64,000 nt of DNA from Diadema setosum (lineage: Eukaryota > Echinodermata > Echinoidea > Diadematoida > Diadematidae): NCBI RefSeq assembly GCF_964275005.1, contig NC_092694.1, forward strand, positions 35,476,967 through 35,540,966, written 5' to 3'. Each line of letters starts with the position of its first letter. Position 1 is the first letter of the stretch. The notes beneath the pieces are model-generated. The model did not search any database. It was not told the DNA's origin and saw only the letters and a list, made by a program, of their open reading frames with translations. Shown here in pieces: positions 1-64,000 of this stretch. The position numbers and the translations under genes were made by a program.

Positions 1-638
1 ACTTATGCGAGGTCTCTCGCGCTTCACTATCAGATTGTAATCTACAGTGTCAAGTCCAGCAGAATGTACAAATTATGGCGAGTCCTTTTAGTGACAAGCA
101 GGTGACAGTGTAGTTTCTTCGTCGTTTTCTATCTACGTAGACGACCTCGTGCGTCTAGAAAATTCGAGAAGTAAAGGAAAACACCCATATATGGTTGAAC
201 ATTTATGTTATTCAACTAAATTGTAGTATTTTGTAGTAGTATTATCACTATTACAACGGTTGTATCCGCCTCGCAAAAATCATTTGGAAAGCTGCAATCT
301 TGTTTGCCACATTCGGTTGCCCAAATACGTATCGTTAATGAATGACGTGTTATTCACTTCAATTTGTTAGTATTGACGGTCAATTTATATATTTCTTATA
401 TTAAGAAATAAATTGACGTGTGTAGCACTGCATTTTGTGAATTACCTCCATCAAAATACATGCTTAGAAGAAAATTGCCCACATTATATGGATCTAACCT
501 ATTCATTGCAGTGCAAGGAAGTCTACTCTTTCATTATTTGAAATGAATATGCGTTGGAGGCAAAAGAGACATATATCGCGTTTGCTCATTGTCCGTAAAT
601 ATTACTCGATTTTATACATTTATATTAAATGTGTTGTA

Positions 639-651
639 GCCACTGTGTGGC
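639..651 (+). promoter_or_regulatory. YRY-triloop stem (first of two tandem copies)
   Basis: GCCAC-TGT-GTGGC forms a 5-bp stem closed by C-G with a pyrimidine-purine-pyrimidine loop. It is the same structure found after each IL-17 coding region in the window. Confidence 0.4.
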
Positions 652-781
652 AAAACTAGTTTAAGAGTCATAAAGACAGCAAAGCGACTATCTTTTGTGA
701 TGGAATGTTATTTCTCTTTTGCACTTTGACGTCCTCATGAAATGTGATTGGATCTAATACATTTATATTAAATGTTCAGTA

Positions 782-794
782 GCCACCATGTGGC
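782..794 (+). promoter_or_regulatory. YRY-triloop stem (second tandem copy)
   Basis: GCCAC-CAT-GTGGC has the same stem as the copy at 639 with a different but still Y-R-Y loop. The surrounding sequence is a tandem duplicate of that copy. Confidence 0.4.
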
Positions 795-899
795 AAATAT
801 CTCTGAAAAGTCATGAAGACAGCAAAGCAAATGTATTTCATGACGTAAAATACCTCTCTTTTGCACTTTGATGTCTTCAGAAAATATGTAATAGGGCAT

Positions 900-1814
900 T
901 TTTATTCATGCATTGACATTAGGGTTCTGTAGCAAATTTATCGCCATGACTATGGAAAAGCTATCTGTTTTATACCAAAATAATTATGTCCTTTATGATG
1001 GCGTGATCTATGTTTAGTACTCTATCTATTGTTTGCGCTATCATGGCATGATTCGTCAGCTATTGTATTACATATTTTGTATGTACACTATCATTCACAT
1101 GCTTAACACTTTGTAGAATGAGACTAAAGACGGTGGTTACATTCTTTCAGTTTCAGTTCGTAACAAAGTGGTTAGCCTTATTACTCCGATGTTCTTGAAA
1201 GGAGAGATATGTGTTAAGACACTCAGTAATTTCAAATGATTATAATATTACTTAAAAGAAAGAAAATACTACGCGATATACGAAAACTTTTGTGCTTTTC
1301 GTTTACACTGTGCATTGCTATACTGGATCTCGTTTATATTTACAAATGCTGAAGAATTCCTACAGATATTCATGCATTCTTACTTTGCTCATTTTGTTGT
1401 TCTGAAGCAAAATACATCCTACATGTCCAAGTGAATATTTATTCAAACATTTGATGATTGAATGGAAATAGTCTAACGTGGATCCTTTTATTGATGTATC
1501 CGTGAGGTTATGAATTTCAAGCATTGGTAGCTTGCATGAAGTTACGAAAATATCATACATTTATGCCAGTATCGTACATTTATGCCATTATAAGAATTTA
1601 ATAATGTAGAACCAATCAGAATTGATCACAATTTTTTGAAACGTTATTAGAGTGATGAGAAATGTAGAGGAATTCACTATTGAGTGCGAGAGTATAGGCA
1701 AACCTGTTTCAAACTGTAACAAGTTACTGGTACGTTTAGTACATGCATTCCAAGTTCACCTTTTGGCATTGCTATGTTCACCATTTTAACATTCTTACAC
1801 ATACATTTGAAGAC
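900..1814. other. Non-coding, nothing recognised
   Basis: AT-rich sequence without open frames of gene-like composition, splice-bounded exons or clear repeats. Confidence 0.5.
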
Positions 1815-2279
1815 CTGAATATAAGAACGACCCAAGTCCAATTTTTGGCCAAATTCAGTTTGACACGGAAAATTGTAGCTTATGCATGGACTCATCTTGT
1901 GTATAAATGATAAATCCTAATTACCCCCGGAAGTGCCTGAAATGAATGAGTTAAATTTTATATTAATGAAAGAATGAAGGACTTGGGTCATTCTTACATT
2001 CATGTTATAGCGCCCTCTATCATCCTTCTCTCATCTCTATAGCAGAATATCATGTATATGAATCAAAGAACGACCCAAGTCCATCACACAAAATGGCCTC
2101 TCCACAATTAATGTAAATGTTAATTGTCAAAATAATATATGTTCTAATTTGTATATCAAATGTTGCCTTCCCATCACAGTTATATAGAACATTATTGAAC
2201 AAATAAAAAAGATATGAAGTTTTTTTTTTAAGTTTACTCGAAATGGTCCTCCATGGACTTGGGTCGTTCTTATATTCAG
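1815..2279. mobile_element. MITE with perfect 26-bp terminal inverted repeats, with a second pair inside
   Basis: The outer ends (1815-1840 and 2254-2279) are exact inverted repeats containing ACGACCCAAGTCCA. Two more copies of the core lie inside: 1978-1998 (reverse) and about 2064-2084 (forward). This looks like one copy inserted into, or duplicated within, another. There is no coding capacity. The superfamily cannot be named from the ends. Confidence 0.7.
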
Positions 2280-2829
2280 ATACTCATTTATTAATTGAAT
2301 GTTGATTGATTTATATCAATTTTAAGTACTGGTATTATCTAAATGGTATCTTACCCTGCTGCTTCTTATTTTGCTAGCTGGCAGACGCATTTTATTCATC
2401 AAATCTCAAAGCAAAATTTTGCATCCGTATTAATAACTTTGAGTTTTCACAAGAGGCAATGATGGAGAGTGAAACAAACAGAAACATGGATGGCTGATTT
2501 TTATTATAATTTATGACATATATCTATAATGATTGGACTGTATGAGAGGGTATTAATGCTACTCTCCATCATTATAAGTACACGACTTTGTAGAGCATAT
2601 TGTGTATGTACACATCTGTTATATGACACTGCTAGCACACAAGTAAACTAATATCTATGTATGTTTCATTCAAATGACAATGTGGGTGTTTTTATGTGTT
2701 TGAAGAGATGGAAAGAAAAATCAGATTAAATTAAATTTGGATATCCTTTGTATACTCATCTCAAGGTACGTAGTCTTCTTGGAGTATCTGCTTGAGAGAG
2801 ATTGTGAGAGTGAGGATTTTCAGTATTTG
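2280..2829. other. Non-coding, nothing recognised
   Basis: AT-rich; no exon or repeat structure seen. Confidence 0.5.
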
Positions 2830-2903
2830 AAGGAGTTGCTTCCAAAAGGTGGTAAATCCATTGAAAAACGACGGATTTAGCATCTTTTGGAAGCAACCTC
2901 TTT
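2830..2903 (+). other. Pre-miRNA-like hairpin (candidate)
   Basis: Two arms of about 30 nt (2830-2860 and 2873-2903) pair almost completely, with few mismatches and one small bulge, around a loop of about 13 nt. The arms contain GCTTCCAAAAG and CTTTTGGAAGC. The size and loop fit an animal microRNA precursor, but a very short foldback transposon would look the same. No known microRNA seed is claimed. Confidence 0.3.
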
Positions 2904-4065
2904 ATTTATGACTAGACCGATTTTTTTTTATCTTTTTTTTTTTTAGTAAGAGGTCAGGATTTTATCCGAAGCGTTTTCATTGTTCGAAAATAAAAGCTAG
3001 GACAACATTGACACCTGGAATTTCTGTTTCTTAAGTCACAAAGCAACGATTCATAATTATAATCTATCATGAATCTGATTATTCTCGCCTCAACTGTTTT
3101 TGGAATGAGACCAAGTGATTTCCTTTTTTCACAAAAGCGCTTCTCCAAATAAACTTAGGGTTGTCACATTAAGCGTCAATATGACATTTAGGGGTAACAT
3201 CGGTTATGATGTATTATATTTATGGTCGATGTTACATTTAAGGTTGATTTATCTATGGTTGTAACATATATCCTGTTTATTGCAACTGTCTCCGATTATT
3301 AAATCTAGAGTTATAATGCATCGCATTTAGGTTTGACAAGATTGTTACATTCAGAAATAGAATGTGTTACGCTTATGGTCGATATTATCATTTAGGGTTA
3401 AAACGTAATACAATAGGAATGATACAGACACGAGGAGGAGTGCACAGATTCTGTACAGTGAAGAAGAAGACACATTTAAATCTCGATCTTTGAAACGCAG
3501 AAGAGAAATAATCAGGAATTACTTGATGAAATCTGTGCGAATTTAACTCTACCCTCCTGTGGTTTTTTTTTGTTAGTTTTTTTTTTTGTCTTCAAATAAC
3601 TTTCACAGGGAATATTTATGATGAAATGTCTGAAAATGAACGAAGTGCAGCAGATACGAAATTATTTCAATAGAATAACGCAGAAACTCTAGTCATAAAA
3701 ATCATTTAGACGCAACTCATTTCCTCCTTTGTGGAAACATGAAAATATCTTCACAAAAAGGTTGGAATTCATCGTTGTTTTAAATTGATACGGTCAAGCT
3801 ATATGACATAACCGAACATAAACGTTAAGAATATTTTGTAAGATGGTATCGCAAGCATGATGATACTACAGCCAGCCCTTACTCTCAACTGCATTCTGGT
3901 TAAAGCAAGAAAGGGCGCCTTTTCCTCCGGTTCAACGATATTCCATCAAGAGAAAGACTGAGTCTTGGAAAAGACTCTGACTACTGAGGTTAGAAAGGAG
4001 AGCGGCTGTGACCAAATTAGAAATGAAGACAGACTTGGTTGCAATAGTAGAGCAAATAAGCCGAA
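2904..4065. other. Non-coding, short degenerate repeats
   Basis: Between about 3165 and 3410 the word GTTACATTTAGGGTT and variants recur several times in both simple and reversed order, suggesting a decayed tandem repeat. The rest shows nothing recognisable. Confidence 0.4.
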
Positions 4066-5300
4066 GAATTGTGCAAAATTTGACTAAAGCATGAAACTTT
4101 CACCATTGTTAGTAGTTGGACTTTGTTTTGTTTTGTTTTGCTGCCCAAGTTTTTCACTTTTAGTGTGCATCAGATTGTTGAAATTTAATTGTGAAATGCA
4201 AAATCTCCCCCAAACTAACTTTCGTTAGGTCCCCTTCCATATACACTTAGTGCTTTTGAGATGAACCATTTTTGTTTCTATATCATCAAAAAGTTTGTAC
4301 TAGATCTTTAATTTCAGTTCCAACAAATTAAAGAAAATCCCTCTCTTGTTGGAAGGGGTAGGGTATCCTCTTTCAATTAACCCTTCCCTCTTCGGTTTCT
4401 ACTCTTAGATTCAGTACACTCCTTTTACTGATAATTTTCCAAATATTCCATCATAAATGTGTATACAAGATTTTTTTTTTTTTTCTATTCTTAATGCAAA
4501 GGCCCCCTCGCATGGGAAGGGTTGGGGGACAGCCCCTTTCATACCCTCCTTGTGCTTTATCAACCTCCCCTCCATGCATTGATTATGGCTACACATTTGG
4601 GGATGGACTTTTTTTTCAAAATGGTAGTTCAGTCAAGAGCGGCACGAAATCATAGAATTGCAAACAAAAGAATATAAAAGCTCCATAATGTGGGAGAGGG
4701 ATACTCCCAGCCACATCCTTCCCTCGATTGGTCTCCCTCCATAGATGGCTGACTAGTCTCTCTGATACAAATTTCGAGATATTCCTTCAAAAGTGTAAGT
4801 GTGCCAGATCGTTGAATCTTATATCTCAAAATACAAGAGCTCTCTCGAATGGGAGTGGAATATCCTACCTTCTCCAACGCTGCCCTTGCTGGGTTCCCAT
4901 CCATATAGACTTAGTACACTTTGCGATCCATAACTTTCCAAATATTCCCAAAAACGTATGCATCAGATTCTAAAAATTGAAAAAAAAAAACAACTTTGTC
5001 TTCGGGAGGGGAGGGGGGCTGAGATGCGCCCACACCCCATCAACTTCCATAAAAGTGATGATGCACACGTTAAACAAGAGCTGCACTAAATCACTGATTT
5101 AAGGTCTAAAACCGCAAAAATCCAATCCCCCACCCACACCCTCTCCCCTCTGCTCCACTCCTTTGCAACACTGACTTTTGCTTACACATTATGAATGATA
5201 TCTGTACTGGGCTTAGTGATTTGTCGTTAGCAGAAAAATTCACAGATATGATAAAGAATTGAAAAAAAAAGAAAATTGTTTGTTTCATTTGATTATTTGA
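4066..5300. repeat. Diverged tandem repeat region with C/G-rich blocks
   Basis: Units of a few hundred bases recur with strong divergence. Recognisable shared words are CTTAGTACACTTT, TTCCAAATATTCC, GTATGCATCAGATT and a C-rich block near each junction (about 4200, 4380, 4500, 4690, 4990, 5120). The left end (4066-4110) is nearly identical to 49673-49720 far to the right, so the unit is an interspersed family. Short open frames here are chance products. Confidence 0.45.
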
Positions 5301-5967
5301 GATTTTAAAAAAAAATCTGCAATACTATTTTTTAATCACATGAAAGTATTTGCAATATTTTGTTGATAGCAACTATTACTGACGAAAGCAACATTTTATT
5401 GATAATTTGTCAAGGAAGTAGTTTATAAGTGCATTTACCTTGACACAGCAAATGAAGATGAAATTTCACTGCATTGTGAAAAGATCATAACTTTGAATGA
5501 TAATGTGGAGGAAATGTTTTTAAAAGACTTACACAGACAAAATAAAACGTATTAACCCGTTGAGGACGGACTGATTTTGCTACAACACGCATTTATATAA
5601 CACGCACAACACGGAAATTGTGTTTTATGTTTAATAGGCATATTTTGTCAATCAAACAAAATCGATTATTCGGAAATATAGTGACACAGATTTATGTAAT
5701 CTTTGTGATTGTAGGAAAGACATCCAAAATGTTCTGTTTTATTTCTAGTATATGCATTTGTATATAATGGGAAATCCAAGATGTTAGTAATATGTTTGTA
5801 AGGTTGTTGTAGAGGTTTTTCTTTAATTAAAGCTGGCAGGGTGGTGGGGGAGGGAGGGACATATATCTGTGTTATTTATTTATTTTTTTTTTTTGCGCAG
5901 AACCAAGAGTGTGTTTAGAAATTGACATAAATGCTAGAAATCGTGAAAATAAAAGAGAAAGTGCATA
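5301..5967. other. Non-coding; one possible transposon end
   Basis: At about 5553 the sequence TTAACCCGTTGAGGACGG looks like a TTAA target followed by a transposon terminus, but no matching opposite end was found. The rest is AT-rich. Confidence 0.3.
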
Positions 5968-6602
5968 TGTGACCCGCTACAGCAAAAGGATCGGAAAGTC
6001 GCGGAAGGACAATTTTCTGAAAATGGCATGGCATTATTCCCTTTCTCTTCTATTTTAATTTCATATACAGCGCAACTCATAAAAATCCGGGGTTGCGAAG
6101 ATATCGATGATTTTATTAGCGCATGTCAAGTAGTTGAGGAAATCAGAGTTTCGAGATAAACGCCTTCAAAGTTTTCCTTCCGACGCTATTATGATCAAGG
6201 GAAGGCTCCTAGCGACCTCTGCGATGTGCATTCAAGCTTAGCACCAGCGGTCTACGTACAACCAATATCAGTAATCAGGATGCCACGCACTGACCAATAA
6301 GATCACTCTCTCGTTGCTACGGGCGGAGTCTAGCTGCGGCGCTAAATCCAAATCGTCGGACAGGTTTCTGTTACGTTGAAAGTCGGAAAAAGTATGGCCA
6401 AGAAAAACGCTGATTTCTTGCCTTTCCTTTGATCATTGAGCTTCGAAATTTAGGCAGATGATAAACAAAATATTAGACTGCAAAATTATACCAAAAACAA
6501 AAATCTGATTGTTTTGACCGATTTTGGTGATGTTATTTCAAACTCGATTTTCTCGGCTCAGCCGTCAGCGACTTTAGGATCCTTTTGTTGTAGCGGGTCA
6601 CA
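5968..6602. mobile_element. MITE, 635 bp, TGTGACC termini, TA target duplication
   Basis: The ends are inverted repeats of about 27 bp (TGTGACCCGCTACAGCAAAA and its reverse complement with one change), each flanked by TA. A TA target fits the Tc1/mariner group. The interior shares nothing obvious with the other TGTGACC family in the window (15342, 24940, 37486, 50805), only the outer seven bases. No transposase is present. Confidence 0.7.
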
Positions 6603-7164
6603 TATACATACAACATCACTCGGAGTAAAAATCTTCATTCATACTCTGGTTGAGCTTCGTAACAGATATATTCATAATACATACGATGAAATTTGCCTAT
6701 CAAATAACGAAATTGTTTTCTTCATGTGACGTGCTAAAATGGACCATGCACACATATCGCACAATGAACATTTCCTAATAAAGGTCGTAAGATTTATTGA
6801 TGTTTTTAATAGCCAGCCGTCTTACTTTTTACATCTCTATTCGGAGACAGTGCCGAATCAAATAATTATTTTTCATACTGAATCTACAGTCGCAGAACAT
6901 AATTGTCCCTGTTTCCGTGTATAAAAGGAACAAATATCTGATGCAATTTCGTTGAGACTTTCCTGCCCATACAGAGGGGGAAGACCTCCGAACTATAATG
7001 ATTGCATTGCAAGAGATATTGGGCATGAACTATCTGACTTGCAAACACTGATGATGGGCAGATATATCTGGCACGGCATTGTATCTCTACCTCGGACGTG
7101 TCTGTCAAGCAGTAGTAGTTAATGATATTCACTTCGTCTTAAACAATAATTAATCTAAAACCGC
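6603..7164. other. Non-coding, nothing recognised
   Basis: Overlapping short frames on both strands lack gene-like features. Confidence 0.5.
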
Positions 7165-7439
7165 TTAAAGGGGATGGCTAGTAACTGATCAGTGGGAATC
7201 AGTGGGAATGCTGGGGGATGATTGTTCCAATCCTTGTGGGATTCATTTAAGAGTACATTATATATCTATTGTTGTGTGAAAGTTGTTTGCTTCAGAAGGG
7301 TCTCATATTCAAGTAATGTGCAGTTTAATGTTTCTAGGTTAGCATGTCTGTACAGTGACAAGAATTGAAACAATCATCCCCAGCATTTCCACTGATTCCC
7401 ACTGATCAGTTACTAGCCATCCCCTTTAATGTAATGCAA
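7165..7439. mobile_element. MITE with about 60-bp inverted repeats, TTAA ends
   Basis: The arms (about 7165-7228 and 7374-7439) are inverted copies containing GGGGATGGCTAGTAACTGAT. TTAA stands at both edges, which fits piggyBac- or Kolobok-type target duplications. The spacer is about 145 bp without coding content. Confidence 0.75.
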
Positions 7440-8400
7440 CAACACTAATATCCATTTCTTTTGTAATTAAGGTAACATTTTATCCCTGATATTAATTTGT
7501 AAGATAAGCATTTCTTTCTATGTTGACATTTTTACCCCTGGCAATTTTAGTCCTGATATGTTGCCAGTAACATTCTTAACTTGCCCTTTATGGATAAGTA
7601 TTTTGATGACCTATACTTTCATACAGTATGCATTCCGCACTATTATAACATTACGGATGTTGTGGTAGACTGGTACTTCCTCTGTTACATATATTTGAAC
7701 TCTTTATGTCTAATTACAGAGTACACGGAAGTGTAAGTTCCTTTCTGTAAAGTCCAAACTATGCGGAATTCTCAGAAGTGTCTAATGTCATCATTACACG
7801 TATACAGTTGGTTGTTGTTGTTGTTGTTTTTTTTTCTTGTGCCGAAGTAGTAATCATATCTCGTTCTAAAGCGTCAACGTTTTTACAAATTTATTCGACA
7901 GGTGGATGATCACGGCGGGGAAATAGTTGTTTGTAGGCAAGACAATTAACGAAGAGAAAGAAGGATGTCGATCTGATGGGACAATAGCTCATTTGGATCT
8001 TTAACTCCAAAAATAACTATTGATCCGGCGGACCTTGTTCTATCGTATCTCAGTGTATAGCATATCCTACAATACCAGGACGAGGGAAGGCTCAGATTCG
8101 AGATCTCTCTCACGTATGCATTTTTTACACCGTTTGCAACAATATGTCAAGGTCTCACACTTTATCCAGATTGTAAATGTACAATGCACTACACATAAAA
8201 TTGTTTAATTAAACAATACATTTACAACGTCTCCATTCAACCTCAGCAATTCAGGTGTTGTCATTCTCCAATGATTCATCCAACATAATCACTTTTTCTT
8301 AGGTCACTCCTTATGAAGCTTTCATGTGAAAGATCGTATTTAAAACGTTTTGTCAGCTGTTTGTTGTCTAATCATCCATACTGTATCCATCCCTTAAGGA
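7440..8400. other. Non-coding; weak tRNA-like word
   Basis: Around 7986 there is a word resembling a tRNA A box (TAGCTCATTTGG) and at 8091-8101 a poor B-box resemblance. They are too far apart for a tRNA, so at most this is a decayed SINE. A (GTT)n tract lies near 7810. Confidence 0.25.
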
Positions 8401-8690
8401 ATAGCCATAGTGTTGCCACATAGTAAAATACAGTGTGATTTATAGTGTAAAACACAATGTGTTATGACACACTATAGTTACCTGTGAAATTGGGACATGT
8501 GGTAATGCGGTGTTATTATCACACTGTGGAAAATCACAGGGTGGATACTGTGGTAGGTAACACAGTATGTCAAACTGAGGCATCCCATACTGTGTTATCT
8601 ATCACAGTCTCTAACACTGTGTTATCTACCATGTAATCTTTCACTCTGTGTTATCAACCACAGTCGGAAAAAAAAAATATGGGACAGTCA
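8400..8690. repeat. CACAGTG-type palindromic repeat cluster
   Basis: Short words such as CACAGTGTG, CACTGTGG and TAACACAGT recur on both strands about every 20-40 bp, so the region can fold on itself in many ways. The same kind of sequence occurs at 51590-52440 and 58530-59070, both near the IL-17 D segment. Confidence 0.55.
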
Positions 8691-9589
8691 ATAGCCATAA
8701 TTAAATATACCAGAATTTACCTAATAGGCGAGTGATGAATTTCAGGACAAACATTCCCTACCTATATAACCTGTCCTTCTAATAAATAACCTCAAACAAC
8801 TCATACGGCCCACTACCATTCTAGTCCTAAATAGATCTTAAATAGTCATCCTACTCTTACTTAGTCATCGGGTGTATCAGTATATATATAATTATAATCA
8901 TGCTTTCAATACGCTCTTAAAAGCGCGGGTTTGTAGTCGAAATCTTTGACTGACAGCTGGCATGTCATGAAGTCATGAAGTCGTTTACTGAAGTCTTTCA
9001 ATGCTATCATAAACGCGACCATGGAATGAATAATACTCATTTGTCCCCCGCATTAAAATACAGTAATTGATGCAGAATGTATCTCACAAGGAATAACTTT
9101 AAAAAAAAATATATATATATAAATCAAAACAACTTTCAGGCTTATTCTGGATTGATGAAGATTTTAGGCAATGAAAATTATTTTACAATAAATAAGATAC
9201 TTTTCCAGTGAGGTATTTCTGAAACATATGGCATTATAAGGTATGGAACACAATGTCTTTTGTTTATTCTTGTAGAGTGGATAAGGGAAATATAACCAAG
9301 AGAGGATTTTGTTCTTTACATTGAAAAAATGATTTCCACTTCATGATCTACTGACTTTCCCTTAATCGTGTCATCTGAAGACGTGTGTCAGAAATTTAAA
9401 GAAAATACTCCGAGGTATTTGCCTCATTTGACATGTATTTTTTTTTAATGTGAAATTGAACGATTGCACCCATAAGTTAATATGCATGATATTTTAGGAA
9501 AAGAAATAAAAAAAAAAGAAGGCAAAGTAGCCGTGTCGCTATAATAACATGTGACACTATACTCTCATTTCGATATTTTGTTTAAAGCT
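8691..9589. other. Non-coding, nothing recognised
   Basis: AT-rich with short simple repeats; no exon evidence. Confidence 0.5.
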
Positions 9590-10351
9590 TGCCGATAACA
9601 CTTTGCCTTTATTTGCAGTGTTTTGTATGCAATTTGCAACACCTTCCCAGTCTCAAATATATACATAATAATTTGTCTAAAACGTGGCAAAGGTGGCGAA
9701 ACCAGAAGGAGAGGGAGGGAAACTCTACTTTGTATGCCCTTTTCTACGGGAGGGGTTATGTCGACATCTCATATTTTTAGTTTCTTCTTAGCTTTCATAA
9801 TACCTTCTTTTCACCTTGAAAGTCAGACATTTGTATTCCCTTGTTTCCTTGATATATGAATAAGTTATCTATAAAATAGCCACCTTTGTATGAATCAATT
9901 TGGCCTTGCTTAGGTTTATACGGTTTAGGTTTTTTTTTTCCCCTCTTCAAAAAGGAAAATATTTCCCCTGATAAATTTTCTGCTACGCTTAATTTCCCTT
10001 TTACATCAGTATCTTTCACTGTGTGTTTGTTTCAGAAACACAAACTCTGTAAAGTGACATATCCTTTTGGGTTACAAACTGTTTAATTTACGTCAGGGTT
10101 TCTCTCTATCTAAAACATTTTCATCAGAGATCTGCGTCACCAAATAATGACTTCAGAAGTTTTCTTCAGTATTCGTGCAATGAGTACTTTTGTTAGATAG
10201 TGCTCTGGTCAGTTCTTAAAATATTAAAGGATTATATCATTAGAAAAATTCCAATTTGTTATTTTTTGTTTTAAGTGGGACAACAAGTGTATTTGAGAGG
10301 CGGCTATTTTTGGATCTGTATGTACATAATGTAATTTTAGCGCCATCTCCA

Positions 10352-10361
10352 GGGAATTCCC
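10352..10361 (+). promoter_or_regulatory. kB-type site in IL-17 A promoter
   Basis: GGGAATTCCC is a perfect palindromic NF-kB/Rel consensus, 173 bp before the TATA box. It is identical at the same relative place in genes C and D and changed in B. Use by a Rel factor is inferred. Confidence 0.65.
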
Positions 10362-10533
10362 TTGTCCATGGAGAGGTTTCATATTTGAACAGGTTGTACA
10401 GACGATAGGCCTTTGTTTAAACGGCACAAATAATAGTCTCGGGATGTCTGTGATAGTGGGAGGAAACTAGGAAGAATAAAGACACGTTACGTGTCCGTAC
10501 AGGTGACATAATCTCCATCCGGTAAGCTGATGG

Positions 10534-10540
10534 TATAAAA
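10534..10540 (+). promoter_or_regulatory. TATA box of IL-17 A
   Basis: TATAAAA lies about 194 bp before the start codon, within a block conserved between paralogues (TCCATCCGGTAAG just upstream, GTGTGGAGTTTT just downstream). Another shared word, GGAAACTAGGAAG, lies at 10462-10474. Confidence 0.7.
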
Positions 10541-10733
10541 CTCGTCAGTGTGGAGTTTTTTCCATCATCTTAAGCCTGTATACTAGGGCATCCAGTGAAT
10601 ATCACCGAACATTTCTTGCCTGGAAGACACCTCGACGTCAACTTGCTACGTGGAGAGGACTCGTGTAAAACGGCTCAATCGGAAAAGCACGTTGCACTGC
10701 AAGAAACAAGAGGACTTCAACATCACGCTCAAA

Positions 10734-11782
10734 ATGAATGTGAGTCCTACCACAACTTTAGTTTGACATTCAAGAAGAGTCGTGCCATTATGACTATCTT
10801 ACCATCTGACAGTTGGTATCGTTGCAACTACAATTCCGCATGGTATTTCAGTTGACAGCCTGCGCTCGTTTTTCATCTAGCAAACACTCGAAAATTGTGT
10901 CATGATGAATCTTTTGTATTAGATTCAGTCCATTTCTTATTTGTCGATTAATTCTAGTTAATGTATTTTTGCAAAAGCCGTGTGTAATTAGTCTATGACA
11001 AGAAACAGAACGACAAGATTTATCATAATTACGTACTCCATTTAAATGATTTCCCATTTGCATTGAAACTCCGTTACTAGTTGAAATGCGAATAGTATTC
11101 AAGTTTTTTTTTCACTTATTATATTTTCTGCATTGACATAAGCAATTAGTTTGATATAATTTAATCCATATAGACGTATGGACGTATCATTTACCAATCT
11201 CTTACCATTTTGCCTCATCAGACCCTACTTCTACTTACGTCGATGGCAGCAGGCATCTTCCAGACGGTTACATCTTCACCAGTCCCGAGCACCTCCCAGA
11301 CATGTCTGTCAATAGACGCAGCTGATTCTCATCGACGAGAACTGACCTCCAATATTTTCTATCCTCAAGCGGCAGCATTCGCCGTACAAAGTTTCAACCT
11401 GTCGACCAGTGATATGGGCTTGGCCCACACATCAAGCTGTCCGTTTGATGGCGTCTCCAGCCCGCAGAACTGCCCCGTAGGAGCGAAACCAAACGCTGGA
11501 AGTCCTGAGATCATCAACCAAGACGCCTCGTGTCCATGGACCTACGTCGAATGCTTCGATGCTGATCGTATCCCAATGGCGATCACTATGGCCCAATGTC
11601 AGTGTTCTGCATGTCTGGATCCTTACACACACGAAGTGGATCCCAACCTTCGATGTCAACCTGTGATGTACAACATGAAAGTCCTTCAGAAAACCCAGTG
11701 TGTGGATGGTCACTTCAGGTATGAGCAGAAGACCCTTCACGTCCCCGTGTCATGTGCCTGTATGCGTATGAGGCGCGTCTAG
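10734..11782 (+). CDS. IL-17-type cytokine A (two exons)
   Basis: Secreted signalling protein of the interleukin-17 cystine-knot family, 188 residues. Exon 1 codes only Met-Asn (10734-10739) and ends at a GTGAGT donor. The intron is 10740-11221 (acceptor CATCAG), phase 0. Exon 2 is 11222-11782. The N-terminus is a signal peptide (leucine-rich core, likely cleaved near TSS-PVP). The family signature is clear: CPWTYVECFDADRIP, then MAQCQCSACLD, then VLQKTQCVDGHFRYE and VPVSCACM, with the paired cysteines of the knot. FNLST is an N-glycosylation sequon. The start was chosen from exon 1 because its context is conserved in all four paralogues; the in-frame ATG at 11210 lies in the intron. Closest relative is gene D. 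Subfamily number cannot be given. Confidence 0.93.
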
Positions 11783-12504
11783 GAAGGAGTACCTTTCTCA
11801 TGATAATGGAGATCGAACGTCTTCCGATTCTTGAAAAACAGACTCGGCTTAATTAATGTATTCACTATCTCATATGTGTATTCCTTGCCTTGTATTTTAT
11901 CTAAATATAATGTATTTTCATCTTGCCTTTCACTGTCCCGTAAGATTGTCCAAAGTCTAATTTTGTCGAACTTCTTTAGGTAAAGATATGTGCAATCTTG
12001 ACCTCATTCAGTCTGCAAACATACGGACAACAAAGTCTAAAATTCATTTAGTTTGTCTATTGATCGTGCGTTCACAATCAACTTCTGCTGGTTGCACGTT
12101 TGTTTATATCATTATTTTTTTTTAAAGAACCTATCATCTTCAGGAAGAAGAAGAAGTCATAATGTTCTGGCATTTCCTCTTAAATGGAAACGCCCCAAAT
12201 TTACAGAATCTGAAATGACGTCTCAAAATGGACATGTTCATCATACGTGAAAACTGCCTAGGCAAAATCAGTGTCTAGTAGTATCGCATCATCTTTATAC
12301 TTGAATTGAAACATAATTAATCAAAGACAAAGACTTGACTATATTAATTGTAGACGTCCACATGTAGTCTAGGAGCAATGTTATCCGCTTTTGTGCAGCA
12401 TCATCCTTAATATTCAATAACCTATTATCTTTTAACACATTACATCATTAATCACAACATGCTTTTCTTGAATACGTTATGTACGACATGCAAATATTTG
12501 TAAA

Positions 12505-12517
12505 TGTCCTATGGACA
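12505..12517 (+). promoter_or_regulatory. Second TAT-triloop stem, IL-17 A 3' flank
   Basis: TGTCC-TAT-GGACA forms a 5-bp stem with C-G closing pair and a Y-R-Y loop. It is identical in gene C (45966-45978), altered in B and D. Confidence 0.5.
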
Positions 12518-12621
12518 AATTGGTATATTTGTAAAGTGCCTGCGAGTACTTATTCGTATAGAATGTAATATATATTACTCAATGATGAGTGCGGAAAAAA
12601 TGTTTGGTTTGACGTTAAGTA

Positions 12622-12634
12622 GCCACTATGTGGC
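12622..12634 (+). promoter_or_regulatory. YRY-triloop stem, IL-17 A 3' flank
   Basis: GCCAC-TAT-GTGGC, 840 nt after the stop codon and about 230 nt before the polyadenylation signal, so probably in the 3' UTR. Vertebrate Roquin and Regnase-1 bind stems with Y-R-Y triloops in cytokine mRNAs. The same role here is inferred. AU-rich sequence (TATTTATTA) follows at about 12727. Confidence 0.5.
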
Positions 12635-12865
12635 GGTAATTTGTATCAACTTGAAGAAAAAATGTTCATATTAGTATAAAGATATCTTGTTAAATTTATT
12701 CTTACGTATTTCATTCATTTACTGTATATTTATTATTCTGTGTATATTAAGCCATGCAAATTTGCGTTTACTTTTTTTTTGAATAAGTTATATTGTTATA
12801 TGAAAATTTCATGTCTTACTGCTTCTTTCTTCAAACCTATGTCTATGCGAGTCTTTCTCGTGTTT

Positions 12866-12871
12866 AATAAA
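12866..12871 (+). terminator. Polyadenylation signal of IL-17 A
   Basis: AATAAA, 1,084 nt after the stop codon and near the end of the segment shared with gene D. Confidence 0.5.
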
Positions 12872-12900
12872 AGCTATAGAAAATGAAACAAAAGAAGATG

Positions 12901-13604
12901 TCTGCTTTGTATTGGTTTTGGAGCATCCACTAGATAATGAAGTTTTTAAGTGCGCGGTATCATAGCAACAGTGACGTAGAGAGTGTCATGATAAGATCTT
13001 CAAAGTTTGATTTTTTATGTTATTAAAAGTGAATCTGATCTTTAGGGAGAAACTTTATCCTTCCTCCCCCCTCCCGCTTGGCGATATGCTACAGAGAACT
13101 CCGTGAGAGTTTAGGTGCATTATGCCTAGATTATAGCGCCATCAGCGTCAGCAAAAAGAGTTACAAGTCCGTGTTGTCCAGCATGGAATCAATGCACCTA
13201 AGAACAGTCGGCACATATCAAGTCTATTGGTATTGTGGCTCTGGCTCTTCCTATCAAATGTGGCTAGCATTAAAGTTTCAATACGAGCTGGTGGTTATCT
13301 GAATGATAACAAGCAATGGGCGTGGGGTAGGGCATATCGTTTGCTTCAAAATCTTTTCTTACTCTCAGTCAACGAACAAATAATGTACCGCAGAATGAAA
13401 CAACATTATTACAATTGTATACCAGTATGTAGCATGGATATTAATGAAAATAACATTGTGAGAATTATGGAAAAATATAATCACTCTTATTATACAGACG
13501 CAGTGATATATCATATACAACAGTGTCAAAGCAGCAGTATTCATTATAATATGTATGAAGCAAGTAATATAGACTAGTAGTTTTGTGTTTGTTTACATTA
13601 CTCT
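12901..13604. other. Non-coding, nothing recognised
   Basis: Two overlapping open frames (13078-13577) have no recognisable domain, splice context or paralogue in the window and are treated as chance. Confidence 0.4.
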
Positions 13605-13992
13605 CCTTTTAAAGGGACTGTATATCACAGTACTGGTTGAGGTGGGGATTCATGTTTTGAACATTCTTAAGTGAGATTATGAGAAACCTCTTATGAAATA
13701 TGAAAGAGCTTGTAATTTTAAGAAGGATTCAACGTTTATTTGATGACAACTGGTTTTCAAATGTCCAAGATATCAAACAATACAAGGCGACAGGCCACGC
13801 CTTTTATTAGGATCTCTTTGTTTCCCTTTGTTTTTGGATATCGCAGCCATTTCAAAACCAATTTTCATCAAATAAACTTATTATACCCCTTATGCATTTT
13901 ATGCATTTTGACATCTCATAGAGTGGTTTAATATCTAGCAAAACGTTAAAAGCTAAATCCTCACCTCACCCAGAACTGTACACACCATCTAA
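13605..13992. mobile_element. Foldback MITE family M3, copy 1
   Basis: The element is nearly all inverted repeat. The left arm begins CCTTTTAAAGGGACTG and reads GGTTGAGGTGGGGATT; the right arm is its inverse (AATCCTCACCTCACCCAG). An almost complete second copy lies at 59811-60200, and a third, split by a LINE, at 32595-32840 plus about 36120-36237. No coding content. The TTTAAA-like ends suggest a TTAA-type target. Confidence 0.75.
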
Positions 13993-14229
13993 CATCAATA
14001 TCTTCTGTAACCGTCTATCCAAAACACCGTTTTAAACCAGCGCAATTCTTTGTCCATTTTTTTTCTTGATTGCTAGTCAATAACACCTTAATAAAACACA
14101 ATTTTAATATCTTTGGACAATATTGATTTTAACCCTCGTAAAAACTAACTGTCTTTGAAAACTAGTTAAGATCATTCCACAATAGTTGTGAATCTAACAT
14201 TGTCCTCAAATATTTATCAGTATATCAAA

Positions 14230-14450
14230 GTATACAAAGTGAAGTGATCATTTGCTGCTCACTCCATTAGAAGTCATGCTGCTCTTACACAGACAATGTG
14301 AAAATATGTTATTATAGCTGCTGCGTTTTTGTCTTGTCAACCATGACACAAATGATTATTGTTTGTTAGCATTCTTAGCCTGAATAAAACGAGTAAACAA
14401 CTGTACTGCACACAGTGATATACTTATGAAGAAAGCTTGCAACTCAGATG
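14230..14450 (+). repeat. Local direct duplicate, copy 1
   Basis: Matches about 17290-17490 with moderate divergence. Shared words include CACAGACAATGT, TTTGTCTTGTCAAC and GTTTGT followed by AGTCTGAAT-like sequence. Function unknown; the copies are 3 kb apart and in the same orientation. Confidence 0.5.
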
Positions 14451-14870
14451 GAATTTCCAATGCAGATTTCTAAAAAAAAAAAAACTCTTTGAGCGTCATT
14501 ATAGCTCGAGTGATTAGTTCATGTCGGGAAAACTATACATTCTTTCTGTAAAGAAAAAAAAATATAACAAAATTGAAAACCGAGAGCGCTCACCATTCGT
14601 TATTACCATATAGGATTCGTGATTCATGCAATTCGTGATTAATACAAAGAGTACACATGCGGTTTAAATGTTCTATACGAAGTTTCTAGTACACGTGAGT
14701 GTTTTTTGTTTTGTGTGTTTGTTTGATATATTGCATGTATAAGTTATACAAAATCATATCCACATTTCAAGCCCCCCTCCTTCCCCCCCCCCCCAAAAAA
14801 AAAACAACAAAAAAAAAAACAGATAAATTACTAGTATATAAAGTACACTATACTCTTAAAAAAATATATA

Positions 14871-15119
14871 TGAAGAGTTTGTTTGCAAAAACCGATAAGT
14901 CCATATTTGTCAAATGGAGATATTTGCGATTAAAGAACAAGAAAAATAAAGAGAATAATAAGAAAATTTTTGCTTCTTTTGACCATAACTTCAAAAATAT
15001 ACCTTTATATGTAGTGACCAATATATCATTTAAAAGGTATTATTTTGTACTTTATGACAGAGACCGTACTTCCAAATCTTCAGAAATGGACTTATCGGTT
15101 TTTGCAAACAAACTCTTCA
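14871..15119. mobile_element. MITE family M2, copy 1
   Basis: Inverted termini of about 35 bp (TGAAGAGTTTGTTTGCAAAA and inverse) flanked by TA. About 250 bp long, no coding capacity. Other copies are at 16267-16523 and 46827-47075. The TA target fits Tc1/mariner-type mobilisation. Confidence 0.8.
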
Positions 15120-15172
15120 TATATATTTTTCCCGAAAAACACTCAATTCATATTTGTGTTCTTATGTACAGA

Positions 15173-15174
<2 letters not shown>

Positions 15175-15219
<45 letters not shown>
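15175..15219. repeat. (TA)n microsatellite
   Basis: Uninterrupted TA dinucleotides. Confidence 0.95.
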
Positions 15220-15222
<3 letters not shown>

Positions 15223-15341
15223 GACATCCTCTCTACAAAATCTCTGAGTTTTCCTTTGATTTGCCTCTTGTCATTATCATTCTATATCTATGTTTGAACT
15301 TTTTTTGATAAACAACATTATCTTACATTATTATGTCATAT

Positions 15342-16035
15342 ATGTGACCGTGCACCTCAAAACGAACATAAAGTCGCACACACTGATTTTGCGTGAGGAC
15401 TGCAAATAAGTGAAATGGGTCAACCTAGCCGAATTTGACTTTTTCATATTTTCTGAAAGAGCGGGTCTTCTTTTACATTATGCTAAAATGTGGTATCATA
15501 AAACGGGCAGGAAAGTGTGTTTTTTTAGCAGTTTATCTCGAACACTTTTGGTAGAATAGTGTGATTAGGTGTGTCTTTAGAATCCCTTTTTCATTTCTGA
15601 AAAACCTTGTCCACACTCTTCACTTTCAACTGTAATAACTTTTGAAAGGATAGTGCTACTGCTTTGAAAAATGGCGTTAATTATGGACAGAATGTGTTAA
15701 TGAGGCATGCTTCATTTCAGTTTAATCTGATAATCCCTTCATTGTTGTTACCCTGGTGGTTTACTTCCTGTTTTTTGTCCCATTCATCGCACAGCCAGCA
15801 CGGTTTGGTAAAGATTATGCGCTTGAATAGACACTGTACTTCAGAGCCTCTTTTCTCAGTTCACACTTTTCCCGAGTTTGTGCTTTCTTTCCAATATTTA
15901 GATAGGTTAGGAGAGTCCATTTTATTTGAGTTATACATCATTTTAAAGCTTAAAGTCTGCTCTTTCAGAATATGGTCTTAACTAAAAAATCATGTCTGGC
16001 GACTTTTTGTTTGTTTTGAGGTGCAGGGTCACATA
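15342..16035. mobile_element. MITE family M1, copy 1 (about 0.7 kb)
   Basis: Ends TGTGACCGTGCACCTCAAAA and its near-inverse (TTTTGAGGTGCAGGGTCACA), flanked by TA. Three further copies are at 24940-25680, 37486-38248 and 50805-51494. Interiors are highly alike, so the family is fairly young. No transposase is encoded. The TA target fits Tc1/mariner. Confidence 0.85.
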
Positions 16036-16266
16036 TTATATATTATATATATATATGAGGAAAATTCGTGTAGACTCAAGTAACAGACAGAATAAAAAAC
16101 AAGTTCCTGGACAATACAGCAAGATTCATATGGGGTTTGATGTCAGATTACAAATTATACTTTTTATACAATAGTTACTGATGATTTGACGTGCGCATGA
16201 CGAAACGTTCCCCATACCTTCTTTGAAATAATCATTACTATGAAGTCAAAATTCTTACTGCTCATA

Positions 16267-16523
16267 TGAAGAGTTTGTTTGCAAAAACCGATAAGTCCAT
16301 TTTTGAAGATTTTGAAGTACGGTCTCTGTCATAAAGTACAAAAATTAATAATATCTTTTAAATGATATATATTGGTCACTACATATAAAGGTATATTTTT
16401 GCAGTTATGGTCAAAAGAAGCAAACATTTTCTTATTATTCCCTTTATTTTTCTCGACCTTTAATCGCAAAATATCTCCATTTGACAAATATGGACTTATC
16501 GGTTTTTGCAAACAAACTCTTCA
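16267..16523. mobile_element. MITE family M2, copy 2
   Basis: Same ends as the copy at 14871, in the opposite orientation, flanked by TA on both sides. Only about 230 bp separate it from the M1 copy. Confidence 0.8.
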
Positions 16524-16544
16524 TATATTTCCATCAAGGATTAC

Positions 16545-16840
16545 CAGGTGTATTATGATAACACAATACCATTTTGAATTAATGAAAAGTTTTATCCCAA
16601 AACAAGCTGACTCAATTCTTGTTAAGCTGAGATATCTCAGATTAAATCATCTAAAACAAAGTAATTAATAAAAAAGTACATGATATTCTCAATCATAACT
16701 TCTAGAATATACCTTGTCATGCCACAAGTTAGGTATTACTGGAAAGTTTGATTTTGCTCTATTTGATGATGAACTTACTTTGAAATGTTTAAAGATGGCG
16801 CTAATCTCTCTTTGCAATTAAACTCTTCATATACATATCT
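16545..16840. mobile_element. Old diverged M2-like element
   Basis: Ends in a decayed form of the M2 terminus (TTTGCAATTAAACTCTTCATA) and contains several M2-like words in the same order (ATATCTC, TCATAACTTCTAGAATATACC). Probably an ancient relative. Confidence 0.45.
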
Positions 16841-16843
16841 GCC

Positions 16844-16850
<7 letters not shown>

Positions 16851-16893
<43 letters not shown>
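16851..16893. repeat. (TA)n microsatellite
   Basis: TA dinucleotides directly beside the old M2-like element. Confidence 0.95.
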
Positions 16894-16899
<6 letters not shown>

Positions 16900-17289
16900 T
16901 ATCATACACGATATGTTAAATGAGACTCACCATTGTCCACATACAGTGTAGATGTCAGAAATTGTTTTATATTTTAAATTCAAGGGTATATGGTGTCCGG
17001 TCCTGCAGTAGTTAGACATTCAAAAATGTAGATATTAGAACATCAATGTTTCGACAATTGCAGAGTAAATGTTTAACATAATATAATATCCATAATTAAA
17101 TCAGTCCGGTGATGATCGCATCAAACCGCGAGACTGTAAGCGATTCGTACGCATATAACTCTTTACCATTTTATCATTTTTAGATTTTCAACTCTTTTTC
17201 TTGACTCGTCAATATAAAAAGCAATCAGAAACAAAACAACTCCTCCCCAATGTATGAAAGTCTGCCGTTACCGTTACTGGTAGCACTTG

Positions 17290-17490
17290 CTTTCCAAGTT
17301 GCACCATTTCACCTGATTATTGCATTCCACGTCAAGGTATCTTCACACAGACAATGTCAAAATGTGTTGCTTTCAGCTGCATTTGTATTTGTCTTGTCAA
17401 CAGTGATACAAAATAACGTTGTTTGTAACAAAAATAGTCTGAATGGAATCGGTATGCACACATACAGTTTGTAAAGTAGAATTACAGCTC
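17290..17490 (+). repeat. Local direct duplicate, copy 2
   Basis: Counterpart of 14230-14450. The flanking 17490-18040 is simple-sequence rich (C-run at 17769, CAAAA-type repeat at 17785-17830) and otherwise empty. Confidence 0.5.
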
Positions 17491-18041
17491 AACTGGATTG
17501 CTAGCTCAACTGGATTGGTAGCACGTTTGTTTGTTTGGTTTTTTTTTTCACAATCAAGTAAAGCTACAACGGGATAGGATTCTACAAGGACAGGATTCAA
17601 GTAAAGCTACAGCGGGATGCGTCTATTCTCGACACTCTTTAAATGTGACTAGACCGTGTTCTGAATAATGTATTCTTTCGGGGTGAGGACTGTCTGTAAA
17701 CCAGCAGCGTTCATCCTCCATTACGATCGGCGATCCATGAAAACATGGTACAAGAATAATGACCCCTCCCCCCCCCCCCAAAAAAAAAAACAAACAAAAA
17801 CAAAAACAAAACAAAACAAAACAAACAAACATCAAACCACATAATTATTTAAACGAAACTTTGAGATATACATGCAGAATGTATTTTATATTATGTTCAT
17901 TTAAATGACAATTGAATTTCATCGTGCTGTGTTTACTGTTATATGCAAGACTAACGCATATCAAACTAATATACGGCTTGTATATCATCTGAATGTAAAC
18001 GGTATACCCATTATCTCCATTCAGTTGACTCCAATTATCTT

Positions 18042-19476
18042 GTCTAATAGACCGGTTTACTAATGATATGCATAATGACGTCAACCCCACGCGACCCTAG
18101 TGATTGTAACTAAGTGGGGCAAGCGAAATAAGCGCGGACGCGCGCGCCACACTGTTTTTTGCATTCACCCGTGTATTGTCTACGATCATTACTCGCTGTG
18201 GATAATCGACAACTTTTGTTTGCTATAATCTTGCTTTGAGATGGCGTCAGCTTCAAGTTCTAGCCAAAGTTCGAGCAAGCCATGGAAGAATTGGACAGTT
18301 AAGGAATTAACTGAGTATTTGAGGGATATAGGTGTGAGCACAAGCGGCTACAACAAGGAGAAACGAGTCATCAAACTAGTGCAACTGCCGTAGCCGATTT
18401 GGATTTGCCCATCGATCCCGACCTCTCCCGGGCGGACACCGGCCGGTCACTGCAGGAGAAGCTCGGTCTGGTAGGCTGCTCGTTCTCCGATCCTAACAAG
18501 CTCGCTGGGTTTAGGCCTACATCCAACTTCGAGGGTATTTCAGATTTTGGACTCTTTGACGTGTTCAACTACCTGATCATCAATTGGACTGACTATGACT
18601 GGAAAAGCTAAAGGGATACAAGTCATTTGAGGACTACCGTCTTTTCGCGGATGGGAATGTTTCAAGCCTGACAAAGTTCAATGAGGTTTCGGACACGAGC
18701 CCTTTTCGTGTTTTCCTTAGTGAGGTTAGACCGACCGGACATACCTAAACAAACCAACGTACCAGACCTGGGTCGTGCTGAATAAGCCAACGGGGGAAAT
18801 GAATGTTGCCTACTGCGAATGTCAGCTAGGTTAGGTCTATCATTGTTTTTGTTTTTAATTTTAGGTCTACGTCTAGATCTACTCTAGAGTCTAGATCTAG
18901 ATCTAGTCTATATAGGGCTAGGCCTCCTTTACTGTTATTGTTAATAGAAAAATAGGTCAAAATCGTCATTCTATTTCATGAAGTCTAATCAGTCTGAGTC
19001 TAACTTTTTAGAAATATCCTTGGAAACATATCGATTATGAGAGATTCGTTGTCTAGTTTAGATTTCACAATCAATCATAATGCTTTAAATCATTGAAGTT
19101 TGAAGTGATGCGGTCATACTGTTGTATGTTCCGTAGCAGCAGTGTTTTCCCCCAATTTTCAGAACTACTGAAGACAAAATCGTAGCTGAAATTCAATAAA
19201 ATCGAAAATATATTCCAAATTGCGTTTGATCACAGCAGAATTTTCCCTCATCTAAGGTTGGGAATTGATTTACAGCCACACGAAATGCCAGGAGGTAAAG
19301 TCGAAGTTGATGCATCGCACATTGTACACAACATACACGTAAGTCTACATGTGGGGACGTGTCGGGGACTGCTGCAGCAGCCGACGTTGCAGGCTCGCAT
19401 CCTTTGTTTGCCCGAGGTTGCGGCCGTGTGCAAAATTAAAGATCTGTGCATACATTAGTAAACCGGTCTATTGGAC
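18042..19476 (+). mobile_element. TIR-bounded element carrying a SAP/SWIM-type gene
   Basis: The edges are inverted repeats of about 30 bp (18042-18071 and 19446-19476) sharing AATAGACCGGTTTACTAATG. Inside, composition is richer in CpG than the surroundings, with a gene remnant (18241-18835). No transposase is seen, so either the element is non-autonomous with captured host sequence or the carried gene is itself part of the mobile system. Not assigned to a superfamily; no clear target duplication was identified. Confidence 0.6.
18241..18835 (+). pseudogene. SAP-domain / SWIM zinc-finger type protein, broken
   Basis: The first frame (18241-18393, 50 codons) starts with a Ser-rich leader then WTVKELTEYLRDIGV, a SAP-like DNA-binding motif. 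It stops at a TAG. Homology then appears to resume in another frame (18399-18611) with LPIDPDLSRADTG, DFGLFDVFNYLI and, in a further frame, GYKSFEDYRLFADG. It ends near 18830 with TYQTWVVLNKPTGE and AYCECQLG, the first Cys-x-Cys of a SWIM finger, followed by a possible GTTAGG donor. This order matches uncharacterised SAP-SWIM(-YqaJ nuclease) proteins common in marine invertebrates. At least two frame changes make it nonfunctional. The YqaJ part was not found. Confidence 0.55.
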
Positions 19477-19570
19477 ACGAATTATGTCACATACAGTGCA
19501 AATGAATACACAAGATTGTATAATATATTGATAGTAGAATGAGGGTCGCTTTCTTGTAATTTTCGAACAT

Positions 19571-19613
<43 letters not shown>

Positions 19614-19889
19614 TAGACTAAGATAAGAATTACTCCTCAGCACACGCAGGGAAGCAGAAAATATTTTGCATGTGCTGTCCACGAAACATCAGCTACTGTA
19701 TGTAGGCTGTTGGACTGATCTCTCTCCTCCAGACATCTAAGAGACATTGCATTACTGCACTGACTGACTACAGCAGTTTGTGATGTCACAAACGAAGAAA
19801 AACATAGCAGAGGAAATGGTACCCTTATTATGTCAGTGACAAAGAAATTCCTGCAGAAATTGAAATTCTTTTCATATTATCTTTATACA
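19477..19889. other. Non-coding; poly-T tract
   Basis: Contains a run of about 28 T (19577-19606). No exon or repeat structure otherwise. Confidence 0.5.
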
Positions 19890-20780
19890 CAGCATATCAA
19901 AAAGAAAAAAAAAAGTAATCCAACTTTGGAGGGCTACCATTTCATAACTAATAGATTTGGAGAGGACAATGTTAGTTATAAGGAAAGAAGAACTTTTCTT
20001 CTTTCCATTGATACCTAATTATCTGGACAAGTGTCACACATGACTTAGCACATGAACTTTAAAGACATCAATGACAAATTGCACTTTTTCAAGTTTGAGT
20101 GTCACACGAAGGAACAATGAATGTTTCTCTGAATGGATGAGATCTGTCAATGAAAGTTACAAAATAAACAGGCCAGCCTGTATGAATGCAATTTGTGTTT
20201 AGGGTTTGTGTTTAGGGTTTCTTCTAATACTTTACGGTCCATAACCTTTAAGATGGCCACCTGCCCGATAACACGGTCATTTCCACAAGACAAGCTAACA
20301 CTGTCCATTTTTCTCTGTTCATATTCAACACATAGCTCGCTGCAACAAATCGTGTCTTGAATATGAAGAAAGAAAATGGATAACGGGTTAGCCTTTGTGG
20401 GAGTGACCAAATTATCAACAACGGTGGCCATGATGAAGGTTATGACCATAAAAGGTTAGAGGAAGCCCTTCAACACAAACCTGCTGTCATGTAGGCTGGC
20501 CTGTTAATTTGACCACTTCAATGACAAATTCCATCCATTCAGTGAGACATGCATTGTTCCTTCACGATAACTTGAAAAAGTGCAATTCGTCATTGTTGTC
20601 TTTAAAGTTCATGTGCTGAGTCATGCTTGACATTTGTAGACATAATTAGGTATTAATGGAAAGAGGAAGAGTTTTTCTTTTCACAGAATTAACTTTGCAC
20701 TCTACAGAGCTGACAATTATGAAATTGTAGCCATACAAAGTTGGATTACCTTTTTTTTTTTGATACGCACAGTATCTTAT
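19890..20780. mobile_element. Long-armed foldback element, about 0.9 kb
   Basis: Two arms of nearly 300 bp (about 19890-20190 and 20483-20780) are inverted copies. Matching landmarks include AGTAATCCAACTTTG, CATGAACTTTAAAGAC, TTGCACTTTTTCAAG and AGGCCAGCCTGTATG. The spacer is about 290 bp. Arms differ by many substitutions and small indels, so it is not recent. No coding capacity was found. Confidence 0.7.
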
Positions 20781-21250
20781 GTGCCATCATGTTTTAATGT
20801 AGAAGTCCCCTCAACCATCGGTGGCAACTTTGAAACATTAGAATATTCAGAACTATTGAAATGATATTCCTGCATTCATTCAATTCACCCTTTACAATCC
20901 ACACATTTATTTGGGAGAACTCGTCCTGAAATAAAGTTACTGCTTATACCTGTTTTTGTGTTTGTTTTTCGACAGTGGATTCAGAAAAAGACTCGACTGT
21001 TGTGGCTGTGATTGCAGATTTTTTTTTTTTTTTTTTTTTGCTGCCTCTTCAATTTGAATGATGTCGTTTAGTACGGAATGCCCCTCCCACTCCAAAGTTG
21101 CACTAAATTCTGTGACTCGATCAAAATGGGAATACATATATATCAGACGTTCTGCTGTCGACTTGATATTAATTTCTGGAGAAAATATATTACCTATCCT
21201 CTTCATCTGCCATACGCATATCCGTCGTTGGCGAGCACATTGCATGTATT
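20781..21250. other. Non-coding, beyond the end of the PKS remnant
   Basis: A minus-strand open frame runs through here but has no recognisable domain and ends in a poly-Lys tract encoded by a T-run. Treated as chance. Confidence 0.4.
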
Positions 21251-21345
21251 CATGGATACCCTTTAACCTTTCAATCGTCCAGGTGTTTTCCGAGCAATGA
21301 CTGATTTTGAAAGCGAAAGCAGAACAGCTTATTTGCTTTCGATTA

Positions 21346-22259
21346 CATTGCGTGTTTCCATGGATATGTAGGGAGCGAAACAACTTCGTATGGGCCTTCT
21401 TGGAAGAGTTTATCATGTCCGATCTGATGGCCCTCGACATGTAGCCTTGCGACTGACCTTAGAAGGTTGAACACATCATCTGAGAATGTATTGGTATCAG
21501 ACGATCGTTGCAAGGATCCTGTCACTACTACGTCATTAATGCAAACCGCTGATGTTGTAGCCACTTCCTTAATGACGGGAGATAAAACTGGATGAGGACC
21601 GATTTGCAGGAAGAAGTTGAATCCATCTTGCAGAAGTGTCTGAATGGCAGCCATGAATTTCACTCCCTGTCGAACGTTCTTCCACCAATACGTAGCACTG
21701 TTGGTTTCTCTGCAATCGGAGTAATTGCCTGCGACCGCTGAAACAAGGGGAACCTTCGGTGTCATGTTGGTAATGTGTTTCCCTTCAGAGAATTTTAGAA
21801 ACTTTAATTTCGACAACAGGGACTCGCGTATCTGTTCTTGTTGGAAGCTGTGGAAACCGTTGTTGACGTTGAGCATCTTACACTTTATTCCCTGTTCTCG
21901 AAGATTCGCTGTGAATTCATCTAGTGCCTTATAACCTCCTGCCAAGACTATTTCTGTCGGGCTGTTAATTGCTGCTACATCGATTCCACTATCGTATCGG
22001 CTGTTCTTCAGGCGTGTTTCGATGTCTTCAACGTCATGCAATATGGCTACCATCGTACCAATGCCATATGTCTTATTCAGCTCACACCCCCTAATGTAGA
22101 TGAGACGAACAGCATCATCAAGAGTCAAGTGCCCGGCAGCATGAGCTGCGGCTACTTCCCCGACGCTCTGCCCCACGACTGCATCAGGGCAGATTCCCCG
22201 ACAGCGGTAGTATTCAGTCAACCCAACTTGGACAGCAAAGAGGGATGGTTGTGCAACAT
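21346..22259 (-). pseudogene. Polyketide synthase remnant: acyltransferase C-terminal exon
   Basis: Third recognisable exon. It begins after TTTTCAG with VAQPSLFAVQVGL, and contains the acyltransferase nucleophile motif GQSVGEVAAAHAAG (Ser codon about 22165-22167; usual form GHSxG), the RLIYIRG arginine segment and the GFHS histidine motif. It ends LPTYPWKHAM followed by TAA. That PTYPW motif normally leads into the next domain. After the TAA the same frame reads SLLGKHLDD, resembling the HPLLG start of a dehydratase domain, then stops again. This suggests a premature stop in a once longer protein. A stretch of about 35 residues expected between this exon and the previous one was not found. 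Confidence 0.75.
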
Positions 22260-23457
22260 CTGAAAACGTTTTAAAGGTAAGCAGAAGCAGCAGCTTAGTT
22301 ATTCGGTGTGCCTAAGTCAACTGATCGTTTCCACGCCCCATCTCTTGTTACTTTGCTTGTTTTACATACCCACAAGAAACAAGAAACACCAAGTATATTT
22401 TAATCTAGTTATATATTCAACGCACCTATTACTGCACACGCACAGCACTTACTCACATCTCCCTTTTCCCTCTAATGAGTGATATTGCAATATCAAACAA
22501 ATAAAACTACTTTCCGTCAGAGGCAAACCTGAGATATATTCCCAATGAGGCCATCAGCCCAGTCAAGCCATGCTATGGTGATGGTCTCATGCTTCCTTAT
22601 TGAATCCTATGTACTGACTTTCCTGTATTATTATGCATCTAAAATGTTTTACAAAGGTTTCGTTATGTGCGTAGTATAAGCTGCACTTTTGTATTGCTCC
22701 TTTGCCATTTGGTTATCTTTTTTTTCTAAATTGTCACTTTCATGTAATTAATTTTGATTTGATTTGATTTTCAGCAGCAAAATGAATACGAATTCATATT
22801 CCATCGTCTTCTAAATCATTATTTGGTGTAGGTATGAATGAACCCAACACCACTGTAGTATTGTGTCATTAACAGAAGGCTGAATTGTCATAAGAAGGCT
22901 GAATGAGCCTTAAAATGAATAAAAGCGATACAATTTTATTTTTTTTTTTTTGGATTTTACCTGATTATATGAAATTGAGGAACAATAACATTGCTTTAGA
23001 GACTCACAATTGACCAACTCCAACTCTTAAGATTTTTATTCACACTGACCTGTTTGATTTATTTTCTCATGGTCATTTTCAGCCGTCAGGAGGTGTACCA
23101 GTGACCACGTTGCTCCACATTTTGTAAGTATTTTGTCAACGTTCTATCATCGGAAAGAAATCAAAAAAAAAAAAAAATATATATATATATAACTCTTACA
23201 CTTTTCTGAAGAGGAGGAACAGTGAGAGGAAAAATGATGTCAAAGCTACGCACTTTTTTTTCTCCTTTTCTCATGATATCACTTGTAAATAATATATACA
23301 TATAACATATATAATACGTTTTATAGAAGACAAACTGGTAATCTTTATGACAAGATAACAACAGAATTCAAGGCGCATTCAACTTCGTCAATGGAAACAA
23401 GTTCGTAGAGATAAGACGAAAAAGACAGAAAGAATAAATCTGATGATATGAGAATAC
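22260..23457 (-). other. Intron or spacer inside the PKS remnant
   Basis: AT-rich with (T)n and (TA)n tracts. A small exon for the missing acyltransferase linker was sought on the minus strand and not recognised. Confidence 0.5.
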
Positions 23458-24893
23458 CTGTATGACACTGCGGAATTTCGGTTCCTCTGCCATAAGTCGA
23501 CGAGCCATTCCCCACCACTGGGAGCCCATCCCGGGGTAGACGAAGACCAAGCGACGGACTGGACTTTTCGTATCCCTTGCCTGGCCCTCTATGACAGTAG
23601 TGGTGGCTTTGACATCTTGTTGGAGTTTAAGTCTGATTTGGTTCTTTGCATCACGTGGGGATCTTACGATGATACACACGCGATGGTCGAGATGGCTGGA
23701 CCGTACACCTGCAGTGTACATTGCGTTTTTGTGCAGAATGTCGTCATCTTTTATTACTTCTGACATGAAGGTTTCCCACTTCAGGAGGTATTGAGCGAGT
23801 GCGTCCCTGCTTGCTGCCGATAGGAACAGAACGGAAGGTTTCTCCGTGACTTTCCCATTAAGAAGTTGTGTTTGTCTCTTCGGAGGTTCAAAACCTTCCA
23901 GAACTATGTGAGCATTGACACCATCGAAACCAAATGAACTGCAACCAATCAATTGCTTGGCCCCACTTGGCCATTTAGTAATTTCGGTTGAAACACACAG
24001 GTTCAAGTTTGAAAGGTCGACGTTCTCATTCCCTGTACTGAACTGTACTTGCTTTGAAATCTTTCTGTGTTGCAAGCTTAGTGCAGCCTTGATTACACCA
24101 GCTACACCAGCTGCTGCATCAGCATGGCCAAAATTTGTCTTTAAGGATCCAAGGAAGAGCGGATTTTGATCTGGCCGACGTCTGAATCCCAAAGCTTCAC
24201 CAATAGCAATGGCGCCTGATGCGTCCCCGACACAACTACCGGCACCGTGCACGCCAAGGAACGCTACGTCTTCAGGGTTGACTTTGGCATCATAGCAGGC
24301 CTTTCTGAGGAGGGCAATCTGTGCTTCATAACCAGAATGACAGATTTCAGACGTTCGACCGTCGTTAGAGAATGCTCCTCCCCGAATGACCGCGTAAACC
24401 CTGTCTCCATCCTCAATGGCCCGTTTCAATGGCTTGAGAACAACAACCCCTACACCTTCCCCACGACAGCGGGCCGAGTCATCAGATGTTTTGCCTTTCT
24501 CTTCACGGGAGACAACGTCGCCCTGAGAGAAAATGCTTGCTCCACCTGCCACAGCTATGTTACACTCGCCTTTCCTCAGTGCCTTACATGCAAGAAGAAT
24601 TGCATCCAGAGATGACGAGCACGTCTTGTTCACCGTTGAGCTAGGTCCATGAAAGTCGTACTCGTACGATATTCTATTTGATACCATATATGAATTAACG
24701 CCATTTTTGGTGTACAGATTGACGTCGTTCATAGGAACTCCAACAAGGAGGCTGATCTCACTCGGTGCCACGCCCATATACACCCCGGTGCTCGATCCAC
24801 GTACCGACTGGGCTGGTATTCCTGCATCTTGAAGGGATTCCCACACCACTTCGAGAAGGATCCGGACCAGGGGGTCCGTTTTGTTTGCCTCTT
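23458..24893 (-). pseudogene. Polyketide synthase remnant: ketosynthase core and start of acyltransferase
   Basis: Second recognisable exon, 478 uninterrupted codons. Acceptor TTTTCTCAG, donor CAG-GTATTC. In order: RILLEVVWESLQDAG, the ketosynthase nucleophile in NKTCSSSLDA, the first histidine in GVHGAGSCVGD (usual HGTGT), the second in KTNFGHADAAAG, then SSFGFDGVNAHIVLE, a linker, and the acyltransferase start VFVYPGMGSQWWGMA. The catalytic Cys-His-His set is complete. Animal type I PKS enzymes build polyketides such as echinoid pigments from malonyl units. With no downstream reductive, dehydratase or carrier domains in the window, activity as a full synthase is unlikely. Confidence 0.85.
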
Positions 24894-24939
24894 CTGAGAA
24901 AAAAAAAAAGAACATGCAGTATATCATATACTTGCTATA

Positions 24940-25384
24940 TGTGACCGTGCACCACAAAACGAACAAAAAGTCGCACACACTGATTTTGTGTGAGGACTGG
25001 AAATAGGTGAAATGGGCTGCCCCGGGGGCAACCTAACCGATCTTGACTTTTTCATATTTTCAGAAAGAGCAAGTCTTCTTCTACATTATGCTAAAATTTG
25101 GGATCACAAAACGGGCAGGAAAGTGTGTTTTTTAGCAGTTTATCTTGAACATTTTTTTTTTTTTGGTAGAATAGTATGATTAGGTGTGTTTTTATCGTCC
25201 CCTTTTCATTTCTTAAAAACCTTGTACAAACACTTCACTTTCAACTCTAATATCTTTTGAAAGGATGATGCTACTGAAAGTTAGCATCAATTATGAACAG
25301 AATGTCTGAATAAGGCACGCTCAATTTCAGCTTAATCTGATAATCCCTTCATTGTTGTTACTCTGGCGGTTTACATCCTGGTTT

Positions 25385-25423
<39 letters not shown>

Positions 25424-25680
25424 TTTGTCCCATTCGTTGCACAGCCAGCGCGGCTTGGTAAAGATTTAGCGCTTGAATAGACACAATTCAGAGCCTCTTT
25501 TCTCAGTTCACACTTTTCCTGAGTGTGTGTTTTCTTTCCAATATTTCAATAGGTTAGGAGAGTCCGTTTGATTTGAGTTATACATCATTATAAAGCGTAA
25601 CGTCTGCTCTTTTAGATTATGCTCTTAACTAAAATTTTATGTCTGATGACTTTCTGTGCGTTTTGTGATGCAGGGTCACA
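24940..25680. mobile_element. MITE family M1, copy 2 (in a PKS intron)
   Basis: Same termini as the copy at 15342, flanked by TA. It is expanded by a (GTT)n microsatellite at 25386-25421 and is more diverged inside than copies 1, 3 and 4. Its place between two PKS exons shows that the intron was hit after the family arose. Confidence 0.85.
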
Positions 25681-25852
25681 TATGTACAATGCGATTTGAC
25701 ACGCAGGTTCTATAGTTAAGTTTGCATTGCATTGGTAAAGTAAAGAAATTATTTTTGTTTGTTGCAAAAACTGGCAGAAATACCTCCTAATGTCAATTTG
25801 CCATAATATAACGGAGAAAACGTATCACTATGTACCTTTAAAAATACGATAC

Positions 25853-26156
25853 ATGGAGATATTTTGAAGAATTCTCTATCAAAGTATTCTGGATCCTTTC
25901 TGAGGTATCCATCACAGTTGTGCATCTTCCAGCGACACTTTTCACTAGGGGAAACGTAGGACACTTCGTCAGAGGAATCGGAAGGGATAAATGTTGTGCA
26001 GTCCAGACCCTTGGTAAACACATCCCAGAACTTGTAGACATTGTTAATGCTATCGGCGAATCGACATCCGATGCCAACGATGGCGACCTTGTCATCGACC
26101 GACATCCCCGGGTCTTTTAAGGAGTCCGTCATACTTTCTTCGACTGTAGCAACCAT
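25853..26156 (-). pseudogene. Polyketide synthase remnant: N-terminal exon of ketosynthase
   Basis: Encodes VAIVGIGCRFADSINN, then W..GYLRKDPEYFDREFFKISP, the conserved start of a ketosynthase. The first ATG is at 26156. A CTACAG just inside could instead be a splice acceptor, so the true start is uncertain. The expected junction is after KISP, at a GTATCG donor. Joining there to the next exon gives TAA where other synthases have a Gln or Arg codon. An alternative donor (AAAG-GTACAT, exon end 25836) would need a shifted acceptor. This is a further sign of decay, though not proof. Confidence 0.7.
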
Positions 26157-28584
26157 GAAATACTATCATAAATGGTATAAAAATTTTAATAAAAAAAGTC
26201 ATTAACTCTGTTCTAGATTAAAAAAAAATGATGATGATAATGTCATTGTTCAGAATTGAAGTTTGTTTAATGTAAGGGAAAAAAGAAGAGAAAGCATAAC
26301 AAGATCTTGATGTTCACATCAGTCTTTCTGCCACTGATTCTAATCGGGCATTTAAAAAAAAAAAATCACTTTTTAAAAAGAAATCTTAGATATCTAGATA
26401 TTTAACTATTCTATTAGAAAATTGATAGCGTGTATGGCAGTGGACACTCTATGGGTATATAGAAATGTTACCCGAAATAAGTTTGCATGTTCCTGACATT
26501 TACTCATTATTATCTTATGTTCACCAAAAAACGAAATGTTTAAGGATATTATATCGTAATGCTACCACATAATAATGGAACTTGCCATTCATTGCTCACA
26601 GAGCACTGATAGACAAGGTGATCTTTTACAAACTACTGAATCAGTACAGTCTACCGGCAGCGTTCGCTCGCACTGTGCAAAACGTGAACATTTTATTTTT
26701 CGTCTCGCGAAGTCTCGCGTGCAGATTTCGGTGCACGAGATTATGAGAGAAGGCAACAGGCTTTGCGAGATCAATTGCTGATGTCTTCTAGAAGTACACT
26801 GCTTGCATTATTTTAAGACAAATATTGAAATAATACCTTACAGAATATGCACATCTTTTTTTTAAAAAAATATTATCAAAACTAAAACAATTTATGTGAG
26901 GAAGAAAACTGGCTTTCTTTTTTTTCTGCATTTTGTAAGGTGTCAGACTTTGCTGGATCCTGACCCTTCTACAAATTGGACGGTAACACCAATTGCATCG
27001 TTGGAAAGCCAAAACTCTAGCGAACATTTTCATAGCAGTCTCGTTTGGGCTCAAAAATAAAACATTTTCGCTATTTGTCTTCAAAGTGACGGAAATTTTG
27101 TGAAACGACGCGGACTCTGAAACCGGCTTCCACTGTTACTCTACGGTACGTGTCCGTATTACGTCACTTTATCGTTATTTTTTAGTTGTGCGACGCAGTG
27201 CATTCTGTGCGACTGTAGTCCCGTACATAAAGAACCATGGGGGATTATTAAATCTAATACAGCTGTAACTATCTTAGCTTAAAGTCAGTGTAGATAACAC
27301 ACTGTCAGTTGTCTATGAAAAGTCTAAACACCGTAGAACGGAAGTTCTACACACTTGTAGATTAGCTGTAAGTGTAACTGGTGACAGTAACCTACAATTT
27401 GTAGGTTGCACTCGTAATTCGTGCATGTTTGTTTCTGACTTGCATGAAATATACAGATCTAAGGCTTGTTGAATACAACAGTCAGCATGGTCAGTAGATA
27501 GATCTTATAAAAAAAAAAAAGTTGTAAATTTAGTAGGTTGAGTCTTATTATAAAACCCATCAAGTTTATGTAGGGCTAGGGGGCCTAGTTAAATGTTTAA
27601 ATTTGTGGAAGTCCGGTAAGATAAAGAATGCAAATGGTAACTTTTAAAAAAGTTTTTGGTCTGTCTGTTTATTTCATACTATTAATCTGCGCATCGCGCA
27701 TGCCTTTCTATGAAGTTTGATCTACAGTTGTACAAGATCTACCCACCCACATGTGATATTTCTTACAGTGCTATAATTATCCATGAATCATGATCAAGCA
27801 AAATAAAGTAGTAGTACTAGTAGTAGTACCAAGAGTTATTAATCGTGAATTACATGTGGTTCAATCATAAAAATTGTACGATCCTTGGCGTAACATTTTC
27901 TTAGAGTTAGACCATCGGTATCCGTCTCTTCACTGTGGGATTCTTAATAAATTACTGACATTCATCACTGTCATTGGGACAGGTACAGCTGACCATACAT
28001 GTCCCAATGTAAGATAAGAAGTCTGTCGTGAAGAGACAGATACTGTCGGTCTAACTTTTTTTGGTACCTCACCAAATGATAGTTTCATCCCAATCGCAAC
28101 AAACAAAAATTGTTTTACGTTAACTTTTACAAAGTGATATATACCACATATAGAAGAAGAAGAAGAAGAAGAAGAAGAAGAACTGAATGTACAACTGTAG
28201 TAAAGGCACACGGCTGGGTCTACATGTACAAATGTAGCACATTGATTGACAGTTTTCAGAGTTTATTTTTCATCAAATTAATTTTTGTTTTATTTTCCTG
28301 GCTGTACACTGGTTGTGATGTACAAACAGCTGTACACTGTTGTCGCATTGCATCTGTTCAGGCTAATGTGTACTTGTAGACCTTGGTTTTCAATTAGGCT
28401 AACTACAAGTATGTCCGCGTTAAAAAATTTTAGGGTGTCTATATTTACCCGTCAATTCGAAGCTTTAGGCTATCATTGTACATTTATATAACTATTAGAG
28501 AATAGATCAGTAACCATGGTAACTGGAATCTATCATACATTGTATTTTGATTGTTTAACATCTTCTTTCTGAATTCCTTGCAGT
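26157..28584. other. Non-coding; scattered hairpins and a GAA microsatellite
   Basis: Contains (GAA)n at 28153-28182, a TCTCGCGA palindrome near 26702, and the word GCTGGATCCTGACCCTTCTA at about 26952, which recurs in the same orientation at about 31970 with some shared flank. No exon was supported. Confidence 0.4.
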
Positions 28585-29254
28585 CAAAATACTGGACATT
28601 CAAGGAAAGTTCCTGGCTTCGAACTTCATCATGTAGCACATTCCACTTACTGAGTCGGTTCCCAGAAATGCAGAAACTCCACTGTGGGATAGCTCCTTCA
28701 AGCAAAATGACTGAGTAAGTAAATTCATGTTCTGATCTTTCTTTTTTTCCTCCTTTTTTTCTTCTGCAGATTTAAGTCCCTCCTTCAGACTCCAGTTCTG
28801 AAGATTCTTGCAGTAGTCTGGGTTGTCATATGAAGATATAATATGTATAACGCTGTATAGTGTACTACTCCACCTGGGGTTTTCACCCTGATCTTCACAA
28901 GTAGTGTTGTTCATCTTTTAATGTCCTATGTACAATTTGTACGCACACTGTATGTAAAAGAAAGTCTATAGGACTGTAAGGAGATGTCCTTAAATAATGA
29001 AATAAAATAATTATACTTTTGTAGGGTTTTGTTTGTTTTTGCATGTCAACATTAATGTCCATAGCACTTGAAGATGGCTGGTACCATTAGCATAACAGTG
29101 GGGAACGGGGGTGTCAACCCCCCCCCCCCATCATTTTCCTGAATGATACTCACTAAACGAAAGGGTAATAATTCTGACATTTGTTGTGTGTGTGTGTTGG
29201 CGGGTATTGAGCAAAATCCTGTGAGAATTTATCTCTCTCTTTCTGTCTTTTCTG

Positions 29255-29308
29255 TTTTTGTTTTTGTTTTTGTTTTTGTTTTTGTTTGTTTTTTTTTTGG
29301 GGGGGGGG
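29255..29308. repeat. (TTTTTG)n and G-run simple sequence
   Basis: Repeated TTTTTG units followed by T- and G-runs. Confidence 0.9.
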
Positions 29309-31273
29309 AGGGGTCCAATCATTTGCACTGGAATTTAAAACTATGAAATTCATTAAAATCTTTTCCTGAAATATAAAATTTGTTCTTTATCTTTGCTTGT
29401 ATAGCATTTATAGATTCATTGAAACATTTTTTTTTTGAAAATATTTTTCTTGAGTTTCTTTGATGTTTAACAGTGCAGTCATAATGTTTATTTTCTTTCC
29501 TTTTCTGCATTTCTTTTATAGATGGCTGAAGGTTCACATCTATGGTGTTTCAATGGTACAGAATCTGGAACTGGATCGGAATGATGCACAAGTATTTGTT
29601 ACCCTGGAGCAAAAAATCTCTTATTTAGTGGAAAAGATTGAACTGTGTGACATTGACACTAGTGGAGGTGATGCAGCACTTTTACGTGTATGTAGGTACA
29701 AACAGCCTTTCGTCAAGTGTGCGGAATATTGATAGACATTCTTCTCAGAAGTTATATAACTTAGCACGTGAAAAGTACCCAACAACAAAAATCCTTTTGA
29801 GTGGAATTCTTGCCAGGTTGGGCTGTGATTGTTTGCACGATAGATACCCGGATTTACCGGTACATATGATAATACATTGCAACCAAATTGTTCAACTGCT
29901 CTTGCATCAACTTGTGTAAAATTTTACTTTGTTCATTACAGCAAATACAAAGGCTGTTCATGAAAAGGCAACCTTTAGGTAGCGTGAAAGAAGAAACTTA
30001 AAACAAAATCGCAAACTAACAAACAAACAAAAATGGAAAAAACGTAAGAGTGGCCGGTGAAGAAGGATGGCCCCTCTTCTAAAGCCTCCCGATTTCCAAC
30101 TCAGCCACCCAACCCCTTCAAGGGGTTTACATCCCGTATGAGTACAACTGTATATTTCATCTGGAGACGGATGCTGACACAGTAACGGAATGTGAGACAG
30201 TGAAAGAAAGTATGTGTTTGTTACACTTTTCCTGTTTAAGCCATTGTAAAAATAAACATTCTTGCTTTTAATCATTTGCTATGTTCGAGAAGATTCTATA
30301 GGCACCCACAGGTATGCCTGTATAATGTACAAAATATAAGCCGGAAGTCCGTTTCAGTAAAGTTAGATATAATATGTACATGTACAATGCACATTGAGCT
30401 TCCTAAAAATGCAATTAACATTATCAAGATTTCATTACAAAAGTTTACCGATTTTGAAAAACTGTTAGTTTTCTATGTGTTGCATGATTAAGCAAAATGA
30501 TAAGTGCATACAGTATTTTGGTGCATTGTATTTGCATTCTATTTTTTTTTTTCTGAAAGAGAAGCAGTTATTGGCACAATGTATGTGATTTTGTTTTCAC
30601 ATATATTATATATTATTAAACATAAGTTATGTTGGGATTCATGTGTGCTGTCTCTATGTTATTTTGTGATGATTGGAAGGACTTGCTTCTTGTGTTTTAT
30701 ATGAGCATGTTTCTTTTGGGGAAAAAAGTGTGTTGCATGTCTCCAATGCAGAATGAGAATATCAGTTTGTATGTTGATAAATTCCCTGAAGACTTTGACC
30801 ACCTCACCGCCAGCACTACCTGGTATAGGCTTATCCCTTCATAAACTGTACATGTACCATCAAATGATATTATTCACAAATGTACATTGTATAAAGTGTG
30901 ACAAGGATGTGATTATATTTTGCCCATTTAAAGCTGTGTATATTTACAGTCACACATTTTTATTTAAGTATAATCTCAATGAAATGATCTACATAGATTT
31001 TTTTTTTCTAATCAGCGGTTGAAATTTAGAAGCCTATTAATAAATAACAATTCAACAAGCAATATAACAAAGAATCACAACTATCAAAAAAAGAAGCTTG
31101 TCAAAATTCAAGACAAACAAATAATTATAACCAGAATACAGTTCCTATATACATGTGTAATTTGAAGAAAACTTGTTTAATCAACACATTGAATAGCACA
31201 GCTATGCTTGTTCAGTATTTTCTCAACTACGGTAGTCGTCATTAACTCGATTACAGGACAATTAGTTACCCTT

Positions 31274-31300
31274 GTGTGTGTGTGTGTGTGTGTGTGTGTG
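31274..31300. repeat. (TG)n microsatellite
   Basis: Uninterrupted TG dinucleotides. Confidence 0.95.
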
Positions 31301-31410
31301 AGATATGCATGCTTCTACCGAATTTGATATGTTTCTTGTGCAGATGTGTCGGTAAATTCCCTGAAGATGCTAACCATTCCCCCACCGACTCTGCATACCG
31401 GTACCATATA

Positions 31411-32594
31411 ACTCATAAGAAACGATTCATTCACAAAAAGTATAAAAGTCTGACAGGGTTTATAACCTGTAAGTTTTATCTTGGCCACTGTTAATTTTTG
31501 TGTAGAATCAGATACCCATTTTAACTAGATATATCAAAACAACAATTACATGGCAACACACACTTGTATCTTGTCAACAAGTCGTGATATACACGATCAC
31601 ACGACCAAGGCCGAGCTATACAGTAGGTATGGCCCCCTGGTAGTGCAACTGAACAGCACAATTTTCAATATGTGGGACTGATGTAAGTTTTTGTGGACGT
31701 GAGTCATTTTCTCTCATTTACGACAGTGATATAAGAAAAAAAAAAGACAGAAAATATCATTCTGATAATTGTTACACAAAAAAGCAACAATGAACAGAAT
31801 TTGAAGCGATTCTAGCGTTTTTGGAGAGCTTCGAGTTGCCCTCGTTCATTCAGCAGAATCGCCATGCCAATGATGTCACAGCGCGGGGTTGTGATTGGCT
31901 AACTAAGGTCGTCTGCGACTTCGCCAAGTTTTGAGCATTTTTGGATGTGTACATGGATGCTATTTTGCTGGATCCTGACCCTTCTACAAGCAATGGTTAA
32001 AAAATAGTGGTATTTCTGAAAACCTAGATAAATTTCGCTTCGAATGATGTATGATTTTAGTGGGCTCAGAAGCAAATGATATTGAAATATACAGTCCTTT
32101 CTCAATTTTTGATCTTGTGATTTTGATCTCACTTTTATCCTCCATTTACTATATTTTTCTGAGTGAGGAAAATTTGTATTTTTACATGTCTAGTACATTT
32201 TGTCCTTAAACATAAAGATGCAAAAGAAATTGTTGAAAAGCATTGATTAGTCATGGAGATATCGCAGTTTGAAAAGGGGATGTTTTCTTCGGTTCGAGAC
32301 GTCATATGAAGGTCACCGCGACCGCGCTGAAAATAAAATAAGCGTCTTTTCGGAGGCCTGCCGGTTGACTGAGTAGGACCTTCAACGGCACAATATGGGC
32401 GTGCTGCATGTTCTACCACTTTTGTTGAAGTCTAAAGTTTTTCTTGCAAATAAGTTTAATTTGTGCCAGGTATCTTGTTATGGCTGATTATATTCTTGTT
32501 ACAAAAAAAAAAAAAAAAAAAAAAACAGGACACAATAATTACTCATACTTCAGTTATCGAATAAGAAAAACACAGAAGAGCTTTTGAGTGTAGA
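31411..32594. other. Non-coding, fragments of unclassified repeats
   Basis: Holds the second GCTGGATCCTGACCCTTCTA word (about 31970) and an A-run at 32502-32525. No gene evidence. Confidence 0.4.
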
Positions 32595-32840
32595 TTAAAG
32601 GGATCCTATAGTTCTTTTTTTTTTAGACCTGACTTTAGGTTTCTACCATCTTTTTTTTTTTTTGTGTTAGATAATGAGAAATCTCCTCTAAAACATGAAA
32701 GAGCATTTTGTTCCAGTAGGGATTCGGCGTTTATTTGATAGAAATTGGTTTTGAAATGACTGAGATATCCAAAACAGAGCAATCCTAATAAAAGGTGGGA
32801 CACACCTTTTTGATGTCTCAGCCATTCCAAAGCCGATTTT
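32595..32840. mobile_element. Foldback MITE family M3, copy 3, left half
   Basis: Reads in step with the copies at 13605 and 59811 (TAATGAGAAATCTCCTCT, GGCGTTTATTTGATAGAAAT, GACATCTCAGCCATTC-like words) up to CAAAGCCGATTTT, where a LINE poly-A tail begins. The missing right half resumes at about 36120 beyond the LINE. Confidence 0.6.
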
Positions 32841-35800
32841 TTTTTTTTTTCATGTTCCATATTCCACATTTCATACAAGTTTTATATTCCATTTGATTTG
32901 AAGCAGAAATGTTTCTCACACAATGGTCAGTTTGAACCAATAATGCACAAATGTAAGGACATATAATTGGCGTGTAATATGAGGAACCCACTAAAAAGCA
33001 AAGCTTGTAGGATGTGGGCTCCAAAAATATAACATAGGTTTTAGTACAGTATATTAATGTCAGAAGTGAGGTAACATGAAAAATTCAAAATATCGAGAAT
33101 ATTACAATGTTTACGGAATGTACAAGGTACAGTTTATAATGTTTATGATCAACTAATGGTATAAATGCTAAGAAAAGTAGCAAGTTGATCAAACTAATGA
33201 AGTTATCCGAGCAAGGCATCATTTGAGTATATGCAAAAAAAAAAAATAAAAAATTCAAGTGATTACGGCAAAATAATTAAACATACGATTTCAGAAACTT
33301 GGCTTTGAGATTTTTCTTAAAGGAGCTTAAAGAACTTGAGTGCAACCGTACCGAATCTAACTCATTCCAAAAAGATGGGCCGGTCGATGTAATTTTCTTA
33401 AGGGCTAAAACTGTACGAACAGGGGCAAAATGATAGGATTCACTTGTCTTGTAGAACAAGTATGAATGTCACTGTTTTTCACAAACATTGAGGAAAACAG
33501 GGTCTAGGGCAATTACCCCCTGGGCAATTACCCCGCACCCTTCCCCTGGCCCAAATCCTAATCCTAATCCTGAACCTAACCCTAACCCAAACTCCTAACC
33601 CTAAACCCTAACCCTAACCCTAACCCAAACTCCTAACCCTAAACCTAACCCTAACCCTAATCTTTACTCTTACCTTACCACTAACCAGTATTTGGCCGGG
33701 GGTAATTGCCCTCCGGGGGTAATTGCCCGGATACGAGGAAAAAATACTAGGAAGGTCACCAGTATTCAACTTATACATGAAAATTCCAACATGATATCAA
33801 TACCAATCAGAAATTTTTAACAATTTACTTGAAAAAAACAATTCATCAGTGTGATCAAAAAATTGTGCTCGATTTATAATTCGCAAGGCCTTTTTCTGAA
33901 CCAAAAATAACGAATCAATTTTAGTCTTTGAGCAATTCCCCCAGGCTAATATTCCGTAATTCAAGGTAATAACAAAGTTGTATAAAGAGAATGCAATATT
34001 GGCTTTGGGAAGAGATATTTCAGTTTGTGAATAATTCCAACATTCTTGCACAACAATTTACATAAAAAATCAACATGTACCTTCCATGAAAGGTTACTGT
34101 CAATATAAATACCTAAAAAAAAAATTGTTGAATCTATTTGATTTAACTGTAAACTGTTCATTAAAACTAAACCTGGAAGAGATTTTATTGTGTTACTGAA
34201 AACCATATAATTGGTCTTATTTATGTTAAGTGACAATTTATTTGCCTGAATCCACTCAAACACCAACTTAAGTTCATTATTCAAAGAATCGAGCAAAACA
34301 TAAGGATCTGAGCGAGAATAAAAGAGACTTGTATCATCTGCAAACAGAAGAAAAGACAGCAGAGAGGATGAGTTCCGGGAGTCATTGATGTATAAAATGA
34401 ATAACAGAGGACCTAAGAGGGAGCCCTGTGGAACACCACAACAAATCGAGTTTATATCAGATTCATGATTATTTACGGAAACAAATTAAGTTCGACCTGT
34501 AAGATAACTTCTGAACCACTCCAAGGCCTTTCCACGAATACCGTAATGATTTAGTTTCAAATACAAAAGAATTTCGTGATCTATTGTGTCAAAGGCCTTG
34601 GAGTAGTCCAGAAACAAACCGACTGTATGCGACTTTGTGTCTATAGCTCTTACAACTTTCTCAACCAGTAGTAATATAGCATGGGTGGTTGCATGTTTTT
34701 TCCGGAACCCGAATTGATTATCAGCTAAAATATCACATTCGTTTACAAATTTGATTAAACGATTATAAATCACCTTCTCAAGTAATTTAGAAAAGGATGA
34801 AAGAAGCGATATTGGTCGATAATTTCCTAACTCATTCTCTCTGCCTTTCTTATAGATTGGAATAACTTTAGCAAATTTCATTTTAATGGGCACAGTACCA
34901 GTTAATAAAGATAAATTCAAAATGTGAACTAATGGTAATAGTATTTCGTTTAAAATACATTTCATGAGGTGATTAGAAATCCCATCATGACCGGTACTCT
35001 GGGGCTAAAGAATTGACAATATCTAAGACCTCTGTTTCAAGCACTGGAAGAAAAAATAAAGACTGTGGATTGGAATTTAGTAGGTAAGAATGAATGGGTC
35101 TGTGTACAGATGAAATATTGCGGGCCAGATTCGGACCAATATTAACAAAAAAGAGTTGAATGCTTTCGCAATTTCCACATCATCTGTAAAATTTTTCCCT
35201 TCACAAAGGATATTATCAATAATACCCTTATTTACACGTTTATGAATAACGCTATTTATTACATGCCAGGTAGATTTTGCATCTGACTTGTGTTGTTCAA
35301 ACAAAGAACAAAAATAATCTTTTTTTTTTTTTTTTTGCTTTACGCAACAGCGACGTAAGAGTATTCCGATATTTAATGTACTTTGATTTATTCAAAGCTG
35401 TATTACGTGATTTATATCTGTAAAATAAAGTATTTTTTCTGTTTATGGATCTAAGTAAAGCTTTTGTTATCCAGGGTGAGCGCGGAACTGTTTTGTAGTT
35501 TCCTCTTTGATTTCTTAAAGGGAAATGCAAGTGATACAAAGGTACCAAAATATTCATAAATCTGTCGTACGCGTCATTCGGATCAGTGGAGTTTAAAACC
35601 TCATTCCAATCAATTTCGGAAAACTTTGTTTGAACAGCTGGATATTATGATCGGAGAACACTCGTGATTGCGATAAATTTTTACAGACCTTTTGTTTATG
35701 CGACTCAGGTATAGTAGAAATGGAAGAAACTATAACGGAAAAATGATCTGATATGTCGGTAATAGCGATACATTGATCATCATAATCATGGCTGTTTGAA

Positions 35801-36120
35801 AATATGTTATCGATCAGTGTTGCGGAGGCTCCAAATAATCTTGTGGGTTTGGTGATACAAGGAGTGAAAGAGGATGATACCATAGTATAAAAAAAAAATC
35901 ACGTGTTTGTGGCTTACCATAATCAAGTAAGTCTAAGTTAAAGACTAATCTCCCATTATGTACACGTGTTTGTTGTGGAGATAGGGCGAATCTAAAATAA
36001 TTTCTAAGGTTGAGATGAAGTCAGAATGATTACAGTTTGGAGGCTTGTAAATTTCTCCTATCAATACTTTTTTACCACCTGGCATACTTATGTCAGGTGG
36101 TAAATCTATCAATAAAATTG
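32840..36120 (-). mobile_element. CR1/Jockey-like non-LTR retrotransposon (LINE), 5'-truncated
   Basis: Minus strand. From its 5' side: end of an apurinic-type endonuclease (VLIGEIYKPPN, MGDFNLDLLDYG, LIDNIFSNSH, ITDISDHF); a linker; reverse transcriptase with [51 protein letters not shown] and the catalytic FADDTSLF; then WIQANKLSLNINKT, and a C-terminal region ending near 33277 (KAKFLKSYV). The 3' UTR runs to an A-rich tail at about 32840. The first ORF and start of the endonuclease are missing. The frame is broken at several places (for example near 34990, 35080-35150 and 35340), so it is dead. It inserted in an M3 foldback and was later hit by a small element at 33498. Confidence 0.85.
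33498..33734. mobile_element. 237-bp hAT-like MITE with telomere-like core
   Basis: Exact 8-bp duplications GAGGAAAA flank it (33490-33497, 33735-33742), the hallmark size for hAT transposons. The left end begins CAGGG. Both ends hold tandem GGGCAATTACCCC blocks as inverted repeats. The core (about 33554-33660) is a string of CCCTAA and near variants, like telomere repeats. It interrupts the C-terminal coding region of the LINE, so it is younger. Confidence 0.8.
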
Positions 36121-36237
36121 GATTTCCTCTCAGAATGGTATGCTCTGTATTATTTCAAAAGTGGTTTCTTGCTATCTCACAAAAGGTTTAAAGCCCAATC
36201 CTCATCTCCACCAATATTATACCATCCCTTTTATGCT
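36120..36237. mobile_element. Foldback MITE family M3, copy 3, right half
   Basis: Follows the right arm of other M3 copies: GGTATGCTCTGTATTATTTC, GTGGTTTCTTGCTATCTCAC, then CCCAATCCTCATCTCCACC. The exact junction with the LINE is uncertain by about 10 bp. Confidence 0.5.
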
Positions 36238-36773
36238 ATATCAAATAGCACAGTCCTATACTCTAAGCAACACGAACATAGACCTGGAAAAGTAGTAGTT
36301 GATGTCAAATTTACGAAGCAAAAAACACGGTAACATTGGGAACACAGGTACAAATATGACACTGGGATGATCGTACGATTATGAGGCCGAAGGGCAAGCT
36401 TACCTGTACTCGCACCAAGATTAATAATGATGATAATATGCACTCACAAAGGAATTTGAGGAAAGCGAAGCAATAAATTGGCAAATTGTTCACTATGCAG
36501 GATTACAGAGCAATGATAGCTCTCTCTGTCTTATCACACACTAAGCGTACAAAATCATGCTGAGGTGCTTTGTGACGCAAGAACAGTTTAACATAAGTGG
36601 GCTTACAGCTTGTGATTGGTCGGGTCAAAATATAATAGTCAATACGATACGTCAAAATTCTACTGAGGGCGTCTAATTTTCCGTATTGTCTTTTTCTGCT
36701 GAACGTTTGTAGGTGTTCCATCACGTCTAAACTCATCTGGACCAATATTATAGTGATAGTGTATATTTTGCAA

Positions 36774-36817
<44 letters not shown>

Positions 36818-37159
36818 CTCTTTTTCATTGGTAATCTTCATTTACATTATGGAACAGAAAGCAAGCCTTAAAAATAGAGCATTCTTGAGTCTTTTAGTTT
36901 TTATAATCAAGGCAAAAGATTTTGTTTAATTCCACAAGGTGTTACCAAACGGAATTGTTCCATACCATTTAGTTTTTATGTGATTCTTGGAAGTGCTAAG
37001 GAATGTTGTAAAGCACATCACTGGCACCATAATAATATCACACGACATGAATTAAAAGCTTAAATTGATCCAGCTAACCGTCAGAGCTATTGTAGCTGCA
37101 AGCTTTCGCTTACTACTGTGGACTTTCCTAAGCCAAGCGTTTGGCATCTTAGCTGCCTG
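36238..37159. other. Non-coding; (TA)n at 36779-36812
   Basis: One TA microsatellite; otherwise nothing recognised. Confidence 0.5.
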
Positions 37160-37395
37160 TCTGGTACTGCTTTGGGACCACTGGAGCAGAAATAGGTGAC
37201 AAAAAGCCGGTTCGGTATATTTTGGGATGACTGGGTCATAAATAGGTGACAAAAGGTCTGTCTGGTATGTTTTGGGATGACTGGATCATAAAAAAAAAAG
37301 TGACAAAAAGCCTGTCTGGCATGTTTTGGGATGACTGGAGCATAAAAAAGGTGACAAAGGCCTGTCTGGAATGTTTTGGGATGACTAGACCATAC
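37160..37395 (+). repeat. Minisatellite, about 57-bp unit, four copies plus a partial
   Basis: Repeats of GTTTTGGGATGACTGG...CATAAA...GTGACAAA...CCTGTCTGG. The later units are most alike; the first is diverged. Confidence 0.85.
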
Positions 37396-37485
37396 CGGGA
37401 CTTTATTTTTTTTTTCTCAAAGGTATTTTAAATGCGTATTTTTCTTTCTCTCTCTCTCTCTCTCTTTCTAAAACAAAAACAAAAA

Positions 37486-38248
37486 TGTGACAGTGCACCT
37501 CAAAACGAACATAAAGTCGCACACACTGATTTTGCGTGATGACTGAAAATAAGTGAAATGGGTCAACCTAGCCGAACTTGACTTTTTCATACTTTCTGAA
37601 AGAGCGGGTCTTCTTTTACATTATGCTAAAATTTGGTATCATAAAACGGGCAGGAAAGTGTGTTTTTTAGCAGTTTATCTCGAACATTTTTGGTAGAATA
37701 GTGTGATTAGGTGTGTCTTTAGAACCCCTTTTTCATTTCTGAAAAACCTTGTCCACACTCTTCACTTTCAACTCTAATAACTTTTGAAAGGATAGTGCTA
37801 CTGCTTTGAAAGTTGGCATTAATTATGGACAGAATGTGTTATTGAGGCATGCTTAATTTCACTTTAATCTGATAATCTCTTCATTGTTGTTACTCTGGTG
37901 GTTTACTTCCTGTTTTTTGTCCCATTCATCGCACAGCCAGCACGGTTTGTAAAGATTAAGCGCTTGAATAGACACTGTACTTCAGAGCCTCTTTTCTCAG
38001 TTCACACTTTCCAGCACGGTTTGTAAAGATTAAGCGCTTGAATAGACACTGTACTTCAGAGCCTCTTTTCTCAGTTCACACTTTTCCAGAGTGTGTGCTT
38101 TCTTTCCAATATTTAAATAGGTTAAGAGAGTCCATTTGATTAGAGTTATACATCATTTTAAAGCTTAAAGTGTGCTCTTTCAGAATATGGTCTTAACTAA
38201 AAATTCATGTCTGGCGACTTTTTGTTTGTTTTGAGGTGCAGGGTCACA
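37486..38248. mobile_element. MITE family M1, copy 3, with an internal 74-bp duplication
   Basis: Same termini as the copy at 15342. A 74-bp block starting CCAGCACGGTTTGTAAAGAT (37937) is repeated directly at 38011, which explains its extra length. Flanks read AA rather than a clean TA. Confidence 0.85.
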
Positions 38249-38547
38249 AATGAACAATCATTATTATTTCACTTTATTTAGAGTGGAGAGTAATTATGTT
38301 GCCAAATCACCTTATTTCAATAGCGTTTCTAGAACTGTTGCAGTGAATATCTCTTGGTAATAATTTATTATGTTGAACTACGGATTAGGCCATAAAAAAG
38401 GGTCCAAATTGAAAATAAGGGGAAAAAAAGGAATGTGAATGCACCTATATGTAGACTGTGTAAACAGCGAATGTTTGCCAGTCTATACTTTTAAGAAGAT
38501 TATTTCTGGGTGTATACACATAATATGCATTTATACCAACATCTCCA

Positions 38548-38557
38548 GAGAATTTCC
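38548..38557 (+). promoter_or_regulatory. Decayed kB-type site of IL-17 B
   Basis: GAGAATTTCC stands where A, C and D have GGGAATTCCC. The palindrome is lost. Confidence 0.5.
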
Positions 38558-38726
38558 TGGCCTATGGATTAGTTTCATATTTGAACAGGGTGCGCAGACG
38601 GTAGACATGGGTTGAAGAAGCCCCAATGGTAGTCATGGAATGTACAGGGAAGGAACTAGGAAGTAAATATGAAAACACGTTCCATGTTCGTACAGGTGAC
38701 ATAATCTCTATCCGGTAAGCCGGTGG

Positions 38727-38733
38727 TATATTG
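38727..38733 (+). promoter_or_regulatory. Altered TATA region of IL-17 B
   Basis: TATATTG replaces the TATAAAA of the other three genes, while the flanking conserved words (ATCCGGTAAGC before, TTTTCTCCA after) remain. Confidence 0.5.
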
Positions 38734-38905
38734 TCCGTGTGGTGTTTTCTCCACTATCTTAAGCCTGCGTGTGAGGATATCCAGTGAGTTACATAGAGCA
38801 TTTCTCGCCAGGAAAGATACATCGACGTCTACCTACATTCGAAATTTTTCGAAAACCTTGCAATAGAAAATCCACAGGTAGAAACGAAAAGACATCAATA
38901 ACAAA

Positions 38906-39961
38906 ATGAATGTGAGTCTTAGTGCCTCTTTGCATTTCGTGTAAAACTGTATCAATTTGTATGTCTTTGTGCTGTACTGCATTACGAAATGGTTTCTTTG
39001 CGACGGTAATCCGCATTGCAATAGATTTGACTGTCTGAGTGCACTTTTTAGCCAGTGAAAACCAAGAAAAGAGTGTGTTGCAATTAAAGCTCTTTTCTAC
39101 TCGGTTCTTTCAGTTTATCAAGTGTTTACCAGGACATTCTATTCTGATGTAATTTTGCAAAAGCCTTGTGTGATAAAAAAGAAGAAGAAATGTGTTTATC
39201 ATAATTACATAATTTTACTTAATTGAATAATGCAACATTTAACTCTTTTTGTACTGTGGATGTTGATAGTTTTTCAGTTAATTTCTGCTTAATATAATTA
39301 TCTTCTCCCTAAAAAAGCAATTGGTGGGAGAATTCCCTTTTTTCATCATGTGAGTATAAACTTATCAATTATTTATCTCCTTGTTGCTTTGTCTCATCAG
39401 ATCCTGTTTCTACTTACGTCGATAGTTGCAGCCATCTTCCAAACCACCTTATCGTCACCAGTCCCGAGCACCTCTCAGACATGTCGGCCAATAGATGCAG
39501 CTGATTCCCATCGACGAAAGATAAACGCAAACTTGTTCTATCCTAAAGCGGCAGCATTCGCCGTACAAAGCTTTAACCTCTCAACCGGTGACATGGGCTT
39601 GACCGATACGCCAGGTTGTCCGTTCGATGGGCTCTCCAGCTCGCCAGACTGTCCCGTAGGAGTGAAACCAAACCCTGGAAGTCCTGAGATCGTGAACCAA
39701 GACACTTCGTGTCCATGGACCTACGTGGAATGTTTCGATGCTGATCGTATCCCAATGGCGATCACTATGGCTCAGTGAAAGTGTTCTGCATGTCTGGACC
39801 CTTACACAAACAAAGTGGATCCCAACCTTCGATGTCAACCTGTAATGTACAACATGAAAGTCCTTCAGAAGACACAGTGTGTGGATGGCCACTTCAGATA
39901 TGAGCAGAAGACCCTTCAAGTCCCCGTGTCATGTGCCTGTATGCGCACGAGGCGCGTCTAG
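38906..39961 (+). pseudogene. IL-17-type cytokine B, probable pseudogene
   Basis: Same two-exon design: Met-Asn exon (38906-38911, donor GTGAGT), intron 38912-39400, second exon 39401-39961 of exactly 561 nt. The frame is intact except for one TGA (39776-39778) where A, C and D have TGT, the first cysteine of the CQCSAC segment. Downstream the frame continues to the normal end (VPVSCAC..RTRRV). The kB and TATA sites are also altered. Together these point to a recent loss of function. A short secreted product, or a selenocysteine reading of the TGA, cannot be excluded by sequence alone. Confidence 0.85.
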
Positions 39962-40805
39962 GAATGATTTTTCTTTTTTTTTTTTAATGGACATCGCTTT
40001 CCCCGTATTCACTATTTAATGTATTTATTCTTTGAGTTGTATTGTATTCGTAATATTATAAAGTATTCACACATACTTTGCTTTCCATTCGCCTGGAAGA
40101 TTTATATATCCAAAACAACTGTTTTGCTGAGCATCCTAACGTCAACACCGTGATATTGATAAATTGGATTAATTCATCAGTTTCTAGCAGCCAGACAAAA
40201 AACAAAAACAATAGAACAACAACAACAACAAACAAACAAGCAAAACAAACATTGAGCTCGGACGTACAGTTTCTGCGCCTTGGTATTTTGCATTTTGGTA
40301 GTCTGTTATTACTGGTGAAGAAGCCGATATATTAAACGGCGGGATGTCATTTTGATCATTTTCTGATCTAGTAGTATGGAAGTAGATTCTAAAACCTTGA
40401 TACAGATTTAACCTGTTCTAGTAAGAAAACTGAAATATTTATTGTTATCTTCTAATACCTGATACTAATAATCAGTCGCTGTGTGGTGGAATGTTTGTCT
40501 ATTACTCCTGTGGAGCAATATCCTTAAATTGTCGCTCTGTATACGCATATTGGAACATACGATGTTGATGATCATCAAATGCGTATCATTTACGTGCAAT
40601 GACTTACGAGGAATGAGATGATTGAAAGCTCTCTTTAACTGTTTACAAGTGATATTTTGTAAATTTCATGTGGACAATGTATTTTTATGAAGTGTCGTTT
40701 TGTTTTTTTTAACTATGTACTCGCATAATGTATTCCGATAATATTTGCTTATTGCATCTACTCTATTATTGAGTGCCAGATACAGAGTCAAGTATGTTAC
40801 AAGTA

Positions 40806-40818
40806 ACCACTATGTGGT
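40806..40818 (+). promoter_or_regulatory. YRY-triloop stem, IL-17 B 3' flank
   Basis: ACCAC-TAT-GTGGT: the outer pair is A-T instead of the G-C in other copies, a compensatory change that keeps the stem. It lies 845 nt after the stop codon. Confidence 0.5.
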
Positions 40819-40990
40819 AATTTGGTTATCATCTCGCAGACAAACTATAGCCATGAGTACAATGATAAATCTTTTTTTTTTCCTACGGTTATCAACTCAT
40901 GGACTGCTTATCTGTTCTAAGTGTTATATGTAGCAGTTATGATACTTCAGTGTTGAGTTATCAAATCTCGTGTGAGACCTTTCGATATTC

Positions 40991-40996
40991 AATAAA
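40991..40996 (+). terminator. Polyadenylation signal of IL-17 B
   Basis: AATAAA about 175 nt beyond the stem-loop, as in gene A. Confidence 0.45.
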
Positions 40997-40999
40997 CGC

Positions 41000-42996
41000 A
41001 AGAGAAGTTGCACGAAAAAAGAAAAAAGACTAGCCCATTAATCAGTTATTGTGTCTACCCTTTGTTGTGCGAATTACCAGAGGACCTTTAAAACAGTATA
41101 TTTCTTCTGAAAACATGATGAAGTAAGTAAAGAATAATACCACAGATTTATTCGTACACACGTATTCTTACGCAAATCATTGAATAATACATGTAACCCA
41201 CACTCAACAAAACAGGACCATACCAGTTACCATCCAACATCAAACAGTAAAATTTTCATCTTTCAATGTCCCATAACTTTATAAGGTAATAAGCAATGTA
41301 TACATAGGTATCTAATATCAACACACTACCACAAATATGTATATGTACAATGATAATGCAGGAACCGATGAAATTGTATGAAATTTTATGAAAATAATCT
41401 TGGATCATCTTCGTTGCGTTCATTTGCTTTACAACGATTAAAAAAATATGGTCATGATGGTGTAGAATTCCAACCTACCTTTGATTCTTTGCCCTGTGCT
41501 CATGTCGCAACGTTTCAAAATTTGATGGAAATATCTCTTAAACGGGTCACACTCATCGTTCCCTCTTTTTTAACAGATGAGACATCCATTCTTTATTTAG
41601 GATAGGGAATTTTTGTGGAAAGTTATCCTTAAAAAAATTAACGATCTTTGTAGACCATTATAAGTCTTTTTAATTTCGCTTTCGCAACAGATTGTTCAAA
41701 ACAATGAAAAAAGTTAAGTTTTCGAATTCATAAATTGCTTATACCTTATACATATATATAACTCTTAAACATTACTTCATTCGTAAGTCACTCGTTATCA
41801 TCCGCTCTTACTGTGTACTGTTTATGGCCTTTGATAACACAGGTAAACTGTGTAATTGAAAAATGACTTGCCTCTAACTGACTTTTAGTTTTTAGTTACA
41901 TTCAACACAAACATGTTCAGAAAACACAAGTAAAATAAGCACGCAGGTATATATATATATATATGTATATATATAATGTACATATGATATATGAATACCT
42001 AAGTACGCTTAAATATGTATATCCATATGAGTTGACACCAACACAAGAGAGCAAGATCTGAAACCTAACTTGAAAATTAATCTTAAATTGAATGAAATCG
42101 ATATATGCTTTCATTTTCAAACTACTTCAAACGAAATTGCAGACTGCTCGTATCCCAACAACTTTATTGAGGGTGATTACCGGACATTCGAAATACTTTA
42201 ACAGTGCGTTTTGAACCTCACATGAATTGTTCAGGTGATAAAGCTAAATGAAGTTCTAGCTTCGCAACTCTTCTCGCATCCAGAAATTCCCGTTTTTAAG
42301 GTATTGATTTGATTTATTGATTCCTGTATCATCATTGTACATGAACATAAATGCATATGTATATATACATATTATTGGAGGCATAGGCACCCTACATATA
42401 CATGAACATCAGTGACTAACAAAATATTTTTTCTTCATTGCCTTTACACAATGTACAGCAGAAACGTAATAGCAATACAACCGTACAATGAATAATACAG
42501 TAGGGCTACAGCTTAAGCGTGGCTTGATATGCGTGCAGCCCTCGTACATATTACACATAGAAAAAATAGGAGAGAGAGGGATGACTTGCGTAGAGATAGG
42601 ATAGTAGAAAGGAAAAAGGGAAAGGAGAGGTTTGTCTGATTTCACTAAAGGCTTACACAAAGTTAGTTCACCTGGATCATTGATCAGTAAGGCATGACAA
42701 AATACTTCTCACCGAGGTATAGGTGAACAGTGACAGTTCATGGTTGGTTACATGATTACATGATAGATTACATAATATGAAATGCGGCGATATTTATACG
42801 AAGGAATTTCACGTATTATACACGAACAATGACAGCGAAATTACTGATATTGAAAGAGTAACATTGTTTTTACAGGTTTCCTAAAAAAAATACAAGGACT
42901 TTAAACTTTGAATTTCAGAATTTCAGTCATTGCTCATATCAATGCCAGTGTTATCTTATACATTTTTTAAAAACTATTAAGGATCAAAGGTGGGAA

Positions 42997-43035
<39 letters not shown>

Positions 43036-43445
43036 GGTAACACCTCGTAGCTATTACATACTGAGGTGCTCTCCTTTGCAAAACATTTTGTTAAGACCAC
43101 ATTCATGTCGAAAATGATGCTCGACGTACGAATGAATGATCCACTCAGATGTAAATCAATGGGCACAGGTTGGAGGACTCCTAAATATAAATCCTCGGTG
43201 ATACGTGTACAATTCAGATGACGGTACGCGACGACTTCGTCCAGGCAATGCATGTCTGATAATCCAACAAGTGTTTATCAAGCAAGTCACAGCTTCAATG
43301 TAGCAACGCCCACATAAATATGAATAAAGCAGGCCACATTTGTAGATGACTCGACTTTCCACCTGCAATCATATCTACAGACCTTATCTCCACAAGATAC
43401 AGTGTATTACATGTCAGCAGGTAATATGGATCTAACTATAACAAG
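41000..43445. other. Non-coding; microsatellites and a possible LINE tail
   Basis: (TG)n at 43000-43031 and a TA-rich tract at about 41948-41977. Around 42300-42400 the minus strand reads GTAGGGTGCCTATGCCTCC, then A/T-rich sequence, like the 3' tail of a LINE, but no coding part was found. Confidence 0.35.
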
Positions 43446-43640
43446 TCACTTAAGAGCGACGTTACTCTCAGAACGAATATGTTGGAGGTACAATTTCTCA
43501 GTGTTGCTTTGATCGGTTCCTTCATCCATCTGGAACTTTCCGTAAGGATCACCAACCTTTAGATTACAGAGCTTTCCACTCATCCATGACTCTTGTCTAC
43601 TTTTATGCGTGACCTCATTTCTAAAAATAGCCCACACAGA
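43446..43640 (-). CDS. Possible terminal exon of an unknown gene
   Basis: On the minus strand a TTTTTAG acceptor-like site (about 43625) is followed by an open block reading NEVTHKSRQESW, KLCNLKVGDPYGKFQMDEG and LQHIRSESNVALK, then a stop. The composition is protein-like, with mixed charge and no repeats. No family was recognised. Upstream exons would have to lie opposite IL-17 C or beyond, which lowers confidence. It may be chance. Confidence 0.2.
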   Translation of the reverse strand, partial: SVWAIFRNEVTHKSRQESWMSGKLCNLKVGDPYGKFQMDEGTDQSNTEKLYLQHIRSESNVALK

Positions 43641-43661
43641 ACAATAAACATGTACTGTCAT

Positions 43662-44139
43662 TTCATGTAAAGATATAGTTCAACAATGCAGTGTAATTGT
43701 ACAAAAACAAACGAATGGGGGGGGGGGAATCATACGGTTGGACACAAATTCAGAAAGTTGCTGATTTGAAAGTGTCACATTATAAGGTTTCGTTACATAA
43801 CATTTAATCAATGCTTCATTACTGTACTTTTCCTATTTTTTTTTTTTTTCGGTGCCTTTCTTATTTCCATTATGATTCAGATAAAAACTTCAACCTTGCC
43901 GGTTCATGAAGATTTAAGTCCACGTATCATGATCAAGTAGTCAAACAATAGAGCAAAAAAAAAATGTGCACGCACAGTGTCGAAGAGAGCACTTTGTACG
44001 GGGAGGGGGAGGGGGAGGTTTTATGGAAGGGAAATCCATGTATTTATTCCTCTATGTAATGGCATTTAAATAATTCTGAGACGGTTATCAAGACGAGTAT
44101 ACCCGCAAAAGAGATCCAATTATAGAATTAGAAAATCTG
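43662..44139. other. Non-coding upstream flank of IL-17 C
   Basis: Simple-sequence tracts (G-run at 43718, T-run at 43838, G-rich at 44000). No exon. Confidence 0.5.
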
Positions 44140-44149
44140 GGGAATTCCC
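44140..44149 (+). promoter_or_regulatory. kB-type site in IL-17 C promoter
   Basis: GGGAATTCCC, 180 bp before the TATA box, matching genes A and D even though much of the sequence between has diverged. GAAACTAGGAAG follows at 44249-44260. Confidence 0.65.
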
Positions 44150-44319
44150 ACTCAGCATTTGGGTAGTTTCACATTTGAACAAGTACCTTGGTGATTAGCT
44201 AATTAGTAGCTAAAAATGGTACTCGCTTAATCTCTACGGTAGTTAATAGAAACTAGGAAGTACTGAGACACGTTGCATATTCTTGCAGTCGACGTTATAT
44301 CCATCCGGAAAGTCGATGG

Positions 44320-44326
44320 TATAAAA
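44320..44326 (+). promoter_or_regulatory. TATA box of IL-17 C
   Basis: TATAAAA, 207 bp before the start codon, in the conserved CCATCCGG...GATGG context. Confidence 0.7.
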
Positions 44327-44526
44327 CTGGGCAGTGCGGAGTTTTCTCCATCATCTTCAATCTGCCTGCGATATCATCCACTCAACATCAGCCAGCACTT
44401 CGTCTCAAGCCTCTATCAACCGAAGAAGATACTTTGTTTTTGACACTGACTGACTTGAAGGGCTCGGAAGCAGCGAAGTCTTAAAGCCTCAACGAAAAAG
44501 AGGAGACCGTTAAAATCATCCTCAAA

Positions 44527-45314
44527 ATGAACGTAAGTCCAAACTATATAGCTATTTAAGGACATTTTATCATCTATGTTTTCCATTCTTATGCATTTCA
44601 TTACCAAAGTTTTTTTTTTTCCGACGTATGATCAAAATTCAGAATACGCACACATAGCAGATGATTTGATACAATAATTATCGTATTCTACTGAAAATGA
44701 CAATGTTAATGTATGGTCCCTTTTTCTCAATGCCCTTTGTATTTTCTCTACAGACTCTATACCTCTTTACATCAGTGATTGCAGCGATATTCCAAACCGT
44801 CATGTCTTCACCAGTCCCTGTCACAACTCAGACATGTCTGCCCATAGACGCAGCTGACTCCCATCGCAGAGATCTGAACTCCAATCTCTTCTATCCCAAA
44901 GCCGCGGCATTCGCCATACAAAGTTTCAACGTCTCAACCAGTGACATGGGCTTGGCCGATACGTCAAGCTGTCCGTTTGATGGCGTCTCCAGCCCGCAGG
45001 ACTGTCCCGTAGGAGCGAAACCAAATGCTGGAAGTCCGGAGATTATCAACCAAGACGGCTCATGTCCATGGACATACGTGGAATGCTTTGACCCCAACCG
45101 TATCCCAATGGCGATCACTATGGCCCAGTGTCAGTGTTCGGCATGTCTGGACCCTTACACACACGAAGCGGATCCAAACCTTCGTTGTCAACCTGTGATG
45201 TACAACATGAAAGTCCTGCAGAAGACACAGTGTGTGGATGGCCACTTCAGATACGAGCAGAGGACCCTTCAAGTCCCCGTGTCGTGCGCATGTATGCGCA
45301 TGCGGCGTGTCTAG
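44527..45314 (+). CDS. IL-17-type cytokine C (two exons)
   Basis: Secreted IL-17-family cytokine of 188 residues. Exon 1 (44527-44532) codes Met-Asn with a GTAAGT donor. The short intron ends at CTACAG (44753), and exon 2 (44754-45314) is 561 nt. Signal peptide TLYLFTSVIAAIFQT, sequon FNVST, then CPWTYVECFDPNRIP, MAQCQCSACLD, VLQKTQCVDGHFRYE and VPVSCACMRMRRV, with all knot cysteines. The intron (221 bp) is less than half the length in the others and its sequence differs, while the protein stays close to A and D, which suggests selection on the coding part. A frame starting at 44697 is intronic read-through and not the start. Confidence 0.93.
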
Positions 45315-45575
45315 GGGTGCGTTTTCTAGTCACAAGACAGGCTCTCACTTAATGTATTCACTATTTCTCATAATACTATTTATTCTTTGTCTTGTTATGT
45401 ATTCGCAATATAATGTCTATAAGAAATGCCTTGCTTTAATATATTCTCCTGCCCAAATTGCTCGTGAATCTAGTTTTCGTGAACACCTTGACGTTGATAA
45501 GGAAACCTACAATCTCAGCAACATTGATATGTCTTTTCTACAGCCAGACAACAAACTATGAACCTCCGCAGTAAA

Positions 45576-45577
<2 letters not shown>

Positions 45578-45616
<39 letters not shown>
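45578..45616. repeat. (TA)n microsatellite in IL-17 C 3' flank
   Basis: TA dinucleotides between the stop codon and the stem-loops, probably inside the 3' UTR. AU-rich TATTTATTC lies at 45377-45385. Confidence 0.9.
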
Positions 45617-45618
<2 letters not shown>

Positions 45619-45965
45619 GTGCAGTAATTCTACTATTTATTTGTTCTAGTAGGATAAACGAAGGTTTTCTCGACATTTTCAGGGTTTCTTCTATAAACAA
45701 AGAAATCTGAGATATTTTCGTTATAGTGTTAGTCAATATGCCGTCTTGCCTAGCACTGACGTGGTGAAATATTTATAGAGAACATTTGTAGAGAAACATC
45801 AGAAAATCTGAACATGTTGGTCATCACATTCTGCATATGTGATGACGTACATGATATGAGTATATCATGACCTAAGACAATTAGGAAAAAACAACAACAA
45901 CAATGCTAACTCACTCTATTGCTGTTGTTCGACATGCATTATTTTTACAACATTCTTTATTTAAA

Positions 45966-45978
45966 TGTCCTATGGACA
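45966..45978 (+). promoter_or_regulatory. Second TAT-triloop stem, IL-17 C 3' flank
   Basis: TGTCC-TAT-GGACA, identical to the copy in gene A; beyond one mismatch the AAA/TTT flanks can extend it. Confidence 0.5.
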
Positions 45979-46110
45979 ATTTGTTTTCGTTTATGCCATG
46001 CAATTTCTCTTGTTTGTAATCACGCACATTAATGTACGTGAGTATCAAATTTTCATCTACTCAATGTTGAGTGCAGAAATCGAAGTCAAGTTTGACGTTA
46101 CGCTTTAGTA

Positions 46111-46123
46111 GCCACCATGTGGT
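46111..46123 (+). promoter_or_regulatory. YRY-triloop stem, IL-17 C 3' flank
   Basis: GCCAC-CAT-GTGGT (outer G-T wobble), 797 nt after the stop codon, preceded by the shared TTTGACGTTA word. Confidence 0.5.
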
Positions 46124-46275
46124 AACATATATCCAGGAAATTGATATTTTAATTCTTCTCTGTATACCCATCAATTGTACTTACCATCAATTTATTTTCA
46201 ATGTACTGTCAGTTACAGAAAGTATTCTCTTCAACACACCTGTGATTCATGTACACGGTTTGGGAAATTCCTTGT

Positions 46276-46281
46276 AATAAA
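46276..46281 (+). terminator. Polyadenylation signal of IL-17 C
   Basis: AATAAA about 155 nt beyond the stem-loop. Confidence 0.5.
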
Positions 46282-46715
46282 TGAATTCTAAGTATGCCAT
46301 TGTTTTCAAACAGCTAGACAGGACCACGTTCGAAAAAAAAAAAGGATTTCGAAAGTCATAATTACGAGGCTGCCATCACTGTCAATCACTTGTTTATTAA
46401 TGATGACAGGCTCTTGCATTTTCTCCTGTCTGTACCTGGAAATAAGTGTATTGTTGATTTCTTTGATTTCATAGCTCTATGTCCAAATACTTAAAAGAAT
46501 ATGGTGATCGTTATATTATGAATATATTTTTGGTTGCTGTTGTTGTAAGATACTAGTACACGTGTAAAGTTGTCAGTTTCATGTACGATTTAAGTTGCAA
46601 AAATGCAGAAATAAAATCAAACTAAACTGAGCTAAACTGAATATGTGTCTGATAATCTTACATTTTTGACCGGCAATGAGAAAGACAGACAGAAAAAAAA
46701 AAACCCAGAGAGACA

Positions 46716-46742
46716 GGGAGACAGAGAGAGAGAGAGAGAGAG
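46716..46742. repeat. (GA)n-rich microsatellite
   Basis: Mostly GA dinucleotides. Confidence 0.9.
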
Positions 46743-46826
46743 GAAGAATTCAGAAACGCCGTGCACGTACGTTGTTGTATACAATATTATAAAAATTATG
46801 CAATAAAATTCGTAACAAATAAGAAG

Positions 46827-47075
46827 TGAAGAGTTTGTTTGCAAAAACCGATAAGTCCATTTTTGAAGATTTTGAAGTACGATCTCTGTCACAAAGTACA
46901 CAAAAATACCTTTTAAATGACATATTGGTCACTACATATAAAGGTATATTTTTGAAGTTATGGTCAAAAGAAGCAAACATTTTCTATTATTCTCTTTATT
47001 TTTCTTGACCTTTAATCGCAAATATCTCCATTTGGCAAATATGGACTTAATCGGTTTTTGCAAACAAACTCTTCA
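46827..47075. mobile_element. MITE family M2, copy 3
   Basis: Same ends and length as copies at 14871 and 16267. The flanking dinucleotides no longer form a clean TA pair. Confidence 0.8.
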
Positions 47076-48061
47076 AGTATGCAGTTGTGTTGAAACTGGA
47101 AAATACCAGATATTTATAGACGTTATAAATGAACAATTCAAATATAACCTCTCTTTCTCAATAGGTGAAAGAAGCGTTTGATATCATAGATCATTGATAT
47201 ATACTAGACATATTTTTTTTCCTTTTATTTCCTAGAAGCTATCTCTGAATCAGGACAAAGGTGACAGGGTTGCATAGCTTAGAATATAAAGCACAATTGG
47301 GAAAACAAAGGTGTAGGACCTACCCATTTCTGAGAAGAGATGGTAACAGAAGGAAATAACAAATAGGGCCAATTTTCTGGACTACAAATGAAAGAAAGAG
47401 ATGATATTTCCTGGAAAGAATCTGAGAGGATATGCTTTAATGTAGCGTGCACATTTACTTTTAACATCGTGCTCATGTCTTTCCATTGTTTCCTTGGTAT
47501 TTTGTGTACATTTACATATCTATTCCCTTATATTATTATCTTGTAAAAGTGAAACTTAGTTTTTGATCTTCGTCCCAATATGATTCAAAGATTTTATCAT
47601 GAACAACAAGATGAGCAGCAGATGACAATATTTGTAATAACAAAAACATAAATTACGCTAGGAAATTTGATAGCAGTATACTTAAAAAGCAAAACAGAAA
47701 GGGGAATAAAACATGTTTTTGTATACGTTTCATTCGATTGTTCCTCGGGGACATTGGTGCAGCTTATCAGCAGGTAATGTCCCTCATGACGGCCTCACAC
47801 CCAACATTATACTATAGTAAATGGGTTAGTCAAATACCGGTTAGTGATTGGCTAAACACAGTCAAGTGATGGAGGAACATTGGTTATGTTCGCCCATGGG
47901 AGAACATTTTTGTAATATTCTCCCATGGGAAAACATTTTCACGTAACAAATGACAGAAGGACCCGCGCGCACAGTGAATTTGGCTCTGCGCGAGCGATCG
48001 AGTACGTTGTGCTGGCGGTTGACGTTGACGTATTTGACGTATTTGACTAACCTATATAATA
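47076..48061. other. Non-coding; one CCATGG-centred inverted repeat
   Basis: At about 47893-47930 CCCATGGGAGAA and TTCTCCCATGGG form a short hairpin. Nothing else is recognised. Confidence 0.45.
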
Positions 48062-48250
48062 TAACAGATGATGACTTTAATTGTCGGGAACATGTACCAA
48101 ACGTTCCACTCTCAGGGTTTGAAATGCTTTTCGGAAGGCGATATCCTTCGACTTCGTCTCGGGACTTATAACCTCCCTCAATAGCATTTCAAACCCTTCG
48201 GGTGGAACATTCGGTATGTTTACTCCCCCGCCAGTCATCATCTATATATT
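48062..48250. mobile_element. Short foldback element
   Basis: Arms of about 75-80 bp in inverted orientation: GATGATGACT, GGAACATGTACC and GGGTTTGAAATGC on the left, their inverses GCATTTCAAACCC, GGTGGAACATTCGGTATGTT and AGTCATCATC on the right. No coding content. Confidence 0.6.
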
Positions 48251-49672
48251 GATCCTCCTTTTTAATGTAACGTGTCTAAGTACTTTTCTCCGGTTCTTAC
48301 TTATCACTTTGACAAGATTTCGAGAGTTCTTCACCAAAACCAATAGTTATCAAGATTTATCTATTATTTATTTATTCAAGATCATTAGTTGTAGAGCTAT
48401 TGATGACAATTCAAAGTATTCAAATACCTACGTATCTTCATTTGTCAAAATATATTCAATCTTTCAATAGTCGTCACATAATATCTGTACTCCGCGAATG
48501 TCATTTTCCAAATCGGAAAAAAAAAATCTTTCCAGCAGTAAGAAACGTGGGAAGATTATGCTTACCAGGCCTCAGATGTTATTACTGCCGAAATGGCACT
48601 ATGGCGCAATTATAGTTCGTCGGACTTTGCCGTTTCTCCAAAGGTCATTTCAGTATCAATTTCTTTGCCCTGTAAAGGGATACAGGATACTACTGATGCA
48701 GCATTACAAAATAAACCATCGTTCCCTAAATTTATGATGTGTTTGAGGTAGCGGATCTCCACCGTCCTATGGAGTCTTGGAACACATTAATTTTACGCTT
48801 ACTTTAGGGAATCATTTAGGTGTTCTAATCCAGCATTAATGGCATAGATATCACTGTTTTGTTAATTACAAAACCGAAAGTTCACTCTCCGCCACGTGTA
48901 GGGTATGTAGGCAAACGTTAGAACCACTGACTCTCATCAATACATGTACCCTTCTACTAAATACAAATCGCTAATTTTTCTATTTCATGTCCAGTGCATC
49001 GGCGATTCTTAAAATAAAGAAACATACACTACTATCACTCTGCTTGGAGAATGGATGTATGTACATGAACAATTTGTAAGGGTTCTCATTGTGTCTTCCA
49101 TTCCTAATTTTTGTCCATTTTTTATAAATATAGTTTTCATGTCATTTCTTTGTGTAATTCTACTTTTTTTTTCTTCTTTAGAGAAGGCTAAGGATATCAT
49201 GCGAAATTTGGAGCGCTGATGATAGCATGTTGTACAGGGAATATCCCAACGCATATCGAGCAGGATAAATGAAATTATTTCTCTACAACACAAAAGGTAG
49301 TTGCATACCCTCAAGTTGATTAGTAAGAAACATATAAAAGACACACTTTCCATTTTCTTGAAGGTGGAGAAATTTCCATCTGACACGATGATATTTTAAC
49401 CTGCCTATGTGGTATTTCCTCAATCATCTGGAACATGTTGCTTCAACTGAGCACAAGGCAGCGCTCTTTTCCAGAACTTGCCCATGCAGTACACCATGCT
49501 CTTCGCACCTGCCCACTGGAAACACCTTGAAAATATTTTTTTTTTCAAGCTACAGTAAGGAAGAGAAAAATTCCGAACTCAATCTAAAAAAAAAAATAAT
49601 GTAAGTGTCAGCATCAGCATCATCATGGGCACAAGCTCTTTGTAGTAGAGCGGTTAAGCCATCAAATCACGA
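48251..49672. other. Non-coding, nothing recognised
   Basis: AT-rich. Short frames on both strands lack gene-like composition. Confidence 0.5.
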
Positions 49673-49725
49673 GAATTGTGCAAAATTTGACTAAAGCATG
49701 AAACTTTCACCAGTGTTAGTTCATA
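49673..49725 (+). repeat. Interspersed repeat piece shared with 4066
   Basis: GAATTGTGCAAAATTTGACT and the following 25 bases match 4070-4110 nearly exactly. A tRNA-like word (GTAGAGCGGTTAAGCC, about 49646) just before hints at a SINE, not proven. Confidence 0.4.
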
Positions 49726-49744
49726 CCATAAGATTTATTTTAAG

Positions 49745-50600
49745 ATCGGGAGGTAAGTCTGATTTGACCTCTGATGACCTCCAGAGGTCAATGAACTTTA
49801 GATATCAGCATATTGATATTTGGAGACATTTGTGAATGATAGATGTGGTTATGATGCACTAAACATGCATTTTATTACAGAGAAATCATTTTCTGATTCA
49901 ACAGAGCACTGACAGGTTTTTACCTTTGACCGCTGATGACCTCCAGAGGTCAATGAACTTTAAATATCAGAATATCGATGTTTTGAGACATTTGTGACTG
50001 ATATATGTGGTTATGATACATTAAACATGCATCTACAAACTGTATACTTCAGGGAAACCATTTTCTGATTCCACAGAGCATTGACAGGTTTTTACCTTTG
50101 ACCTCTGATGACCTTTAGAGGTCAATGACCTCAAAATATAATATTGATCTGTGATATCATTGGTTAATAGTAAACATTGGTAAGATGTACAATGTACAAA
50201 ACAAGCATATCTGTCTTACAACGAAATTGTCTTCATATTCTACAGAGCAGACAGGTTTCTACCTTTGACCTCTGATGACCTTGAGAGGTCAATGACCTCA
50301 GATTATCAGAATATTGAACTATGACATCATTGGTTGGTGGTAAACATGGTAAAGATGTATAAAACAAGTATACCTGTTTTACAATGACATTGTCTTCATA
50401 TTCCAAGGCACACAGACAAGTTTCTGCCGTTGACCTCTGATGATCTCGAGAGGTCAATGACCTCAAAGTATCAGAAACGTTTGGCATCATTGATGGTAAA
50501 CATGATGATGTTCTAGAGAGCACTCATAGGCCCTGCTTATTAACGAGCCATTACCTTTCACCTATGAAAATCACACAAGGTCATAGACCTCCAATGAAAT
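49745..50600 (+). repeat. Tandem array (about 165-bp unit) of AGGTCA-type half-sites
   Basis: Five clear units and one decayed unit. Each core reads TGACCT-CTGA-TGACCT-nnnn-AGGTCA-A-TGAMCT: a direct repeat spaced by 4, an everted pair spaced by 4, and an inverted pair spaced by 1. The cores begin at 49765, 49927, 50099, 50266 and 50431. The spacing layout is constant though the sequence between is diverged. AGGTCA pairs are the binding sites of many nuclear receptors. Actual binding is inferred. Confidence 0.7.
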
Positions 50601-50776
50601 GTGTGGATATTGATATTGATATTTCGAGAGTTAATTGTTAATTGTTTATAATGTAGGGCTTACAAACCATGCAATTCTGGTACCAAAAAAAGTGGCTACT
50701 CATTCCGTAGAACTTTTCAGGTAATTATCTACATCGGGTATGTGCACAGAGCAAGGGGTGTCGATCTGTTTTCAGG

Positions 50777-50791
50777 TGGGGGGGGGGGGGG
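50777..50791. repeat. G-run
   Basis: Homopolymer beside the M1 copy. Confidence 0.9.
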
Positions 50792-50804
50792 ACTTGGCCA
50801 ACTA

Positions 50805-51494
50805 TGTGACCGTGCACCTCAAAATGAACATAAAGTCGCACACATTGATTTTGCGTGAGGACTGAAAATAAGTGAAATGGGTCAACCTAGCCTAACTTGA
50901 CTTTTCATTTTTTCTGAAAGAGCGGGTCTTCTTTTACATTATGCTAAAAATTGGTATCATAAAACGGGCAGGAAAGTGTGTTTTTTTAGCAGTTTATCTC
51001 TAACATTTTTGGTAGAATAGTGTGATTAGGTGTGTCTTTAGAATCCCTTTTCCATTTCTGAAAAACCTTGTCCACACTCTCCACTTTCAACTCTAATAAC
51101 TTTTGAAAGGATAGTGCTACTGCTTTGAAAGTTGGCATTAATTATGGACAGAATGTGTTAATGAGGCATGTTTAATTTCAGTTTAATCTGATAATCTCTT
51201 CATTGTTGTTACTCTAGTGGTTTACTTCCTGTTTTTTGTCCCATTCATCGCACAGCCAGCACGGTTTGGTAGAGATTAAGCGCTTAAATAGACACTGTAC
51301 TTCAGAGCCTCTTTTCTCAGTTCACACTTTTCCTGAGTTTGTGCTTTCTTTCCAATATTTAGATAGGTTAGGATAGTCCATTTGATTTGAGTTATACATC
51401 ATTTTAAAGCTTAAAGTCTGCTCTTTCAGAATATGGTCTTAACTGAAAATTCATGTCTGGCGACTTTTTGTTTGTTTTGAGGTGCAGGGTCACA
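50805..51494. mobile_element. MITE family M1, copy 4
   Basis: Same termini, flanked by TA; interior very close to copies 1 and 3. Confidence 0.85.
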
Positions 51495-51589
51495 TATAGA
51501 TCATCTATTCGTAATGCATTAAGGCATGGTTACTATAAACTAGACAATACTTTGTGACAAATCTTCAGCACTATATTTCAACATGCTGC

Positions 51590-52440
51590 AACATATGTGA
51601 CACTTTCAGTGGTTATTTGTGGTAAACTGTAGTACATGCCCAGTCACTGTGTGACTTTTGGGTAAGAAACCACATAATCTAAATTTCACACTGTGAAAAT
51701 TCGGCGGACACAATATTGCCACATACTACAATATGTGACACAATGTGGTTTTTGTGTGGCAAGCGCTGTATAGCAACTGTGATTAGTATGTGACTTTCGG
51801 GGAAGAACCACAAAGACAAGGATTCCACACTGTGGCAACTTTCACATACTACAGTGTGTGACACACTGTGGTCAAAGGTAAGCTCTGGTAACTGTGATTT
51901 ATATCAGATTTAGCATGTGGTAAGTCACATGGTTTTAAATACACACTGCGCTCTTACATGAACACATCTTTCCCACAGACTGAAATATCACACAATGTGA
52001 CTATTATATGGTGGCTGTGGTAACTGTATACTACTATATGGCTAGTAGGAGATAGACCACATAGTCCATCGTTTCACTGTGACATCTCTGTGGAGGTACT
52101 ATTCCCATAGACTGCAATATGTGACACACTGTGACTATTATGTGGTAACTGCATGTCACCATATGATAAGTATGTGGTTAACCACAATTGAAAATAAATT
52201 GAAAATTAATACTATCACAACTCTATGAACACACCATGCCTACATACTGTAGCATATTACACACTATGATTATTATGTGGTAAGCTGTGGTAACTGTGTA
52301 TGACTATCTGAGTTGTATGTGGTGAACCACAAAGTTTGTAATTTTGCACTGTGGCAAAACTGTGAACACACTATTTTCACACATTGTACACATAGTTAAC
52401 TATGTGAACACAGTGTGGTAACACTGTGTTTGTTCCATAA
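51590..52440. repeat. CACAGTG-type palindromic tandem array
   Basis: Degenerate units of about 110-120 bp with recurring ACTACAATATGTGACACA, GTGGTAACTGTG, TATGTGGTTAACCACA and TTTCACACTGTG words. Strongly self-complementary. Same family as 8400-8690 and 58530-59070. Confidence 0.6.
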
Positions 52441-53216
52441 GGTCATGGCTCACGTTCTCTTCGATATTTCAACTGCTCGTCGACAAGGTCCTCTCAATCT
52501 AGTTACCCATCACTGTCAGTTGTCCATAATTTTCACAGGCCTATTTTATTAGCGAGTGACAAAAGTTATGGAACGTCTTCTCTCAAAGGGAGAAAAATAA
52601 AGTCAACATTATTTCATATTTGTGTGTTGAAAACCCCGAGTTACAAATCGCGAATATTTCAAATCTTGGATCGAATGCATTCTTCACTTTGGAAGTAACC
52701 CTATTCAATTCTCTCATTCTCATTACCGGTAAATGGCATATTATAATATTTGTAAGTCTTGAAATGAAATCACAACCCAAGCTAAAAACTCCGTCCCTAC
52801 CTTTTCAAAACTTTTGTCAAGTGAGATTAAAAAAATATTCTTTAACTAATTATCCAGCTCAAATCGCTCATTTTATCTTACCTTTTGAACGGAAACACTG
52901 CATTTTATTCGTCATTTTAATGTTTTTTTTTCACGATTTCTTCTTAACGAGTAGGCATTTGTGATGCGTGCTTGTTTCGTGCACTGGCTGTGTATACGCA
53001 TATTACGTTTTTTGTGTTTCTTGAGTTAAATGTGTATGTCGATTGTGTGTGTGTGTGTGTCTTTTTTATTGTAAGTGGGTCTACATGATTACATCAAAAT
53101 CCTGTGAATGATGTATGTATCTGCTCAGTCTGAGAGATAAGAAAATATTGACTCACTTCTCTTCTCTTCTCACTGAGCACACATCCTAAACCCTACACAT
53201 ATTCACTGAAAGAACA

Positions 53217-53247
<31 letters not shown>

Positions 53248-53839
53248 GACACACAAACACACAACTAAATGCACACCCTTGCAACCACACGATCAAGCAA
53301 GCACATCCACATCAGATCTACATAGCCACACTCAAACTCTTACGCACACGTACAAATGTGAAAACAGAAAATGATACCGGTCACTTGTGGTTAAGCGCCG
53401 GGTTACTAAGCCAGACGTCGCACGTCAATCTGTATTCGATACATGTATGCATGTATACATGTATATATATATATCGTTATGTCATTTAAGTATTTGTAAA
53501 CTCTTTGGTAAGTCAATAATGTGTTCAGACACGATACATTATCTTTAATGCTTTTTATTGTATTCAATAAGTTAGAGCCCTTTGTAGTATGTACATGCAC
53601 GCACAGCATGTACGCACTATATATTGAGAAGTGCATCTTCCCACCCTATGAGAAACGGAAATTAGACATCTAACCATGTCTAAACACTCTTTACTTTAAT
53701 TATCTAAGTTAAGTGTTTGTTTAATGGTTTGATATTACAGAAGTATGCATCTGACTTAAAATGCGACAAAAAAAAAACCACACACATTACTCCTTCGAAA
53801 CCCCATCTACCTAAATGAGTCATTATAGTATACATAACA
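52441..53839. other. Non-coding; TG/CA microsatellites
   Basis: (TG)n near 53045-53060 and (CA)n at 53219-53243. The open frame at 52620-52964 has no recognisable features. Confidence 0.5.
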
Positions 53840-53840
53840 G

Positions 53841-53846
53841 TTTAAT
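53841..53846 (-). terminator. Possible polyadenylation signal of IL-17 D
   Basis: ATTAAA on the minus strand, about 165 nt beyond the stem-loop, similar to the spacing in A, B and C. Variant hexamer, so uncertain. Confidence 0.3.
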
Positions 53847-54009
53847 ACAAAACATTACAGTCAGTTTATCGTACAGAGGTTTATAAATACAATGCATAAA
53901 TTAACGAATAAATAGGTGGGATATAATATGTATAGATAAGTACATAGATATGTATAACTGCACACTTCAATAGGAATACAGCTTTTCTTCCAGAAGGTAA
54001 CAACATATT

Positions 54010-54022
54010 GCCACATAGTGGA
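54010..54022 (-). promoter_or_regulatory. YRY-triloop stem, IL-17 D 3' flank
   Basis: Minus strand TCCAC-TAT-GTGGC: four pairs remain, the outer pair is mismatched. It is about 1.48 kb from the stop codon because a MITE lies between. Confidence 0.45.
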
Positions 54023-54345
54023 TACTTGTAATGCATGACGTCAAACTTGACTTTTTTTTCCGTACTCAAACATTGAGTAATACAGACTACAAATTGTACA
54101 TTTCTTTTACAGGCTTCGCGAATTACAATAAACATAGAACTCAAAAAGTAACAAACACACACAGAGATCACATCCTCATGACATATTATAGAAATGCAGG
54201 TTGGAATCTGTGACAAACTGGAACGATGATTAGATTTAAATTTGTACATTATGTGTTTAAAATATATAAAGAGAACTAATTGATCCATTTGTATACGGTA
54301 GTAGAATTTGGTTTTAAGCGTCTTACAGTATTCCCCTAACAAGCT

Positions 54346-54916
54346 GAAAGGCCAAGTTCACCTTCCTAGACATGTGGATTGAGTGAATGCAGCAATATTA
54401 GTAGAACACATCAGTGAGAGTTTGAGGAAAATTGGACAGCCTGTTCAAAAGTTATGAATTTTTGGAGTTTTTGCTCAGTCATTGCTTAAGGAGAAGATTA
54501 CTATAGCTTGGATGTCACATGTTTATAACGATAATTTTATAAAGAAAACATAAAGAAAATTCAACATATTTTCACTTTTTCGCTTGATATTAGAACGCTT
54601 GACTTACCTCTTTCAGAAGGCTGGTGGGAATAATATTACCTTAAACATACATCAGTGACAGGTTGAGGAAATGTGCACTTTATTCCAAAAATTAAATGTG
54701 AAATTCTCTTTATATTTTCCTTATATCGTTGTATGCTTGTGACATCATACACCGTAGTAGTCTTCTTTCTCGTCCAGCAGTGTCTGCACACATGATTTAA
54801 AAACGCATAACTTTTGAACGGATTGTACAGTTTTCCCCAAACTTTCACTAATGTGTTCTCATGATATTGCTGCATTTACTTAATCCACATGTATATGAAG
54901 GTGGACTTGTCCTTTA
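54346..54916. mobile_element. MITE with about 55-bp inverted repeats, in IL-17 D 3' flank
   Basis: Left end AAAGGCCAAGTTCACCTTCC, right end the inverse of AAAGGACAAGTCCACCTTCA; both continue with ACATGTGGATT and AATGCAGCAATAT. No coding content. Absent from the matching place in gene A, so inserted after the duplication or lost in A. Confidence 0.75.
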
Positions 54917-55505
54917 AGACGAATACTGTTACACAGGAGATACATTGCAATTTTACATCACAAATCATCTTGAACAATTTACAGAATAATTCTACCTCTC
55001 GTCTTAATGAAAAAAAAAACAATCCTGAACTTCGAATCATCTATCTAACTACGGCAGCGGCTGTAATTGTTATTAAATCAAATTAAATGTTACTTTTTCC
55101 TTTTCGAATGTAATCGTCACTAATTTCAGATTTTCTGAATTTCCACTTTTCCGCTATAACGTATCAATCAATAATACCCATCGATATGCGATGAAATCAT
55201 CGTCAAAAATGAACAGAGAAATGGATAAGCGTCATTTATACAAAAATACTTTTTGCCCATTTGCATAAAAGCCTGATTACATCAGTTGTTAAAAATAAGA
55301 TAATAAATAATCTTAAGACAAAAAATATCTTAACAACAATTCAGTTTTAGTAAGAGCTAGATGACTCTTGTAGACGACAAGGTGTAAGGCAAGACTGGAG
55401 TTTAGCACATTTCACAAGAATGAGTAAAAATATTTGAATAGTCAATACTGAGTACATTGGAGCAAGAACTCAAGACATGGATATTTTACCAACAGCTGGC
55501 ATCTA
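54917..55505 (-). other. Likely 3' UTR of IL-17 D
   Basis: Between stop codon and MITE. AT-rich, no other gene. Partly alignable with the 3' flank of gene A. Confidence 0.4.
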
Positions 55506-57389
55506 TTATGCTCGTCTCATACGCATACAGGTACATGACACGGGGACTTGAAGGGTCTTCTGCTCGTACCGGAAGTGACCATCCACACACTGGGTTTTCT
55601 GCAGGACTTTCAGGTTGTACATCACAGGTTGACATCGAAGGTTGGGATCCACTTCGTGTGTGTAAGGATCCAGACATGCAGAACACTGACATTGGGCCAT
55701 AGTGATCGCCATTGGAATCCGGTCGGCATCGAAGCATTCCACGTATGTCCATGGACACGAGCCGTCTTGGTTCATGATCTCTGGACTTCCAGCGTTTGGT
55801 TTCGCTCCTACGGGGCAGTTCTGCGGGCTGGAGACGCCATCCAACGGACAGCTTGACGTGTGGGCCAAGCCCATATCACTGGTTGAGAGGTTGAAACTTT
55901 GTACGGCGAATGCTGCCGCTTGAGGATAGAAAAGATTGGAGTTCAGTTCTCGTCGATGGGAATCAGCTGCGTCTATTGGCAGACATGTCTGAGAGGTGCT
56001 CGGGACTGGTGAAGATGTAACCGTCTGGAAGATGGCTGCTGCCATCGACGTAAGTAGAAGTAGGGTCTGATGAGGCAAAAATACGGAATGATAAGAGATT
56101 GGTCAATGATACGTCCATAACTCCATATGGATGAAATTATATCAAACTCATACCCATTTCCCGCTGCCCCTCTCGGTGAACCACCGGTGAAATTTTCAGT
56201 GCCCTCGTTTCACACCTACGACAATGCTCTCGGTGAATTTTGTTTGCAGCTTTCCCTAGACGTGTTTTTTTTTTTTTTTTTTTCTCACACTGCGGCCGAT
56301 TCCAGCGGAAGTGTGTAATATGGCGCGACATTTGAACATGATACTTTACTATAATGGTTCGTACTCGTAATTCTCTAACTCCCACAGAACTTAACTGGAA
56401 AATAGTTAATTCAACTGCAACATTTAACAGGACAAACGACACGGCAACTCAAGTACTAATCTCAGTTTTGCGCAGCACTTATTTGTATACGGCATGCGTA
56501 CAATACAACACGATCCAATACAATGCCGATGTATCTTCGTTCGCGAAGCAAAGCCATACTATACTATACTACGTCACACGAACGACATACTAGTCTTGTG
56601 TATGTTTTCTACATACACGCATTACGTGTGGATTAATTTGGGAGCTCGCGATTGATAGCTAGCGAAAAACGTGTCCATGACAGGAAACAAAGCATGACCT
56701 TGGATATAATCTGCATATTTCGCCCAGTGTTTCACCGAGACGACCTTTCACGCTGGGCGTTCCTCGGTGAACCACCGGTGGTTTCCCGTTGAACTATCGG
56801 TGTTTACCCAGGACGCTTCTAGGGTAAAAATTGCCCCAAATTTAATCGGTGTTTCACCTAGGCTTCCCCTAGGTTTCAACCGAGTTTCCTTTCACACTGC
56901 GGGGTTACCCGGGTGCCCCCGGGTGCACCCGGGGAAGATTTCCTTCAGCGGGAAAGGGGTATCTTTGCTTATGCCAACGCAGTAAATATAATAAGTGGAA
57001 AAAAACACTTGAATACTATTCGCATTTCAACTAGTAACGGAGTTTCAATGCAAATGGGAAATTATTTAAATAGAATACGTAGTTATGATAAATCTTGTCG
57101 TTCTGTTTCTTGTCATAGACTAATTACACACCGCTATTGCAAAAATACATTAACCTGAATTAATCGACAAATAAAAAATAAACTGATATCTAATACAAAA
57201 GGTTCATCACGACACAATTTTCGAGTGTTTGCTAGATGAAAAACGAGCGCAGGCTGTCAACTGAAATACCATGTGGAATTGTAGTTGCAACAATACCAAC
57301 TGTCAATGTCAGGTGTAATGGTAAGATAATCATAATGGCACGACTCTTCTTGAATGTCAAACTAAAGTTGTGGTAGGACTTACATTCAT
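55506..57389 (-). CDS. IL-17-type cytokine D (two exons)
   Basis: Minus strand. Exon 1 57384-57389 (Met-Asn, donor GTAAGT), intron 56067-57383, exon 2 55506-56066. It encodes a 188-residue secreted IL-17-family cytokine: signal peptide TLLLLTSMAAAIFQT, sequon FNLST, CPWTYVECFDADRIP, MAQCQCSACLD, VLQKTQCVDGHFRYE, VPVSCTCMRMRRA. About 11 residues differ from gene A. All knot cysteines are kept. The intron is 1,317 bp because of an inserted transposon; once that is discounted it matches the intron of A closely. The opposite-strand frames at 55548 and 55702 are shadows. Confidence 0.93.
56152..56960. mobile_element. GC-rich TIR element in the intron of IL-17 D
   Basis: Ends ACCCATTTCCCGCTG and CAGCGGGAAAGGGGT are inverted repeats with one change, bordered by TA or AT. 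The interior has recurring GGTGAACCACCGGTG-type palindromes and a CCCGGGTG cluster near the right end, unlike the AT-rich flank. It interrupts sequence that is continuous in the intron of gene A. Non-autonomous; superfamily uncertain. Confidence 0.7.
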
Positions 57390-57581
57390 TTTGAGCGTGG
57401 TGTTGAAGTCCTTTTGTTTCTTGGAGTGTAACGTGCCTATCCAATTAGCCGTTTTACACGAGTCCTCTCCACGCAGCAAGTTGACGTCGAGGTGTCTTCC
57501 AGGCAAGAAATGCTCGGTGATATTAACTGGATGCCCTAGTATACAGGCTTAAGATGATGGAGAAAACTCCACACTGACGAT

Positions 57582-57588
57582 TTTTATA
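57582..57588 (-). promoter_or_regulatory. TATA box of IL-17 D
   Basis: TATAAAA on the minus strand in the same context as gene A (GCTGATGG before it). Confidence 0.7.
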
Positions 57589-57760
57589 CCATCAGCTTAC
57601 CGGATGGAGATTATGTCACCTGTACGGACACGGAACTTGTTTTTATTCTTCCTAGTTTCCTCCCACTATCACAGACATCCCGAGACTATTATTTGTGCCG
57701 TTTAAACAAAGGCCTATCGTCTGTACAACCTCTTCAGATATGAAACCTCTCCATGGACAA

Positions 57761-57770
57761 GGGAATTCCC
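57761..57770 (-). promoter_or_regulatory. kB-type site in IL-17 D promoter
   Basis: GGGAATTCCC, 173 bp upstream of the TATA box, as in A. The shared GGAAACTAGGAAG word is at 57648-57660. Confidence 0.65.
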
Positions 57771-58529
57771 TGGAGATGGCGCTTTAATTACATTATGTAC
57801 ATAAAGATCCAAAAATAGTCGCCTTTCAAATGCACTTATTGTCCTACTTAAAACAAAAATAACAAATTGGAATTTTTCTAATGATCGAATACTTAATATT
57901 TTAAGAACTGAACAGAGCACTATTAAACAAAAGTACTCATTGCACGAATACGAAAGAAAACTTTTAAAGTCATTATTTGGTGACACAGATCTCTGATGAA
58001 ATGTTTCAGATAAAGAGAAACCCTGAATTAAACAGTTTGTAACTCTAAAGGATCTTCTGGAAATATTTGAAAAAGAAAAAAAAAAACATTTATGAGAGAA
58101 ACTCAAACACACAAGTAAAGATGTTGATGCAAAAGGGAAATTAAGAGTCCCAGAAAATTTACCAGCGGGAACATTATTTCTGCTTTTGCAGTGGGAAAGA
58201 CCGAAGCCGTACAAACGGAAGCAAGGCCAATGATTTATACAAAGACGGATATCTTATTGATAACTTATTGATATATCAAGAAAACAAGTGAACATCAGAA
58301 TCTGACTTTTTGAGGTGAAAAGTATAGTGAATGATAAATAGCAACTAAAATATAATGATGTCGACTAAAATAAAAAGATGTTCTCCCCCTAGAAAAGGAA
58401 ATGTAGGGTAGGGTCTGCCCCTCCCCCTCCTTCCGGTTTCGCCACCCTTGCTACGCTTTACACACATATAATTGAGACATGAAAGGTGTTCGCAATTACA
58501 TTCAAAACACTGCAAATAACCCTGCTGGA

Positions 58530-59070
58530 AAGAACACAGTGTCCCACAATGTAAAACACTATGTGAAACACAGTTTGAAAATATTGTAAACAGAGTGTGG
58601 AATCTCTTCACATTGATGAATTCGAACATATCGACAGTGTGAACACATTGTGAATCATCAATATTCATAGGTATGAATCATTATTTCACAGTGTGGAACA
58701 CAACGAATACCCTGTGAAAAACCATATCGTCGCTGGGGCGACAAGACCTCGTATCTCAAAAATGTCAAATGTTCAGGAGAGCCAAAAAACATGGCGGCCA
58801 AAGCACTATACTGAATGGGATAGCCGTTCCTTTGACATGCCGTGGTGGCTTCATTTTTGGGGTAAGACAGCTGGGATTTGGACAGGACATCACTTAACCG
58901 ATTATTTGACCACTAATGCAAAAAAGTCATTTTCACCAAAATTTGAGATACAAGGTCTTGTCACCCCAGCGACGATATCACAGTGTGAAATAATCTCCAG
59001 ACTGTTAAATTCGAGCGTTTTTTTCATAGTAGACTTTTTGAACACAGTGTAAACGCATTGTGCGACACTG
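58530..59070. repeat. CACAGTG-type repeat cluster with a nested MITE
   Basis: Words such as CACAGTGTG, GTGTGGAA and ACACAGTGT recur. The cluster is interrupted at 58726-58976 by another element. Confidence 0.55.
58726..58976. mobile_element. MITE with about 38-bp inverted repeats, nested
   Basis: Ends ATCGTCGCTGGGGCGACAAG and the inverse of ATCGTCGCTGGGGTGACAAG; both arms continue with ACCT..GTATCTCAAA. About 250 bp. The array sequence resumes on both sides. Confidence 0.75.
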
Positions 59071-59810
59071 CGTTCTTTTCAGTACGGAAGGACAAAGGAC
59101 ACTACTTTGTATCTGCCATTTTAAACCAGGACATCGAAAGGATAATATCGTGTCATATCTACTTCACTCCGTCTCTATTTCTCTTCCTAGAACATGCTTA
59201 TAAACTTAAACATCAAACGAGGTAAATACATCGACATATCTTCCTTCAATTTCTAACACAAGTCTTATGATGCTATGATCAAGAGAAAGTCGCTGCGATG
59301 AAACAATTACTCCTGTAATGTAAAGCCATTAAGTGCAAGTCATTTTCCAATGTAAAGAAAAAGGAGAAAAATCCTCCTTCATTGATCTTAACCTTCTTCA
59401 CTTTTCAATAAGAAATAATATTTTGTTTAATATCGTCTTAAAGAGAATAATCTATTGGTATGCTTCAGTGCAAAGTCACTGCAAAAAGTATTGTGCAAAT
59501 ATCTTTTGTCTCTATTGCTTGAAATCTTCGTCATTTTTAATAAGCCTGCAAGTTGTTTTGAATTATAACAAAGTTGTTCATTTTGGTGTACATCTTACGC
59601 CAATGATATTGTATTTTTTAGGTGAAAAAGAATGGGCATTAACAATTCCATGGTCTCGTTTACGATATCATGGAAAGACTTCATGAACATCTTCATGACT
59701 CCAAGAGCGCCACCTAAAATACATGTAACAGACTGCATAGCAGTCAAAGATTTGAAGGACAACAAACCTGCTTTTTTTAACAGCTTGTTTTGTCAGCATA
59801 CCTTAAAGGG
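59071..59810. other. Non-coding, nothing recognised
   Basis: AT-rich. An open frame at 59333-59686 shows no domain or splice support. Confidence 0.45.
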
Positions 59811-60200
59811 ACTGTACAGTACTAGTTGAGGTGGGGATTCATGTTTTGAACATTCCTAAGTGAGATAATGAGAAACCTCTTATGAAATATGAAAGAGCAT
59901 GTAATTTTAAGAAGGATTCAACGTTTATTTGATGAAAATTGGTTTTCAAATGGCTGGGATATCCAAAAAGTGATAATAATAATAATAAAAGGCGACAGGC
60001 CACGCCTTTTATTAGGATCTCTTTGTTTCACCTTGTTTTTGGATATCAGCCATTTCAAAACCGATTTTCATCAAATAAACTTTTGATACCCCTTGGAATC
60101 GCATGCTCTTTGACATCTCATAGCGTGGTTTCTGAATATCTCACAAAACGTTCAAAACTAAATCCTCACCTCAACCAGAACTGTACACACCCTTTAAAGG
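59811..60200. mobile_element. Foldback MITE family M3, copy 2
   Basis: Nearly complete. Ends CCTTAAAGGGACTGTACAG and ACTGTACACACCCTTTAAAGG; arms pair along most of the length. Very close to the copy at 13605. Confidence 0.8.
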
Positions 60201-60951
60201 CAGCCGGTCGTCGCAGGCGATTCGCAGCTCAGTAGAAAAGCACGACAAACTGCTCCTCCCGTTATTGTACCCCCGTACGTACCGAATGCCGAACACGACG
60301 CTACGCAGCGCACCAGCGAAAACCTGATGGGGCACGAGCGCCGCGCGAGCTGTCCACTGTAATTTCAACATGGACGCCCGAATACCTACCGAATGGGGCC
60401 GAATGGGTGCATGCACAAAACCGCACGACAGCCATGCGCATGAAAATCTCTCCCGGTCCGCGACACAACAAGTGAGAGCTGTAGGGTGTACGTACGTACG
60501 TATCTGGCTCCAGTCTCTGTTTATATGCACTATGGTGCCAATTTCAGCAATCTAGGCAATAATATTTAAAAATGTCTGAAAATATTATATAACAATATCA
60601 TAAATTATTCATATAAATTACGTTGTTTAATATTTGGTATTTATAAATATGCTTTGATGAAGAAATATTAAAACTCTAAGCTTCATGTATAGCAAGTTGC
60701 AATGCATATGGCCATATGGCAGGTTGTTATGATCTCATCGTGCAATGTTGTCTGCTGCGTCAGCTGCATGTGTTATACGTACAGCTTACAGTACGTTGGG
60801 CCGGATCGTAACATAACAAAGTTGATAGAAAATCGTCGGTACCGGTATGTCAGTATCAATATTGTGTGTGGTATGCGAGTACTGTTTGCAATAAAAAGTG
60901 CTGTACTGTTTCGGCTTAGCCTTGGCTTTGGTTTAGTAATGAAACCTCACA
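60201..60951 (+). other. CpG-rich stretch, then AT-rich flank, upstream of a possible exon
   Basis: 60201-60500 is markedly richer in CpG than the rest of the window, directly after the M3 copy. It could be a promoter region or part of a GC-rich mobile element. No TATA box or exon was assigned. Confidence 0.35.
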
Positions 60952-61274
60952 ATGGAGATCAAACAGCCGTCCAACTCGAGGCAACGTATCTACTTGTTTG
61001 ACGCTATCGACGAGTGGAGAACGCAGAGAGACGTGTTCTTAGCTGGAGGACAAGTAAGAGACCAGAGGGGGAGGCTTCAGCGTCAGCGTGCCGATGAAAA
61101 TTTTGCTTTCCACTTGCTGGAGTTGCATGAACAGTTTTGCAGGAATTTTTATTTAGAATGTGCAAATTCGTGTTACGACATGCACGGTGGAATTGTGTTG
61201 CCACGGCTTACGCCAATCAAGCAACCCCAGCTGGCCAAGTCAACAACTTCAAGGAATCCAGATCCAGATGATGT
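60952..61274 (+). CDS. Possible first coding exon of an unknown gene
   Basis: An open block of 107 codons starts MEIKQPSNSRQRIYLFDAID and runs ADENFAFHLLELHEQFC, DMHGGIVLPR to a consensus GTAAGT donor at 61275. Charged, Arg-rich N-terminal half followed by a helix-like FAFHLLELHE motif resembles N-terminal DNA-binding domains seen in uncharacterised and transposon-associated marine invertebrate proteins, but no family was firmly recognised. No following exon was found in the window. It may be a host gene continuing beyond or a captured piece in a mobile element. Confidence 0.4.
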
Positions 61275-62721
61275 GTAAGTAGAAGTCTACACATGAATCA
61301 GTGATTGAAGTGGAATGACTTTTTCTAATCTAGTATCAGTAACTTTAGGGCATTTGCGTTTGATCGACAAGTAGGCCTATTTTTCTATGTATAATTCCGC
61401 GTTCTCATTTATGTCAAATTATGATAATGCCGTAATTGAAATGACATTTGCTGGGTCAGTTTAATGTCATTAGTCCCATTAAATGAGAAGTTTTTCATAT
61501 CAATCATGTCATGCAAATTCCCCAAGAATATGATTTAGGATTTGCAAATAAATTTAAAAAAAAATGAATAGATCTATCGCAAGCTCCATCATACATGTAG
61601 TCTAACCCAATAGATCTGGTAGAACTCTAACGTTTAAACAGGGGAACTAAAGGTTCAAAGATGATAGATCTAACAATAATAGATTCTAGTTTAGGCCCTA
61701 CTTCGACTTGAAGGTATGTCGGTTGGTGCACGGCCCCCTTCTATCACGGCCATAGCCCGACCAGACACTGTTACGCTATGCGAAAACTCGACGTACCATG
61801 TGCAGCGACTGGGCTGTGTATAGTTATCACGGCCACAGTTACACTGTGCAGTGCAACTGTGGCCGTTGGCCCTGCACGGGCACAGTCGCTTCCGGTCCCC
61901 GTCCTGAATTTACACACGCCAGGGCAAGTATGGTTGGACCTACTACTAATCGACCGCCTAATGTTTATCTGCTTGATAAGAATATTTAACACTGAAATTC
62001 ACGTAAAAAAACTTGACCTACGTGATTGAGAAAATCCAGCTCTATCAAATGCCGTTGTTCCGTTTTCGATTCGAAGTTTCAGTGCAAAAATATCGCCGAC
62101 GAACTTGCGTGGCCTCGTTTCAGCTCCCCGCGGTAAATCGCGTTAATAGGATCGACCGCTGTTTTTGCATTGACAATGCACGCAAAAAGAGTTGTATTGA
62201 ACACCGTGTTGTACGAAGCTTTTTAGAAGCCTTTTTAGAAACTTCCATAGACGTTACATTGTGCTGTCATTACGATTCGGTGAAAATATTCATTCGAAAT
62301 TTTGTCCTTGATTAAAACCATTAATGAACAATGAATTATCTCGTTTTCCCACACCATCCTCATCTACATTCAAAGCCAATCCATTTTTATGTGCTTTGCG
62401 CGCAGAGAAGTACGTACTAAGTGTTCAGTGCGCGAATTATACGCGGTCGGTTTCAATAAGGGTGGTCGATATGTAGTAGGGCTACACAAGACACTGGGTC
62501 TCCGACCCAATCGTCCGCGTTCAGAATGGACAACTCGGCGGTAATATCCGCTACCCATGACGATGTGTCATCGTCCATGATGGCCACCCTACCTATATAT
62601 AATCTGATCTGACGATTACAGTGTAGTTAACGACTGACGACGATCGACGGTGCGATGAAGAGAAGGCGTACACTGTAGTCGTACAAGTATAGGCAGCTAG
62701 CTACTATAGCTCATGCGAACA
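61275..62721. other. Non-coding; near-perfect palindrome at 61830-61865
   Basis: The 36-bp palindrome has arms CGGCCACAGTT and AACTGTGGCCG with CACTG/CAGTG inside. The surrounding 61740-61900 is CpG-rich. No further exon was supported. Confidence 0.45.
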
Positions 62722-64000
62722 TTTCATTTCATTTCATTTCATTCATTTATTTATGCACGGCACATACTTCAGCCCCGAAGGCTGTTCTTCCGCAGGTCCG
62801 TGCGGATAAAAAATACAACATAGATATACATTTTATACAGAAATGAACAAAGAAACCAAACAAACAAAAACAAAACTCATACTTAAAAACCGAAAAAAAA
62901 AAACATATAGAAAAAACATATAAAAAAAACATAATAACATGTTGATGAAACTGCGGCACACATTTCGACAGAAACAAACATGATCAATCAAAGATAACCA
63001 TGTACAATTATACAAATGATCGCCGTAGTTTAAAATGAAAGAGACAAAAAAAAAATGAGAGTTCGGGAGAGAGAGAGAATGAAGGAGACAGACAGAAAGA
63101 GAAACAGAGAGAGAGAGAGAGAGAGAGAGGAGAGATAGGGAGAGAGAAGCACATACAAAGTATTGCATCACACAGTACCGTACCATACATTCAATTCACA
63201 TTACACAAAACGTACTCCCAGCGCTCAGATCAATCAAGCGAGCAAACGAGATACTATAGCGCGATACATTGCTTTAGGGATGTCTTGCGCACACACACAC
63301 TTCGCTTCGTAGCAACTTCGGAAGCGAGTTTACGTGCTGCCGCCCGCGGCTGAAATATGTCCATGTATCCTCGCGACTGGGTGTCTTTAATACAGATCCG
63401 AGACATGGACCATTAAAGAGGCCCTGCAGGACCGGCTTGATGTCACATGCAGCCGGCTTTTTATGAGCAGGATATCAGTCGGAGAGATCACAAATCAAGA
63501 AAAGAAATCCATCGAGATATTTCATTCGCGTTTTTCTTTTTTTTTTTTCTCTCTCTCTCATCCGCTTGTAAAGACATTACTTCAACATTAAGATGTTTCC
63601 GGAAAAAAAAAATTAATGTAAATTATGTACTACAATCGGTCTTTAAAATATGCATTTTAGTTTTCCCCTCGTTTTCCAGCATCCATTTCAATTTCTGAAA
63701 CACTCCAGATACCCCGCAAAAAACAACAACAGATATTTGTTCCTTTTATCCTCCCCTGTTTTATTCCTTAGAATGAAGACTTTGTAAATAGTTCAAAATT
63801 CAAAATTTACCAAATAAATCAGCTTTCAGTGAATGAAAATTCTCTGCTTTAACCTTCCATTAACTTCTTGAATCTTTCGGGAAAAGACATAATATATATC
63901 TATTCATCTTACAGTACAAGAGAACATGTTGGAAGTCTTTCCTGCAATCACAAATATTCAGTAAATCTCTGTCACTAAATCTCTAGACAAACGGTTTTTT
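62722..64000 (-). mobile_element. LINE 3' end, minus strand, runs off the right edge
   Basis: At 62722-62760 the minus strand ends in repeated AAATG units, the tail style of CR1/L2-like LINEs, preceded by GAAGAACAGCCTTCGGGGCT. Near 63910-63960 the minus strand codes ICDCRKDFQHVLLYCK, resembling the Cys-rich segment near the C-terminus of many such polymerases. The interval holds a (GA)n-rich tract (63060-63145). No reverse transcriptase core is in the window. Confidence 0.45.

Follow-up and report, generated by a model that had tools for sequence, protein, structure and literature searches.

Each IL-17 gene of one cluster in the sea urchin Diadema setosum is followed on its 3′ side by an island of 67–79 nt that is conserved in sequence and, judged by sequence comparison, is found only at this cluster of IL17-1-like genes. 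The best reading of this island is a sequence-specific 3′ cis-regulatory module, with action at the DNA level slightly favoured. The window, that is, the whole stretch of 64,000 nt analysed here, holds four of the nine IL-17 loci of the cluster, and all comparisons are within this one genome.

Gene A (exon 2 at 11210..11782, plus strand; Pfam IL17, E 7.9e-18), gene C (exon 2 at 44751..45314, plus strand, in part aligned to A; E 3e-18), and gene D (exon 2 at 55506..56078, minus strand; E 5.5e-18) were recognized by their domain; gene B (39389..39961, plus strand) carries one in-frame TGA. The cluster genes arose by tandem duplication and have been homogenised in patches. At all nine loci—B with its in-frame stop included—one sense-strand core motif, GTANCCACYRTGTGG, lies 0.8–1.5 kb past the stop. 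A tenth, decayed IL-17 locus (X) just left of the window has two cores, 681 and 824 nt beyond the last matched base; its leftover coding stretch is 59–67% identical to the cluster genes, and both cores are intact. Pattern search places the cores at 12619..12633 (A, GTAGCCACTATGTGG, the stem singled out by the earlier note), 40803..40817 (B, GTAACCACTATGTGG), and 46108..46122 (C, GTAGCCACCATGTGG) on the plus strand and at 54011..54025 (D, GTATCCACTATGTGG) on the minus strand, with X1 (GTAGCCACTGTGTGG) at 636..650 and X2 (GTAGCCACCATGTGG) at 779..793 on the plus strand, the latter in a ~143-nt tandem duplication. The six CCAC-YRY-GTGG stems that the earlier note had described are indeed present, at 640, 783, 12623, 40807, and 46112 (plus) and 54021–54011 (minus), with the loops TGT, CAT, TAT, TAT, CAT, and TAT and the outer pairs G-C, G-C, G-C, A-T, G-T, and T x C, in this order. 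A seventh CCAC-N3-GTGG at 51825 has the loop ACT (AGT on the opposite strand) and no GTA ahead of it. Measured from the outer base, the stems of A, B, and C begin 840, 845, and 797 nt after the stop and end about 232, 173, and 153 nt before the next AATAAA, as had been claimed. In D, 1484 nt separate the stem from the stop, and a ~575-nt inverted-repeat, MITE-like insert (54344..54918; reverse self-match, 69%) sits between the D stop and its island.

The core is no product of chance. Allowing one mismatch, its 11-mer matches nine times in the whole window against 2.88 ± 1.90 in shuffled sequence, and none of 100 shuffles reached nine; together with the genome pattern counts, this rules out a chance palindrome. 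The 912.7-Mb genome holds 18 matches to the exact core—a count that covers islands with an exact core and, for repeats, is a lower bound—of which 11 lie inside one 121-kb IL-17 cluster, whereas the seven outside equal the count for the reversed control (seven). Hence, the core is specific to the cluster, and a dispersed repeat is ruled out as well; the many unlinked copies expected of a dispersed mobile element were not found for the exact core genome-wide. The statement that every IL-17 gene is followed by the stem holds for 4/4 genes in the window and 9/9 in the cluster, but around the 12 IL-17 matches elsewhere in the genome, a scan reaching about 3.9 kb to the 3′ side of each matched exon turned up no whole island. 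One of these 12 has a bare core about 3.6 kb past the match (C10:20563070; L044:5271), which belongs to the seven background matches—the chance expectation beside an IL-17 match being 0.0004—and has neither palindrome 1 nor TGACGT nearby; its outer pair would be C-G. As a start codon, this core is ruled out, since the reading frame that its ATG opens is only 15 codons long. A covariance model run on the window, the cluster, and the 12 other IL-17 loci returned only its nine source islands at E < 1, followed by X1 (E 1.7), X2 (E 2.3), and one of the other loci (L047, E 2.5).

The island carries its motifs in a fixed order: palindrome 1 (ACTC..GAGT), in most copies a CRE-like TTTGACGT(C/T)A, and then the invariant core. 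Island A (12573..12639, plus strand) comprises ACTCA..TGAGT, TTTGACGTTA, and the core and resembles the other islands, the 3′ flanks otherwise barely aligning. Local comparison also delimits island B (40756..40823, plus strand), which has no TGACGT, and island D (54005..54082, minus strand), with TACTCAA-TGT-TTGAGTA, GTCAAGTTTGACGTCA, and the core; the flank of island C (46055..46128, plus strand) still matches that of D at E 1.3e-11. In the alignment of D–H, which are recent copies, 9 of 77 island columns vary; the upstream flank has 212 variable columns of 325 and the downstream flank 263 of 672 (Fisher p 6e-7 for the island versus downstream alone, columns taken as independent). Between stop and island, the flanks of A, B, C, H, and I exceed shuffled identity by at most 0.042, and the islands are 68–85% identical; by a global measure, the similarity of the island pairs A–I and C–I does not exceed that of their flanks. 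Weak homology persists in parts of the flanks. Upstream of the island, the D–H alignment contains a second stretch of low variation (6 of 50 columns vary), and A, B, and C share an additional similar block directly after the stop, so that the island is not the sole conserved piece. Coding sequence is ruled out, as the spacing between the motifs varies by non-multiples of three, and Rfam gave no family at gathering score on the window and the phage collection no match.

It is the sequence of the core rather than its shape that appears to be conserved. The cluster copies were gathered with CCACYRYGTGG alone; nevertheless, the GTA in front of the stem, absent from this pattern, is as invariant as the stem itself, and 3 of the 12 columns invariant in all 11 copies lie in this GTA, outside the hairpin. 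The loop is YRT throughout, being YAT (YAU in RNA) in ten copies and TGT (UGU) in one. The four inner pairs do not vary at all. The outer pair fails to form in 6/11 copies, so that the stem has five continuous base pairs at most (5/11) or four (6/11); further pairs in B, C, and G would form only past a mismatch or bulge. The compensatory change noted for B, G-C to A-T, is real, and yet covariation stays at chance level (its score was reached by 158 of 500 shuffles), which together with the fixed inner pairs does not bear out the pairing-preserving changes to be expected of an element recognized by its shape. A further computation again gave chance level (129/500 shuffles), and a slide by +3 scored higher. 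Cut out as 23-nt pieces, all 11 cores fold into a hairpin (−2.7 to −7.1 kcal/mol); within whole islands, the stem belongs to the predicted fold in 5/11 and is missing in D–I. The invariance of GTA and of the inner pairs, the broken outer pair, the chance-level covariation, and the fold of only 5/11 islands are what lead us to sequence rather than shape.

Sequence-specific proteins might thus read the island. As a narrow commitment, we lean tentatively, at somewhat less than an even chance, toward a downstream enhancer-type module acting at the DNA level, whose CRE-like bZIP (CREB/ATF-type) site would let the IL-17 copies respond together to infection; the island may in addition be transcribed as distal 3′ UTR. 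TGACGT occurs on either strand in eight of the nine gene islands, in island I on the opposite strand only, and we take these sites to match the CRE/bZIP (CREB-ATF) consensus: TGACGTCA stands in islands D–H and TGACGTTA in A and C. Of the ten TGACGTCA sites in 184 kb, five stand in islands D–H, which represent one lineage. The site covers only one part of the island, however, and neither palindrome 1 nor the core. The two intact cores beside the decayed relic X support a DNA module, as do the cluster specificity of the core and its presence at 9/9 loci. Against it count the absence of TGACGT from B and X1, the additional conserved blocks near the genes, and, for the pairs A–I and C–I, an island similarity no higher than that of the flanks. 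Moreover, the arms of palindrome 1 are kept while the spacer measures six or seven nt, a flexibility more easily reconciled with an RNA loop than with a rigid dimer site in DNA, and the AATAAA 151–243 nt beyond the stem in six genes suits a location in the mRNA.

A plainly less probable reading is a distal 3′ UTR element, in which an RNA-binding protein would recognize the sequence, perhaps along with the small hairpins, and set the stability or translation of IL-17 mRNA. The genes A, B, C, and H lack an AATAAA ahead of the stem and have one within 260 nt behind it; the first past the stop lies at 12866..12871 in A, 40991..40996 in B (an ATTAAA occurs earlier), and 46276..46281 in C, all on the plus strand. 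With H representing D–H, this pattern is seen in four of five lineages (P about 3e-4, or 9e-4 when X is counted as a sixth lineage that lacks it); with D, E, F, or G in its place, it is seen in three of five and P rises to 6e-3, because in these four an AATAAA occurs ahead of the stem. As far as signal placement tells, several cluster genes probably have the element in their distal 3′ UTR. Every copy is on the sense strand—which descent alone would also predict—and the outer pair of palindrome 1 is formed in 9/9 islands, as U-A, U-G, or C-G. The constant YRT loop and the hairpins of the isolated cores likewise speak for RNA, whereas the chance-level covariation, the unremarkable folding of six islands (z-scores +0.15 to −1.32), and the intact cores next to a decayed gene speak against it.

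The more specific proposal of the earlier note, a YRY-triloop stem of the Roquin/Regnase type that dampens IL-17 mRNA, now appears doubtful. What stands is a conserved element behind the cluster IL-17 genes with a YAU loop in 10/11 copies and a probable place in the distal 3′ UTR; compensatory structure, a stem of constitutive decay element (CDE) length, notable folding, and conservation of shape over sequence did not hold up. CDE loops are defined as YRN/YRU (PMC6294493, PMC11609897), which the YRT of all 11 copies fits, and of the loops in the UCP3 CDEs, YAU proved the most efficient (PMC6294493). However, CDEs favour stems of 6–8 bp and are impaired at 5 bp, and Roquin has no stem sequence preference (PMC6294493); the urchin stem has 4–5 bp, is sequence-invariant, often lacks its outer pair, shows no covariation, and is preceded by a conserved unpaired GTA. 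The Regnase-1 target stem-loops share the Py-Pu-Py loop class and the immune-gene setting, but the urchin stem, which forms in all 11 cores folded as 23-nt pieces, is missing from the predicted fold of islands D–I, and its cores are kept beside a decayed gene. The genome encodes both domain types, with RNase_Zc3h12a matches at the two loci C9 and C19 and a single ROQ_II match at C17. In Caenorhabditis elegans, Roquin and Regnase homologues work through a conserved 115-nt segment of a 3′ UTR that holds two stem-loops (PMC9371910). This ets-4 F1S piece (ADE + RCE, bound up with RLE-1/REGE-1) resembles the urchin island as a conserved piece of ~100 nt in which two potential hairpins lie close together; its first stem-loop, the ADE, is a hexaloop as opposed to the triloop of the urchin core, and its action on RNA is shown. 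Palindrome 1 and the YAU-loop core could form a two-hairpin decay module read sequence-specifically by urchin Roquin/Regnase, in which case YRY-hairpin damping of IL-17-type cytokines would predate vertebrates; we hold this version to be just as doubtful.

Less probable again is an element for 3′-end formation or transcription termination ahead of the poly(A) signal. The next AATAAA follows the stem start by 151–243 nt in six of the nine genes (A, B, C, E, F, and H), but the distance is variable, at 361–463 nt in D, G, and I, and no island was found at the 12 other IL-17 matches. Known DNA-binding sites were set beside the core as well. The CTCF core motif, which we take to be CCASYAGRKGGC, agrees with nearly all core letters in the form CCAC-Y-A-n-G-T-G-G-C; a CTCF site is ruled out by the T at the seventh core letter in 11/11 copies, where CTCF has a near-invariant G, and the genome copies are few. 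TGTGGT, presumably the RUNX consensus, occurs on the sense strand in B and C only, and a RUNX site was rejected. Finally, an island without function—left by a mobile element, gene conversion, or plain inheritance—would suit patchily homogenised tandem duplicates with flanks in part still weakly homologous, and is already disfavoured and highly improbable, as the core is not scattered through the genome, the D–H island varies less than either flank, and the islands emerge in local comparison where the flanks mostly fail to match.

Among open-licence PMC literature, titles and abstract openings mention nothing about this island element. For the purple sea urchin, two reports describe the IL17-1 genes as those with the strongest rise of any gene upon bacterial exposure, a rise attenuated within hours (PMC5457136, PMC5660111). 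An island at nine IL-17 loci and a core beside the relic offer a handle on how such a cytokine array might be switched on and off jointly. Should the island act at the RNA level, the damping of IL-17-type cytokines would be an ancient trait.

The 3′ flanks of the IL-17 genes in this cluster bear an element that is real and under constraint. Its core contains the stem CCAC-YRY-GTGG, preceded by an unpaired GTA. An earlier note had placed six copies of this stem in the window, and all are found there (639, 782, 12622, 40806 and 46111 on the plus strand, 54010–54022 on the minus strand)—more than expected from shuffled sequence. Its distances of about 800–845 nt from stop to stem are likewise correct for genes A, B and C. 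In gene D, the core lies further from the stop codon, with an inverted-repeat, MITE-like insert of ~575 nt (window 54344–54918) intervening. The strict pattern GTANCCACYRYGTGGNAA has nine genome matches, all inside C10:35477602–35598761 (reversed control 1), and the looser core GTANCCACYRTGTGG has 18, 11 in the cluster and seven elsewhere (reversed control 7); at the background rate, 0.0009 matches are expected in 121 kb versus these 11. Within 2.4 kb past the stop, exactly one sense-strand core occurs at nine of nine loci, its outer base 797–1484 nt from the stop. Three more CCACYRYGTGG matches in 184 kb (C10:35459–35461 kb), all without the GTA context, look like a separate repeat.

The window (C10:35476967–35540966 of a 912.7-Mb genome) covers part of this cluster, surveyed over C10:35447000–35630999 (184 kb, 33 bases missing), where nine IL-17 loci are found: genes A–C and I on the plus and D–H on the minus strand. 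Pfam IL17 is matched by A, C and D; gene B (window 39389–39961), matched in the genome-wide profile search, has one in-frame TGA within the IL-17 domain and is otherwise open. A possible exon 1, ATGAA(C/T)|GT(A/G)AGT, lies upstream in seven of the nine genes. SpIL17-1 genes, in the cited passages of PMC5457136, have two exons, the first encoding Met and one residue; the layout with a short possible exon 1 is alike here, whereas the second codon is asparagine instead of glutamate. We take the cluster to be sea urchin IL17-1-like. Genes A and D (window 9609–11775 and 58519–55513) share 85% identity in the 5′ flank and 94% in the coding exon; their homology stops at the stop codon, whereas B–C likeness runs ~100 nt further. 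The A–D pattern looks like homogenisation reaching only as far as the stop codon. Between A and B lie fragments of a polyketide-synthase-type gene with domains for ketoacyl synthase and acyltransferase (window 21343–26156, minus), and the window also holds a reverse-transcriptase fragment of a retroelement (34486–34965, minus; RVT_1, E 3.1e-18) and internal telomere-like CCTAAC repeats (33550–33660).

At each of the nine loci, the core belongs to a larger conserved block, the island, which is ordered as palindrome 1 (ACTC..GAGT; arms invariant, spacer 6–7 nt), then GTCAAGTTTGACGT(C/T)A or a relative, then the core. TGACGT occurs in eight of nine gene islands, among them that of gene I, which has it on the opposite strand only; across 184 kb, it occurs 107 times on both strands. 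In island I (L018:7691–7710), the outer pair of palindrome 1 is C-G; were its inner G-U pair open, the loop would be GUUGUU, loosely resembling the GUUYUA that PMC11609897 quotes for the ADE loop. Among A, B, C, H and I, islands are 68–85% identical, and global identity of the flanks beyond the stop ranges from 0.016 below to 0.042 above shuffled sequence; by this measure, islands are not better than flanks for A–I and C–I. Best local flank scores beat 60 of 60 shuffles in all six pairs among genes A to D, and shared pieces occur: a block common to A, B and C within ~130 nt of the stop, a further 22-nt stretch in A–C and a 273-nt stretch further out in A–I. Hence, the 3′ flanks are remotely homologous and share a few similar pieces, the island being the one common to all nine. 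Islands C and D match at E 1.3e-11. Among D–H, 9 of 77 island columns vary versus 212/325 upstream and 263/672 downstream, and 2 of 19 in core and tail, both changes in G; an equally quiet upstream stretch (6/50) and the 50 columns from the island's end (7) accompany it.

Is the island transcribed? In genes A, B, C and H, the stretch from stop to stem is free of AATAAA and one lies within 260 nt past the stem, a placement with a per-gene chance of 0.08–0.13 in dinucleotide shuffles. For at least four of five lineages (A, B, C, H and I, H representing D–H), P is ~3e-4, or 9e-4 counting the relic X as a failure; AATAAA precedes the stem in D, E, F and G, and any of these replacing H gives 3/5 and P 6e-3. 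Gene B has ATTAAA ahead of the stem, and gene I an AATAAA, the next lying 361 nt beyond. By this AATAAA placement, several of the genes probably carry the island in their distal 3′ UTR—which allows an RNA role without proving one.

Against an RNA-only role stand the TGACGT site, retained as described, and two intact cores adjoining X, a decayed IL-17 relic with frame breaks immediately left of the window (G000:C10:35476690–35476925). Some of the region ahead of exon 1 survives in X (64–67% identity over 109–163 nt), as does the first half of exon 2 (59–67% nucleotide identity); no match to its cysteine-knot half was found. The relic accounts for the stems at 639 and 782: its two cores lie in a ~143-nt tandem duplication, 681 and 824 nt past the final base matched to it. 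The chance of 13 core bases surviving 35% divergence is ~0.004, a rough figure, and X itself was found via the motif. GFP inserted in exon 1 of an SpIL17-1 gene carried by a BAC rose and fell as the endogenous gene did, which favours neither DNA nor RNA, since the cited passages are silent on a native 3′ UTR in the transcript (PMC5457136). We tentatively favour a DNA-level 3′ module, at somewhat below even confidence; an RNA element read by sequence is rather unlikely.

The mRNA-decay mechanism of the earlier note is one of several candidates, not the best supported, and its Roquin/Regnase version seems improbable. In the cited parts of PMC6294493 and PMC11609897, Roquin-bound constitutive decay elements (CDEs) prefer stems of 6–8 bp, 5 bp being impaired, stem sequence is immaterial, and UCP3 CDEs are most effective with YAU loops. 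The loop of the urchin core agrees but the remaining features do not, and therefore we do not class it as a CDE. PMC7145602 describes the targets of Regnase-1 as Py-Pu-Py stem-loops within 3′ UTRs, and cleavage assays quoted in PMC9371910 indicate no strong sequence or structure preference. Genome profile matches to ROQ_II (one locus) and RNase_Zc3h12a (two) mean that such machinery could exist. A precedent, from PMC9371910, is a conserved 115-nt 3′ UTR piece of C. elegans ets-4 that has two stem-loops and is recognised by the worm's Roquin and Regnase homologues. Titles and abstract openings of the open-licence PMC articles listed in literature searches yielded neither this element nor urchin IL-17 mRNA decay. 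A role in 3′-end formation, on which the AATAAA placement also bears, is very doubtful, and a lack of function is most unlikely.

The proposed presence downstream of every IL-17 gene holds for all nine cluster loci and, in the spans searched, not for the other IL-17 matches. A PF06083 search gives 21 genome matches, nine in the cluster and 12 elsewhere, and scanning ~3.9 kb 3′ of these 12 matched exons with an island covariance model—a span that would miss elements past further exons—gives no hit at E <1. One exact bare core, without the remaining island, lies ~3.6 kb past one of the 12 (L044:5271; G000:C10:20563070; 0.0004 expected). As far as tested, the element is specific to one cluster, and the island belongs to this cluster's IL-17 subfamily, not to IL-17 generally.
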